NCBI GenBank assembly: GCA_963924555.1
Contig: OZ004589.1
Span: forward strand, 3,224,001 to 3,288,000
Source: Crambe crambe
Lineage: Eukaryota > Porifera > Demospongiae > Poecilosclerida > Crambeidae
Direction of reading: 5' to 3'
DNA length: 64,000 bases
Position 1 is the stretch's first letter; each line of letters begins with the position of its first letter. The notes below the pieces were generated by a model. That model saw only the letters and a program-made list of their open reading frames with translations, ran no database searches and had not been told where the DNA came from. A program made the translations under genes and the position numbers. This document shows positions 1 through 64,000 of this stretch, one piece after another.

Positions 1-2187
1 TAGGGTGGAAAGAGGAGGTAGGGTGGAAAGAGGGGTAGGGTGGAAAGAGGGGTAGGGTGGAAAGAGGAGGTAGGGTGGAAAGAGGAGGTAGGGTGGAAAG
101 AGGGGTAGGGTGGAAAGAGGGGTAGGGTGGAAAGAGGAGGTAGGGTGGAAAGAGGGGTAGGGTGGAAAGAGGAGGTAGGGTGGAAAGAGGGGTAGGGTGG
201 AAAGAGGGGTAGGGTGGAAAGAGGAGGTAGGGTGGAAAGAGGGGTAGGGTGGAAAGAGGAGGTAGGGTGGAAAGAGGGGTAGGGTGGAAAGAGGAGGTAG
301 GGTGGAAAGAGGGGTAGGGTGGAAAGAGGGGTAGGGTGGAAAGAGGGGTAGGGTGGAAAGAGGAGGTAGGGTGGAAAGAGGAGGTAGGGTGGAAAGAGGA
401 GGTAGGGTGGAAAGAGGGGTAGGGTGGAAAGAGGAGGTAGGGTGGAAAGAGGGGTAGGGTGGAAAGAGGAGGTAGGGTGGAAAGAGGGGTAGGGTGGAAA
501 GAGGGGTAGGGTGGAAAGAGGGGTAGGGTGGAAAGAGGAGGTAGGGTGGAAAGAGGAGGTAGGGTGGAAAGAGGGGTAGGGTGGAAAGAGGGGTAGGGTG
601 GAAAGAGGGGTAGGGTGGAAAGAGGGGTAGGGTGGAAAGAGGGGTAGGGTGGAAAGAGGAGGTAGGGTGGAAAGAGGAGGTAGGGTGGAAAGAGGGGTAG
701 GGTGGAAAGAGGGGTAGGGTGGAAAGAGGAGGTAGGGTGGAAAGAGGGGTAGGGTGGAAAGAGGAGGTAGGGTGGAAAGAGGGGTAGGGTGGAAAGAGGG
801 GTAGGGTGGAAAGAGGAGGTAGGGTGGAAAGAGGGGTAGGGTGGAAAGAGGGGTAGGGTGGAAAGAGGGGTAGGGTGGAAAGAGGAGGTAGGGTGGAAAG
901 AGGGGTAGGGTGGAAAGAGGGGTAGGGTGGAAAGAGGGGTAGGGTGGAAAGAGGAGGTAGGGTGGAAAGAGGAGGTAGGGTGGAAAGAGGGGTAGGGTGG
1001 AAAGAGGGGTAGGGTGGAAAGAGGGGTAGGGTGGAAAGAGGGGTAGGGTGGAAAGAGGGGTAGGGTGGAAAGAGGAGGTAGGGTGGAAAGAGGAGGTAGG
1101 GTGGAAAGAGGGGTAGGGTGGAAAGAGGGGTAGGGTGGAAAGAGGAGGTAGGGTGGAAAGAGGGGTAGGGTGGAAAGAGGAGGTAGGGTGGAAAGAGGGG
1201 TAGGGTGGAAAGAGGGGTAGGGTGGAAAGAGGAGGTAGGGTGGAAAGAGGGGTAGGGTGGAAAGAGGGGTAGGGTGGAAAGAGGGGTAGGGTGGAAAGAG
1301 GAGGTAGGGTGGAAAGAGGGGTAGGGTGGAAAGAGGGGTAGGGTGGAAAGAGGGGTAGGGTGGAAAGAGGGGTAGGGTGGAAAGAGGGGTAGGGTGGAAA
1401 GAGGGGTAGGGTGGAAAGAGGAGGTAGGGTGGAAAGAGGGGTAGGGTGGAAAGAGGGGTAGGGTGGAAAGAGGGGTAGGGTGGAAAGAGGGGTAGGGTGG
1501 AAAGAGGGGTAGGGTGGAAAGAGGGGTAGGGTGGAAAGAGGGGTAGGGTGGAAAGAGGGGTAGGGTGGAAAGAGGGGTAGGGTGGAAAGAGGGGTAGGGT
1601 GGAAAGAGGGGTAGGGTGGAAAGAGGGGTAGGGTGGAAAGAGGAGGTAGGGTGGAAAGAGGGGTAGGGTGGAAAGAGGGGTAGGGTGGAAAGAGGGGTAG
1701 GGTGGAAAGAGGGGTAGGGTGGAAAGAGGGGTAGGGTGGAAAGAGGGGTAGGGTGGAAAGAGGGGTAGGGTGGAAAGAGGGGTAGGGTGGAAAGAGGGGT
1801 AGGGTGGAAAGAGGGGTAGGGTGGAAAGAGGAGGTAGGGTGGAAAGAGGGGTAGGGTGGAAAGAGGGGTAGGGTGGAAAGAGGAGGTAGGGTGGAAAGAG
1901 GGGTAGGGTGGAAAGAGGGGTAGGGTGGAAAGAGGGGTAGGGTGGAAAGAGGAGGTAGGGTGGAAAGAGGGGTAGGGTGGAAAGAGGGGTAGGGTGGAAA
2001 GAGGGGTAGGGTGGAAAGAGGGGTAGGGTGGAAAGAGGGGTAGGGTGGAAAGAGGGGTAGGGTGGAAAGAGGAGGTAGGGTGGAAAGAGGGGTAGGGTGG
2101 AAAGAGGAGGTAGGGTGGAAAGAGGGGTAGGGTGGAAAGAGGGATAGGGTGGAAAGAGGGGTAGGGTGGAAAGAGAAGGTAGGGTGG
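1..2187. repeat. G-rich 17/18-bp tandem satellite
   Basis: About 125 head-to-tail copies of a unit that starts TAGGGTGGAAAGAGG and ends in either GG (17 bp) or AGG (18 bp). The two versions alternate irregularly, and almost no other variation is seen until the last copies (around 2144-2187), which decay. The plus strand is purine-rich, with regular GGG and GG runs. The unit contains TAGGG, as the animal telomere repeat does, but the G-rich strand runs into the window, opposite to a chromosome's left end. The array starts at base 1, so its full length is unknown. Confidence 0.97.
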
Positions 2188-3509
2188 GTAGGCATATGAT
2201 TGCATAAAGGTGTAGGGTGTGTGATACTGTACTGACATCAACATAGCTGGCATTAATGTAGTCTGAATGTTCCACTCCTGATACAGTCTTCAAAACAACT
2301 CGATTAAAATCATCTGCATGAAAAACAACAACAAAAACAACTATAAAAAGTAATCCATGTTTGAGAAGAATATCTGAAACACCTCTCTCTATATAGCAGC
2401 TACACCCACAAGTCATTTGCTGTGTGACCTGGAAACGCTTCATATGGCAATTGAAACAGCTGCTAATTAATGCCTGAGTTGGCCTCATTTCAACTGATTA
2501 GAGCAGCTATTAGGGCATTCTAAAAACCTTGCAATTTTGGATATTTTGGTAATGAATGTTTTGTACCAACACACATAGGTAGGTACACATGCATGTGACG
2601 TACCATCACACATCATTCATGCACAAGGTAATAATGGTGGTATTCATGGTGGTAATCATGGCGCTCTATCACCATGTACACCATGTACATATAAGGCAAT
2701 GTGGTGGGGATTTAATGGTAATCATGACTCCACATCTGGTACTTAATATCAACACTCTGTGAATAAACTTTAGATAATACTGACAAACAAACCCGAGATT
2801 ATTGGAAGGTTTGGGGAATAGGTGGCTAGGTGGGCTACTGCTGGACACAGCATGAATTGTGCTTACCCATTTCTAAATGGACTACTCTAGTGAGTGGGTA
2901 GGGTAGATATGATATGCACATAATTATTGGTAGATACAATCATACTTATTAGACCAAAACAACTGTTAGTTGTTTGTTGTTTTTTTTCTGTACAGGGTTA
3001 AATTTATATGGACAATCATCCTGGTGGGAGGTTTGGGGGTGGATGCGATGTGTAGCTACGTAGGCTCTATTATATGTACAATATGAAAGGGTCAAGCTAC
3101 AGTAGTTTGTACTACACATGAATTTTCCATTATGGACAAGCATCCTGGAATAATGGGTGGCTATGGAGAATGTTTTCTAACTCCATGGCTAGGAATAACA
3201 AAGTGTGGGCCGAAGTGGGCACTGTCATCTGGGTATGTCACTATAGTACGTATAGTAAACTTTCAAGACCTGACTTCTGCTGGCTGGGAGATTTGAAGTG
3301 GGCACTGTCATCTGGGTATGTCACTATGGTACGTATAGTAAACTTTCAAGACCTGACTTCTGCTAAAACATTCATAAGCTTGCAAATTGGCTGGGAGATT
3401 TCTTATGGTTCTTCTCTATTGAGGCGTTCAGTTAACATAGAGTACGCAAAGCACTGTGTTCATTCTGATTTATGTAGTGCATTTTTACATAGATCTGTAG
3501 AACCCTTCT
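2188..3509. other. Non-coding stretch with a local 83-bp tandem duplication
   Basis: No convincing gene is seen; short open frames here lack domains or splice context. A roughly 70-bp block beginning GAAGTGGGCACTGTCATC at 3212 recurs at 3295, an offset of 83 bp with about one mismatch, and the short flanking motif GGCTGGGAGATTT is also repeated (3281 and 3389). The stretch lies between the satellite and the last exon of receptor gene A. No phosphatase catalytic motif is visible on the minus strand here. Confidence 0.6.
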
Positions 3510-5014
3510 CTAAGTGAGAAAACTATATTCTGTATTTTCCAGGCAAGCACTATTAAAAGATATTACCCCTGAAACAGAAATCCCCATGATAAAGATTCTT
3601 TTTTTGGTGTCCACACTGAAGGTTCCACTGTCAGTGTTTATTGTGTACGTAAAATAATAATGGCTTACATGGAAAGATGTTACCAAACCGGTTACGGGCT
3701 CTATTTTCAGGGATCTGAGCCACATTGTAGTCAGCTTGAGGAGATTTTTCAACAGCCTATACGTAATAGCGAGAAAGTCAAATAAGAGAACAGTTATAAC
3801 AATCTTCACTGCTGCTATTAGTTTCACATACACGGAAGCAATCCTACAAAATACATGCCTACACAGTTAATGATGATGGTACAGTATAAGCTACGAAGAG
3901 TATTAGCAACCCTAATAATAATTATTAAAAACCATTTCAAGGGATCAGGGCTTTCCAGCGTGGTTTGGGAATAGGGACATTTTTCAAGGAACCAAACCAT
4001 TATGGCTGACACAAATTGAATTTCTAAAGAGTAAATAAATACAAAATTAGCTGGTCCCAAAATCTGTTATCAACAACTTCTGCAGAAAGGAGCAGTTGCT
4101 AATAAGAATAAGAAGCTTCGACTTTACTAAAATTCTACTGTATAGATCCACTTACATTATACTCTAATTCAAACCACTTGTCCCTATCAGCATGCATACG
4201 CTGGACATGTTCTCCAAAATCCTCGATTGGAACAGGCTTGAAACGATCCTTAACTGCATTAAACCATTAAACAATAAATAAACAGAACATTTGAAAAAAG
4301 GGCATTGTTAAGAACAGAAGAAAAGAAGTACTTGTGATACTTATTATCATGAGTAGCAGTATTACTATAACTTACTCACCAATGAATACTGTGTTCTCAT
4401 AGTACTGATCATCCAAGTCTTTTTCTTCGTCATTTGTATCCACAGCTTTGCCTTTTTTCTTCTTTGGAGCAGTGGGAGGAGCTTTCTTAGGCTTTGAGAA
4501 TCGAATGGACTCACTCTTTGAGTGAGCGGGAGAAAAGTGCCGCTCCTTTCTTCGCCTATACCTAAAGTACGTATAAAAATTAATAATGTCACCCCCAAGT
4601 TGATTACTCCCAATAATATGTCACAGTCCCCAGTAAATAGTGCAACATGCTTATGCACATTATTTTGACATTCTGTCGTTTGTTTGTTTGTTTGTTTATT
4701 TGTTTGTTTGTTACTTTTTTGTTTTTATTGTTGTTTTTGTTATTTTGTTGTTCTTTTGAGTTAATTGACATGTGCGAATTTGGAATGATTTCCTTGAGAT
4801 GAAACTCATATAATAATTAATTTTTTGTCTACAAATTTCACATTAAATTGCTGAACAGGATAATAAAAAATTTCCCAACTTTCAGTAGATTGTAATTATT
4901 CTCAAGTTGAAATTTCAACTTACGTCATGAGTATGATGATGGCTATGATGATGACAATCACCACCACCACTAACGCCACTACAACTCCAGCAGCTATACC
5001 AGCGACACTGGAAT
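3510..5014 (-). CDS. Membrane helix and truncated phosphatase-type cytoplasmic exons of receptor A
   Basis: Exon 4924-5014 encodes a Val/Ile-rich membrane helix. Exon 4380-4561 encodes a stop-transfer YRRRKER, a Lys/Pro-rich stretch (KKAPPTAPKKKKGK) and an acidic stretch with DDQYYENTVF. Exon 4156-4253 gives KPVPIEDFGEHVQRMHAD then WFELEYN, and exon 3669-3756 gives ENRARNRFGNIFP. Both match the conserved lead-in of receptor tyrosine phosphatase domains, where a Tyr-Asp pair and the catalytic core normally follow. Instead, the next in-frame exon adds about 19 unrelated residues and a stop at 3510-3512. The phases 2, 1, 0, 1 close exactly. Either the gene has lost its catalytic domain, or the true 3' exons lie beyond the satellite, outside the window. 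Confidence 0.75.
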
Positions 5015-8000
5015 CTAAGAGAGGGAGGTGAGGGGGAAGAATGTTGTTGTACATACGTGATAAGGGAAGAGACATAGGTTTAAGTAATATTTATCATTAG
5101 GTTTCAGTATTGCAGAATTTTTGTGTGCAGTCTTAAGTTAGTCTACATCTTGGACAGTCCATTATAATAACTTTGGAGAGAGACGGGGATCTTGTTTGGA
5201 GGTGGAGGGGAGAAATCCCAAGCTTTACCACCTTCTCTATTAAACTTGTACGTATGTACCTGGTGTAGAAATGATCTTGGCAACTGATGGAGGACTTTGT
5301 GCTCCAATTCCAGCACTAGTGGCAGCTGCCACTCGCACATTGTACGTGAAACTTTGTTCCAATCCCATAATGGTAGCACTAGTGGAGGTATTGCTCACAT
5401 TCACATACATAGCCTCCAGGGATGCTTGTCGCTTTCTACCATTTGTATTGGGAGTGTAAGACACACTGTAATATCTAATAAATCCTCGAGCTTCAATGAG
5501 AGTGAGAGGAGTCCATGTGACTGATATCGTTGTGGGGGAGGTCCGAACCGTTTCAACATTTTTCGGTGCCGTATTTGGAACTACAAGTGATTATTACACT
5601 TCTCTCATCAGAAGTTTAAAATTATTAGAGCAATCTCTTACCAAGTTCTTCAATGAAGTAAGTAGAAAGTGCTACTGCTCCTTGACCAGCCAAATTATTA
5701 GCCCAAATGGTCACATTATATGGAACGCCAGGTGCTAAAATTACAAGGTTGTGATAGAATTAAATAACTGTTACACCATGTATCATTAGGCTTTCCTCTC
5801 TTGCAAAAAATAAAAAAATAATAAGAGGAAAGCCTGGGAATAAGGTTAATTATACATAAATCCATCCACTCTATACTCACTGAGGTTGGTTGCACTGAAC
5901 ATAGTTGTGGTAGTCACTTCACTTCTTGTTTCCTCGTCATTCAGTGGAATGATTTGTACTGTGTAGTTGAGTATCGTTCCACCTGGAGAATCTGGGGGCT
6001 GCCAGGTGAGATGCAGAGTACCATTTTCTCGACTTGTTAATACACTTCTAATTTCACTGGATCCTTTGTTATTATGTGTGCAGTAACAAAACACAATAAA
6101 TCTTGCAGATGATGACCGATACACATCCACATTATGTGGAGGGTCATAGGTCATCTATATTGAGTCAGACAAGTAATACACAGTGTTAGAAAGTTAATTT
6201 CTAGTGGCTAACATAAATCTTATGAACTCACTCATATCTATAGTTTGGAATCTTGTCATATCTACAGTCATTCGGGTGGTAAAAACATTTCTTGACTGTA
6301 TTTCAATGTAGTACATGGTTCCAGGTTGTAGGGATCCTAACATTTGGGTGTACTGTTGCATGTTGACATCACTGAGTATTGAAGGACTGGATATCACTAG
6401 TTGATCAGGAGAAGTTCCATACAGCACTGTGTAAGTTTCAGGTCCTCCCTCACCAATGGGAGAGGAGAAGGACCACTGGATAGTGGCTGCGGTCTCAGTA
6501 ATGGACATGACCTCAACCATCTCAGGAATACGAGGGAGGTTTCCACCTAGCACAAAATTATCGTAATAATGACTTAAAATTGCTATTTTCTTTAACTATT
6601 ACTCTAGTTTGTATAATGTAATCAATTCCATGTAATTAATCTATGAACAATGAAAATCAAGTGTGATTTGGAATTACCTCCAACTTGAATGGTGATTGAG
6701 GACGATTCTTGAAATGAAGGTGCTATAACTGTGCAGGCGTATTTAGTGTTATTAAAACTTGTATTAGCAGTGAAGTTCAGTGCTAGCTGATGCACTCCAG
6801 ACATCTGTGCCACCACATCACTACCTCTCGACCACTGGATCATCACGTTACCCACTACAGAAGAGCAAGTGATTCTTGCATTATCTCCAATTTGAAAGAT
6901 CATGTTGCCAGTGATGGAAATAGCTGCACATAACATTATTATCGATCGTTAAATACAACATTTGACTCATGGTTAGCACCACAGTGACATACCACTTATA
7001 TCCTGCGACATTGGTTGGGAGCTTCCTCTGGTGTTGTTGACTGTGCAGGTGAAGGATCCATTGTAGTCTCTGATATCAGAGCTGGTGATGGAGAGGAGGT
7101 TGTGGTAAGTGGCAGTAGTACCATCATAGAGATTCTGGTTCCATTGGTGTGACGAGCTAGAAGGAGGAATGACATCGCCATCTTTACTCCATATGACATT
7201 AACGACTGGACCACCAGTAGAGGTGCAGTTCAGCGTACGAGATGAACGAGAATAGGACAAGTGAGATACTGACAGTGAACCTGTATGCATTGTATCACAA
7301 ACTTCACGACTATGATGTAATATTTTATAAGTATGTATGACCTCCATTGATGGGATACAATCCAACATACACAGACTGGCTCACACCACTTGCATCTGAC
7401 ACTTCACAGCGATAGAGTCCAGTTGGTCCCACGGCATTGTTCCTCCGATTCAAGATAACGGCACTGGGTCCTCTGCTTCTACTGAAATCAAGCATTGAAA
7501 ATGTACCACTTCCTTCTACTGCACTACTATTAGGAAAGAACCATCCACCGTTAGCACCTCCATCACTTCCTCTACAACAGTCAGTTTCATCAGTGAGGCA
7601 GTAAAGACCATTAGTTAAAGCCTCAATATTGTTTATGACCAAAATGCTGTTATTGGCATACAATGCTCCCTTGAAGTAGAATCCAAAACCTGTTAACAGT
7701 TTCAGACATTATACATGATTTTATTACACACATGCATTAATAGTATATAATACCATTAGGTATAGGAGTGGTGATTAGTATGGGATGGCTATAGGGTCCA
7801 GTACGACCCCCAGCAACAGCTGCCACTTCTACAGAGTAGCTGGAACGAATTGACAATCTGACGATATCAAATGTCCGGGTGTTAGAAGAAGTCAAAGTTG
7901 AAGAGGGTCCATGACGAATCTTGTAACTTATATCACCATTGCGATCAACACAATTTAATTGACTCCAACCGACTGTGTAGACAACCTCTTCATCCACTAC

Positions 8001-10425
8001 TTGAATCACATATGAAACTGAACCAGGACTGGCAGATGGAGCTGTGAAATGTGTCGATAAATAAAACTTAATGTGCAGAAACTGAGTTACCTGATGTATC
8101 AGTGGTGCCTCTAGTTGTAGTGGCCATACTTGATCCTACATCATTGATGACTCTCACAGTGATGGTATAGTCACTGTCCTGATTCAAACCCCTCAGAGTG
8201 TGTGACCTCCTTCTACCATCAGAGATGGAATCTGTACGACTTGCACCTGCAGGAGCTGAACATCTCCTGACAGTGTAACTGTATGTGACCTCAAAGCCAG
8301 TGATGGGGATAACTGTTGTAGATGACACTGTCCAAGTGATGGTGATGGATGTGGCAGTAGTAGCACTAGCAGTGACTGTTAAACTGATTACAGGGTCTGG
8401 TCTTAAACCTGACGATAAACAAAGCATGTATTATAACAGACAACACTAATGAGTTGACTTACGAGTGACTGTAACAGTCCTTGTATTGGCTACACTGCGA
8501 GTGCTTGTCAGGTATTGAGAAGATATCGTTGCTGTGCATCTGTACTGGCCACCATCCCTGCGCCTCAGTTGGTTGAAAGTGAGCTGTTGTGAAGTGGATG
8601 GATCAGAACTACTTCCAACTCTATCCCATTGATATCGGTAAGTGAAGGAAGCTGATAGAGACCCTGCTCCATTGACATTGCATGCTAGCACATAGCGCTG
8701 TCCTTCAGTGGGTTGTCCACTACTTGAGATGGTGACTGAGAAGGTTGGTACTACAAGGTATGATTGAATCATCGCTGAATCAAAATTTGACATTGTGTGT
8801 AACTCACCACTGACAGTGATGACCACATCTCCACTCGTACTAGTGGGACCCTTTGTCCCTCGGCAGTTGTATCGTCCAGCGTCAGTGTCCCTCAGAGGTG
8901 AGAAGGATAAAGTGGATGATGTCTGACCATTTAAAACTTGATCATCCTTCAGCCACTGGTAGCTAGCCATCATGCTAGCATCTCCTCCAGAAACTTGGCA
9001 GGTGAGCGTGTGACTATGAGTCTGTCCAGCTGTGAAGGTACCACCGCCAGTGACTGTGACCATTAGTTGGGGAGGTGGAGGCACAGTTGGGGCCATCGTC
9101 ATGGTAACAGTAGTCGCAGTGCTGGAAGTCATTGGCCCACATTCGCTTGAACTCACTGAACTCACTATATAGTCCATCAATGAAATATATAATTGAAATA
9201 TAATTAAGCTATGTACATTAACTGCATGTATTTTAGAAAATCTTTAGTGACCACTATTAATTATAATTTTAATATGATCTAATGATTATAAAAGTCAACT
9301 AGCTAAGACCCACCTAATTATCGATACAAGCCGCTAAATTTCACACAGCAGCTGATCTGGTTAATGATCTTACTTGATAGTGTGATACATATTCTTTCTG
9401 TTGCATTCATAAGTTCACAGCAGAAACATCCTGTTGGACTCATAGCATTATTTCTTCTGTTCAAAATAACCTGTTGGGTCCCTAGAGTCCTATAGAAATC
9501 TTCATTACCCATAGTATTAGGGACAATACTACCATTAGGATAGTACCACTCCCCATTTCGTTTTCCTGTTCCTTTACAGCAGTTAGTCCTTGTTGTCATG
9601 CAGATCACAGCATCTGCACCCTCACCAACAGAAGTTAGAGGTATGACCTGATTGCTGTTGTAAGTCACACTTCTGAACACAATACTGAGACCTGTAATAA
9701 TAGACCAGTAGCTATCAAAATGACAGCAGCTATGTTGCAAATCCCTCTATATTATCATTGCAAAGCAAGCTACCTAATTATGACCACTGATAGTTGCCAT
9801 AGGATCATGGCCATGCCCTTAGCTGCAGCCATGCACTGTATGATAGTAGAAACTATGCTGCAGGGGGTGACATTTCTACTTCACCAGAACAGCTTGTCTC
9901 TGGAATACCCCACCTCTAATCGATCTGGATGTTAACTTAAAAGATAATATATAAGAAAGTTTTCTGGGATCAGTTTATCAATATCTTTTGACAACCACTG
10001 CTCCTATCACTTGCACTGCCCACGTGTCCATTATCATTAATTTATCTCAGCCATAACTATTTACCTACTAGTTTTTTATATACGGCTACAAGCTGCATCA
10101 GTTCCCTAACCAGCCCTTATAGGTATCAACCAATTGCTAGTTGCACAAGCTTAGGTGTGATCTGCAGTGTGAGCCAAAATACACTTTTTGTAAGGTAATT
10201 CTGGATATCCCCTATAACTTCATGGAGCTGCATAATCAAACCTTTATAGATACAGGTAGGACCTACCTGCATTTGAAGTTTGGTAATGTAGCTCCGTGTA
10301 ACGTCAAAGAGTTCAAGGCAAGCAAACCCTAACTCTGCTAGCTATAAAAACTAGTCACACTTACTTTGTCCTTCCACAGATTTAAGTATTAGGAATAGGC
10401 TGCAAATATATACCAGCACATACAT
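3510..10425 (-). CDS. Receptor A: Ig/Fn3 receptor with truncated RPTP-type tail
   Basis: Eighteen exons fit GT-AG borders with a continuous reading phase (3942 nt, about 1313 residues): 10365-10425, 9374-9691, 8808-9164, 8463-8750, 8091-8408, 7754-8041, 7342-7689, 6993-7280, 6678-6923, 6232-6546, 5881-6063, 5642-5734, 5260-5580, 4924-5014, 4380-4561, 4156-4253, 3669-3756, 3510-3568. Domains in order: signal peptide, Cys-rich Ig-like, Ig, Ig, Fn3, Fn3, Cys-rich Ig-like, Ig, Ig, Fn3, Fn3 (split over two exons), Fn3, one membrane helix, basic cytoplasmic tail. Most ectodomain exons are phase 1-1, so they can be duplicated or skipped without a frameshift. The tail resembles the entry to a receptor tyrosine phosphatase domain but stops early. 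Inferred role: adhesion or recognition receptor on the plasma membrane. Least certain are the exon at 5881-6063, whose acceptor lacks a clear pyrimidine tract, and the last exon. Confidence 0.8.
10365..10425 (-). CDS. Signal-peptide exon of receptor A
   Basis: A 61-nt first exon encodes 20 residues starting MYVLVYICSLFLIL, a hydrophobic secretion signal ending in VEGQ, followed by a GTAAGT donor in phase 1. The next exon (9691 downward) begins in the matching phase and continues with LSIVF, so the join gives Ser at the border. The same exon recurs before units B (broken), C (intact) and D (broken), which supports it as the true first exon. Intron 1 is 673 bp. Confidence 0.82.
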
Positions 10426-10523
10426 TTCTTCAGAGTGACTTGCTGTAGCTCTTGCGTGAGTTGACAGGACCGAGCAAGTAGCTATAAATAAAGTTCCACT
10501 CCCAAAAAGGAGGTATCAGTTTT

Positions 10524-10540
10524 ATGTCGACCTTTACCAA
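10524..10540 (-). promoter_or_regulatory. Conserved motif upstream of receptor A
   Basis: The minus-strand motif TTGGTAAAGGTCGACAT lies about 100 bp before the receptor A start codon. An identical 17-bp block occurs about 110 bp before the start of unit B and about 176 bp before unit C, while the sequence between motif and start codon has diverged by substitutions and indels. It contains a GTCGAC palindrome. Promoter function is inferred from position and conservation only. Confidence 0.45.
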
Positions 10541-10984
10541 GCGACTCTGCGCAGTTTTTGTTATCACTTGAATCTCTTCTTTACATAGGCGGTGGAATAG
10601 GTCAGGCCAGGCCTGACCATTATTTTGAGAAAAACTCAGTGGCCAATCAATAACCAGAGAAAGTGTCCTATGAAAACAAACTGTACTTAGGGATCTGGAG
10701 GATTACATTTAATTTCAGGCCTGATCGATTGAATCTTGCTTCCAACACCTCTGCTTTATATGGTGAGGTGCTAATTCCATGCTACTAGCGAGGTGTACTA
10801 TGACTCATTAAGCTAAACAACTTAAAACTGCTGTACCCCATGATGTCTGATGCCCAGTTAGTGCGTTTAAAAGTTAGTCAAGCATGCTTTAGACCATAGA
10901 TTAATTGCTGTAGCTATTCATACAATGGGATAGCAGCTAGATGACAAAATATTCTCTTTGTTGGCTTGTTTACTGTGTAGCTAA
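10541..10984. other. Spacer between receptor units A and B
   Basis: No gene is seen. Around 10602-10725 there is a CAGGCCTGACCA palindrome-like motif that recurs in the inverted-repeat element near 35410-36449 and near 37505. The right part (from about 10815) is duplicated before unit D at about 36490. Confidence 0.5.
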
Positions 10985-13900
10985 TAATGTATTACATTGT
11001 GGACACTGTTTCATATTCTCCACCTTGTTCCCCCACAGCACCTTGAGAGGCAACAGGTGCATATGCAGGACATGGGTCCAAGTTAAACTTTTCTTCATTG
11101 ATGTCTGGAAGTGGTGGCTGTATCTTGCCTGTCTTCCCTTCATTAACATTCTTAACCACTTCATACTCAACACCTTCGTTTATAGTGTCATACAAGGGAG
11201 GAATCTTATTTTCTAGTTCAATGGAGTTACTATTGTCTGGTCAACATCGCCAGGAGCCATCTCTTGTTCTTCCTGCTGGTTCCTCCCACTGACTTGTCCA
11301 TAAGACACAGTGTATGTCCTCACAAATCCTGGCCTCCGTGAGAGTTAATGGGGTCCAGAATACCTCCATGGTTGATCCTAATATCCTTGACACTCTCACT
11401 CCCATTGGGGCAATACTCGGGGCTTAATTAAATCATGAATAAAACAATAACTACAGTTTGATGCTTTAATACTCACTCTGTTCTTCAATAAAGTAGATAG
11501 AAGTTATAGCATTTCCTTGACCTGCCAAATTATTTGCCCAAATGCTTATATTGTAAGGGATGCCAAGACCTACATTTCATCAAATAAGTTGGAATAGCTA
11601 GCAGATATCACAATCAAACAAACTTAAAACAGCTATATAGTTAGTTAGCTATGAATGCCATTCTAGTAGATCTGTTGATATGTAACTTTCTACAACTTAC
11701 TGAGGTTGGTTGCACTGAACATAGTTGTGGTAGTCACTTCACTTCTTGTTTCCTCGTCATTCAGTGGAATGATTTGTACTGTGTAGTTGAGTATCATTCC
11801 ATGGAGAATCTGGGGGTTGCCAGATGAGATGCAGAGTACCATTTTCTCGACTTGTTAATACACTTCTAATTTCACTGGATCCTTTGTTATTATGTGTGCA
11901 GTAACAAAACACAATAAATCTTGCAGATGATGACCGATACACATCCACATTATGTGGAGGGTCATAGGTCATCTATATTGAGTCAGACAAGTAATACACA
12001 GTGTTAGAAAGTTAATTTCTAGTGGCTAACATAAATCTTATGAACTCACTCATATCTATAGTTTGGAATCTTGTCATATCTACAGTCATTCGGGTGGTAA
12101 AAACATTTCTTGACTGTATTTCAATGTAGTACATGGTTCCAGGTTGTAGGGATCCTAACATTTGGGTGTACTGTTGCATGTTGACATCACTGGGTATTGA
12201 AGGACTGGATATCACTAGTTGATCAGGAGAAGTTCCATACAGCACTGTGTAAGTTTCAGGTCCTCACCAATGGGAGAGGAGAAGGACCACTGGATAGTGG
12301 CTGCGGTCTCAGTAATGGACATGACCTCAACCATCTCAGGAATACGAGGGAGGTTTCCACCTAGCACAAAATTATCGTAATAATGACTTAAAATTGCTAT
12401 TTTCTTTAGCTATTACTCTAGTTTGTATATATGTAATCAATTTCATGTAATTAATCTATGAACAATGAAAATCAAGTGTGATTTGGAATTACCTCCAACT
12501 TGAATGGTGATTGAGGACGATTCTTGAAATGAAGGTGCTATAACTGTGCAGGCGTATTTAGTGTTATTAAAACTTGTATTAGCAGTGAAGTTCAGTGCTA
12601 GCTGATGCACTCCAGACATCTGTGCCACCACATCACTACCTCTCGACCACTGGATCATCACGTTACCCACTACAGAAGAGCAAGTGATTCTTGCATTATC
12701 TCCAATTTGAAAGATCATGTTGCCAGTGATGGAAATAGCTGCACATAACATTATTATCGATCTTTAAATACAACATTTGACTCATGGTTAGCACCACAGT
12801 GACATACCACTTATATCCTGCGACATTGGTTGGGAGCTTCCTCTGGTGTTGTTGACTGTGCAGGTGAAGGATCCATTGTAGTCTCTGATATCAGAGCTGG
12901 TGATGGAGAGGAGGTTGTGGTAAGTGGCAGTAGCACCATCATAGAGATTCTGGTTCCATTGGTGGGACGAGCTAGAAGGAGAAATGACATCGCCATCTTT
13001 ACTCCATATGACATTAACGACTGGACCACCAGTAGAGGTGCAGTTCAGCGTACGAGATGAACGAGAATAGGACAAGTGAGATACTGACAGTGAACCTGTA
13101 TGCATTGTATCATAAACTTCACGACTATGATATATTTTATAAGTATGTATGACCTCCATTGATGGGATACAATCCAACATACACAGACTGGCTCACACCA
13201 CTTGCATCTGGCACTTCACAGCGATAGAGTCCAGTTGGTCCCACGGCATTGTTCCTCCGATTCAAGATAACGGCACTGGGTCCTCTGCTTCTAATGAAAT
13301 CAAGAATTGAAACTGTGCCACTTCCTTCTACTGCATTACTATTAGGAAAGAACCATCCACCGTTAGCACCTCCATCAATTCCTCTACAACAGTCAGTTTC
13401 ATCAGTGAGGCAGTAAAGACCATTAGTTCCAGCCTCAATATTGTTTATGACAAAAATGCTGTTATTGGCATACAATGCTCCCTTGAAGTAGAATCCAAAA
13501 CCTGTTAACAGTTTCAGACATTATACATGATTTTATTACACACATGCATTAATAGTATATAATACCATTAGGTATAGGAGTGGTGATTAGTATGGGATGG
13601 CTATAGGGTCCAGTACGACCCCCAGCAACAGCTGCCACTTCTACAGAGTAGCTGGAACGAATTGACAATCTGACGATATCAAATGTCCGGGTGTTAGAAG
13701 AAGTCAAAGTTGAAGAGGGTCCATGACGAATCTTGTAACTTATATCACCATTGCGATCAACACAATTTAATTGACTCCAACCGACTGTGTAGACAACCTC
13801 TTCATCCACTACTTGAATCACATATGAAACTGAACCAGGACTGGCAGATGGAACTGTGAAATGTGTGATAAATAAACTTAATGTGCAGAAACTGAGTTAC

Positions 13901-15238
13901 CTGATGTATCAGTGGTGCCTGTAGTTGTAGTGGCCATACTTGATCCTACATCGTTCATGGCTCTCACAGTGATGGTATAGTCACTGTCCTCATTCAGACC
14001 ACTCAGAGTGTGTGACCTTCTACCATCAGAGATGGAATCTGTACGACTTGCACCTGGAGGAGCTGAACATCTCCTGACAGTGTAACTGTATGTGACCATA
14101 AAGCCAGTGATGGGGATAACTGTTGTAGATGACACTGTCCAAGTGATGGTGATGGACGTGGCAGTGCGAGTAGCGACTGTTAAACTGATTACAGGGTCTG
14201 GTCTTGAACCTGAAGATAAACGAAGCATGTATTATAAAAGATAATACCAATGAGTAGACCTACGAGTGACTGTAATGGTCCTTGTATTGGTTACACTGCG
14301 AGTGCTTGTCAGGTATGGAGAAGATATCGTTCCTGTGCATGTGTACAGGCCACCATCAGTACGCCTCAGTTGGTTGAAAGTGAGCTGTTGTGAAGAAGAT
14401 GGACCAGAACTACTTCCAACTCTGTCCCATTGGTAAGAGATGGAAGCTGATAGAGACCCTGCTCCATTGACACTACACATTAGCACATAGCGCTGTCCTT
14501 CAGTGGATTGTCCACTACTTGAGATGGTGACTGAGAGGGTTGGTACTATAAGGTACGATTGAATCATCGCTGAATCAAAATTTGACATAACTATAACTCA
14601 CCATTGACAATGATGACCACATCTCCACTTGTACTAGTGGAAGGACCCCTTGTCCCTCGGCAGTTGTATCGTCCAGCGTCAGTGTCCCTCAGAGGTGAGA
14701 GGAATAAAGTGGATGATATCCGACCATTTAAAACTTGATCATCCTTCAGCCACTGGTAGCTAGCCATCATGCTAGCATCTCCTCCAGAGACTTGGCAGGT
14801 GAGTGTGTGACTCTGAGTCTGTCCAGCTGTGAAGGTACCACCGTCAGTGACTGTGACCACTAGTGGGGGAGGTGGAGGCACAGTTGGGGCCATCGTCATG
14901 GTAACAGTAGTCGCAGTGCTGGAAGTCATTGGCCCACATTCATTTGAACTCATTGAACTCACTATGTAGTCCATTAATTTGCAATGAAATAAAATATAAT
15001 TAAGGCATACATGCTATAGCTATGCATATTAAATGCATGTATTTTAGAAAATCTTTAGTGCTCAATAATTAATTATAAAATCATTAATGATTTTATAAGC
15101 AATGGAGTCTAACAGCAACCACAACAACTAAAACATCCATGCAAAACAATAAATTATGTACATATAATAATAACCATGGCAGGAGTTCAAAAGCTTTAGC
15201 TTTAGCTTTACTGATATTCATGCATTGTTGTATATTAA

Positions 15239-16253
15239 GGGGGCTCCGACATGACTACGCGCATGCGCAAGTAAGGATAAGCACTAATAACAGGATCATT
15301 ATTGTGGAAAACGAGCTGAAAAACCACAAAAAGGTTAGGAATGCAACTTTGTACAGGTAGTACATGAACCATACAAGCAGGAAAAGTCATAATAGTAAAT
15401 AATTCATTCAATTGCATGTAGCTATAATAGCTAGTATAGGTAGCACTCCTGAAGAAAAATAATGTAGGCTATCTATAATTATTTCCAGTGCCAGATTCAG
15501 AGCCTATTCCAGAGCCAGTGTCACCGGAAGAGTCTGGCCCGAGCGAGACTAACTCCAGAGCTAGTCTGGGTTAGCAGACCTCCGGTACAAAGAGGTGTTG
15601 AGATCCAGACGAGTCCGAAGTGCAGTGTTGAAGAGAGAGAGCCAGATTCTCCCGAGTCTGGCCAGGATCAGGGCCGCCTCACCGTGGGATGAGCGATCAC
15701 TCGACTAACAGTACCGCATGGACAGAAAGACTCGGCATCCTGCCGGATATAGTGGGTGGGGCTGGGGTGGGGCTGTGTAGCGGTATACTTGCAGACGCCA
15801 GTAAATCCAGAAGAGTCCATACTTTGCATGTTGTTTCCTCATGGTCTGGGGTAGACAGCTACGGATGGGATTAGGAAATCTTCAAAAACTGAAGTGATCA
15901 GCGCTTTCAGCAGTTCATTCTAAAGCTAGAAATTCGTGTATCTAGGAAGCTAGGTTATATATAGACAATTCGATCCGTAGTTGTCTTATAAGCATGCAAA
16001 GGAAGGATGTGAGACTACTTTCAACATTGTAAGTTTAGCACAAAAAAAGAAGTATTAATTTTAGTCCTTTTAGCTTCAAGCGGTGCTAGCCTCTCGGTAA
16101 CTGCCCCGTTTTTCCTAGTTCTTGGGAGATCAACGACCGTAGATAAGTCCTCCACTGTGGTCTTTGTAGCTTATCTCTGCAAGTGTCGGTAGTCTCGATA
16201 TCAGTCCCTAGCAACCTGCAAAACAAGCGCGTGGGCGGGATGTCAGAGCCCCC
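15239..16253. mobile_element. Non-autonomous TTAA-flanked DNA transposon (piggyBac-like)
   Basis: This 1015-bp insertion sits in intron 2 of pseudogene B. Its ends are inverted: GGGGGCTCCGACAT on the left, and the complement of GGGGGCTCTGACAT on the right. It is flanked by TTAA (15235-15238 and 16254-16257), the target duplication typical of piggyBac elements. The matching position in receptor C (about 21145-21170) lacks it and shows the empty site. No transposase frame is present. Confidence 0.8.
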
Positions 16254-17039
16254 TTAAGCAATTAGGAAGAAACAAACTCAGAAGTAAAATTCTTACTATG
16301 ACAATTAAATAAGACCCACCAAATTATTAATACAAGCACCTGCTAAAACCACTAAATTTTACGCAACAGTTGATCTGGTTAATGATCTTACTTGATAGTG
16401 TGATACATATTCTTTCTGTTGGATTGACAAGTTCACAGCAGAAACATCCTGTTGGACTCACAGCATCATTTCTTCTGTTCAAAATAACCTGTTGGGTCCC
16501 TCGACTCCTATAGAAATCTTCATTACGATCATTTCTGGGTACCATACTTCCATTAGGATAGTCCCACTCCCCATTTGGTGTTACATCCTTACAGCAGTCA
16601 GTCCTTGTCGTCATGCAGATCACACCATCTTCACCCACACCAACAGAAGTTAGAGGTATGACCTCAGTGCTGCTGCTGTAAGTCACATTTTTGAACACAA
16701 TACTGAGACCTGTAAAAAATAGACCATAATAATAGCAACATTTGCACATTTGCCTAAATCCTCTGAATTTTTGAATGCTGGTCTGCTTGCTAACTAATCC
16801 AATGACAACTGATAGATTTTGGGGCATACACTGTAACTATAGCCGCTGTACGATTCTGCATGCTAAGCCGCCCATGTCATCTGTATACTGCTTTATGAAT
16901 CACATGTGGTCATGATAATTATTATTATGCACTGACTGACATCTCAATCCAACGTAAACCTGCACAAATCCTGAAAAGGTTGCCACCATCTTTACTACAA
17001 GTTCTTTTGATGCTGCTAAAGACACTTAAGTGTTTTGTT

Positions 17040-17071
17040 GTTTGTTTGTTTGTTTGTTTGTTTGTTTGTTG
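17040..17071. repeat. GTTT microsatellite
   Basis: Eight or so copies of GTTT/TTGT in intron 1 of pseudogene B. Comparable short runs lie at 4679-4715 (receptor A intron) and 22243-22270 (receptor C intron 1). Confidence 0.8.
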
Positions 17072-17979
17072 TTGTTATTGTTAGCTATGGAGGATAAGAA
17101 CAGGGCCAGAGAAAGAAAAGTTACTTGGTCAGGCCAGGAAGTGGGTGTGTCCTGTTACTATATAAGAATATCATGTTACAAGCAGTTGTGGAATCATCAT
17201 AATAATTGTGTATTGTAGCTATAGCCATTTATTTTCATGTACAAACAATAAATTAATCTATCTTACAGTTTTGTAGCTCTACTAACTACATACAGCTTAG
17301 CAATATGACAAAGTACTTTTATTATAGCATGAAAACAAACTTTCAACTACCATAATCAGCGCAAACTACCATCTTTCTAAAACTTGACTATGCAGGTCTA
17401 TTCAGCAAACTCCAGAGGCTGTGAAAGGTATCGACCTACGTATTGCAAATCACACCAAGGCTGATGCAACTGTGTAAGGTAATTCAGGGTAATTCTTCTT
17501 GATCGAGGCCCCACTCAACTATAACTCTTTCTGGCTGACTTTTGGGACGCAAACTGCAAGCTGGGTGAATGTTCCCTAGCCTTAGAGTCACAGTTGTGCG
17601 TGAATACCCCCTATACTAACTTCATAGCTGCATAATCAAACTTTAGATACATGCAGGAAGGACCTACCTGCATTTGAAGTTTGGTAAGCTCTATGTAACG
17701 TCAAAGTTTAAATGAGGGGGTAGCTATTCATAATTACTCTGTATTCAACAGTTCAAGGCAAGCAAACCCTAACTCTGCTAGCTATTATTACTAGCCACAC
17801 TTACTTTGTCCTTCCACACATTTATCTATGGTGTTAGGAATAGGCTGCAAATATGCACCAGCACGTACATTTCTTCAGAGTGACTGGTTGTAGCCTGTAG
17901 CTCTTGCGTGAGACAGCTAGAGGACGATCAAGTAGCTAGAGTTACACTCTCAAAAAGGCGTGTCTAGTATATCAGTTGT

Positions 17980-17996
17980 ATGTCGACCTTTACCAA
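17980..17996 (-). promoter_or_regulatory. Conserved motif upstream of receptor B
   Basis: The same 17-bp TTGGTAAAGGTCGACAT block as before receptors A and C, here about 110 bp before the broken start exon of pseudogene B. Confidence 0.45.
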
Positions 17997-18257
17997 GCCA
18001 TTCTGCAAAGCGCGCGCTGTGTTGTTTTTTAGTTTATCACTTCATCTTTCTTGTCAAACTTATGGTGCTGTGTTCCACATGCTACAAACTAACGACTTAA
18101 GTTGTTCTGTGCCCCATGTCCAAGTAAGTAAGTTTAAAAAAAGATGAGTCAAGCATGTTTTAGACAAAAAGTATTGCTGTAGCTATTCAGAATAGCTAGC
18201 TATAACTAGCAGCTAGATTTTCTCTTTGTTGGCTTGTTTACTGTTGCTAATAATGTA

Positions 18258-21200
18258 TTATATTGTGGACACTGTTTCATATTCTCCACCTTGTTCCCCC
18301 AAAGCACCTTGAGAGGCAACAGGTGCATATGCAGGACATGGGTCCAAGTTAAACTTCTCTTCATTGATGTTTGGCAGTGGTGGCTGTATCTTCCCTTCAT
18401 TGACATCCTTAACCACTTCATACTCAACACCTTCGTTTATAGTGTCATACAAGGGAGGAATCTTATTTTCTAGTTCAATGGAGTTATTATTTCTGCATTT
18501 GGATGTAGAAAGAATAATTAAATAATTAGCTATAGCTACTGTAGTTAAAAGGATTATTAATAACACATACTTGTCTTGTGTCAATCCATTTCTTTGACCT
18601 CTCATAAGTACAGTGACTATGATGACTACCACAACAATAGTGATGGCCACTACTATCACTATGGTCACCACACCTCCTATGATAGCTCCTATATCAGGCA
18701 ATCCAGTTCCTGTAGTGGTCGATGGTGGCTGAACTATGACTATGTGACTCCTCACTCCTGCACCAGCTGCAGTGTTAGCCCACACTTGGACATAGTAAGC
18801 CTCTTCTTCCTGCAATCCTGTGACTACTGTCCGGTCAACATCGCCAGGAGCCATCTCTTGTTCTTCCTGCTGGTTGCTCCCACTGACTTGTCCATAAGAC
18901 ACAGTGTATGTCCTCACAAATCCTCTGGCTTCAGTGAGAGTTAATGGGGTCCAGAATACTTCCATGGTTGATCCTGATGTCCTCGACACTCTCACTCCCA
19001 TTGGGGCAATACTTGGGGCTTAAATAAATCATGAATAAAACAATAGCTACAGTTTGATGCTTTAATACTCACTATGTTCTTCAATAAAGTAGATAGAAGT
19101 TGTAGTGCTTCCTTGTCCTGCCAAATTATTTGCCCAAATGCTTATATTGTAAGGGATGCCAGGACCTACATTCCATCAAACCAGTTGGAATGGCTAGCAG
19201 ACATCACAATCAAACAAACATAAACTATGAATGCCATATGGCATTCTAGCTTTCTATGACTTACTGAGGTTGGTTGCACTGAACATAGTTGTGGTAGTCA
19301 CTTCAATTCTTGTTTCCTCGTCATTCAGTGGAATGATTCGTACTGTATAGTTGAGTATTGTTCCACCTGGAGAATCTGGGGGTTGCCAGGTGAGGTGCAG
19401 AGTACCATTTTCTCTACTCATGGACACATTTCTCACTATACTGGATTCTGTATCCAAATCTGCAGAATAATAAACAGAAGAACAAACTCCATAACATTAA
19501 TTTTTTGTGACTCAATAGTATTACAACTATAGACGAAGGAATAGATCACAGCTAGACCAAAACTAATGTACCAGTAGGTACTGATGTGGTGACTTCAAGG
19601 ACAGAGCTGTAGGGTCCAGTACGACCACCAGCAACAGCTGCCACCTCAAAGGAGTAGGTAGAACGAATTAGAAGTCTGTTGATATTGAACATTCTGCTGT
19701 TAGGGTTGGTGATATCAGTAACAGTTCTAGATGTAGTTGAGGACAGTCCATGACGAACTTTGTACCCTGTTATGTCACCATTGCGATCAGCACAGTTCAC
19801 TTCACCCCACTGGATGGTGATGTCCACCACTCCCACAGTCACAGGTGTGACTGAAGTGGGACTAGCACTGGGAGCTGTGGATGGTGGTTCATGAGGTACA
19901 GATTAATTAATTATAAAGATTGTAGTTACCTGATGTATCAGTGGTGCCTCTAGTTGTAGTGGCCATACTTGATCCTACATCATTGATGGCTCTCACAGTG
20001 ATGGTATAGTCACTGTCCTCATTCAGACCACTCAGAGTGTGTGACCTCCTTCTACCATCAGAGATGGAATCTGTACGATTTGCACCTGGAGGAGCTGAAC
20101 ATCTCCTGACAGTGTAACTGTATGTGACCATAAAGCCAGTGATGGGGATAACTGTTGTAGATGACACTGTCCAAGTGATGGTGATGGATGTGGCAGTGCG
20201 AGTAGTGAATGTTAAACTGATTACAGGGTCTGGTCTTGAACCTGAAGATAAACAAAGCATGTATTATAAAAGACAATACCAATGAGTTGACCTACGAGTG
20301 ACTATAACGGTCCTTGTATTGGTTGCACTGCGAGTGTTTGTCAAGTATTGAGAAGATATCGTTGCTGTGCATCTGTACTGGCCACCATCACTGCGCCTCA
20401 GTTGGTTAAAAGTGAGCCGTCGTAAAGTGGGTGCATCAGAACTGCTTCCAACTCTGTCCCATTGGTAAGAGATGGAAGCTGATAGAGATCCTGCTCCATT
20501 GACACTACACATTAGCATATAGTGCTGTCCTTCAGTGGATTGTCCACTACTTGAGATGGTGACTGAGAAGGTTGGTACTAAAAGATATGATTGAATAATC
20601 ACTGAATCGCGACTTGACAATACTGTAACTCACCATTGACAGTGATGACCACATCTCCACTTATACTAGTGGAAGAACCCCTTGTCCCTCGACAGTTGTA
20701 TCGTCCAGTGTCAGTGTCCCTCAGAGGTGAGAAGAATAAAGTGGATGATGTTCGACCATTGAAAACTTGATTATCCTTCAGCCACTGGTAGCTAGCCATC
20801 ATGCTAGCATCTCCTCCAGAGACTTGGCAGGTGAGTGTGTGACTCTGAGTCTGTCCAGCTGTGAAGGTACCACCGCCAGTGACTGTGACCACCAGTGGGG
20901 GAGGTGGAGAAGTTGGGGCCATCGTCATTGTAACAGTAGTCGCAGTGCTGGAAGTCATTGGCCCACATTCACTTGAACTCATTGAACTCACTATGTATGT
21001 AAAGCAATGGAGTCTAACAGCAACCACAACAACTAAAACAATAAAAGATCCATGCAAAACAATAAATTATGTACATATAACCATGGCAGGAGTTCAAAAG
21101 CTTTAGCTTTCAACATATGTACTGATATTCATGCATTGTTGTAGCTATAATTATTATTAATAAGAATTACGGAGAAACAAGCTGGATAGTCATAAGTAAA

Positions 21201-24200
21201 ATTCTTACTATGACTATTAAATAAGACCCACCAAAATCCACTAAATTTTACACAACAGTTGATCTGGTTAATGCATCTTACTTGATAATGTGATACATAT
21301 TCTTTCTGCTACATTGACGAGTTCACAGCAGAAACATCCTGTTGGACTCATAGCATCATTTCTTCTGTTCAAAATAACCTGTTGAGTCCCTCGATTCCTA
21401 TAGAAATCAAGACCAGCCCCTTCTGTGGGAACCCTATCACCATTAGGATAGTACCACTCTCCATTTCGCATTTCACCCATAGCATTTGTACAGCAGTTAA
21501 TCCTTGTCGTCATGCAGATCACAGCATCTGCACCTTCACCAACAGAAGTTAGAGGTATGACCTCATTGCTGTGGTAAGTCTCATCTTTGAACAGAATACT
21601 AAGACCTGTAAAAAAATAGATCATAATAATAGCAGCAACATATCACACATTTGCCTAAATCACTCTGCTTGCAAAGCTACCTAACTAATCCTGATAGTTA
21701 CCATAGGATTTTGGGGCATACACTGTAGCTATAGCCACTGTATGATTCTACATGTCAAGCCACCTATGTCATCTGTATACTGCTCTGTGAATTATATGTG
21801 GTCATATTATGCACTGACTGACATATTATTATGCTCAATCCAACGTAAACCTGCACACGTCCCGAAAATCTTTACCACAAGTTCTTTTGATACTACTAGA
21901 GACACTTTATCTAACTTAAGTGTTTTGTTGTTTGTTTGTTAGTTGTTGTCGTTGTTAACTATAAAAGGTTGCCACCATCTTTAAGCTATTAAATAACTAC
22001 GAGTTCTTTTGATACTGCTACACTGCAAAAACAGAATTGTTATTTCAATAAACATAACTGTTAGGCAAGACTAATCATCATTGAAACAACCAAACAGTTT
22101 GTTATATTCATCAAAAATAGCTATAGTGTCATTTTGACAGATTTCAAATGATTAACCTCACCTAGCTAACTAAGTAGGTTTGTTAAAATAACAATTTCGT
22201 TTTTGCAGTGATAGAGACATTTTACTATAACTTTTTTTGTGTTTATTTGTTTGTTTGTTTTTATTTGTTGTTAGCTATAGAGAATAAGAACAGGGCCGGA
22301 GAAAGAAAAGTTAGAGTGGTCAGGCCAGGAAGTGGGTGTGTCCTGTTACTAGTCATGTTATAAGAAGTAGTGAAATCATAATTGGCGAGCGAGCGAAGCC
22401 CCACACTAATTGGTCAAAATGGAAAATTGAGATATTTATATGTATGTACACGTACGTCAATTAAAATGTGCATGCACATGATATAGCTACTAAGCAATGT
22501 TGGTCTAATAACTTTTATGCAATCATTTTCGTTAAACTTGAAGTTGAAACACTATTGTAGCAAGTATTATGGAACCCAGAGAACCAGAAAAGAAGCGAAG
22601 GAGGGCCCCAGAACACCTTCTAGAAACTGACGAGCAAAGAAGAGCGAGACTTCATGAAAGAAATGAAAGAGACAGAGCTAGAAGGAGAACAGAGTCAAAG
22701 GAACAGAGAAAAACAAGACTAGCCAAAAGAAATGTGAGAGATAGAGACAGGAGGAGGGAATGTACAGAGTCAGCAGAAGATAAGGCTGCAAGAGCAGAGC
22801 AAGTGAGAGCCAGAAGGAGAGCAGAGTCAGCAGAACACAGAGCTGCCAGATTAGAGCAAATGAGGGGTCATAATAATGAGAGACTAGCCACTGAGTCTGA
22901 ACAGGAGTGCTACCATGCATTCCAGGGTCCTCGTCCTGAAGCGAGCAAAAATCAAGCTAGGGGGATAGAACAGTTAAGTCATGAAAAGATCAACTATCTC
23001 TGTGAACCAAAAAAGACAACAGGCCACAGTTCTCAACATAAAAAGCGTACGTTTTCCCAGAATCAGTGTCGCAAGTGTGGTCTTAATTGGCCTCATGTAG
23101 AAAGTCCATGTCCAGCAGCAGGAAAAAATTGTCGCAACTGTGGGAAGGCCAATCATTTCGCTAGAATGTGTTGGAGCAATAAGACTCACTATACTCAGCA
23201 AGGTCAACCTCAGCAAAAGTCAGCACACAAGCATAAATCACAAGTTCATCAAATCTCAGTCACACCACCACAAGACGACAATAGTGATGACGAAGAATTC
23301 TTGTTCGTTGTTGGCCAGGGTGTCAATGATAAGAAAGCATTGAAAGTTACAGTGGAGTTCCAATCAGCATGACCATTGATACTGGAGCTTCGACCAACAT
23401 AATAGATGAAGCAACATTCACGAAAATTGAAAAGCAGTCGTCGATCAAACTTCAATAAACATCTACTCGTATTTTCGCATATGGTTCATCATCCCAGCTA
23501 GTCACATGGAAATTCAACGCTTCCATCACAACTGGGAGTATGAGTACTGAGACAACTTTTCACGTGGTGCGAGGAGCACATGGATCACTCTTGAGGCACA
23601 TGCTCTTGGTGTCCTGGATGTCAAGATTAATGCTATTACAGCTGGAGATGAGTTGTCACAGAAGTACCCTACCCTCTTTGATGGAATTGGAAAGCTTAAA
23701 GACTTTGAAGTCAAGTTGCACATCGATAAATCTGTAAAACCAGTTGCTCAACCAGCCAGGAGAATACCATTTCGCTTGAGAAAACAAGTTGAAGCAGAGC
23801 TTGAAAGACTTGAACAGCAGGACATTATCGAAAGGGTAGATGGGCCTACCCCATGGGTTTCTCCTTTGGTAGTAATTCCCAAGAAGAGTGGTGAGATACG
23901 TTTATGCATCAATATGCAAATGGAAAATAAAGCTATACTCAGAGAACGTCACCCGACACCTACAGTGGATGACCTTATACATGCCATGAATGGGTCAACT
24001 GCATTCTCCAAGCTTGATCTGAGATCAGGCTATCACCAATCATCACTTGCTCCAGAGAGCAGGTACATCACAACCTTCTCGACACACAAAGGCCTGAGAC
24101 AGTTTACGAGACTGAATTTCGGAACTAACTCAGCGAGCGAATTGTTTCAACATGTGGTGAGTGAACAAATCAGGGACATTCCAAATGTGATGAATGTGAG

Positions 24201-27200
24201 TGATGACATCATTATTTTTGGGAAGACAAAACAGGAACATGATAATGCTCTAGAAGCCGTCTTCAATCGGTTTGCTAAGATTGGTCTGACTCTCGACAAG
24301 AAGAAGTGTGAATTGAGCAAGAACTCTTTGTCATTTTTTGGATTTGTTTTCTCCTCCACAGGTGTTTCTCCTGATCCGGCAAAGGTGAAAGTAATTCATG
24401 AAGGACAGCCACCATGAGAGAATTGACAAAAAAGAATACTCATTTCCAGTGGGGAGATGATCAGCAACAAGCCTTTCAGAGAGTTAAAAACTTACTCACC
24501 AGTGATACTGTAACGGCATATTTTGATAACAACAAAAGAGCTGGTTACAGATGCATCACCATGGGGATTGTCAGCAATTCTCTCACAGCATACATCCGGT
24601 CACAATGATCGCAAGATAGTTGCTTTTGTCAGTAGATCACTGTCAGATGTCGAACAGAGATATTCTCAAACGGAAAAGGAGGCACTCGCCATTGTCTGGG
24701 CGGTGGAACGTCTTCACTTGTATCTCTGCGGCGGTCATTTTCAACTCATAACGGATTGCAAACCAGTGGAGTTGAAATCAAAGCCACCTGCTCGAATTCA
24801 GAGATGGAATTTGCGTCTCCAAAAGTACGATTTCTCAGTAGTCCACACAAATGGAATCGACAATCCATCTGATTTTCTGTCAAGGCATCCTAGTCAATAT
24901 ACAACTCCACAACAAGAGCAAATGGCTACAAGATACGTGAACTACATCTCCTCCCATGCTGTTCCCAAGGCAATGTCACTATCTGAGCAACAAAAGAGGA
25001 TGTCACATTGCAGAAATTGGGAGATCTCATCTGCACCAATGCTGGGACTCACTAAATGATTTATCTGACCAGACAGGAGTGAATATGACTGAATTGAAGC
25101 AGTTTTTAAAGATTAGTGAGGAATTGACAGTGAATGACAAGGCCAGCATTATATTGAGAGGATCTCGAATTGTCATGCCAGGAAAGCTAAGAGAAAGAGC
25201 AGTAAACATCGCTCATGAAGGCCATCAGGAAGGCCATCAGGGCATAGTGAAAATCAAGAAACATATCAGAGAAAAGATATGGTTTCCATGTCAGGATGAC
25301 GAAATGAAGAAAGTTGTCAGTGACTGTTTAGCCTGGACCAGACCAACATCCTGATCCATTGCAAATGTCTCCATTGCCACCAGACCCTTGGCATACTGTA
25401 CATATTGATTTTTGCGGACCGTTCCCAACTGGAGAGTGTTGGTTATAATTGGTGCATATTCGAGGTTTCTTGAAGTCGACATAGTTCGGTCAACCGCAGC
25501 CAAAGGGACAATTAGCAAGTTGCAGAGGATCTTTTCTACACATGGCATCCCAAAGATTGTCCAGAAGTGACAATGGTCCACCTTTCACAAACCATGGATT
25601 CAAGATATTCATGAATGAGTATGGCATCCAACATCAACGATGTACTCCCCTATGGCCACAAGCAAATTCAGAGGCTGAGCGGTTCATGAAACCATTGACG
25701 AAAGCTGTTCGATCAGCTCGTTTAGAAGGACGTGAATGGCACAAACAGTTGTATGTTTTTCTACTTAACTATCGTGCTACTCCACATGTGACTATAGGAG
25801 AGTCTCCATCCAAATTGCTTTTTAATCGTATGATCAAGACCAAACTTCCACAACTGGCACCAGAAAATAACCAAAGTGATAAAGACTTACGACAAAAGGA
25901 TGAAAAAGCCAAGGAGAAGATGAAAAGATATGCTGACAAGAAAAGAAAAGCACAGCCATCGAAACTTGTAGTCAGAGATATGGTGCCGATGAAGCAAAAG
26001 AAACATACAAAGTTCTCCAGCAAGTTTGATCCGGTGCCATTTCAAGTTGTCTGATTGAAGGGTACTATGGTAACAGTTGTTCGAAACAGCAAATATGTAA
26101 CTTGAAATGCATCTCTATTGAAAGCAATATGCTATCCTGGTAACGTAGACATTGAAAGCAGTGAGGAAACTGATGATATTGTGGATGGCGATGAGAACAG
26201 TGTACAACCTTCAGCTCAAAACACGACTCCAGTGGGCAGACGATACCCAACTTGTGAACGTCGAAACTTTCAGCATTACGGTCAGAACATTTAAAATCAG
26301 TAGTGTGTAACTCCCCAGTATTTATCAAAGAAGGGGAGGGATGTAGTGTTTAGTGATTTATCAGAGAGTGCGGTAGCACTCTCTATGTAGGGATGACTCG
26401 GACAGCCGCACACGCCACCTATAGACTAATACAAAAGTGAAATTCTAGTTCCACCACTTAGACCTAACAAAAGCTACTGTGAATGATTATCCAGCCTACT
26501 AGAGCCTACTACAACGTGCAGATCAAGTTTCAGGACCAGGGATCTTACCGTTTCAGAAATACAGCAAGCAGGTAAATCGCTGGATTCTTCTTCTTCTCTA
26601 TTATTATTATTATTATATTCTTCTTATTCTTAGACAACCATATCTCTCGAACCACTCAAGCTACAGCTATGATTTCTGGATAAATCCACTCCAAATTCTA
26701 CCAACTACGATCTTTTCTACTCGTTGATCCTCGAAAGAGTCGATGAAAAAGGAGACACTACGGAGCACAGCACTCGACTAATTCAATTAGGAAGCCATCT
26801 TTTCTATAATACGCATGCACATGTATTTGATATCCAATTATTCGAAATTATAATATTACTCAGCTGTCTCTAGCTAGCTAGCTAGATAATGATGATAGAC
26901 TACTGTATCGACTCAGGGATATAGATTCACGACGGTAGACTCTATTTCAGCATCTTCCTTCGACCTCCAAGTATAGCTCAACAATAACACAACACCTTGA
27001 CTCATTGATAATGATTGGGCTTGTATGCTGGAGAACTATTGGAGAACTATTCTTCTTTCATCTGTCCCTGCATACACATAGAAGAATGAACTCTATACAT
27101 AGCTAAAACCATAAAAGAGAGGAAAAAAGACCAGGAACAAGTAAGGGAAAAAGCATTTCGTGAAATGAAAAAAAGATGTAGGGATGACCACTGGTCAAAA

Positions 27201-28433
27201 AAGTAAGGAAACAAGAAGGATGGAAATGGGATCAATCTTTGTTCTGTATATCCAGCCAACAATCCCTACATATACGTCGGGTAGCTTCAGTGTAGTAATG
27301 TACGTACGTATATGTAGGGATTGTTGGCTGGATATACCGAACAAAGATTGATCCCATTTCCATCCTTCTTGTTTCCTTACTTTTTTGACCAGTGGTCATC
27401 CCTACATCTTTTTTTTCATTTCACGAAATGCTTTTTTCCTTATAATCTATCACAATGGTTATAATTATACTGTAATAATGTATCACTCTTGTTATTTCCT
27501 TGTATCATTAACATGTTATGATGTAATAGATAGACATAATAGACCTCATGATCATGTATGTAGAAATTGGAAAAGAAATTAAAGTATCCATTATAATCTA
27601 GTATCATTGGAATACTACACTGGGAATGTACCAAGTCAGTTAACAACCTGAATAGATATCGAAAACAAAGTCATTGTTGAGGCTATATGATCATAAGTGA
27701 GGAGTACATTGAAATGACCACTGGCTGCTCGCTCGCCCAACTAATGCTATACGAGCATCTCTAGTAATTGTGTATTGTAGTTATAGCTATTTATTTTCAA
27801 GCACAAACAATAAATTAATCTGTCTTGCAGTTTTGTAGCAGTCTAGAGGATAACACACAGATGTTGTAACGAAAGATTGAGTCCAGGAAACCATCATGTG
27901 TGTATAATAGGAGTATATCTGCATGTGGTTGGGTCTATGAGTATGTCATGTCAGTGCAAATGCAAGTAAAACTCTCCTAATTATAGCTTAGCAATATGAC
28001 AAAATATATACTTTTATTACAACAAATTCAACCACCATAATCAGCAGCAGAAATCCAAACTACCATCTTTCTACATCCTTACAAACTTGCCTACGCAGGT
28101 CTATTCAGCTAGAGCACCTAAACTCCAGAGGCTCTGAAAAGTATAACCAATTGCTAAGCTGATGCAACTAACAGTGTGAGAAAGCTTCCAAAATACACAC
28201 TTCTGAATACAGGAACTTTAGATACAGGTAGGACCTACTGCATTTGAAGTTTGGTTATGTAGCTCCATGTAACGTCAAAGTTATGAGGGGGTAGCTATTC
28301 ATAATTACTCTGTATTCAGAATTATACAGGCAAACTCTAATTCTGCTAGCTATTATTACTAGCCACACTTACTTTGTCCTTCCACACATTTAAGTATTAG
28401 GAATAGGCTGCAAATATGCACCAGCACGTACAT
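18258..28433 (-). CDS. Receptor C: Ig/Fn3 receptor with tyrosine-motif tail
   Basis: Exons: 28373-28433 (signal peptide, intact), 21282-21605 (Cys-rich Ig-like), 20634-20990 (Ig), 20296-20577 (Ig), 19930-20241 (Fn3), 19572-19874 (Fn3), 19265-19459 and 19073-19165 (split Fn3), 18258-19018 (Fn3, membrane helix, tail). Internal exons are multiples of three in phase 1, giving about 895 residues. Compared with receptor A it lacks the block Cys-rich Ig-like, Ig, Ig, Fn3. A Gly-Ala-Ile-rich membrane helix is followed by a tail with YDTI, VEYEVV, a PPLP motif and YETV near the C-terminus. VEYEVV fits the ITIM pattern. Intron 1 is about 6.8 kb because a Helitron/gypsy nest (22382-27764) lies in it. 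An upstream-Met frame at 21057 also offers a hydrophobic start (MHGSFIVLVVVVAV), a possible alternative first exon. Inferred role: cell-surface recognition receptor that signals through SH2 or SH3 partners. Confidence 0.8.
18495..18571 (-). other. Possible in-frame intron in the receptor C tail
   Basis: A GTATGT donor after GACAA and an ATGCAG acceptor before AAATAATAAC would remove about 78 nt without changing frame. If retained, it adds a hydrophobic stretch (YVLLIILLTTVAIANY) just after the membrane helix; if spliced, the tail runs directly from LTQDK to NNNSIELENK. Relic D carries the same sequence. Splicing is the simpler reading because the insert is unusually hydrophobic for a tail. 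Confidence 0.5.
22569..23372 (+). CDS. Chimeric frame: STPR-like repeat fused to gypsy zinc knuckles
   Basis: 267 residues. The first 115 or so are highly charged repeats of about 23 residues (units such as RRTESKEQRKTRLAKRNVRD and RRAESAEHRAARLEQ), resembling the STPR repeat that often accompanies Helitron proteins. From about residue 117 the frame passes into gypsy gag: CRKCGLNWPH...C and CRNCGKANHFARMC zinc knuckles (about 167-200), then an acidic end. The short Helitron at 54964-55685 carries the STPR part without gag, so the fusion point near 22914 marks where gypsy sequence joined the Helitron. The frame stops before the protease. Whether it is translated is unknown. Confidence 0.55.
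   Translation: MEPREPEKKRRRAPEHLLETDEQRRARLHERNERDRARRRTESKEQRKTRLAKRNVRDRDRRRECTESAEDKAARAEQVRARRRAESAEHRAARLEQMRGHNNERLATESEQECYHAFQGPRPEASKNQARGIEQLSHEKINYLCEPKKTTGHSSQHKKRTFSQNQCRKCGLNWPHVESPCPAAGKNCRNCGKANHFARMCWSNKTHYTQQGQPQQKSAHKHKSQVHQISVTPPQDDNSDDEEFLFVVGQGVNDKKALKVTVEFQSA
22914..26341 (+). pseudogene. Broken gypsy (Ty3-type) retrotransposon inside the Helitron
   Basis: It keeps the order gag knuckles, protease (IDTGAS near 23377), reverse transcriptase (about 23653-24410, with VSDDIIIFG), RNase H (about 24540-24900), integrase HHCC region (about 25200-25350) and DDE core (about 25400-25800). These lie in at least five frames separated by frameshifts and stops; one deletion removes the RT-RNase H border near 24412. 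No 5' LTR or gag N-terminus is seen. A purine tract (about 26328-26341) precedes the presumed 3' LTR start TGTAGTG at 26342. It is related throughout to the intact element at 48165-52624 but clearly older. Confidence 0.85.
26342..26640 (+). repeat. Presumed 3' LTR start of the broken gypsy
   Basis: Begins TGTAGTG right after the purine tract. It contains a perfect hairpin, AGAGAGTGC...GCACTCTCT, at 26363-26384, followed by GTAGGGATG. The same hairpin and flank occur at 54373-54400. The right end cannot be placed because no 5' LTR survives. Confidence 0.45.
27147..27440. repeat. Fold-back (long palindrome) element
   Basis: Two arms of about 131-135 bp (27147-27277 and 27305-27440) are nearly perfect reverse complements around a loop of about 27 bp. 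The arms start AAGCATTTCGTGAAATG and include GTAGGGATGACC and AATCCCTACATATAC. The element lies inside the Helitron, downstream of the gypsy relic. It shares its outer flank (AACAAGTAAG) and internal GTAGGGAT with the fold-back at 59121-59376. Confidence 0.88.
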
Positions 28434-28608
28434 TTCTTCAGAGTGACTTGCTGCTGTAGCTCTGACTTGCGTGAGTTAACAGGACCAGCTTATGGTGGCT
28501 GTTTCGGGCCACTTCCTTCGGCCGTTTTCCATTCTAATACGGTAATTCCAACCTACTTCCACGCCACGGCCACCTCAATTCCACATCCATATCCATGATT
28601 CCAATTGC

Positions 28609-28625
28609 ATGTCGACCTTTACCAA
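28609..28625 (-). promoter_or_regulatory. Conserved motif upstream of receptor C
   Basis: The same TTGGTAAAGGTCGACAT block found before units A and B, here about 176 bp before the receptor C start codon. The extra distance comes from a local insertion near 28480-28590. Confidence 0.45.
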
Positions 28626-28629
28626 AACA

Positions 28630-28662
28630 ATCAATCAATCAAGCAAGCAAGCAAGCAAGCAA
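28630..28662. repeat. CAAT/CAAG microsatellite
   Basis: Three CAAT-type units followed by five CAAG-type units, in the non-coding stretch after receptor C's upstream region. Confidence 0.85.
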
Positions 28663-28727
28663 TGTAAAGCCCAAAGGGCATATGCAAAATAAACGGGGGA
28701 AAAAGAATGTCAAGTGACTGAGGGAGG

Positions 28728-29153
28728 CTACTCAGGTGTAACATAAAAATGATTTATAACAAGTGATAAGTCAGGTTCTGATGATGACAGAGCAGAGAGG
28801 ACCCTGTCCACATTCATGAGGGAGGAGTGAGTTGTGATATAGTGTTCAAAGTACGAATTGCCCTCCAAATCTGACACATCACATCGAGGGCAAGGGCTGG
28901 AACCATATGAGGGCCTGGTCAGCTCCCTATACAGGTTCTGTAAGGCAGTGGTGCCGGCTGTGCCTCTATCCAGGGCTGCGTCCCAGAGTTTTATCCAGCT
29001 AGACTCCTTAGCAACTGCAGCTGCTATTCTGGTACTCGTGTGCTCTTGACAGGATGATAGTAGCAGTTCCATGTCTCTATTAGTCACTTCACTCTTCAGC
29101 TCAGCTGTAGAACACATCATCCCTAGGGTCTTCTTCACCAAACCATCCAACAC
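28728..29153 (-). CDS. Unknown 141-residue frame with Cys2-His2 motif
   Basis: I do not recognise this gene. The frame has a mid-region WIKLWDAALDRG followed by ALQNLYRELTRPSYG and then CPRC...H....H (C-x2-C-x12-H-x4-H), a plausible zinc site, and ends with a short acidic tail. There is no signal peptide or membrane segment. It begins beside repeat-rich DNA and lacks an upstream extension in frame. It may be the C-terminal remnant of a repeat-encoded protein rather than a host gene. Conservation of the CPRC-H-H motif elsewhere in the genome would decide. Confidence 0.4.
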   Translation of the reverse strand: MLDGLVKKTLGMMCSTAELKSEVTNRDMELLLSSCQEHTSTRIAAAVAKESSWIKLWDAALDRGTAGTTALQNLYRELTRPSYGSSPCPRCDVSDLEGNSYFEHYITTHSSLMNVDRVLSALSSSEPDLSLVINHFYVTPE

Positions 29154-29284
29154 TCTTCAAAGCGCGCGCATAGTGAGAGCTTATTAGTTTGTTGTTGTTG
29201 TTGTTTTTTTTAAATGTATATTGGGAAGCATTACTTAGTCATCAGGGCCGCCGGAACCGCTCCGGCTGGTCAGGCCAAAACCGG

Positions 29285-32200
29285 TGTCGGAGGATCTGGT
29301 GACCCCCAGTATCTGGTGACTGAAGTCACGAAATACTAGAGGTAAAATGACCCCCCAGTCACCTATAACTAGGTTTTAGTAACCCCCCTCAGGATTTGAT
29401 AACCGCGCGTACCGCGTGCGCAATTGCCGAGCGAAAAATCGACAACTGCACATGCACTAGCAGCTGCAGCTAGGTATGGAAGAAGAATTTGATTCCGTTT
29501 ATACATATCTCTCCCGAGGTATTTATCCAGGTGGTCTAAACAAGGACCAGAAAAGAAATTTCCGTAGAAAGGTTTGATTATTCTTTCAACAATTTTGCTA
29601 GCTATAGCTAGGCTTGCAAACTAAAAGTTTGTTAGTCTGCCTGTTATTTTTTGTAGGTTAACAATAATTACAAGAGTGAAGATGGTACACTCTACTTCAG
29701 GAGTTGCAGTCGAAAGGAAGACAAGAAAGCCGAAGAAGCTTCTCCTTGGAGAATTTGTATTCGAACACAGAAGGAGAAGGAAAGAGTATTGCAAGCATGC
29801 CATGCTTCAGGCACTGGTAAATGTTACAATTAGCTTCATACTCAGGCTTTCATGGGCAGAGGCAGGGAAGGATTGAGAGCCTGGTACAGACTGAATGAGC
29901 ATGCACCCCCCCCCCCCCCCCTCATTATCAGATCTTGGGCTCACTTCTGGCAGTGTAGTAAGGTCTCTTTTTATTAGGGAGTCAATATTCTTAATAAGTT
30001 GGGTCAGTGTGTGGTTTTGCATGGCACTTTGCACTCAGTGTGTTCAAATTTCCCCACCCATGTCAGGGTTCTATCTAGGATTTTTTAATGGGGGGGGGGG
30101 GGGAGAATATTTGTGCGTGGGAAAATTTCACGCCCACTTTCGCCTAACCACACCCTTTTTGGATATCAAATCATGCCCACTTGTAAAATAATGACTTTTA
30201 GCTAGCAGCTGCAATTGTTGATATGAGGAGATTAAGATTATAAAGCACTCTCTCTTTATGGTTAATCTACTGGCATCATAACCTCATGGGTGTGGTGATT
30301 GCCACATCATGCCCAGGGGTGTTAATGGACATGTACAATAGTATTATATAATTGCAATGGGGGAAGCTGGAAGTTTTGGGAGGGAAGCCCCCCCCCCCCC
30401 CCCAAGTAGATAGAACCCTGCATGCATGTGAGTATGGGTGTGAGGCTATAATTACTCATCTATCTAAAAACTTCATATCAGGTGGCCATTTGGGAAGAGA
30501 CAAAACATTGCATAAAATATCTTCACGATTTTATTGGAAGCCAGATATGACATCTGACGTGAAGAAGTTTGTTGAAACATGTGACACCTGCCAAAAAGTA
30601 AATGATAAGTTTACCAAACCTTCTTCAGAGCTCCGACCAATTCCTGTTGAACCTGAAGTGTGGCAACAGGTAGCTAGATATAATTTTAACAGTGAATAGA
30701 ATAATTAGCTAGCTATACTACAGGTTGGAATTGATCTTATTGGGCCACTACCAACGACAGCAGCTGGAAAAAAGTATATTGTAACATTAGTTGATTATTT
30801 CAGCAAATGGCCAGAAGCTCAAGCATTAACCGATAAAAGTGCCAAAGGGATAGCATTATTTATTTATAAAACTACTTGCAGGTATGTTGTGAATTGTCCT
30901 TAATTAACTGGAGTATTACTTAGCTACACTTATGAACCTAGGTTTGGTTGCCCTAAAATAATGATCTCGGATCAAGGTCATGAATTTATCAATCATTTGA
31001 ATGATGAGTTACAGGCTCTACTGGGAACGGAACATAGGATGACCTCGGCATATCATCCTCAAAGCAATGGGCTTGTGGAGAAGTTTAACCACACTATACA
31101 AAGTTGCTTATTGAAAATTGTCAATAATCACCAAAATGATTGGGATGACCACCTGGATTCTGTCCTGTTTGCCATTCGGACATCAAGACATAAATCAACC
31201 GGATACACACCTTTTGAGATAATGTTTAAAAGGTACGTACTTGTTTATAACTATAATAATTATCTTCCATAATTATTATAAGCAGGAAGGCCACTTTACC
31301 TGTGGAGATGGAAATTGAATGCAAAGTTAAAGATCCAGTATTAAAACAGGATGATTTTGAAGAGATGGACGAATGAATGGAAGCAATGATGAAGTTGAAG
31401 GAAAGTCTTTTTGGGAAAGCAAAGAATAATATCAATTCAGCACAAGATAGATACAAGAAAGATTATAACAGGAAGAGGAAATTATGCCAGGTATCTTTTA
31501 TTCCATTTTCATTTATAATAACTTATAATAGAATCCCAACTTTAGGAATTCGAAATTGGGTCCCATGTCCTTCTGAGAAATTCGAAAAGAGATAGTAAGA
31601 AAGGAGACAAGATGGTCCCAAAATGGAGTGGCCCATATGAAATTATTGAATTAAAAGATGAAAAGCTTGCACGATTGCGTAACCTAAAACAAAAGCTAAC
31701 CTTGCAAACATGATCAATACAGATAGACTGAAACTATACAAGGACCCTCCTTTTCCTCCAGAAAAGAAGAAAAATGTTATTGCACCACAAGTAAAGGGAA
31801 AAAATGGCCAGCCTAGAGAAGTGAAACCCAAAAATGGAGGTGAAGAGAAGCAGACAAAGAAACGACCAGAGGTGAGGATATAATCACAGTACTATGATAA
31901 AAAGATTATCCCTTAGGCACAGTAGCATTATAAACCCATGAGCTATGTGACCTAACTAGAGGGTATGAGGCTATTGTTATACATTTGGTAGCTAGTACTC
32001 CGTCTCTGTCATTTCTTCTTCCTGTTTCCTAAGATTCTAAATAGCATCTTTGATATATTTAAGTGTTGCCATCTTGCTTAATTGTTTTATAGACTTTAAG
32101 ATACAGTCACAAAATGAAACAAGTGTTGGAATCAGGGGGTTGGCTAACAGATGAGCACATTCAACTGGCACAAGAACTTCTCAAAAAAGAATACCCACGT

Positions 32201-33087
32201 ATCACAGGTCTACAGCCTTCTGTCTTGTCACAGAATGATGGGTTCATACCTGTACAGCGAAATTCAGAATCCATCCAACTGCATAATGTAGATGGTAATC
32301 ACTGGGCTGCTTCTACCAGCATTGGTGGTCAAGTGACTGTTTTGGATAGCATGTGGATGTCTCGTGATGGTTTAAGCTCATGATTGACTTGTCAGTTAGC
32401 TCAAATCTATCGAGTATTCATTGACGACTTGGAGGATGATGGCATAGAGACAACCCTAACTGTTCATGTTCCTAGACTACAAAAGCAGAGAGGTTCCAAT
32501 GATTGTGGGTGTTTTGCTATTGCTTTTGCCTATCACATGGCCAGAGGAGATGAAATGGAAAATATTGAATTCAATCAAGGAAAACTGCGTACCCATTTGA
32601 GCAATTGCTTCAAAAATAAAAAGTTACTTCCATTTCCTGTTTTAACCCAGATTGGAGAAAGACAGACTCGACGATTTCCTGCTGAATCGGTTAACATATT
32701 TTGTCATTGCAAAATGCCTGAAGAATATGGAGATATGATACAGTGTGATGACTGTAATGAATGGTATCACCTGAAATGTGTTGGAATTAATACATCTGTA
32801 GCTGGAAACTGGACTTGCAAGCACTGTAACAGTAGCTAACTACACTTTTTTGTGACAAATTGGAACTGCACTGCCAACTACATTGTATCTTTATTGTGAT
32901 AAATTTCAAATTTTGTGGGAAGTGTGTCAAGCACAGGGGTCACTCTATCCCTTGAGAGTCACCTAATTCTAGTATTTGGTGACCCTGGGGGTCACCAAAT
33001 CTTGGTATTCAGTACCTGGTGGTCACTTAATACTAGGATTCAGTGACTGGGGGTCACTCACTAGGGGGGTCTCCAAATCCTCCAACA
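29285..33087 (+). mobile_element. Ginger-type DNA transposon
   Basis: This 3803-bp element has ends TGTCGGAGGATCTGGTGACCC and the complement of TGTTGGAGGATTTGGAGACC. It is flanked by CCGG on both sides (29281-29284 and 33088-33091), a 4-bp target duplication. The TGTNR start, terminal inverted repeats, 4-bp duplication and a gypsy-like integrase with introns match Ginger1 elements; accessory Ulp1 and PHD domains have also been reported in that group. Poly-C and poly-G tracts lie in its introns (29905-29923, 30091-30104, 30389-30403). Confidence 0.85.
29476..32839 (+). pseudogene. Ginger transposase: integrase + Ulp1-like protease + PHD finger
   Basis: Eight exons fit in phase: 29476-29571, 29657-29816, 30482-30669, 30724-30881, 30942-31232, 31286-31490, 31546-31871, 32093-32839. 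Domains: N-terminal segment starting MEEEFDSVYTYLSRG; integrase zinc-binding region (GGHLGRDKT...CDTCQK); integrase core with D in VGIDLIGPL, D in SDQG and E in GLVEKFN; C-terminal GPYEI/NTDRLKLY segment; Ulp1-type cysteine protease with NHW, LDS and NDCGCF; PHD finger (FCHC...CDDC...WYHLKC...CKHC). Lesions: TGA at 31374-31376, a 1-nt deletion in exon 7 near 31685-31695 (326 nt instead of 327), and TGA at 32381-32383 inside the protease domain. The DDE, protease and PHD key residues all remain, so decay looks recent. Function when intact: cut-and-paste transposition in the nucleus. Confidence 0.85.
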
Positions 33088-33091
33088 CCGG

Positions 33092-33292
33092 ACCACTCGT
33101 CGATCGAACAACATTGGTAATGGTCGTCAACATTTAAAAATTGCCCACGTGTTCCGTTAATATAGGTGGCGTGGGTGTACGTGTGGTTATAAAGTGGGCG
33201 TGGTCAGTAAAACTTTTCCGCGCGCTCACGCGCGCATTATATATTCAGTCAAAATTACTTCCGGCGGCTCTGGAGAGCCTGTGCACACAAAT
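33092..33292. other. Short non-coding stretch after the Ginger element
   Basis: No gene is seen. It contains GCGCGC-rich sequence (33218-33236) and ends where the duplicated 3' end of the glycosyltransferase gene begins. Confidence 0.5.
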
Positions 33293-33395
33293 AGTTATAA
33301 GTATGTTTTATAATGTGATCTCTTGGCCAAAGTCTCTAATTAAAAAATCATGTATAAGCCACCCTTTACTATAACTAAACAACTTCCTAAGATCT
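33293..33395 (-). pseudogene. Duplicated 3' end of the glycosyltransferase gene
   Basis: About 105 bp resembling 33403-33505, the last codons and the stop region of the neighbouring exostosin-family gene. Shared blocks include ATAGTTATAAGTATG, CTCTTGGCCAAAG and AAGCCACC plus ACTATAACTAAACAAC. It is a partial tandem duplication in the same orientation, immediately downstream. It cannot encode a domain by itself but could act as 3' UTR. Confidence 0.75.
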
Positions 33396-33402
33396 ATAAT
33401 AG

Positions 33403-34683
33403 TTATAAGTATGTCCTATAAATGTGATGGTGTGGTTTCCTCTTGGCCAAAGCCTTTAAAATCATATAAGGGGCTAAGCCACCTTTACTATAACTAAACA
33501 ACTTCCATACTTTCTCCATTTCCTTCTGCATCATTTTTACCTCGTTGGATTCCACTGATGTGAGTATAGTTTTCAGCTTGTTCACATCTTTTGGTCTGAC
33601 TCGGATCATAAATTTTGAGTAATCAATGAAGTCTTCAAAGGCCAGCTCTATCTCTTCGCTCAGTAGGACAGGTATGCAGCCTAAAATCACAGCTTGGTAG
33701 GGACGGGGGTTCCAAGCATGCCAGCCTTCTGGACAGAGACAGAACGTTGAAGACATCATGTCATGGATATAAGTATCAATTCTAGTTCCAGTTATTTTGA
33801 AATCAGGATCATGTGAGTAGTGCTTCTTGATGTACTGTCGCACACCCTTTGAGTAGAAGGAACCCCTTTCATCTTTGACACTAAGTGAAACAACAGTGCC
33901 TCCAAAGTGACCCAGCCATCTCTTGACAGGACGATGCATTGGAGATAATTCATAGAAAGACGAGAAACCATATCCAGAGAGATCAGGTGGTATTGTGATA
34001 TCTTTATGGGGAGTAAACTCGTCCAGTGTAAACTGACCGTTATGTACTAAGAAAATTCCATTATTGATCAGTTTCCAATTTCCAAACATTTTAGCTCCAA
34101 ACCCTTGAGTGAAAGCCCAGATGTGGTCTCTCCCTTCAGACATATTGAAGTATGAATACTTAGTCCTTATGTAGTTGAAGAGTTTGTTGTGAAAAATTGC
34201 AGTTTTTGTGAGATTATTTGGGTGGTTGTTGATCAGGAAACAGCTGCTGTATGATGGGACGTAGAAAAAATCAGCAAGCCATGGATCCATAGTTCTGACT
34301 GAGCTTTTCAACAAGAAGTTGTGGAAAGAATATTCAGCACTATAGAAATTGCTAGTACAATTTGGATCCCTAATTCTTGGAGGTTTATATCTGTTCAATA
34401 CTAACTGTTCCTTATTAAAAATATCTGGAAGTTCATAAACGTAAATCTTCAAATTATTCAATCTTCCTTTAATGAAATCCTTTTCGTTAAGTACTTCTAA
34501 ATTTTCTCTCTTCATCTGCTCAATTTCATTTTTTGATTTCAGTTGTATTTTCTCAAAGAATCCCATCTGAATCATAGTGAAATTGACAGTCACAACTGTT
34601 ATGAAAAGTAGTGGAATAAAGCATCTTGCTATCCTTGTTCTTACGGACATAATCCAGCTGCAACTAGCCAACCTAACAACCAT
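33403..34683 (-). CDS. Exostosin-family (GT47) glycosyltransferase
   Basis: 426 residues in one exon. After a short basic N-terminus, one hydrophobic segment (about 22-43, CFIPLLFITVVTVNF) suggests a type II Golgi membrane protein; a second Met at residue 12 could also start it. A Lys/Glu-rich stem (about 48-75) precedes the GT47 domain: LKIYVYELP near 78; a DPWLADFFYVP block; GRDHIWAF; and the C-terminal STFCLCPEGWHAWNPRPYQAVILGCIPVLLSE, split here as two adjoining conserved blocks. Members transfer sugars onto glycans in the Golgi lumen; the exact donor cannot be read from sequence. Several Asn-X-Ser/Thr sites are present. The gene is intronless, unlike the receptor genes either side, so retroposition is possible. 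Its 3' end is duplicated just downstream. Confidence 0.9.
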   Translation of the reverse strand: MVVRLASCSWIMSVRTRIARCFIPLLFITVVTVNFTMIQMGFFEKIQLKSKNEIEQMKRENLEVLNEKDFIKGRLNNLKIYVYELPDIFNKEQLVLNRYKPPRIRDPNCTSNFYSAEYSFHNFLLKSSVRTMDPWLADFFYVPSYSSCFLINNHPNNLTKTAIFHNKLFNYIRTKYSYFNMSEGRDHIWAFTQGFGAKMFGNWKLINNGIFLVHNGQFTLDEFTPHKDITIPPDLSGYGFSSFYELSPMHRPVKRWLGHFGGTVVSLSVKDERGSFYSKGVRQYIKKHYSHDPDFKITGTRIDTYIHDMMSSTFCLCPEGWHAWNPRPYQAVILGCIPVLLSEEIELAFEDFIDYSKFMIRVRPKDVNKLKTILTSVESNEVKMMQKEMEKVWKLFSYSKGGLAPYMILKALAKRKPHHHIYRTYL

Positions 34684-35409
34684 CCGAGCATTCCAAAATT
34701 ATTACTGATCCACCCCCCCCCCCCCCCACACGCAGAAAACGTTTCCTTTGTTTGTGTGGCAACGGGCCTAGCAACCCAAATGATGTCACAAAAATGCACT
34801 AGCAACAGCCAATAGAGCCCACCTCTCCATGTTGACAAAGACCTGTTCTTAATTTTTCCAAGAAGGAAACCGGCCCTGTAGGGCCCGAAATATGCCGCTC
34901 TATTCGCACTAGAGTGAGACACCAATTATCAGACACCACCTATAATCGGACGCCGTATTCCAGTTTATAAAGCTCCCCCAAATATAATTTAAGTACATAA
35001 AAATAGTAGTTTGAGTGTCTAAAAAATATTCCCAGAAAGAGTAGCTATGCTTCAAAATTACCATTGCAACAGTTGATTGTTTCACAGTCCGAAATACATC
35101 GATTCTCGCATGCTTACCTAAATGTTCGAACACTTAACAAAAACCTTGCTTTCTAGTAATTCAAGGCATAAATTATCCCACAAATGATTAGATTTGTGTC
35201 ATAGCTATCACGTTAGAGAGAGATAAACTGCTATGCTGGCATTCTCATGATCAAAGAATATACGGACGGCCGATCTTACGCATGCGCGCATAATCAATTG
35301 TCGATCGATCCGACCATAGATATAAGAGGTTTACGGGATTGGAAACGGATCACGTGCTCTCGGCATAGATTTACTGTATGTATGAAATAAATTTTAGCAA
35401 GTTTAAATT
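34684..35409. other. Non-coding stretch upstream of the glycosyltransferase
   Basis: A C-run lies at about 34711-34728. At 35314-35360 is a copy of the dispersed repeat ATAAGAGG...GGGATTGGAAACGGATCACGTG that also occurs at 56543-56590 and, in part, at 40405. No gene is seen. Confidence 0.5.
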
Positions 35410-36449
35410 AGGCCCGTAGCAACTGGTCAGGCCAGTCAGGCCATGGCCTGACCACTTTTAAACCTTTGACCCGGTACCCCTAAGTGAGCATTAGGGCTCA
35501 CTCAACTATAATGCTATTCTCATATTCTCAAGCACACTACATGCCCATAATGCTTTGATATCTACCTAGCTTTGTTATAATTTCCTCTTTCTCGAGGTCT
35601 GATGGAGCAGGACTTGTCAATTTACTCAAAAGATATGCTAGTGCTAGAAGCTTCAGGCTCAGGCTCAATTTCTTTCCCAGAAAAGCTTCAGATGTTGCTA
35701 AGTCAATGCCGACTGGCTGCAGCATGCAGCTGTGTAGCTACAACATGTTATTCATCATGTCATGCATGTCAAAATGGAATCAGCAAAACAATTTATTTTA
35801 GTGATTCAGATGTTGCTAAGTCAATGCTGCAGCTGTGTGCATGTTATTCATCATGTCATGCATGTCGAAATGGAACCAGCAAAATTAACATTCAGGCATC
35901 TTTTATATTAGTTAAAATGCTGACTTAGATGATGCTAAGTCAATGCTGACTGGCTGCAGCAGCTGTGCATCAAGCTGCAAAGCAGCAAGAGGGCATGCAA
36001 CTAGAGATGGCGAAATATAAATTGATACTATATTTAGCTACAGTTTACTGCAGTAAATGGACATACAAGACCCTACCATGTACTAAGCTATTTAACATTT
36101 ACACTATGCTGTCTATGTATAGAGCATTGGCAGTTGCATGGCATATAGTGGCGACCCTTTCCCTTCCCTTAGGTTGGTAAGGGTCACCGCTACACCATAA
36201 ATTATGCTGGTGAACATTTTAGGTGTGTTGAATATTATAGGACCTTAGAATTTTGGGCAGTGACTGGCAACTTGCTGATTCCCTTTTGACATGTATGACA
36301 TGAATAACATGCACCAAGGGTGCATTGAGTCGTGAAGTGGCGAGAGGGCAGACTAAAATTTATGTAGCCCTAGTGAGTAGCCACACCCATTTCGCTTGAC
36401 CACACCCACATCCTGGCCTGACCATTAAAATTTTGCTTCCTACGGGCCT
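35410..36449. mobile_element. Non-autonomous inverted-repeat element with internal tandem repeats
   Basis: The ends are AGGCCCGTAGC and the complement of AGGCCCGTAGG, each followed inward by a GGTCAGGCC motif. No target duplication could be fixed. The interior has three degenerate copies of a block with GATGTTGCTAAGTCAATGC and CATGTTATTCATCATGTC (about 35687-35960). No transposase frame is seen. Related GGTCAGGCC fragments lie near 10602, 29267 and 37505. Confidence 0.55.
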
Positions 36450-36489
36450 TGTCATCTTGTCAAGCTTGTAAAGCTTTAACTAAAATGAA

Positions 36490-37481
36490 TGACTTGAATT
36501 GTTCTGTACCCCATGCTCAGAAAGTACGTTTAAAAAAGTTGAATTTCTTCCAGGTTATTATCATGGTTTAGATGAAAAATATTGTTGTAGCTATTCATAC
36601 AATGGGATAGCAGCTAAATGATAATTATTAAAATTTGTTGGCTTGCTTATTGTGTAGCTATAGTAATGTATTACATTGTGGACAGTTTCATATTCTCCAC
36701 CTTGTTCTCCCACAGTACCTTGAGAGGCAACAGGTGCATACACAGGACATGGGTCCAAGTTAAACTTTTCTTCGTTGATGTTTGGCAGTGGTGGCTATAT
36801 CTTGCCTGTCTTCCCTTCATTAACATCCTTAACCATTTCATACTCAACACCTTCGTTTATAGTGTCAGGAATCTTATTTTCTAGTTCAATGGAGTTATTA
36901 TTTCTGCATTTGGATGTAGAAAGAATAATTAAATAATTAGCTATCGCTACTGTAGTTAAAAGGATTATTAATAACACATACTTGTCTTGTGTCAATCCAT
37001 TTCTTCGACCTCTCACTAGTACAGTGACTATGATGACTACCACAATGATAGTGATGGCCACTACTATCACTATGGCCACCACACCTCCTATGATAGCTCC
37101 TGTATTAGGCAATCCAGTTCCTGTAGTGGTCGATGGTGGCTGAACTATGACTATGCGACTCCTCACTCCTGCACCAGCTACAGCGTTAGCGCACACTTGA
37201 ACATAGTAAGCCTCTTCTTCCTGCAATCCTGCGACTACTGTCCGATCAACATCGCCAGGAGCCATCTCTTGTTCTTCCTGCTGGTTGCTCCCACTGACTT
37301 GTCCATAAGACACAATGTATGTCCTCACAAATCCTCTGGCTTCAGTGAGAGTTAATGGGGTCCAGAATACCTCCGTGGTTGATCCTAATATCCTTGACAC
37401 TCTCACTCCCATTGGGGCAATACTTGGGGCTTAAATAAATCATGAATAAAACAATAGCTACAGTTTGATGCTTTAATACTC
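36490..37481 (-). pseudogene. Receptor D: 3'-end relic of the Ig/Fn3 receptor
   Basis: Matches receptor C from its 3' flank through tail, membrane helix and last Fn3 exon (acceptor near 37431), then ends abruptly at about 37481. The tail has a CAG-to-TAG type stop at 36795-36797 just before the PPLP motif and a 9-nt deletion that removes the first tail tyrosine (YDTI). The rest of the body exons are absent, but a broken signal-peptide exon survives at 40287-40347. Confidence 0.85.
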
Positions 37482-38578
37482 TTCAGTTAGGTGTAGCACT
37501 GGGTCAGGCAGGTCAGGTATTTGCCTGATCAATACAAGCCAACACATCCCGATGAGAGAGAGTCTGGTAGATACAACTGTATAGTCGATTTGGATGACTT
37601 CAGTCCTATGATTTGTTTACTGACACCTCCCAGATTCTTCATACCATTCAGTATTATGGACCATTGCACAAAACACTGCTACACCTCTGCTGAACAGTGG
37701 TCCTAGCCAAGTCCTCACTTGCTACCACAGCTAAAAGCTTGAAAATGAGTCTAGAATTGCCAGTCCATAGTCCAGTCCAGAGTCCAGAGTGTAGCCACAA
37801 ACCCACATATCAAATTACACCTGCCGTTTTGATGACATCACAAGGAGCTGTAAACCAGATACTTTCTACACTTTAATCATTTCTAACAAGGTTTTGTGCA
37901 CATCTTATCACATATTAAAGTTCAAACTGTGTGATTCAGATACATAGCAATTTGGGAACAGACCATTTGCATCGAGATATCCGGTGTACCAGTTTGAGAA
38001 AAGTAGTGCCAATGAAACTTGTGTAACTTTTTATTGGTTAAATATACAAGCAATCTGATTGCTCCACACTGTGGTTAAGCCTCCATTCAAGTCTCAGAAA
38101 CCTTTTATGAGTAGAAAGTTTGCTGTGTCACTCCAAAATAGGTGATTTTTTGTGACATTTCATTGTCCTGCAGTTCAGTGTGTTTTCAAGCTAGACTCAA
38201 GTTTTGTGCATGATTATATAGTTCATACTGTTGGCTATCCCAGGCCTGTACACAGGGGAGGTTTTTGGGGGTTACTGGTAACCCCCCTTTGATATTAATT
38301 AATTAGAAATCTGCATTTAATAACTTGATGATCAAAGTATAGTAACAGTGCATGCATGTAGGAATGTGTATTTCCATTTTCCTTTAATTAACAGTGTGAA
38401 CAACTTTGACAGTGACAATCACATGCCTTTGTCTCATGCTGCTGCCATCTAACTAGCTTTACATGCTTGAGCATTTTAGTTAAAAAATGAAGAGAAAAAA
38501 TACTACAATTCAGTATGCTCATGTGAAAGATCTGTGGTCATTAAAATGGGTGTGGTTTTCCATGTGTATTAACCTAGT
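37482..38578. other. Non-coding stretch
   Basis: No gene is seen. A GGTCAGGCAGGTCAGG motif near 37502 is related to the repeat family at 35410-36449. Confidence 0.5.
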
Positions 38579-39132
38579 AGGGTAGGTGTGGGTATTATGA
38601 GTCAGCTAAGTATTGTTGCTCTTTTCTTGGAAATGGACTATCTTAGAATCCTGAAAATTGCTCCAGATATAAAATAGGTTATGTAGAACTAATGTGTGGA
38701 GAAAGTAATAAAAATATTGCATCTTGCAGATAGGAGGCATGATCTTACATGAGAAGGTATTATGAGTCATAGGTATGAATTATGAGTCGCTTGCTTGATT
38801 TTTGCCTCTAACAATTGATAATGTAGCTAAGATTTCTACAAAACAAAAATAATAACCTTAGATTACTTTAAAATTCATTTTTTACTCCATCTTGTAGCAT
38901 CATTGGTTCCCTGCGTTTTTTTTATTCAGATTGGTCACGATTATACCCATTTTTAAACTTCTTATTTAAGATTATGTTTATGCATGAATAAGGCATTCTT
39001 CTGGATGATTTTATTTGATCAAAAGACCAAAAAAATTATTAAGTTTTCATATCTAAAGTATCAACTCTTGTAGATTATTATCAAGTAGTGAACCCATAAT
39101 AGGGACTGACTCATAATACCCACACCTACCCT
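38579..39132. mobile_element. Short inverted-repeat element (MITE)
   Basis: About 554 bp bounded by AGGGTAGGTGTGGGTATTAT on the left and its complement on the right; the inverted match runs 26-27 bp and includes GAGTCAG. Subterminal copies of TATTATGAGTCAT lie inside (about 38758-38790). No coding frame is seen, and the target duplication is not resolved. Confidence 0.8.
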
Positions 39133-40286
39133 AACCCCCTTTTCGAAATCCTGTATCCACATGCACAATATCAAAGGCCTAATCCATTTTGCATTGAGAT
39201 GTCTGATGTACTGAAGATAGCTAGGTACCCATGCCGAAATCTCACTAGTTAACCCTGCCACATCAGAGAGGGCACAGAATTTTTGCTGAATTAAAGGTAA
39301 AGAGAATGATCACCAACCTTTCATTTAGTAAGTATCACAAAAATGAAAGCATTTCTGAGATATCACAGTAATGTTAAATGTTCCACTCCAATGCAAGCCA
39401 CCAGACAGGAAGTGATCATGTAATTAATGTAAACTGAATGCAAGTCAAATCTTGTTAACTATCGTAGATTTTCTAATTAATGCATTTGAAAAAAATAATT
39501 TCAATTTTCAATTGGCATGCTATTGGAGTGCGAAATTGATCTTATGGTATTTTGGCGCCATTATCAGAGTGGTGCCTTGTTGATGCGGTCGACCAACAAC
39601 TGGACGTTTCAATCTCCAGTCCATACTGATTACAGGCTTGGAATTAGGACACTGAAGATCCTCACCCAATGCCTTAGCGAAATAATACTTCAAGGACTTC
39701 GACATATTCAAGTTTGCTGGATGACAGTTGCTGGACGGACAGCTGCTACAAAGCTGGCATGTGCATGCTGCTGGTGGGCCGTGCAATTTCATTCTAATTA
39801 TCGAAGTGCCAGAAAAAATATTGCAATATTGATTTTTGGCGCCATATTAATTTTTATTTAAAGTGCGGTTTTGGCGCTTATTTAAGAATGACGCACTAAT
39901 TACTCGGTATACAATATACTAAGTTTAAATTCAGCCACCATAAATCAGCAGCAGAATGCTAACTATCATCATCCTTACAAGACTTGCCTATGCAGGTCTA
40001 TTCAGCTAGAGCACCTAAAAATCCAGAGGCTATGAAAGGTATCAACCAATTGCAAATCACATCTAAACTAACAATATGAGAAGGCTTCCAACACTTTGTA
40101 AGGTAAGTCAGGGTAATCATGAATACCCCCATACTGACTTCATGGAGCTACTTCAAATACAGGTGGGACCTACCTGCATTGAAGTTTACTCGATAGCTAT
40201 GAGGGGGTCTACTCATAATTACCCTGTATTCAGACTTACCTTATATAAACAGTTCAAAGCAAGCATACCCTAACTCTCCGCACTTA
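39133..40286. other. Non-coding stretch in relic unit D
   Basis: From about 39930 it resembles the regions upstream of receptors A-C (copies at 10090, 17390 and 28030), including the block with GACCTACCTGCAT. No gene is seen. Confidence 0.55.
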
Positions 40287-40347
40287 CTTTGTCCTTCCAC
40301 AAAATTAAATATCAGCAATAGGCTGCAAATATGCACCAGCGCGTACC
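40287..40347 (-). pseudogene. Broken signal-peptide exon of relic receptor D
   Basis: Aligned with the first exons of A and C up to the same GTAAGTG donor. The start codon is changed (ATG replaced by ACG-type sequence with a 1-nt insertion), and stops appear in the hydrophobic part. Together with 36490-37481 it shows that a complete fourth unit once existed here. Confidence 0.75.
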
Positions 40348-41640
40348 GTTTGAACATTGAACATTGGTTCGGCACTCCTGGATATAATATATGTACACAG
40401 CTAGGATTGGAAACAGGTCACGTGCGCCCATAAGCAATATAAATAATCCGCGTGTAGGTAGCTGTTCGACTTTGTGGACCTTTGGAGCTTGGATGTTAAA
40501 AGTATAGTCTCTTTTTTTCCCACTAATTCGTAAGGTAGTGATATGTATATATGTATTTTTAAAGGTGCCTGTAGAAAAATCATGTCAATGTTACAGATTA
40601 GGCTGTCAAGAAAAGCTATAGTAAAGAAGGATACTGTCACTTTACACATGCTTTCTTTCATGTTGTGTAACAAAATGATAATAATAAGTACTGATAGGAC
40701 ACTGCTGAACATCCAATTCATCGAGAGATTTGTTGTGATATACTTGTTTGGGGGGGATCAAGATGAAGAGTAAAGCTGCCCAGCGTATCCTTTCCTGCCC
40801 TTGATACAAGAAGGTCTCATCTCTTCACATGAATTAGTTTTCAGAACAATAACATAGTGAAAATGGCTTCTTAAATCATCAATGAGCAAATGGCATGCCA
40901 TCTCCAGCCCTGCACAAAATAAAAAACATAATTGTCAACTGGTATCTTTCATTTTATACCAAAAGTAAAGCAGCTAGACTTCTATTTTAGTACTGAGAGT
41001 GCCACAAAACTTTTCAGTCACCTGTTTCCACGTTTTTCTTCCATAGCAACAGTAAATAGACTAAACTGACATGATAAACAACTACAGCTATAGGTCATTG
41101 AGCCTTTTACCTTATAATCATATAATTATTGTTGCGCTAAATACCTTGCCTTTCACCCTTTTTCTGTTCGCCAGGATGTCCTACAGATTATATGCACACA
41201 TGCCCTGTTTCGAATAATGGTTTAGGTCATAAGGGTTGCAGTTTGCAACTCAGATAACTAACCAAAATTGGTTTTGTTTTTTACAATTTTGTTGAAAGTG
41301 AATCGTCTTTGAATCAGGATTATTTAGAAAAACAATATTCATAGCTCAATAGCAAGTGAAAGTTTAGAAATACAGTATCTTGGTATTATTATTAATCTTA
41401 ATGTTATCTCTATAGTTCAATAGAAATTATTATTTAGAAAGGTAGGCTGATTATTGTTATCTCTAGAGCTCAATAGCAAGATTTATTAAAGCTAAAGCAG
41501 TAAGCTACAAGGTATCAAATGATAATTATTTAGAATAGCAGTCTTAACTGCTATATATAAAAAGAGAATGAGCATGCATAGTTAATAGTAGCTAGATATT
41601 ATAGTGGGAAACATAATCGACCAGTTTAGCTATACATAGC
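40348..41640. other. Non-coding stretch
   Basis: No gene is supported. A GGATTGGAAACAGGTCACGTG-like block at 40404-40425 matches the dispersed repeat near 35336 and 56570. Confidence 0.45.
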
Positions 41641-41641
41641 A

Positions 41642-41990
41642 ATGCTGCTGATATTGATTCTGGTGTTGCACTTCAGCACAAACTTACCTTGTGAGGCCAA
41701 CCAATTCTTCATCTTCAAATTGTTTTGGTAATTTCATAGCTATATCGTAATTTGGACCAATATGTGTCACAGGGAGATGTATACTTTACTACCGGGTCTC
41801 ATTTTATATTTTTGGATGGAAATCACACAAAAATAGCTATCTGAACAGAGTTTCCTACAAGAAATCATCAGACATTACAATAATATGGAAGGATGAAGTT
41901 GCTATTGAGTGTGAAAATGTCCAAAACTTAATAATCAATGGAATGGCATTTATTCATGACCCATTATCCCATACTAAAATGATACACTGA
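41642..41990 (+). pseudogene. Relic of the beta-helix membrane-protein family
   Basis: Starts with a hydrophobic leader (MLLILILVLHFS). It then has pieces in shifted frames: TGSHFIFLDGNHT, then ITIIWKDEVAIECENVQNL and IINGMAFIHD. These align in order with the N-terminus of the gene at 60021-63989 (TGSTFIFLPGNHS, IIICNDEVTMNNITKLNI). At least two frame breaks separate them, and no downstream membrane region is seen. Confidence 0.65.
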
Positions 41991-42059
41991 TTATTTTTGC
42001 ATACTACAGTCAAGTGAAGATCTCTGATTCGATCTCGTAATGAAGGTTTGGGTGAAAGC

Positions 42060-42372
42060 AATTTAGCACATAGAGATTAAATTGTCAAAAGTGGCTTTGA
42101 CTGCATGTGTGCAGCTGGTCACTTGTTAGAATTTCATTAGCTAATTTGTAAACAGTGGCTTTGACTGCATGCATGTGTACTGGTCACTTATGACAGTTTT
42201 TTTTTATTTCAGTACACATAGATTAAATTGTCAATGGTGTCTTTGACTGCATGACTGCATGTGTATAATGGTCACTTTTATATATAGCTATAGCTATATA
42301 ATATATATATTCAGTAGCTAGCTACATACGTAGAGATTAGATTGTCAACAGTGGCTTTGACTGCATATATTT
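42060..42372. repeat. Degenerate ~85-bp tandem repeat
   Basis: Four diverged copies of a block with GATTAAATTGTCAA, GTGGCTTTGACTGCATG and TGGTCACTT, at about 42074, 42150, 42220 and 42334. It is AT-rich and non-coding. Confidence 0.7.
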
Positions 42373-42644
42373 TTAAATAACTAACACTCGATCACTAAAG
42401 TTTATATGGTCAAAGTTTTGATACTCACAGCTTATGTTATACTCAAGAGACCACAGTATCAAAAAGAAGTTCTTTCATGGAAATTTAAAAATTCTACCAT
42501 AAGACAGAGTTGGGAAAACATCTATAGTAGCTAGCTACCCAGGGACAAGCTACGTAGAAGTCCCATGAATTAACGATTAGAATTCTGTTACTCAATATAG
42601 CAATGATCTTACTTCTATGCCACAGTGAGTAGCTATAGAGACTA

Positions 42645-42837
42645 CAGGGTTTAATTCAGAATTTTGCTCAAGGGGGGTCAAATGCCTGGTGAAAAAAATT
42701 TGAGGAGGGGCAACTACAAACCAGTACTGTAGTGTACATGTTTGTGAAATTCTATGATAATATAATCTCAATACGAAAGCTATAGCCAATTCCTAGGGCG
42801 TTCAGAGGGGGCAGAAGCCCCCTTGAAATAAACCCTG
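42645..42837. mobile_element. Small inverted-repeat element (MITE)
   Basis: About 193 bp, beginning CAGGGTTTAATTC and ending with the complement of CAGGGTTTATTTC. G-runs lie just inside the left end and C-runs just inside the right end. It ends 38 bp before the TATA box of the following gene. Confidence 0.6.
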
Positions 42838-42874
42838 GATGTCACACTTTTTGAGGGAGTAGTAGCTCTGGGGT

Positions 42875-42882
42875 TATAAAAA
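42875..42882 (+). promoter_or_regulatory. TATA box of the secreted-protein gene
   Basis: TATAAAAA lies 62 bp before the first possible start codon and 83 bp before the preferred one. The spacing suits a transcription start near 42905. Confidence 0.6.
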
Positions 42883-42936
42883 CTTTGGAGAGTAACCATT
42901 CAACCACTAAACAGTGAAGAATTTTCATCAGTAACC

Positions 42937-44391
42937 GTGACAAATAAGAATTTCAGAATGAAAAAGGTTTTAGCTTTTTCACTCTTCATAGTCATCTTTG
43001 CTGCTGCATATTCCGCACCCTTCTCTCATGAAGATGTGATAAATCAGCTCCTCTCAATCAGAGAGGATCTCTTGGCTTCAAAACATACTAGCCAGCAGGG
43101 AATGGACAGCACTCTTCCATGGCCATCTCATCCCTATGCTTCTCCTTTTTACGGTAATGAAAGAAAATTCAACAGGGATGTGATCCCAAATCGAAGGGAA
43201 GCTGCATTAGTTTCACACACTGAAGAAAGAAATCAGTTGTTTTCAAAAATCCTTGGACTAGTTTTGGATTACATACAGATACGAAATGAACTGATGCCAG
43301 GGCCCAGCATTGCAAAGGATTCTTACAATAGAAGAGATGATGGTTGGACTACTGCAAAAATGTCTGATGACAGATCTAGAGTGCAAGACTATATCAAGAC
43401 TCGAAACAAAACTTGGGAGAATGAACAGGCAAATCAATTGATAAGAAATTCGTTTATGTGCCTTACAAACAACACACTAAATTATGTTGAATCTCTAAAG
43501 AAAGGTAAGACTTTTGGCATCCTGCACAAACCTATTTTAGAGTCGATTCAGAAGTTGATCGGAAGGACTGATTTCATGTCATATTATAAAACTTTTCTTG
43601 ACATCGTAAACTCTGTGATTCATGGTCACTCGTTAGTTGGGATAGAACAAATTAATTTTGATTTATTAAAAAATATTATGAGAGATATGTTCCGAGAGTA
43701 TGCAGATGCAGCTCCCAAAGGGCCATTAAAAAATATGCTAAACATTGTTAAAGTATTATTGCATCGCGATGGAAAGTTAAATGCTGAAGATAGAGCTTCT
43801 TTTATAAGCTCTATCAACTTTTTTCTTGATGAGTACTTCCTGAAAAAAATTGAAGGGAATGAAAAGAAGAAAGCTGTAAAAGATGCAGTTGATAATATAT
43901 TACCAGCTCTTCTCAGAATTATAAATGGTGAAGATCTGAACATGAGCCAAGATGATCGAAACCATTTATTAAAGAGTGTTGTAACCGTGTTAGCCAGCTT
44001 CAATGGTCTTGCAACAAATAATACCTCACTATTTTACTTGGTTAACCAGTTTTTGTCTAAAAATCCAAACAATAAAGAGTTACAAACAAAATCTCAATGT
44101 CTGCTTGTTTTTGCTCTCAGAAAGGCACTTGAAGGTCTGCTGAAGATATTCGATAGTGAAAAGATGGAGACTATTGAACTGAGATTGATGAAATGTGGGG
44201 TAGATTCTATGAACGATGGGTTTCGCTTTGTGTTGGCCTACATTCCCAAAGATCTGAATAATGTTGGAGGCTGTGAAGGTTTTGATATGAATGTGGGCTT
44301 TCAGGGAGCAGCACAAAGAAAGATGGTCATGAAGACAAACACAAGATCCTTTGCTCCATCTCGAGTTAACTGGAAGAGACCTATATACTAA
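42937..44391 (+). CDS. Orphan secreted helical protein
   Basis: 484 residues, single exon; I do not recognise the family. The better start is the second Met (42958), which puts a clean signal peptide at the N-terminus: MKKVLAFSLFIVIFAAAYSA. The mature protein is charged and probably helical, with long leucine-spaced stretches (about 190-430). It has few cysteines (near 174, 389, 417 and 449), several Asn-X-Ser/Thr sites, and Arg/Lys-rich points (NRR, KKGK, EKKK, WKRPIY). The C-terminus is short, basic and aromatic (SRVNWKRPIY). The gene has its own TATA box and an ATTAAA signal 26 bp after the stop. A secreted structural or signalling protein is possible, but no function should be assigned. 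Confidence 0.75.
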   Translation: MTNKNFRMKKVLAFSLFIVIFAAAYSAPFSHEDVINQLLSIREDLLASKHTSQQGMDSTLPWPSHPYASPFYGNERKFNRDVIPNRREAALVSHTEERNQLFSKILGLVLDYIQIRNELMPGPSIAKDSYNRRDDGWTTAKMSDDRSRVQDYIKTRNKTWENEQANQLIRNSFMCLTNNTLNYVESLKKGKTFGILHKPILESIQKLIGRTDFMSYYKTFLDIVNSVIHGHSLVGIEQINFDLLKNIMRDMFREYADAAPKGPLKNMLNIVKVLLHRDGKLNAEDRASFISSINFFLDEYFLKKIEGNEKKKAVKDAVDNILPALLRIINGEDLNMSQDDRNHLLKSVVTVLASFNGLATNNTSLFYLVNQFLSKNPNNKELQTKSQCLLVFALRKALEGLLKIFDSEKMETIELRLMKCGVDSMNDGFRFVLAYIPKDLNNVGGCEGFDMNVGFQGAAQRKMVMKTNTRSFAPSRVNWKRPIY

Positions 44392-44416
44392 AATTCAATT
44401 GTGTGTTTATATCATA

Positions 44417-44422
44417 ATTAAA
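44417..44422 (+). terminator. Poly(A) signal of the secreted-protein gene
   Basis: ATTAAA, 26 bp after the stop codon of the gene at 42937-44391. Confidence 0.55.
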
Positions 44423-45581
44423 GAGTGTCAAAATTATTTTAATGTGTGTAAACCCCGTGTGCGCATGCGTAGCAGGGGGTATGTCTTTGCTCATGAGTTA
44501 ATGAAGGAGCGTAGTGAACAGTTGTATATACCGGTGTAGGAGCGATATGGGGCCCCCCGTGATATGGGGCCCCCCGGCCGTATATCACTAGTGAAATGGG
44601 GCCCCCAGGGGGGCCTCAAAGCGCTAGTATTTTGGGGCTCCCCCAGTGAAATGGGGCCCATGCACGCGTGCTGGCAATCAGCTGGGAATAGCAGCTAGCT
44701 ATGTCAGTATTCCTACACAGCCATCAAAAGAGTACTTGACAGGTGGAGTGTATCCTGATGGCTATGACAAGCAGTCTAAGAATGAGGAGGAGGAAGATCC
44801 ACAAAACTGCAGCATATAAAAATTGCTATAGGTGCTAGGCTGATGTGTTGATTTGGTGGGCAGAGGTTCTTGGAGTTAGCCCCTAGAGACACTAGGTTCA
44901 TGCGTGCCTGCCCTGTTCATCTAGGCATGCATAGCTAGCTGCCATGAGTTTCAGGGGGCTAACCATGTGAGGTAGGCGCCATTGACTTGGGCTAGCTGGT
45001 ATGCATTGCATACAAGAGGCAAAGATACATAGTTTCTATATAGATTCCTCATAGCTGTACAGCATTCTAATGGTGTGTTAGAGTCAGTTGGAGTATTATA
45101 ACCACGATCGAGTGTGAATTTTCTGACTTGCTTCATAGACTCTGTGACGTTGACCATACAGACTGAGATACTTTTCTAGTGTTATGTGACACAGCTTACT
45201 GAGTAGAAAATAAGGAACCTCACCTAGCTAGATAGCTATTTTGTGGTAGAACTATCCGGTTAATTGTGGACCAAGATGACATTTTCTCATCTAGCACGTG
45301 ACATATAGCTAGAGTTTTACCACGCTTCTTCCATGCTTCTTCCAAGGTGATTTTTTTGATAAAGAGTTTGGTGCTACAGAACTAAAGCATAGTGAAACAT
45401 GTTGCCAGACTAACACCACGTGCTGGTGAAGCTGGAAATAAAATAAAGTGAAGTGAAGTATGTACAAAGGTTGTAACTTAGAGAACTATAGTATAAAAAT
45501 AAAAATTTGTAGTGGCTGTAGTAGGTTAAATGGCATGTTGAGCAAGGACAGCATATATGATATGTACATAGCCTGGCTTGA

Positions 45582-45793
45582 TTAAAGTTGTTCATGAAAT
45601 GTGCCATGAAAACTGTAAAAGTTGAATGACTTTTCAAGATTCACTTGAGGCATTGAGTTCCACAGCCATGATATTCTGCTGAAATAGAAGTGGCGGCCCA
45701 TGATGGTGCGATTAAACTTGTACTCCAGTTTGTTGTTCAATGCTTCCCTAGTTGCATTTGTAGAGAAGCAGATGTAGTCTGAGATGTCTAGCT
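45582..45793 (-). pseudogene. LINE reverse-transcriptase C-terminal fragment
   Basis: An open stretch ending at 45582-45584 reads NATREALNNKLEYKFNRT, then HFYFSRISWLWNSMPQV, then FYSFHGTFHEQL and a stop. This is the typical C-terminal end of non-LTR retrotransposon polyproteins (arginine/phenylalanine block, LWNSLP motif, final FK-type helix). It is in the same strand and order as the RT fragment at 47225-47969, so it may be the same LINE, split by the array between. Confidence 0.65.
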
Positions 45794-45959
45794 AGACTGG
45801 AGAAAACTACCAATCTCTCTCTCGCATCCATGCAGTAACAATTCTTCAGCCTTGAGGATTTCATTATTCACTGAGGGGGGACAGTGAATTATGGACATTA
45901 TTCACTGGTGAAAATTGTCCACTGGGACAAATTTTGGGAGGACAATATTCAGACACCAT

Positions 45960-47095
45960 AAGCTTTTATTTTGTTAGGAAGCTTGGAAAACTGAGGGAGC
46001 CCCATATCACTGACAGCTTTTATTTTGCTAGGAAGCTTGGAAAATTGAGAGAGCCCCATATCACTGACTGGTCCCTATAGCTTATTTTGCTAGGAAGCTT
46101 GGAAAATTGGGGGAGCCCCATATCACTGACTGGTCCCTATAGCTTATTTTGCTAGGAAGCTTGGAAAATTGAGGGAGCCCCATATCACTGACTGGTCCCT
46201 ATAGCAAAAGCTTTTATTTTGAAAATTGAGGGGGCCCCATATCACTGACTGGTCCCTATAGCAAAAGCTTTTATTTGCTAGGAAGCTTGGAAAATTGAGG
46301 GGGCCCCATATCACTGACTGGTCCCTATAGCTTTTATTTTGCTAGGAAGCTTGGAAAATTGAGGGAGCCCCATATCACTGACTGGTCCCTATAGCAAAAG
46401 CTTTTATTTTGCTAGGAAGCTTGGAAAATTGAGGGGGCCCCATATCACTGACTGGTCCCTATAGCAAACACTTTTATTTTGCTAGGAAGCTTGGAAAATT
46501 GAGGGAGCCCCATATCACTGACTGGTCCCTATAGCAAAAGCTTTTATTTTGCTAGGAAGCTTGGAAAATTGAGGGAGCCCCATATCACTGACTGTCCCTA
46601 TAGCTTTTATTTTGCTAGGAAAATTGTGGTCCCTATAGCAAAAGCTTTTATTTTGAAAATTGAGGGGGCCCCATATCACTGACTGGTCCCCATAGCAAAA
46701 GCTTTTATTTTGCTAGGAAGCTTGGAAAATTGAGGGAGCCCCATATCACTGACTGTCCCTATAGCTTTTATTTTGCTAGGAAAATTGAGGGAGCCCTATA
46801 TCACTGATGGTCCCTATAGCAAAAGCTTTTATTTTGAAAATTGAGGGGGCCCCATATCACTGACTGGTCCCTATGGCAAAAGCTTTTATTTTGCTAGGAA
46901 GCTTGGAAAATTGAGGGGGCCCCATATCACTGACTGGTCCCTATAGCAAAAGCTTTTATTTTGCTAGGAAGCTTGGAAAATTGAGGGAGCCCCATATCAC
47001 TGACTGGTCCCTATAGCATGCAAAAGCTTTTATTTTGCTAGGAAGCTTGGAAAATTGAGGGGGCCCCATATCACTGACTGGTCCCTATAGCCCTA
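45960..47095. repeat. ~70-bp tandem array
   Basis: About 16 full or partial copies of a unit with GCTTTTATTTTGCTAGGAAG, GGAAAATTGAGG and AGCCCCATATCACTGACTGG, then TCCCTATAGCAAAA. Copies differ by deletion of the GCTAGGAAGCTT segment and by AGCCCC versus GGCCCC. The unit contains HindIII-type AAGCTT sites and short inverted repeats. Confidence 0.93.
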
Positions 47096-47224
47096 GGAAT
47101 ATGGGGACTACGGGGTCCCCATAACCCTAGTTGTATGGGGCCCCCCCAGCCCTAAATCTCTAGTGATTTGGGGATGGGGGGCCCCAAAACCAGGGGGGCC
47201 CCATTTCACTACTACACCGGTCCA

Positions 47225-47969
47225 TTCGATGAGTAAAATGAAAAATTTTCCTCGTGTTTGTAGCTAGGCCAGACCACTCTAATAGGGTGGCATAATCATT
47301 TTTCCTGAATGTGAGTGATATAGTAAGGATCCCAGACTGGAGCTGCATAATCAAGAATCGGTCTAACATTAAGAGAGATACATTTGCACACTGCTTGAGT
47401 AAGTGAAAATACCTGTATAGCTAAGGTTTGGTGGACATGAAAGGTTGCATATTCCCAAGTGGAACCAAAGGTACCAACAACTGCCGATTGAACATACGCA
47501 TAGTCACCAGGACACTTTATTTCCCTGTAAAGGAGAATATCATCAGCAAAGAGGGTCATCTGGGAGCCATTTAAGATCATGTTTGATGCCTTGTTTATGT
47601 AAATCAGAAAAAGCGGAGATCCTAAAGCAGAGGTCCTAACACAGAGCCTTGGGGAACCCCTTGATGTTTCACATGACATGCCACCAACAACGTGATCTGG
47701 CATAGAGGTAATTTCTCAGCCAACATGTAGCAAACACCGAATATGGAATGGGGGACTTTATCAAAAACTTTAGTGAGATCCAAGAAAAAAGCACAGACAT
47801 CATATCCACCATCCAGAACTGTAAGCAAGGTGCATGTAGTTGATCTACCCTCAAGAAAGCCCATTCCATGAAATAGGGTCCCAGAACCATTCCTGTTCCG
47901 TTCCATAGAATAGTGAGGCCTGCCAGTCACTGAGGAACACTGCAGATCACCAGGAATACTACCAGTCAC
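47225..47969 (-). pseudogene. LINE reverse-transcriptase fragment
   Basis: Two overlapping frames (frameshift near 47640-47700) give RT blocks in order: RSTTCTLL, FFLDLTKVFDKVPHS, QGVPQGSVLGPLL, LFLIYINKAS, LFADDILLYR (catalytic FADD) and RPILDYAAPVWDPY. These identify a non-LTR retrotransposon RT of the jockey/CR1 type. The 5' part is cut by the minisatellite at about 47970 and the 3' part by the GC-rich element at 47216. It is not functional. Confidence 0.85.
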
Positions 47970-48164
47970 TGAGGAACACCTGAGTCACCATCAGTCACTG
48001 AGAAACACTGCCAATCACTGAGGAACACCATCAGTCACAGAGGAACACTGCAGATCACCAGGAACACTGCCAGTCACCGAAAAACACCATCAGTCACCGA
48101 GGAATACTGCCAGTCACTGAGGAACACAATCGGAACACTGAAGATTACCAGGAACACTGCCAGT
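47925..48164. repeat. ~20-bp minisatellite, left part
   Basis: Units such as CAGTCACTGAGGAACACCAT and CACTGCAGATCACCAGGAA. It continues beyond the gypsy insertion at 52625-53545, so both parts form one array of at least 1.1 kb. Confidence 0.9.
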
Positions 48165-48326
48165 TGTAATGTTCATACTTACTATTATGTATCACAATCA
48201 CACATTATGTCATGATTACATCACAATCATATATCATGTCACAATTATGTAATTCACGATTATGTAATGATAAGTTAGTTGCCACGCGGTCCAAGCACAC
48301 AAGCGGTTTCTCCTTTGAACACTGTA
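48165..48326 (+). repeat. 5' LTR of the intact gypsy
   Basis: 162 bp, TGTAATG...ACTGTA. AT-rich with repeated TTATGT/CACAATCA motifs. The listed open frame starts inside it, but the likelier start codon is at 48353, after the LTR. Confidence 0.95.
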
Positions 48327-48328
48327 AC

Positions 48329-48344
48329 TGGCGACGAGGATTCG
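48329..48344 (+). other. Primer-binding site of the intact gypsy
   Basis: TGGCGACGAGGATTCG begins 2 nt after the 5' LTR, and its TGG pairs with a tRNA CCA end. The tRNA species was not identified. Confidence 0.75.
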
Positions 48345-48352
48345 AGGTACAT

Positions 48353-51300
48353 ATGGCAGAAGGAACGGCGAAACCAGGACTCGGTCTTACGCCACTCTCT
48401 CCATTTGACCCTCTAAGCGATCCCACAAGCCTAGGGCAACGCTGGAAGACATGGAAGCGACGTTTTCAAGTCTATGTGGCAGCCATGAAGATAGAAGACG
48501 CCCAGCAAAAGCGTGCTCTTCTATTGTACCAGATGGGCGAGGCAACTCAATCTATTTTCGACACCTTCACAGACACAGGTGATGATTATGACACAGCTAT
48601 GACTAAGCTAGACGAGTATTTTACTCCCAAGAAAAATTTAGACTATGAGGTATTCAAATTCAGAAATACTGCTCAGATGTCAGGTGAGACTATTGACCAG
48701 TATACCACTAGGCTTCGTAAGCTGGCTGCTAACTGTGATTTTACTAACATTGAGCGAGAACTAAAGTCTACCATAATTCAGAACTGTATCTCGAAACGAC
48801 TCAGACGAGTAGCTCTTCGTGATGACCTTACATTGGACGCTCTTCTTGCCAAGGGTAGATCCATCGAAGCCAGTGAGATGCAAGCCAGTGGAATGGAACA
48901 ATCATCAACGTCTGGTATGCAGAATGAAAAGGTGAACAAAGTCAGTTCAAAGAAGCATCTGAAGAAGCTGCCATTCAACCAACCAACCCCTCCACCTACT
49001 CAATCAACTCAGTGCCGCAACTGTGGACTCGCATGGCCTCACAAAGGCAGTCCCTGTCCTGCTAAGGGTCAGGTATGCAAGGCATGTGGCAAGCCCAACC
49101 ATTTCGCTCGTGTGTGTCGCACTAAGCTAGCAGTTCCCCCGAAACGTGGCAGAAGCCGTTTTCAGCCGAAGTTTGCATCTCGTGTTCATCAGGTGACTAC
49201 CGAAGAGACTGTGGACTCTGATTCAGAAGAGACCGACAGCAGTGATGATGAGTATCTCTTCACACTTGGTAATACAGCTAGTGGTGCCAAGACTCCCGTG
49301 ATTTCAGTTTCAGTTAACAACATCCCAGTTCCCATGATGATTGACACTGGAGCATCCACAGACATCATTGATGAAAGCAGTTTCAGTGACATCCAACGGA
49401 ATGGAGAAATTGAACTCCTACGATCTACCAAACGTATATTTGCATATGGATCTGACTCCCAACTTCATGTACTAGGCCAGTTCACCGCTGATATTTGCAT
49501 TGGAACCAAACATGTCCAGTCTACGATCCACGTCATCCGAGGCAATCATGGCTCTCTATTGAGTTACAAGACTGCTTGTGATCTGGGTATTATTGATGTC
49601 AAGGTTAACCAGATACAAACTCAGCAAACCTCTGATGAGCTGATTAAGCAGTTTCCCCATTTGTTCAAGGGCATTGGAAAACTCAAGGACACAGAACTTC
49701 ACCTTCATATTGATGACTCTGTTCCTCCGGTAGCACAGCGTGCACGTCGTGTTCCTTTCCATCTTCGGAAGCAAGTGTCGGAAGAACTGGAGCAGCTTGA
49801 ACGTCAAGGCATCATTGAGAAGGTCAACGGTGCCACACCATGGGTCTCTCCACTAGTAGTTACTCCCAAAAAGAATGGAAGTGTCCGTCTCTGTGTGGAC
49901 ATGAGAAGACCAAATGAAGCCATTCGAAGAGAGAGACACCCCAGTCCGACTCTAGACGACCTCATTCACATTCTAAATGGAGCCACTGTTTTCTCAAAAC
50001 TCGATCTGAGATCTGGTTACCATCAGATTCCACTTGCACCTGAAAGCCGACATATCACAACATTCGCTACACATGAAGGCCTCCGTCGCTATCGTCGTTT
50101 GAATTTCGGAACTAACTCTGCCAGTGAAATTTTTCAAAACATCATTGGTGAACAACTCCATAACATTCCCGGTTCATTTAACATTAGTGATGACGTCATC
50201 ATTTTCGGCAAGACTCAAGCTGACCATGACCGGGCACTGAAAGCAGTTTTTCAGAAGTTTTCTGATGTCAATTTGACCCTCAACAAGTCTAAATGTGAGT
50301 TCAACAAACCCTCTATCTCCTTCTTTGGTTTTATCTTCTCCAAAGATGGCATCTCACCAGATCCTGAGAAAGTTTTGTCTATCCAGAATATGAGCCCCCC
50401 TAAATCAGTATCAGAAGTCAGAAGCTTTCTTGGCATGGCGACTTATTGTGCCAAGTTCATTCCTTCATTCAGTAATGTTTCACACCCTTTGCGTGAACTG
50501 ACGAAGAAGAATAGTTCATTCCAATGGACCAAACTGCACCAAGCAGCATTTGAGAAGATCAAAGAGTTATTGACCAGTGAGACTACTATGGCATACTTTG
50601 ACCCCTCCAAGGAGACTGAGCTGACTACGGATGCATCTCCAGTTGGACTCTCTGCGATTCTGTCCCAGAGAACGCCAGGACAACTTGACCGTAGAATTGT
50701 AGCCTATGGCAGCAGGTCACTCTCTGATGTGGAGACTCGATATTCCCAGACAGAGAAGGAAGCTCTGGCGATTGTTTGGGCCGTCGAACATTTTCATCTC
50801 TACCTCTACGGAAAGCTGTTTACTTTGTACACTGACTGTAAGCCAGTGCAAATGATCTTGGGAAATCCTAAATCCAAACCTCCAGCTAGAATTGAGCGAT
50901 GGAATTTGCGACTGCAAAGTTACAATTTTCGAATAGTGCATACCAAAGGCAACCAGAATCCATCAGATTTTCTCTCTCGGCATACCAGCCTGGTTGAGTC
51001 GAAACAAGCAGAGAAGTTGGCTGAAGACTATGTCAATTTTCTCTCTCTACATGCAGTTCCTCGAGCAATGACGCTAGCAGAACTTCAGGAAGCTACCAAA
51101 GCTGATGCAACTCTCCAGTACCTCATACAAGTGATTCGTTCTGGGGAGTGGAGTGAGATACAGTCCGTTCAATCAGACGATGTGGACAAAGCGCAGATCA
51201 AGCTGTTTATGAACATCAAGGATGAATTGACTGTGAACTCCAACTCCAACCTCGTTCTCCGTGGCCAACGCATTGTCCTACCAACTGAATTGCAGCAGAG

Positions 51301-52432
51301 AGCAGTTCAGATTGCACATGAAGGACACCAGGGACTAGTGAAGACTAAGAAATTGCTAAGAGAGAAGGTCTGGTTTCCTGGAATTGACAAGATGGCAAAG
51401 AACCTGATCCAGAATTGTGTTGCATGTCAGGCTAACAGTCTGCCAGATCATCCTCAACCCCTCCAGATGACTCCGTTACCACCAAAACCATGGCACACCG
51501 TGAACGTTGATTTCTGTGGTCCGTTCCCTACCGGTGAGTACCTTCTTGTCGTTATTGACGCTTATTCTAGATTCCCAGAAGTGGAAATTGTTCACTCTAC
51601 TGCTGGAAGAGGGACCTTACAGAAGCTTGACCGTATTTTTGCTACACATGGCATACCCACTATTCTCAAAAGTGATAATGGTCCTCCATTTTTTGGGGAA
51701 GAATTCAGAGCTCACATGGAAGAAAATGGTATCAAGCACCAGAAGGTCACCCCATTATGGCCACAAGCAAATGGAGAAGCTGAAAGCTTTATGAAGCCAC
51801 TCACCAAAGCAGTTCGATCTGCACATGCTGAAGGGAGAGATTGGAAGAAAGAACTTTACCGATTTCTGTTGAATTACCGTGCAACTCCTCACAGTTCAAC
51901 AGCAGTTTCCCCTGCTGAGTTACTTTTCAATCGGAAGATTTCAATGAAACTTCCTGAAATTTGTGAAAAAAATAATTCTGAGATACAAGCCAAAGATTCT
52001 CAGGCGAAGCAGAAGATGAAAGAATATGCTGATCAAAGAGTTCAAGCTCGTGAATCCAATATAAATATTGGTGACGCTGTTCTCGTGCGTCAGAAGAAAA
52101 AGAACAAGTTTACAACCAAGTTTGATCCGTCTCCATACAAAGTTGTTGAAATCAAAGGAACCATGTTGACTGGTGTGAGAAATGAAAAGTACATCACACG
52201 CAACATAAGCCATTTCAAGAAAATCGAACCGACTATGAAAACTCCGGAATGCGATTCAGATGAATCTGATGACGATCAACTGAATGATGAAGCTGATACA
52301 CCTGACCTAGTTCCTGCTGTACCTGTTCCTGCTGTACCTGTTCCACCGCCTGCACCTCAGCCAACCAGGCGATACCCAGCCAGGTCTCGAAACCCGATTC
52401 ACCGCTATGGACAGAACATTTACGATAAGTGA
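48353..52432 (+). CDS. Gypsy gag-pol polyprotein
   Basis: 1359 residues from the Met at 48353; the frame is open further up into the LTR. Order: gag capsid-like region (SLGQRWKTWKRRFQVY); two zinc knuckles (49013-49120; CX2CX5HX4C and canonical CX2CX4HX4C); protease with DTGAS (49343 on); reverse transcriptase with LDLRSGYHQ and NISDDVIIFG (the usual YxDD Tyr is replaced, as in K02A2.6-like elements); RNase H (TTDASPVGLSA, ALAIVWAVEHF); integrase with HHCC (HEGHQG...CVAC) and DDE (VDFCGPF, SDNGPPF, ANGEAE); then a Pro-rich tail. Gag and pol are in one frame, with no shift signal. Nothing is broken, so the element could be active. Close to the broken copy at 22914-26341. Confidence 0.95.
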   Translation: MAEGTAKPGLGLTPLSPFDPLSDPTSLGQRWKTWKRRFQVYVAAMKIEDAQQKRALLLYQMGEATQSIFDTFTDTGDDYDTAMTKLDEYFTPKKNLDYEVFKFRNTAQMSGETIDQYTTRLRKLAANCDFTNIERELKSTIIQNCISKRLRRVALRDDLTLDALLAKGRSIEASEMQASGMEQSSTSGMQNEKVNKVSSKKHLKKLPFNQPTPPPTQSTQCRNCGLAWPHKGSPCPAKGQVCKACGKPNHFARVCRTKLAVPPKRGRSRFQPKFASRVHQVTTEETVDSDSEETDSSDDEYLFTLGNTASGAKTPVISVSVNNIPVPMMIDTGASTDIIDESSFSDIQRNGEIELLRSTKRIFAYGSDSQLHVLGQFTADICIGTKHVQSTIHVIRGNHGSLLSYKTACDLGIIDVKVNQIQTQQTSDELIKQFPHLFKGIGKLKDTELHLHIDDSVPPVAQRARRVPFHLRKQVSEELEQLERQGIIEKVNGATPWVSPLVVTPKKNGSVRLCVDMRRPNEAIRRERHPSPTLDDLIHILNGATVFSKLDLRSGYHQIPLAPESRHITTFATHEGLRRYRRLNFGTNSASEIFQNIIGEQLHNIPGSFNISDDVIIFGKTQADHDRALKAVFQKFSDVNLTLNKSKCEFNKPSISFFGFIFSKDGISPDPEKVLSIQNMSPPKSVSEVRSFLGMATYCAKFIPSFSNVSHPLRELTKKNSSFQWTKLHQAAFEKIKELLTSETTMAYFDPSKETELTTDASPVGLSAILSQRTPGQLDRRIVAYGSRSLSDVETRYSQTEKEALAIVWAVEHFHLYLYGKLFTLYTDCKPVQMILGNPKSKPPARIERWNLRLQSYNFRIVHTKGNQNPSDFLSRHTSLVESKQAEKLAEDYVNFLSLHAVPRAMTLAELQEATKADATLQYLIQVIRSGEWSEIQSVQSDDVDKAQIKLFMNIKDELTVNSNSNLVLRGQRIVLPTELQQRAVQIAHEGHQGLVKTKKLLREKVWFPGIDKMAKNLIQNCVACQANSLPDHPQPLQMTPLPPKPWHTVNVDFCGPFPTGEYLLVVIDAYSRFPEVEIVHSTAGRGTLQKLDRIFATHGIPTILKSDNGPPFFGEEFRAHMEENGIKHQKVTPLWPQANGEAESFMKPLTKAVRSAHAEGRDWKKELYRFLLNYRATPHSSTAVSPAELLFNRKISMKLPEICEKNNSEIQAKDSQAKQKMKEYADQRVQARESNINIGDAVLVRQKKKNKFTTKFDPSPYKVVEIKGTMLTGVRNEKYITRNISHFKKIEPTMKTPECDSDESDDDQLNDEADTPDLVPAVPVPAVPVPPPAPQPTRRYPARSRNPIHRYGQNIYDK

Positions 52433-52462
52433 CTCTACCTCCAATCTAAAGTAAGGGAGGGA

Positions 52463-52624
52463 TGTAATGTTCATACTTACTATTATGTATCACAATCACA
52501 CATTATGTCATGATTACATCACAATCATATATCATGTCACAATTATGTAATTCACGATTATGTAATGATAAGTTAGTTGCCACGCGGTCCAAGCACACAA
52601 GCGGTTTCTCCTTTGAACACTGTA
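52463..52624 (+). repeat. 3' LTR of the intact gypsy
   Basis: 162 bp, identical by eye to the 5' LTR, preceded by a purine tract (52452-52462). Confidence 0.95.
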
Positions 52625-53545
52625 CCAGTCACTGAGGAACACCATCAGTCATCATCAGTCACCGAGGAACACTGTCAGTCACTGAGGAACATCATCACTC
52701 ATCATCAGTCACCGAGGAACACTGCCAGTCACCGAGGAACACCATCAGTCACCGAGAAACTCTGCCAGTCACCGAAGAACACCATCAGTCACCGAGGAAC
52801 ACTGACAGTCACCGAGGAACACCATCAGTCACTGAGGAACACTGCCAGTCACTGAGGAACACCATCAGTCACCGAGGAACTCTGCCAGTCACCGAAGAAC
52901 ACCATCAGTCACCGAGGAACACTGACAGTCACTGAGGAACACCATCAGTCACTGAGGAACACTGCCAGTCACTGAGGAACACTATCAGTCACCAAGGAAC
53001 GCTGCTGATCACAAGGAATCACTGAGTAACACTGCAGATCACCGAAGAACACTGCCAGTCACTGAAGAACACCATCAGTCACCGAGGAACACTGCCAGTC
53101 ACTGAGGAACACCATCAGTCACCGAGGAACACTGCCAATCACTGAGGAACACCATCAGTCACCAAGGAACACTACCAGTCACCGAGGAACGCTGACAGTC
53201 ACTGAGGAACACCATCAGTCACCGAGGAACACTGCTAGTCACTGAGGAACACCATCAGTCACCGAGGAACACTGCCAGCAACCGAAGAACACCATCAGTC
53301 ACCGAGGAACACCATCAGTCACCGAAGAACACCGAGGAACTCTGCCAGTCACCGAAGAACACCATCAGTCACCGAGGAACACCGACAGTCACCGAGGAAC
53401 ACCGACAGTCACTGAGGAACACCATCAGTCACCAAGGAACACTGCCAATCACTGAGGAACACCATCAGTCACCAAGGAACACTACCAGTCACCGAGGAAC
53501 ACTGACAGTCACTGAGGAACACCATCAGTCACTGAGGAACACTGA
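52625..53545. repeat. ~20-bp minisatellite, right part
   Basis: Forty-odd units of CAGTCACCGAGGAACACCAT and variants, often alternating ACACCATCAGTCACCGAGGA with ACACTGCCAGTCACTGAGGA, so a 40-bp higher-order unit is visible. The open frame across part of it is a by-product of the repeat length. Confidence 0.94.
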
Positions 53546-54365
53546 ATGGCTACTCGAAGCACTTCACTATGATTGTGTAGCTTCTGGAAGATATAGCTAG
53601 CTGCTCTTTCTTACAATTCCAGTCTGCATGCAGTCAAGCAATTATGGTAACCGTAATTCATGATGTGGGTAGTTCTATCAAACTCGATGGGACTGACCCA
53701 AGTTTTAGCTATGTAGCTAAAACAGTATATTTTAACATTTTATACATTGTAGAGTAGGTAAAAAAATTGGTGGTAATTTGTGGTTCATGGCTTGTACGTA
53801 GGCATTCGGCAATGCCAGACTAAAAATTTAGCTGTTATTGCTATCATGCACTCTTAGCCCTCCTAATTTCAATAACCAAGCTCTTAAAATCCCTACTTCA
53901 CTCCCCCTTTAGCAACAAGTCCGTACCCATCACAAAACTCAAGAATCACAGCAATTATTACTAACTACTATACTATTCCTACTTCACTCCAGTCCTAGGC
54001 CTCCTAATTTCAATAACCACACCCATTTACAGGCCAAGATGAGATGTGAAGTAGGAATAGTTAGCTCGTATAGCTTGGTGATGGGTAAGGGGTTATACTT
54101 GACTGAAGTTCACTCTCTTGTTGCTGAACTTCTTTGAACTGCACACAGCCATTCCTACTTTTCTTTTTTATAACAAATTTTTTTTTCCTTTATCTATATG
54201 GACTGATAACTGTTGGCTATGTATAAGTTTGTGCCATCCATTAGTTTTCCAATTCCTTATTAGCTATAAATTATTATGGAGAATGAGAATATTCTTACAA
54301 ATCCAACCTCCAATAACAGAATGTGGGCAGAAGTGGGCATTCAGGAATTTATGTAGTATCATTAG
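53546..54365. other. Non-coding stretch
   Basis: No gene is supported. CCTAATTTCAATAACCA occurs twice (53859 and 54001), each near a TCCCTACTTCACTCC-type block (53889 and 53978). Confidence 0.45.
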
Positions 54366-54410
54366 TATCATCAGAGAGTGCGGTAGCACTCTCTAAGTAG
54401 GGATGGCGGG
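54366..54410 (+). repeat. Gypsy-LTR-like hairpin fragment
   Basis: Contains the perfect hairpin AGAGAGTGC...GCACTCTCT (54373-54394) followed by GTAGGGATG, as at 26363-26395. The preceding bases also match the presumed LTR start. Similarity fades after about 50 bp. Confidence 0.5.
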
Positions 54411-54489
54411 TCAAAGGTCATAAGACTGTATAAACTAAAAACTCTTCTTTCTCTTCTACCCTTGCTCTACAGGTTCTCAGAAGGCTACA

Positions 54490-54963
54490 GTGAGATAGCT
54501 ATTCAGGTTGTTAACTGACTTGGTGCATTCCCAGTTAGCATTAGAGTGTCTTCTCTGAACCCAGGCTACCACTCCTGTTCAGACTCGGTAGCCAGTCTCT
54601 CAAATAATGAGCCCTCATATGCTGTAATCTGGCAGCTCTGTGTTCTGCTGACTCTGCTCTCCTTCTAGCTCTCATTTGCTCTGCTCTTTCAGCATTATCT
54701 TCTGCTGACTCTGTACATTCCCTCCTCCTGGCTCTATCTGTCGCATTTCTTTGCTAGTCTTGTTTTTCTCTGTTCCTTTGACTCTGTTCTCCTTCTAGCT
54801 CTGTCTCTTTCATTTCCTTCATGAGGTCTCGCTCTTCTTTGCTGGTCAGTTTCTAGAGAGTGTTCTGGGGCCCTCCTTCGCTTGTTTTCTGGTTCTCTGG
54901 GTTCCATAATACTCGCTACAATAGTGTTTCAACTTCAAGCTTAACGAAAATGATTGCTTATTA
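54490..54963 (-). mobile_element. Helitron fragment, split by a second copy
   Basis: The minus strand carries the STPR-coding part of the Helitron (start-codon region MEPREPENKRRRAPEHS near 54908), broken by an indel near 54750. Its 5' remainder continues at 55686-55760 after the inserted copy. The 3' terminus is missing at the left edge, next to the LTR-like fragment. Confidence 0.7.
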
Positions 54964-55685
54964 CTAGAGATGCTCGTATAGCATTAGTTGGGCGAGCAAG
55001 CAGCCAGTGGTCATTTCAATGTGCTCCTCCCTCACTTATGATTATATAGCCCCAACAGTGACTTTCGATATCTAGCTATTCAGGTTGTTAACTGACTTGG
55101 TGCATTCCCAGTTAGCATTAGAGTGTCTTCTCTGAACCCAGGCTACTACTCCTGTTCAGACTCAGTAGCTAGTCTCTCAAATAATGAGCCCTCATATGCC
55201 CTCATATGCTGTAATCTGGCAGCTCTGTGTTCTAATGACTCTGCTCTCCTTCTGGCTCTCATTTGCTCTGCTCTTGCAGCATTATCTTCTGCTGACTCTG
55301 TACATTCCCTCATCCTGGCTCTATCTGTTGCATTTCTTTGCTAGTCTTGCTTTTCTCTGTTCCTTTGACTCTGTTCTCCTTCTAGCTCTGTCTCTTTCAT
55401 TTCTTTCATGAGGTCTCGCTCTTCTTTGCTGGTCAGTTTCTAGAGGGTGTTCTGGGGCCCTCCTTCGCTTGTTTTCTGGTTCTCTGGGTTCCATAATACT
55501 CGCTACAATAGTGCTTCAACTTCAAGCTTAACGAAAACGATTGCTTATTATGACGTTGCTTAGTAGCTATTTCGTGCGCATGCGTAAGCGCATGCGCATT
55601 TTGAGTGACGTACGTGTAACATATAAATATCGCAATTTTCCATTTTGACCAATTAGTGTGGGGCTTCGCTTCGCTCGCTCGCCAA
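54964..55685 (-). mobile_element. Short non-autonomous Helitron
   Basis: 722 bp with both termini of the family: on the minus strand it starts TTGGCGAGCGAGCG and ends GCATCTCTAG after the small ATGCT/AGCAT hairpin. It sits exactly between A and T of the older fragment (TTATTA/TGACG), without target duplication. It carries only a broken STPR-coding segment between the ends, about 95% like 22382-22914 and the Helitron end at 27600-27764. Confidence 0.8.
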
Positions 55686-55775
55686 TGACGTTGCTTAGTA
55701 GCTATTTCATGTGCATGCGTAAGCACATGCGCATTTTGAGTGACGTACGTGTAACCATAGATACTATATCACATC

Positions 55776-55868
55776 ATAGATATAAGAGGTTTTACGGGAT
55801 TGGAAACGCCCAATGAACTGCACAACCGTGGCGCGTTGACAGATGCGCACGCGCATGCAGCATTAATT
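55776..55868. repeat. Dispersed ~90-bp repeat R
   Basis: Starts ATCATAGATATAAGAGG and contains GGGATTGGAAACGCC and GCGCGTTGACAG. An inverted copy lies in the spacer of the palindrome at 57564-57655; diverged direct copies start at 56544 and 35314. Confidence 0.8.
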
Positions 55869-55870
55869 AT

Positions 55871-56543
55871 ATGTGACCGGCTCTGGGAAAACCCTCCGTC
55901 CGGTGCAAAAATCAATTATCAGATATGAGCACGTTTAGTTGGCAGTGCCAAAATTTGGCAAAAAAATTTTTTAAGCATAAATGACAAATATGATCCTTGA
56001 ACAAAGCACAGATGAAGTTTGGAGCTCAGACTACAAGTACAAAGGCTTCAAATGAAGCGCTAAAGTTAGCTAGTCAGCCATTGAAGCTTCGTGCACGGAG
56101 ATTCTAGTCAGGCTGAAATTCATTGAACTTTAGGGAGGCTTTCCAGCTTATGCGCTGGGAAATATGAACTTACTAAGCTATCTGCGCTACCTTCGGTACC
56201 TTGCTTCTCTTCTCGGAGCTTCGGTTGGACCTTTCTCGAGCCAAAAGGCAAGAAACTAGCTTCTTACTAACTACAGTTCGAAACCCCACCCACCGTCAAT
56301 TTACTAGTCCACGGGCATGTCCGGAAATAATGTTCACGTTGCTTAGTCAGCTTTTCTCGAAAAAACAATAATGCTAATGGACGCTACCTCGATCTTTCTA
56401 AGAGCTGTTCCTCAGGCGTCATAAAAGCTATAGCTTTGAAATTTGCGCAATAAAGAGCCAAAGGGCCATAGATAATAAATTTTACCATAACAAAAAATTT
56501 TTAATTTTCACCCGACGGAGGGTTTTCCCAGAGCCGGTCACAT
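55871..56543. mobile_element. Inverted-repeat element (MITE)
   Basis: About 670 bp with ~32-bp inverted ends (ATGTGACCGGCTCTGGGAAA then ACCCTCCGTC, and its complement at 56512-56543). No transposase frame is seen. It separates two copies of repeat R. Confidence 0.85.
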
Positions 56544-57309
56544 ATCATAGATATAAGAGGTTTACGGGATTGGAAACGGATCACGTGCTCTCGTTAGCAA
56601 CTAACAACCGAGGCGCGTTGACAGCTGAATGACATAGCACTTTTGTCAAAGTTGCTGTTCTGACAAGATCCATGAGGTAAGACTTATGCCAATGATACTA
56701 TAATACACTAGGGCATAGATTTACTGTATGAAATAAATTTTAGCTCAGATTTTCAAGTTTAATCCTACAAATACTACTGTAGTGGTTAATGGGACTATAA
56801 TCCCTCTCACGCTTGATAGAATCAATTGCTGTTGCCCATTTTCTGATCAAAAGGCATGTAAACTTTAGCTACATGGAATAGTAATGTTAGTTTTTGTATT
56901 AGCTGACATATATTGTCTCTAGCATTTGCAAGTGGTGTTAAAACTGTAATCCCTCTCCCAAGAAATAGATTAACAATATTGCAACTGTATTAGTTATTTC
57001 AGGGAAAGGATAGAACAGTAAATGGAATTGGTGCATTCGTTTTCTATACAATAGTCATCCTATGGAGATGGCAAGCTTACTATATTTCCCCCCTAATATC
57101 CATAGGGTCCACAGGACAGTTGACTGAGCCAAATTCTTGAGGTGGATGGTGTCAAAATCCAACAGCCAAAAGCTGGAAGTATTGCAATAATGCTGATGAG
57201 GGAGAACTGAGCAGAAACTGGCGGATAACTTCGGGGCAAAATTATCTAGCTATAATAATGATGAATCTATGTCTAATTTTAATACCAAAAGTCATTCTGG
57301 CCTTTCTTT
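56544..57309. other. Non-coding stretch starting with a repeat R copy
   Basis: The first ~90 bp are the repeat R variant with GGATCACGTGCTCTCG. 56711-56765 matches 35366-35400 (CATAGATTTACTGTATG...AAATAAATTTTAGC), so the two loci share a longer, internally deleted repeat. No gene is seen. Confidence 0.55.
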
Positions 57310-57901
57310 CAAATCAATCACATAAAATTAATGTATAATGAGCAATGATAGGTACTCATAGTTATAATTACAAGGAAAAAAGTTATGAATAATTAATAAC
57401 TTCCTTCCTCAGACTCTCCAACTTCAACTCTCTGACTCTTCACTTCTTCAATACCTTCCCCTTAGCTTACTTGTACTATTCTGTGAGTTGTAGGGGCAGA
57501 ACATCACTTTAACTGCCTTGAAAGGAGTGAATATTGATCTCTTTTCACAACCATTAATATAATAATGCTGCATGCGCGTGCGCATCTGTCAACGCGCCAC
57601 GGTTGTGCAGTTCATTGGGCGTTTCCAATCCCGTAAAACCTCTTATATCTATGATTATATTAATCGTTGTGAAAAGAGATCAATATTCACTCCTTTCAAG
57701 GCAGTTAAAGTGATATTCTGCCCCTACAGCTCACAGAATAGTACAAGTATGCTAAGGGGAAGGTATTGAAGAAGTGAAGAGTCAGAGAGTTGAAGTTGGA
57801 GAGTCTGAGGAAGGAAGTTATTAATTATTCATAACTTTTTTCCTTGTAATTATAACTATGAGTACCTATCATTGCTCATTAATTTTATGTGATTGATTTG
57901 A
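57310..57901. repeat. ~590-bp palindrome enclosing repeat R
   Basis: Arms of about 250 bp (57310-57563 and 57650-57901) are near-perfect reverse complements, with small indels. The ~85-bp spacer is repeat R in inverted orientation relative to 55776. The outer ends read AAATCAATCACATAAAATTA. It is probably an insertion with long inverted repeats. Confidence 0.88.
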
Positions 57902-57926
57902 TTGTGATTGGCTATAGTCTAAATAA

Positions 57927-58463
57927 GTTAGACACCTCGACCAACGGGATCTACGGTCTGTTTAGAAACCTTCGGGCCCTTAGTAGCGCTCGGGACGCTA
58001 TAGCCTCGTCCCCAGGCCCCTCCCACGAAGAAGGGAGAGGGCCTGGTACAGACTGTTTGCGCATGCGCTAACTTTTCCGTCGCTATTTCAGTAAATTTCT
58101 CCGCACATTGTTTAATCAACATGGATTCAAAACGGAGAAATATTACGGACCACAAATACGGCTTGCCGCATGATAGCTGGGAAACCGCATGTCAAATCAA
58201 GTGGCAAAGAAAGGTCAAAGGTTAAGCTTATCCGTTTGACGTTCGCGACATTAGAAGTTTACAGCTTAGATATGCTGAGTGCTTTACAAAGATATACGGA
58301 TTCCCAGATCTTCTGGGAAAATAGAGCATGCGCAAACAGTCTGTACCAGGCCCTCTCCCTTCTTCGTGGGAGGGGCCTGGGGACGAGGCCGGCTAGGGAC
58401 GCTACAGCCCAGGGCTCTCAGGTTTCTAAATAGACCGTAGATCCCTTGGTCTCGTTGTCTAAC
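57927..58463. mobile_element. Inverted-repeat element with ~140-bp ends
   Basis: Begins GTTAGACA(A/C)C-type sequence and ends with its complement. The inverted ends include GATCTACGGTCT, GCCTCGTCCCCAGGCCCCTC and CTGTTTGCGCATGCGC. The ~260-bp centre has no recognised domain. Target duplication is not resolved. Confidence 0.82.
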
Positions 58464-58477
58464 TATTATTTATATCT

Positions 58478-58514
58478 ATGGTGTGGGGCTTCGCTCGCTT
58501 CGCTCGCTCGCCAA
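58478..58514 (-). mobile_element. Helitron 5'-end fragment
   Basis: On the minus strand it starts TTGGCGAGCGAGCGAAGCGA and continues GCGAAGCCCCACACC, the family's 5' end, then breaks off. The base outside the end is T, as at the other copies. Confidence 0.6.
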
Positions 58515-59120
58515 TAAGGATAATAAATATAAGATCGACACCCCGACTTACTGGCTATAGTCATCAAAATTCTGCTTTGGCCATCTGTTAGAGCGGCACC
58601 TAGAGGCTGATCTTTTGCTCTTAGTTTTGACTAAGGCTCTACTTCACTATTCGATAGCACTCGGCACTAGCTAATCTTTCTACGCCATTTTGAAGCGCAC
58701 GTCGTTAGGGGGCGGGGCTTATGGGCGGAACCACGTAAGCTTAGCTAGGTCTTCAGTACAGTTTAATCGTTTATTCTTATCTGATGATGTTTAATACAGT
58801 CACTCCTTGCTGAACTTATAGTAGTGTTATAGCCAGTACTTGGCTGTAGTGTAGTCAGCTCACTTCACCATGCCATGCACATGTCATTTAGCTACATTGC
58901 TGTTGCTGTAAAGTAAATAATAGACAAAACTTAAATAGCTAAACAAATTCTTCAACCAGAGACTGTGTATGTACCTACAAAAGAAAGAGATACTCATGTC
59001 AAATTAATAATCACTGCATGCATACTCTCAGTTGAAGTGACAGTCAATACTGCTACTCAATTCTTTACATACACAAACTTACATTCAACTTCAAGCACTA
59101 TGAAAAAAGGATAGAAACAA
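58515..59120. other. Non-coding stretch
   Basis: No gene is seen. A GC-rich patch GGGGCGGGGCTTATGGGCGG lies at about 58710-58729. Confidence 0.45.
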
Positions 59121-59376
59121 GTAAGTGCAAAAAATTTCTTCTAAATAAAAAGGTTAAGTAGGGATAGTTTAAAATCTAGCTGGGCTATAATATAATGTAC
59201 TGCAGCCTCGTATGAAAATAATCCCTACTTTTACATCCACTACCTATACTAGCTATGGCAGTTGTAAAAGTAGGGATTATTTTCATACGAGGCTGCAGTA
59301 CATTATATTATAGCCCAGCTAGATTTTAAGCTATCCCTACTTAACCTTTTTATTTAGAAGAAATTTTTTGCACTTA
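59121..59376. repeat. Fold-back (long palindrome) element
   Basis: Arms 59121-59235 and 59263-59376 are nearly perfect reverse complements around a 27-bp loop. It has the same layout as 27147-27440: AACAAGTAAG at the left edge, an A-rich start, and an inner GTAGGGAT. Confidence 0.88.
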
Positions 59377-60020
59377 TTATCATTAGCACTATAGACAAGA
59401 TAATGTGTGTATATGTAATTATCATGGTTCTGCATCTAAGATTATAGTTGGCTACTTGTCTCATGTAACAGCCATTCATAGCCTGCACCTAGAAATGCCA
59501 AGTCACTTCTGTATAATAATTTAGAGCAAGTTCATACTTTATATGTTGCATATTAAATTTTGTGATCGTGACACATTTCCTGTAAATGAATACGTAGCTA
59601 TTAGTTAGTTTATTTGGCTTATTCTCTGGTCAGTACAAACCTTCTTAGGTCCTGCATGGACAATATGGAAATTTAACATTTAGAGGTCATTATATTCTCT
59701 CATTCAGCTTCAGGTAGCTAGCTATTAGCAAGACAATTAACACTAGCTAGGCCCAAAATCCATTCTTGAGAGCTAAATTTCTAAGAATCTGAAATCTGGC
59801 TCTACACTTCTGAATCAGGCATTCTTTATGTTGAAGGACTGTTAGGGATTTTCCCTGTGTACAGTGTAACTGCTCAGATTAACTTAAAAAGAGGACTGGA
59901 AAGTGAAAATTAATGCAAACCTATTCAGAGTCACAGGTAAACAAAAAGAAATTAATCTCTATTATATAAAAGGCACACCTGACACATGCTAGCTAAATTA
60001 TTTTTGCTGCAATAAGTCAT
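59377..60020. other. Non-coding stretch after the beta-helix gene
   Basis: Probably holds the 3' UTR of the minus-strand gene ending at 60021. No further gene or clear poly(A) signal is fixed. Confidence 0.4.
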
Positions 60021-63000
60021 TCAATTGTCTAGTAAAGGTTCACGCAAGTCCACGACTGTTTTTGTAACTTCAACTGGCTTTGGGGTCTTGGGTGCTGGCA
60101 TATCAATGTCAGTTGGAGTGTTAGGATTCTTTTGATAGCATGGCATTTTTGACTTGATCCTGAACCAGAGAGCTGACTTTGCAAAGTAACAAACGTGAAT
60201 CTGATGTAATACGATTCCTATTGTAACAGCAAAAACGATTCCAACTAGTACATATGTCACTATTTCCTTGCTAGCACCAGATAGAATAGCAGTAGTAGCT
60301 GCAAGTATAATGAGATTCGTATACATAGAAACTTCAATGATGTCTACATAAAAGTGATGATAAATGCCTTTCATGAGCCAAGTTATCGACCCAACTGCAG
60401 TGAATGCTACAATTATTGCTAGAAGACTGTATTTAGCTCCTCCAAGTGAATTGTAGGAGAATACGACATAGAGAGCACAGCGAATAAGCAAGAGAAACCC
60501 AGCCCATGACCGAGTTTTACGCTTATATGGAGCATAATAAGAATCTAGCAGTGGTTTAATCCTGATCAAGAACCAGTGGTAATACTTTCGGTAGGGCAAG
60601 CGATAGAGGAGATGACCAAGCAAGAGAAAGATTGTATATGGGAGGAAGATGAAGAGTAGCACAAGAAAAGTGAATATAGACAAGTGGAGATGCTTTGACT
60701 GCAAATAGTGCAAGTTGCCATCTTTCAGCCAAAAACTCACCAGCTTCCTATCCGGGTATTCCAACTTCACTGAAGAAAAAACATCAATGATGACCTTTAA
60801 GATCTTATTGTAAGACATTAGCAATAGTGTAGCCAAAACGGCAACAGGATTGGACCCTATTAACTTAGAAACAGTTATGGAATATCTGCTACTGAGAATA
60901 ATCAAGCTGATTAAAATCCAAACGTACACCGGAAAGACAAATTGGAGCCAAGTTTGGGCATATGCATCCATTCCATTGAAGAAGCAAGTCTCAAGTCCTA
61001 GATCAAGATTCATCCAGGCTATGAATATTGTCAGGACATTAGTTCTATTTGTTGAAAAGAAAACTGCTTTGTTGACTTGTACGATGTTGGCATAGAGGAT
61101 CAGGCTGTTGATTGTTCCAGTGGCTACAGTGAGCCGTAAAAGAGTTAAAAACACAACAAGAACTATTCCAGCAACTGCAAATGGGAGAATTAGAAGTAGA
61201 TAGAGATTAGAACAGACATCGCATCGAGGGCCACCAAGCAAGACGCTTTTGTTACCTAAACAATATCCACATAGTACTCCACCACGATTGAAAGCACACT
61301 GGATATCTGGATTCTCTAGAGATATATTAACAGTGTCTGCTCTGCAGTATTCAGCAGGACAGGATGGGTATAAAATGAGACCACCATACGAACCATTTTC
61401 AGTGTATAAAGCACTCATCCAAAACCTTATACCTGCATAACGCCATATTGAGACTCCATCTTCAATCACACAAGTAGCATCGAGTTGTTTCAACCTGTTT
61501 TCGCAGACACATTCTTCATTAGACTGAATGAATGCATCAGGGCAAGGTTTGAACGTCACATTAAGAACTGTACTAGCTTGTCCCATAGTCTGGCATGGAC
61601 CTTTAGGAAATATGGTCACCTTTTCGTAAGTTTTGGTAGAATACAAGTTATAAATGACTTCAGATCCATCCCTATGAATAAACTGGGAACTCTGATTCAG
61701 ATTTAATCTAGCATTAGGGCTTGTCAAAGCTGTTACAGCTGTTGGCACTCTACTATTTCCTTGACCAAGTGCCACAATGCACAGTCTGAATGTTTGACCT
61801 TTGTACACAGAGATGTTTGTCTGAAAAATATCTTCATCACCTTTACAAGGACTGAGCTGGAATGGTTCAGATGTTATGTCATTTGTCTCGTTATTCTGTG
61901 GCAAGACATTGATGCTGCAATATGATGTGAAATAGTTATATGGAAGCGATTCGGATAGATCCTGGTCCCAAAATCTGGACCTATCCAGTAGCCCTCCATA
62001 CAAAAAGTTACCATCTATACCAGCGAAATCGTTGTATGAATTTATCCTGGGGCAAGCCTGTAGATATGCAAATGTTTCATTTTCTATAAATTGCAGAAAC
62101 GAATAAGGTATTGTTGTATTCTTTCCTATTATACTCGTGACATTCCTACACTGGATGATGTTAATCACATCCTCATGGAATATAGCACCTCCATATTCAG
62201 TGACAGCATTGTGGACTGTATTCAGTTTTGTATACCACCCTAGAGCCATTGTTGTGCTTGACTTCAGATACATAGCACCTCCACGTTTGGCTGAGTTAAG
62301 TGAAAAGTTGATGACTTTACTGTCGGATACGATAATTTTACTAACTGAGGCAAACAATGCTCCTCCATACTTTGTAGCTGAGTTATTGATGAAAGACATT
62401 TGGCCATTAAATTGCAACTTCCCTCTCTCTACATACACTGCTCCACCCATGCATCCACTATTATTAGAAAATAGAGTCTCGTCATTGAACGTCACTAAAG
62501 ATTGAGTTGCATTGATTCCTCCACCTCCTTCACCTAATGCTGCTATGTTGTTTGATATACTAGTATTGCCAAAAAAATTCACTGTGCTGTGACCTGTCAC
62601 CATGATAGCACTTCCATCGTTAGAATCCAACACATTATCCTTTCCACTAAAAATGACAAAACTTTGATCAATAGTAAGGACTCCACTTGTTAGGTGACTA
62701 TTTTGTATAAAATGATTTCTCCCAGTGACGCTAACATTAGCTAAAAGAATCCCAAGAGCTCCATCAGAGTTATTTCTAGCATATATGTTATTAACAATGA
62801 TGCTGCCTTCTATTTTTTCAATAAAAAGTCCACCTCCACTTGTTCCAGAATTGTTTGTTAAATTAATACCTGATAGTTTCGATTTTAGAGAACTTTGTGT
62901 AGAATTGTATGTGACATAAAAGCACATAACTCCACAGGGTTGAGATCGACCCAACCCTTTTGCAGCATTACTGGTGAATGTGAAATTACCCATGCCAGTT

Positions 63001-63989
63001 ATCAGGGAAAAGTTAGCATACATTCCTCCACCAATATAATCTGCAACATTTTCTTTGAACGTGAAACTTCCTTCTCTGAACTCTGCCATAGAATGATTCA
63101 ATGAAATGGCCCCACCTATAAAAGCTTTGTTATTTGAAAAGTTTATAGAGCCTTCTGCTGTAATGTTTGAAACAGTTATTCCAATAGCTCCTCCAGTGGT
63201 ATTAATCTTTCCTCGTAGGAAGTTGTGCTCAAATGTGTTATGAATCATAGTCATAATAAGAGATTTAATACAATATATGGCCCCACCACTGATATCACCT
63301 GAATTGTGTGAGAAGTTATTCATCGGATTCCCTCTTAATATGATTGTGCTTTGTTGTGAGAAAACTGCACCTCCTCTTCCAATAGCTTGATTTCCAATAA
63401 AGGTGCTTCCATCGAGTGTCATTATTGTATTATGACGGGCACTAATAGCTCCACCATCATCTCCTGTGTTACCTTCAAAGAGGCACTTGATGATTGTAAT
63501 GTTAGAGTCAGTAGCAACAATTGCTCTTCCTGGTGGATGAATACTCCCTTTCTGAAATACTGAATTAGCAATAACAACTTCTTGACTGTTGGTAAAGACA
63601 AAAGCTGATGATATCTTTTCATCCTGTTGAAACAAATGAAGTACAAATACAATTCCTTCAATGTTCAACTTGGTTATATTGTTCATAGTGACTTCATCAT
63701 TACAGATGATAATAGATTCAGGACCATTCTCTGTTCCATTAAAGGATAGCTCTGATACTGCTGTTAAGTTCAGTGAACCTCTCAAACTGTGGTTACCTGG
63801 AAGAAATATAAACGTTGATCCTGTTTTGAAATATTTGCTGCTCTCTTGGATATATTGATTCAAAGTATAACATGGATGATGACTAGAACAGTTTCCAGAG
63901 GAAGGAGCATCTGGTTTAACATACTGAATACTTCCAATGGCAGCTGCACTCAAGGAGAAGAGAAGCAGTATAAATACAGCTAGCTGCAT
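60021..63989 (-). CDS. Beta-helix ectodomain, multi-pass membrane protein
   Basis: 1322 residues in one exon. It starts with a signal peptide (MQLAVFILLLFSLSAAAIGS). Residues of about 20-640 are rich in short repeats of the type FxxN.A...GGAI/GGGM with many Asn-X-Ser/Thr sites (for example GGAIYC, GGGMYAN, GGAVYVE), typical of a right-handed parallel beta-helix. A Cys-containing stalk follows (about 800-905; CGYCLGNKS, GGPRCDVCSN). Then come about nine hydrophobic segments (from about 906), including FIAWMNLDLGLETCFF and TWLQFVFPVYVW, and a short Pro-rich cytoplasmic tail. Similar uncharacterised proteins with this membrane region are common in sponges and cnidarians (from memory). Likely a plasma-membrane receptor or channel-like protein; no ligand can be named. 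The 5' flank lies outside the window. Confidence 0.85.
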   Translation of the reverse strand: MQLAVFILLLFSLSAAAIGSIQYVKPDAPSSGNCSSHHPCYTLNQYIQESSKYFKTGSTFIFLPGNHSLRGSLNLTAVSELSFNGTENGPESIIICNDEVTMNNITKLNIEGIVFVLHLFQQDEKISSAFVFTNSQEVVIANSVFQKGSIHPPGRAIVATDSNITIIKCLFEGNTGDDGGAISARHNTIMTLDGSTFIGNQAIGRGGAVFSQQSTIILRGNPMNNFSHNSGDISGGAIYCIKSLIMTMIHNTFEHNFLRGKINTTGGAIGITVSNITAEGSINFSNNKAFIGGAISLNHSMAEFREGSFTFKENVADYIGGGMYANFSLITGMGNFTFTSNAAKGLGRSQPCGVMCFYVTYNSTQSSLKSKLSGINLTNNSGTSGGGLFIEKIEGSIIVNNIYARNNSDGALGILLANVSVTGRNHFIQNSHLTSGVLTIDQSFVIFSGKDNVLDSNDGSAIMVTGHSTVNFFGNTSISNNIAALGEGGGGINATQSLVTFNDETLFSNNSGCMGGAVYVERGKLQFNGQMSFINNSATKYGGALFASVSKIIVSDSKVINFSLNSAKRGGAMYLKSSTTMALGWYTKLNTVHNAVTEYGGAIFHEDVINIIQCRNVTSIIGKNTTIPYSFLQFIENETFAYLQACPRINSYNDFAGIDGNFLYGGLLDRSRFWDQDLSESLPYNYFTSYCSINVLPQNNETNDITSEPFQLSPCKGDEDIFQTNISVYKGQTFRLCIVALGQGNSRVPTAVTALTSPNARLNLNQSSQFIHRDGSEVIYNLYSTKTYEKVTIFPKGPCQTMGQASTVLNVTFKPCPDAFIQSNEECVCENRLKQLDATCVIEDGVSIWRYAGIRFWMSALYTENGSYGGLILYPSCPAEYCRADTVNISLENPDIQCAFNRGGVLCGYCLGNKSVLLGGPRCDVCSNLYLLLILPFAVAGIVLVVFLTLLRLTVATGTINSLILYANIVQVNKAVFFSTNRTNVLTIFIAWMNLDLGLETCFFNGMDAYAQTWLQFVFPVYVWILISLIILSSRYSITVSKLIGSNPVAVLATLLLMSYNKILKVIIDVFSSVKLEYPDRKLVSFWLKDGNLHYLQSKHLHLSIFTFLVLLFIFLPYTIFLLLGHLLYRLPYRKYYHWFLIRIKPLLDSYYAPYKRKTRSWAGFLLLIRCALYVVFSYNSLGGAKYSLLAIIVAFTAVGSITWLMKGIYHHFYVDIIEVSMYTNLIILAATTAILSGASKEIVTYVLVGIVFAVTIGIVLHQIHVCYFAKSALWFRIKSKMPCYQKNPNTPTDIDMPAPKTPKPVEVTKTVVDLREPLLDN

Positions 63990-64000
63990 TTCTAAATATT

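Follow-up and report, generated by a model that had tools for sequence, protein, structure and literature searches.

The window analysed here, a 64,000-nucleotide stretch of the Crambe crambe genome (contig OZ004589.1, positions 3,224,001 to 3,288,000), contains four receptor units, A, B, C and D, all on the minus strand. It lies inside a tandem receptor array of approximately 1 Mb (C12:2.51-3.52 Mb) in a genome of 143 Mb. Its features, together with the exons of unit A that lie beyond it, are as follows.

C12:3212667 to 3223420, outside the window: further D1 and D2 exons of unit A, D1 with HCSAGVGRTG and WPDHGVP
1..2187, no strand: 17-bp minisatellite, lying 46 bp from exon D1a in an intron that belongs to the A phosphatase part, and running on outside the window
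2233..2313, minus strand: RPTP D1 exon of unit A (...SDYINASYVD)
3669..4561, minus strand: start of the A cytoplasmic part (juxtamembrane 4561-4380, RPTP wedge 4253-4156, D1 N-terminal 3756-3669)
4924..10425, minus strand: A ectodomain and TM, with splice sites, a continuous frame and Pfam matches to fn3 (five stretches) and Ig_3 (three); signal exon 10425-10365, IgA 9691-9374, Ig1 9164-8808, Ig2 8750-8463, Fn1 8408-8091, Fn2 8041-7754, IgB 7689-7342, Ig3 7280-6993, Ig4 6923-6678, Fn3 6546-6232, Fn4a 6063-5881, Fn4b 5734-5642, Fn5 5580-5260, TM 5014-4924
10995..17870, minus strand: unit B, a pseudogene; A-like ectodomain to Fn4a, then C/D-like Fn4b, Fn5 and tyrosine tail
18258..28433, minus strand: unit C, an intact gene model of 865 aa; signal 28433-28373, IgA 21605-21282, Ig1 20990-20634, Ig2 20577-20296, Fn1 20241-19930, Fn2 19874-19572, Fn4a 19447-19265, Fn4b 19165-19073, Fn5 and TM 19018-18571, tail 18492-18258
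18258..18492, minus strand: C tyrosine tail, with LYDTI-x5-YEVV, CPAYAPV and EYETV, ending in STI
22548..26291, plus strand: decayed Gypsy-type element in C intron 1, with broken frames and 65-67% DNA identity, in stretches, to an element at 48-52 kb
36672..40357, minus strand: unit D, a stub; signal exon ending at 40288, Fn5 and TM 37429-36982, tail from 36903

Unit A is a receptor tyrosine phosphatase, as indicated by its TM segment, its wedge, the HCSAGVGRTG, WPDHGVP and YIGAQ motifs of D1 and the WPE and SDGVGRTG motifs of D2. D1 is apparently active and D2 is of the WPE type; HCSAGVGRTG recurs in six units besides A. The spliced frame is clean through the juxtamembrane exon, the remaining cytoplasmic exons were identified singly rather than in a joined model, and the gene extends past the window to about C12:3212667, with most of its phosphatase exons outside. 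All 12 of the non-signal ectodomain exons are of phase 1-1, in keeping with the near-universal phase noted in the initial annotation, and the TM exon is 1-2.

Unit C likewise has a clean spliced frame, with Fn5 and TM sharing one exon and the signal exon sitting past the decayed retrotransposon. Its tail of 76 aa holds four YxxI/V motifs. An ITAM follows the pattern YxxL/I-x(6-12)-YxxL/I; the C tail has a spacing of 5 with I or V at +3 and is therefore ITAM-like only. The ITIM pattern, [ILVS]xYxx[ILV], occurs once in C and once in B, in each as VEYEVV, and nowhere in the Y6 tail, although so short a pattern is not proof of function. The YxxI/V-x5-YxxI/V pair is kept across tail types that are just 32% identical.

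With respect to the relationship between A and C, the initial annotation had described closely related ectodomains on unrelated tails. Six exons bear this out, with C-to-A identities of 74% for IgA, 87% for Ig1, 80% for Ig2, 88% for Fn1, 88% for Fn4a and 72% for Fn4b, but Fn2 (56%) and Fn5 (42%) do not. The tails are indeed unrelated, as A carries the RPTP wedge and D1-D2 exons and C the YxxI/V tail, and C lacks exactly four A exons, namely IgB, Ig3, Ig4 and Fn3. The description of four head-to-tail units stands in that all share a strand and that A and C have clean frames, but B is a pseudogene, its signal exon broken, its Fn3, Fn4a and Fn5 frameshifted and its TM stretch lost, and D is a stub whose tail is cut by a TAG after GKTGKI. 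Searches (tblastn) of B and C exons against A or C queries gave E-values from 1e-3 (the B signal fragment) to 3e-68, mostly at or below 7e-25, and chance resemblance is thereby excluded.

The array is larger than first described, and the head-to-tail receptor family is confirmed. Further units, which the initial annotation had suggested seeking outside the window, do exist: the array contains at least 18 phosphatase-tail places and at least 20 tyrosine-tail loci, several of them broken. These are lower-bound counts, since 150 of 280 candidates were scored (150 of 511 for Fn5 and 150 of 322 for Fn5 subtypes), although all candidates were scored in two further searches, one of them that for Y6-type tails, where at least five of ten loci contain stops. 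The units were read from one haplotype. No report on this array or on sponge phosphatase/tyrosine-tail pairs appeared among the titles and abstract openings listed from the open-licence literature.

Evidence that tails have been exchanged between units is clearest for A and B. With the alignment cut into 150-column blocks, positions 5895-8143 of A match B at 96-100% identity in 15 blocks in a row, across introns as well as exons; the three blocks after this tract drop to 49-70%. No other comparison shows a single ectodomain on two different tails so sharply, though B is broken. Toward the membrane, the Fn4b-Fn5 DNA of A is 86.5% identical to that of a tyrosine-tail unit, and its wedge matches RPTPs (69-73% identity to five other RPTP units; DNA 78-85% over 67-118 bp).

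The same pattern extends beyond the window. Fn5 falls into cleanly split subtypes (relative to the Fn5 of unit R5, R-type places are 73-100% identical and A-type places 46-50%), and both are found with either tail class: A-type Fn5 precedes three RPTP and five C-type tyrosine tails, and R-type Fn5 four RPTP and eight Y6-type tyrosine tails (Fisher p = 1). When places stopped in Fn5 or the tail are set aside, along with place 2833225, the counts become 3:4 and 4:4. The membrane-proximal Fn3 subtype does not predict tail class; C-type and Y6-type tails are each confined to one Fn5 subtype. This count used 26 of 56 matches, from the minus strand of C12 at 2.23-3.39 Mb with plus-strand places omitted, and 23 of these were linked to a tail, the others being 2232671, 2968747 and 3111375. 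A comparable comparison for Ig3 gave no association with tail (p = 0.37; 25 of 147 matches, 23 linked, plus-strand places again omitted).

In terms of phylogeny, a single RPTP-tail clade was rejected by five of the six exon trees tested (Fn2, p 3e-6; IgB, 7e-51; Fn5, 0.001; Ig3, 0.019; Fn1, 0.032), the exception being IgA, for which the AU test did not reject it (p 0.10). IgA was considered as evidence for tail exchange and set aside on the strength of that value and of the relation between IgA identity and tail, which leans toward association (p = 0.08; 18 of 150 matches, 16 linked, plus-strand places omitted). For these trees, rows shorter than 60 aa were removed, as were, by hand, X1 and X2 (IgA), X1 (Fn1, Fn2, IgB and Ig3), B (Fn3), R2 (Fn5) and, from the IgB tree, C, R3, Y6 and Y7, whose IgA the search had picked. 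The strong rejections by the IgB and Fn2 trees are owed largely to the A/B event.

Synonymous divergence also jumps between adjacent exons and is uneven in five of six unit pairs, a test that covered six of 12 pairs with rounded values and with saturated or mismatched exons partly omitted. Uneven exon divergence and incongruent exon trees together are what characterizes a tandem array with module exchange. Recombination has exchanged tails and modules, and the earlier proposal of tail exchange and phase-1 module swapping is upheld by the A/B tract, the exon trees, synonymous divergence and the Fn5-tail counts, beyond the window as well as within it.

Vertebrate paired receptors (KIR, SIRP and others) place related ectodomains on functionally different tails within one cluster, using ITIM tails or ITAM adaptors. 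The array has the same layout, with related ectodomains on different tail classes in one cluster; here, however, one arm would itself be a phosphatase. The closest partner of A is the pseudogene B, and a second RPTP/tyrosine pair, at C12:2753k and 2793k, was recorded solely by position and identity. Because B is a pseudogene and the Fn5 of another tyrosine-tail unit, L034, contains a stop, there is no intact near-identical RPTP/tyrosine pair among the units read. We nevertheless lean slightly toward the view that these are paired-type receptors, in which related ectodomains sit either on a phosphorylatable tail or on an opposing receptor phosphatase. One Ig/Fn3 ectodomain family has two cytoplasmic endings, a receptor tyrosine phosphatase or a short YxxI/V tail, and modules have been swapped between adjacent phase-1 exons, across the tail boundary too, presumably by unequal recombination and gene conversion. 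The related ectodomains would share a class of ligand; the tyrosine tails may be phosphorylated by Src-type kinases and could then recruit SH2 proteins, for example the genome's SHP-like phosphatase, and RPTP units with matching ectodomains would oppose the tyrosine-tail signal at the same contact.

A changeable link between binding and output has a precedent in the Botryllus fuhc receptor FcoR, in which Ig ectodomains are described as followed by tails of ITIM, hemITAM or core YxxI/L/V type. FcoR switches between motifs by splicing or allele, whereas in the array the alternatives are a motif tail and a catalytic phosphatase; the ectodomains also differ, as Fn3 modules are present in the array and absent from the FcoR description consulted.

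Selection on the modules bears on whether the tyrosine tails are functional endings. Pairwise dN/dS was 0.18-0.70 for the PTP exon, 0.68-1.20 for Ig2, 0.31-1.18 for IgA and 0.30-0.62 for Ig3, and 0.24-0.34 for the tyrosine tail (C versus B, D and L034), although ratios involving the pseudogene B or L034 say little on selection and were not taken as signs of positive selection. The distal modules IgA and Ig2 are shown to be under weaker constraint than the tails. Some inner ectodomain exons, such as Ig3, are about as constrained as the tails.

LAR-type R2A RPTPs have an N-terminal Ig block followed by an Fn3 block, one TM, a wedge and tandem D1-D2. Unit A resembles them in its Ig and Fn3 ectodomain, single TM, wedge and tandem phosphatase domains. 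It differs in its order, Ig-Ig-Ig-Fn-Fn-Ig-Ig-Ig-Fn-Fn-Fn (IgA and IgB counted as Ig), with Ig and Fn3 modules interleaved, and in lying in a tandem array that shares its ectodomain family with tyrosine tails. The array could be an ordinary tandem expansion of such adhesion phosphatases, with the tyrosine-tail units as offshoots bearing another last exon and exchange as a by-product of homology, without paired signalling. Recombination is to be expected in any tandem array, many of the units are broken, and C9 and C13 also carry PTP exon clusters. We nonetheless regard this explanation as doubtful. Both main Fn5 subtypes carry both tail classes, and the tyrosine tails look like working signalling tails because the spaced pair is kept by two divergent subtypes and dN/dS is low among the tails of C, B, D and L034.

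Compatible with paired receptors, but unlikely on present evidence, is the proposal that the array is a sponge allorecognition locus with polymorphic ectodomains, as in Hydractinia Alr or Botryllus fuhc. Array size, pseudogenes, module exchange and variable distal-domain loops would fit, as would the tyrosine motifs, given that a review places ITIM/hemITAM-type motifs at both known loci. On the other hand, in the descriptions consulted the phosphatases of Botryllus ampullae (CD45-like RPTPs and shp-1) are separate signalling proteins rather than tails of the recognition receptors. The likeness to Alr drawn in the initial annotation survives as an analogy: Alr is described as a single chromosomal region in which single-pass Ig-type receptors cluster together with pseudogenes, and the two systems have clustered Ig-type receptors, pseudogenes and tyrosine-motif tails in common. 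The array differs in its several Fn3 modules and in having the same ectodomain family on receptor phosphatases as well, phosphatase tails going unmentioned in the Alr descriptions consulted. The distal domain had no Pfam match at E up to 10, and its sole NCBIfam match was unrelated and far below cut-off. Of the 11 PDB matches listed for its profile, those to TIM-1 and CD47 were weak (E 0.1-0.4), and AlphaFold on five window rows gave an unusable fold (pLDDT 39). Membership of the Alr family is not established. A recent review reports no conservation among the proteins proposed to act in allorecognition in sponges, cnidarians and ascidians.

Just as unlikely, in our estimation, is a set of receptors for microbes or symbionts, with diversity driven by bacteria rather than conspecifics. 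The diversity of the distal domain and the reported expansion of other receptor families (SRCR) in sponges would suit such a role, but nothing in the present analysis links the array to microbes. Exchange of tails in RNA as well, through cross-unit splicing that joins one ectodomain to either ending, seems very improbable: the head-to-tail order on one strand, the phase-1 ectodomain junctions and the phase-2 TM-tail introns of both A and C would permit it, but A and C own separate signal exons and endings. Finally, false units from tandem-placed haplotypes or misassembly, which the very similar copies might suggest (Y6/Y7 at 97-99% identity and the A/B tract), can be dismissed almost entirely, as units differ in exon content and tail, identities between them are mostly 40-90%, and the assembly is described as built from HiFi and Hi-C data with a QV of 58.1 and 18 haplotypic duplications removed.

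If the paired-receptor reading is true, sponges evolved the logic of setting receptors with related binding faces against each other, one arm being a receptor phosphatase, and sponge cell recognition would gain a defined locus of one megabase. Even without pairing, the array plainly illustrates how exons pass from one signalling class to another. A more far-reaching version, which we rate slightly below even the allorecognition and microbial proposals, would make the array a recombining recognition system complete in itself, present at the animal base, and the sought sponge allorecognition receptor locus. Genes that are phosphorylated and genes that remove phosphate would exchange their binding faces, and each new specificity could gain one receptor of the on-type and one of the off-type with no need for adaptors.

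Ig-domain surface receptors have also been described in another demosponge, Geodia cydonium, where they carry a tyrosine kinase tail; none of the units read here has one. Kinase exons do lie near the array (C12:2.39-2.63 Mb), and one candidate kinase-tailed member, L035, was rejected, as the 10 kb upstream held no family ectodomain and just a weak TM match. Elsewhere in the genome, C15 carries SH2-kinase genes and C18 the SH2-SH2-PTP order of an SHP-like phosphatase.

Every unit in the window, which spans C12:3224001–3288000 of the genome, is carried on the minus strand. Of the four receptor units proposed in the initial annotation, A and C give clean spliced frames (A as far as its juxtamembrane exon), and the other two are a pseudogene (B) and a stub (D). 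Unit A runs from a signal exon through 12 ectodomain exons to a TM exon and cytoplasmic exons, and the phase 1-1 character ascribed to the ectodomain exons holds for 12/12, the signal exon apart. Unit C is an intact gene model of 865 aa, and the four exons that it was said to lack are IgB, Ig3, Ig4 and Fn3, in the exon names assigned in this analysis (IgA, Ig1, Fn1 etc.). As Pfam recognizes neither IgA nor IgB, the C, W and C landmarks are present in both, and matches to TIM-1 and CD47 chains are weak (E 0.1–0.4), these two are only likely to be Ig domains.

The phosphatase-type tail of A is borne out by a full set of receptor tyrosine phosphatase exons, identified singly and not assembled as one model. 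Three of these lie in the window:

4253–4156, minus strand, wedge exon of unit A
3756–3669, minus strand, D1 exon of unit A
2313–2233, minus strand, D1 exon of unit A

The last is followed by a 17-bp minisatellite, and further D1 and D2 exons are found outside the window, down to C12:3212667. D1 contains the motifs HCSAGVGRTG, WPDHGVP and QTP, D2 contains WPE, and a small YIGAQ exon is also present. Unit C, for which a tyrosine-motif tail had been claimed, indeed carries four YxxI/V motifs when read in the spliced frame (PPLYDTINEGVEYEVV...CPAYAPV...GEYETVSTI), one of them a canonical ITIM. A second tail type, that of units Y6 and Y7 elsewhere in the array, retains YxxV-x5-YxxI and CPAYMPV despite just 32% identity with the C tail. 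The tyrosine tails depart from strict ITAM spacing. The genome does have readers for such motifs, since C18 encodes the domain order SH2-SH2-PTP in an SHP/corkscrew-like gene (6539084–6540942, minus strand) and C15 carries SH2-kinase genes. A tyrosine-kinase array at C16:4.97–6.05 Mb accounts for 26 places among the matches listed, 20 of them within open frames of 525–879 aa.

Further units, which the annotation had suggested seeking beyond the window, were found in a search of 143,139,886 bases (119 contigs): phosphatase and tyrosine tails extend across C12:2.51–3.52 Mb, which contains all places of both classes found among the matches listed. Across the contiguous stretch C12:2994001–3308000, together with L034 (a tyrosine-tail unit) and L035 (a kinase locus near the array), exons of A and C plus phosphatase exons used as queries hit 208 places, nearly all within tandem units. 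Genome-wide, there are at least 17 close D1 exons (72–100% identical to A, with 3 of them plus-strand), which with one fragment give at least 18 phosphatase-tail places, alongside 10 places with C-type tyrosine tails and 10 Y6-type loci (from 11 matches). Stops fall inside the match in 5/10 Y6-type loci, in a piece beside a sixth, and in unit D. L034 (C12:3370637–3370939) has a full ectodomain and tyrosine tail with an in-frame TGA in Fn5, and from its sequence would be a pseudogene or null allele. Two partial IgA-type exons lie upstream of unit D (C12:3295134 and 3299696, minus strand), near which A and C exon searches matched no other family exon. An A-type Fn5 exon with 88% identity to A lies 0.28 Mb outside the array (C12:2232671–2232982, minus strand); no tail was found downstream of it. 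On the same chromosome, C12:0.08–1.07 Mb holds another family of IgB-like exons, at roughly 50% identity; PTP matches there, among those listed, fall only at 0.07–0.38 Mb.

The claim that tails have been exchanged is supported by Fn5, the module adjoining the membrane, which divides into subtypes. Among the matches listed, R-type places show 73–100% identity to the Fn5 of R5 (a phosphatase-tail unit) and 46–51% to that of A, the corresponding values for A-type places being 46–50% and 82–100%. When every Fn5 place was paired with its nearest downstream tail (23/26 linked), both main subtypes preceded both tail classes: A-type led to 3 phosphatase and 5 tyrosine tails, and R-type to 4 and 8 (Fisher p = 1), with three C-type or other places leading to tyrosine tails only. 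The type of tyrosine tail does track Fn5 subtype (C-type 5/5, Y6-type 8/8). Identity set against tail class gave p = 0.37 for Ig3 and p = 0.08 for IgA. Within A itself, the Fn4b–Fn5 stretch (5280–5739) shares 86.5% DNA identity with L034, and the wedge has DNA matches in phosphatase units only, which places a switch between Fn5 and the wedge; the intervening TM and juxtamembrane exons have no DNA match to either tail class.

Exon identities between units contradict one another in the ectodomain as well. Phosphatase unit R2 has an Fn3 exon that is 75–77% identical to A, B and L034 but 39–42% to phosphatase units R1, R5 and R6. Fn5 of the tyrosine units Y6/Y7 is 77–88% identical to R1, R5 and R6 but 46–51% to A, C and L034. 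Five of six unit pairs tested show synonymous change that is uneven between exons (A–R2: Fn3 10/69 vs rest 170/398, p 4e-6; R1–R6: Fn1 34/62 vs rest 70/442, p 1e-10), the exception being R1–R5 (p = 0.09). Single-exon trees require two tail changes in 6/7 cases and one for Fn3. A single phosphatase-tail clade is rejected for Fn2, IgB, Fn5, Ig3 and Fn1, although the Ig3 and Fn1 rejections would be lost on correction for six tests, and is not rejected for IgA. A recent tract common to A and B (A 5895–8143) consists of blocks 96–100% identical, introns included, and breaks off sharply at the Fn4a exon.

Pairwise dN/dS, from simple counts on short exons, is 0.24–0.34 for tyrosine tails (three pairs; Y6–Y7 shows zero change), 0.18–0.70 for the phosphatase exon (five pairs), 0.31–1.18 for IgA (eleven pairs) and 0.68–1.20 for Ig2 (five pairs, four with B or L034). 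Inner exons overlap the tails (e.g. Ig3, 0.30–0.62). By these values the tails are under stronger constraint than distal Ig2 and, for the most part, distal IgA; positive selection is not proven. In the distal IgA domain, two loops vary in sequence, and one of them in length too.

With two signalling classes drawing on one ectodomain pool, this recombining array is best read as encoding paired-type receptors. In such a system, kinase-substrate tails would be opposed by phosphatase, with both classes presumably co-expressed, binding a common ligand and acting antagonistically. Allorecognition would be a plausible role in a sessile sponge. In the sections available of reviews and a genome paper, Hydractinia and Botryllus are described with clustered Ig receptors and tyrosine motifs, and Botryllus CD45-like RPTPs and shp-1 appear as separate signalling proteins; in these accounts, unlike here, phosphatases are not tails on the same ectodomains. 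RPTPs with Fn3 ectodomains are already known in sponges, according to the available text on Amphimedon. We found no published description of this array in the open-licence literature.

Other features of the window include a single-exon exostosin GT47 frame of 431 aa between C and D (33406–34698, minus strand) and a 503-aa open frame (42880–44388, plus strand) that has a stretch resembling a signal peptide close to its start and only a sub-threshold Pfam match. An unbroken Gypsy-type retrotransposon frame of 1420 aa (48170–52429, plus strand) has a repeated 57-bp stretch on its flanks. Finally, a 1325-aa open frame (60021–63998, minus strand) contains repeats that match those of chlamydial polymorphic outer-membrane proteins (Pfam PF02415, TIGR01376), here in an animal chromosome.
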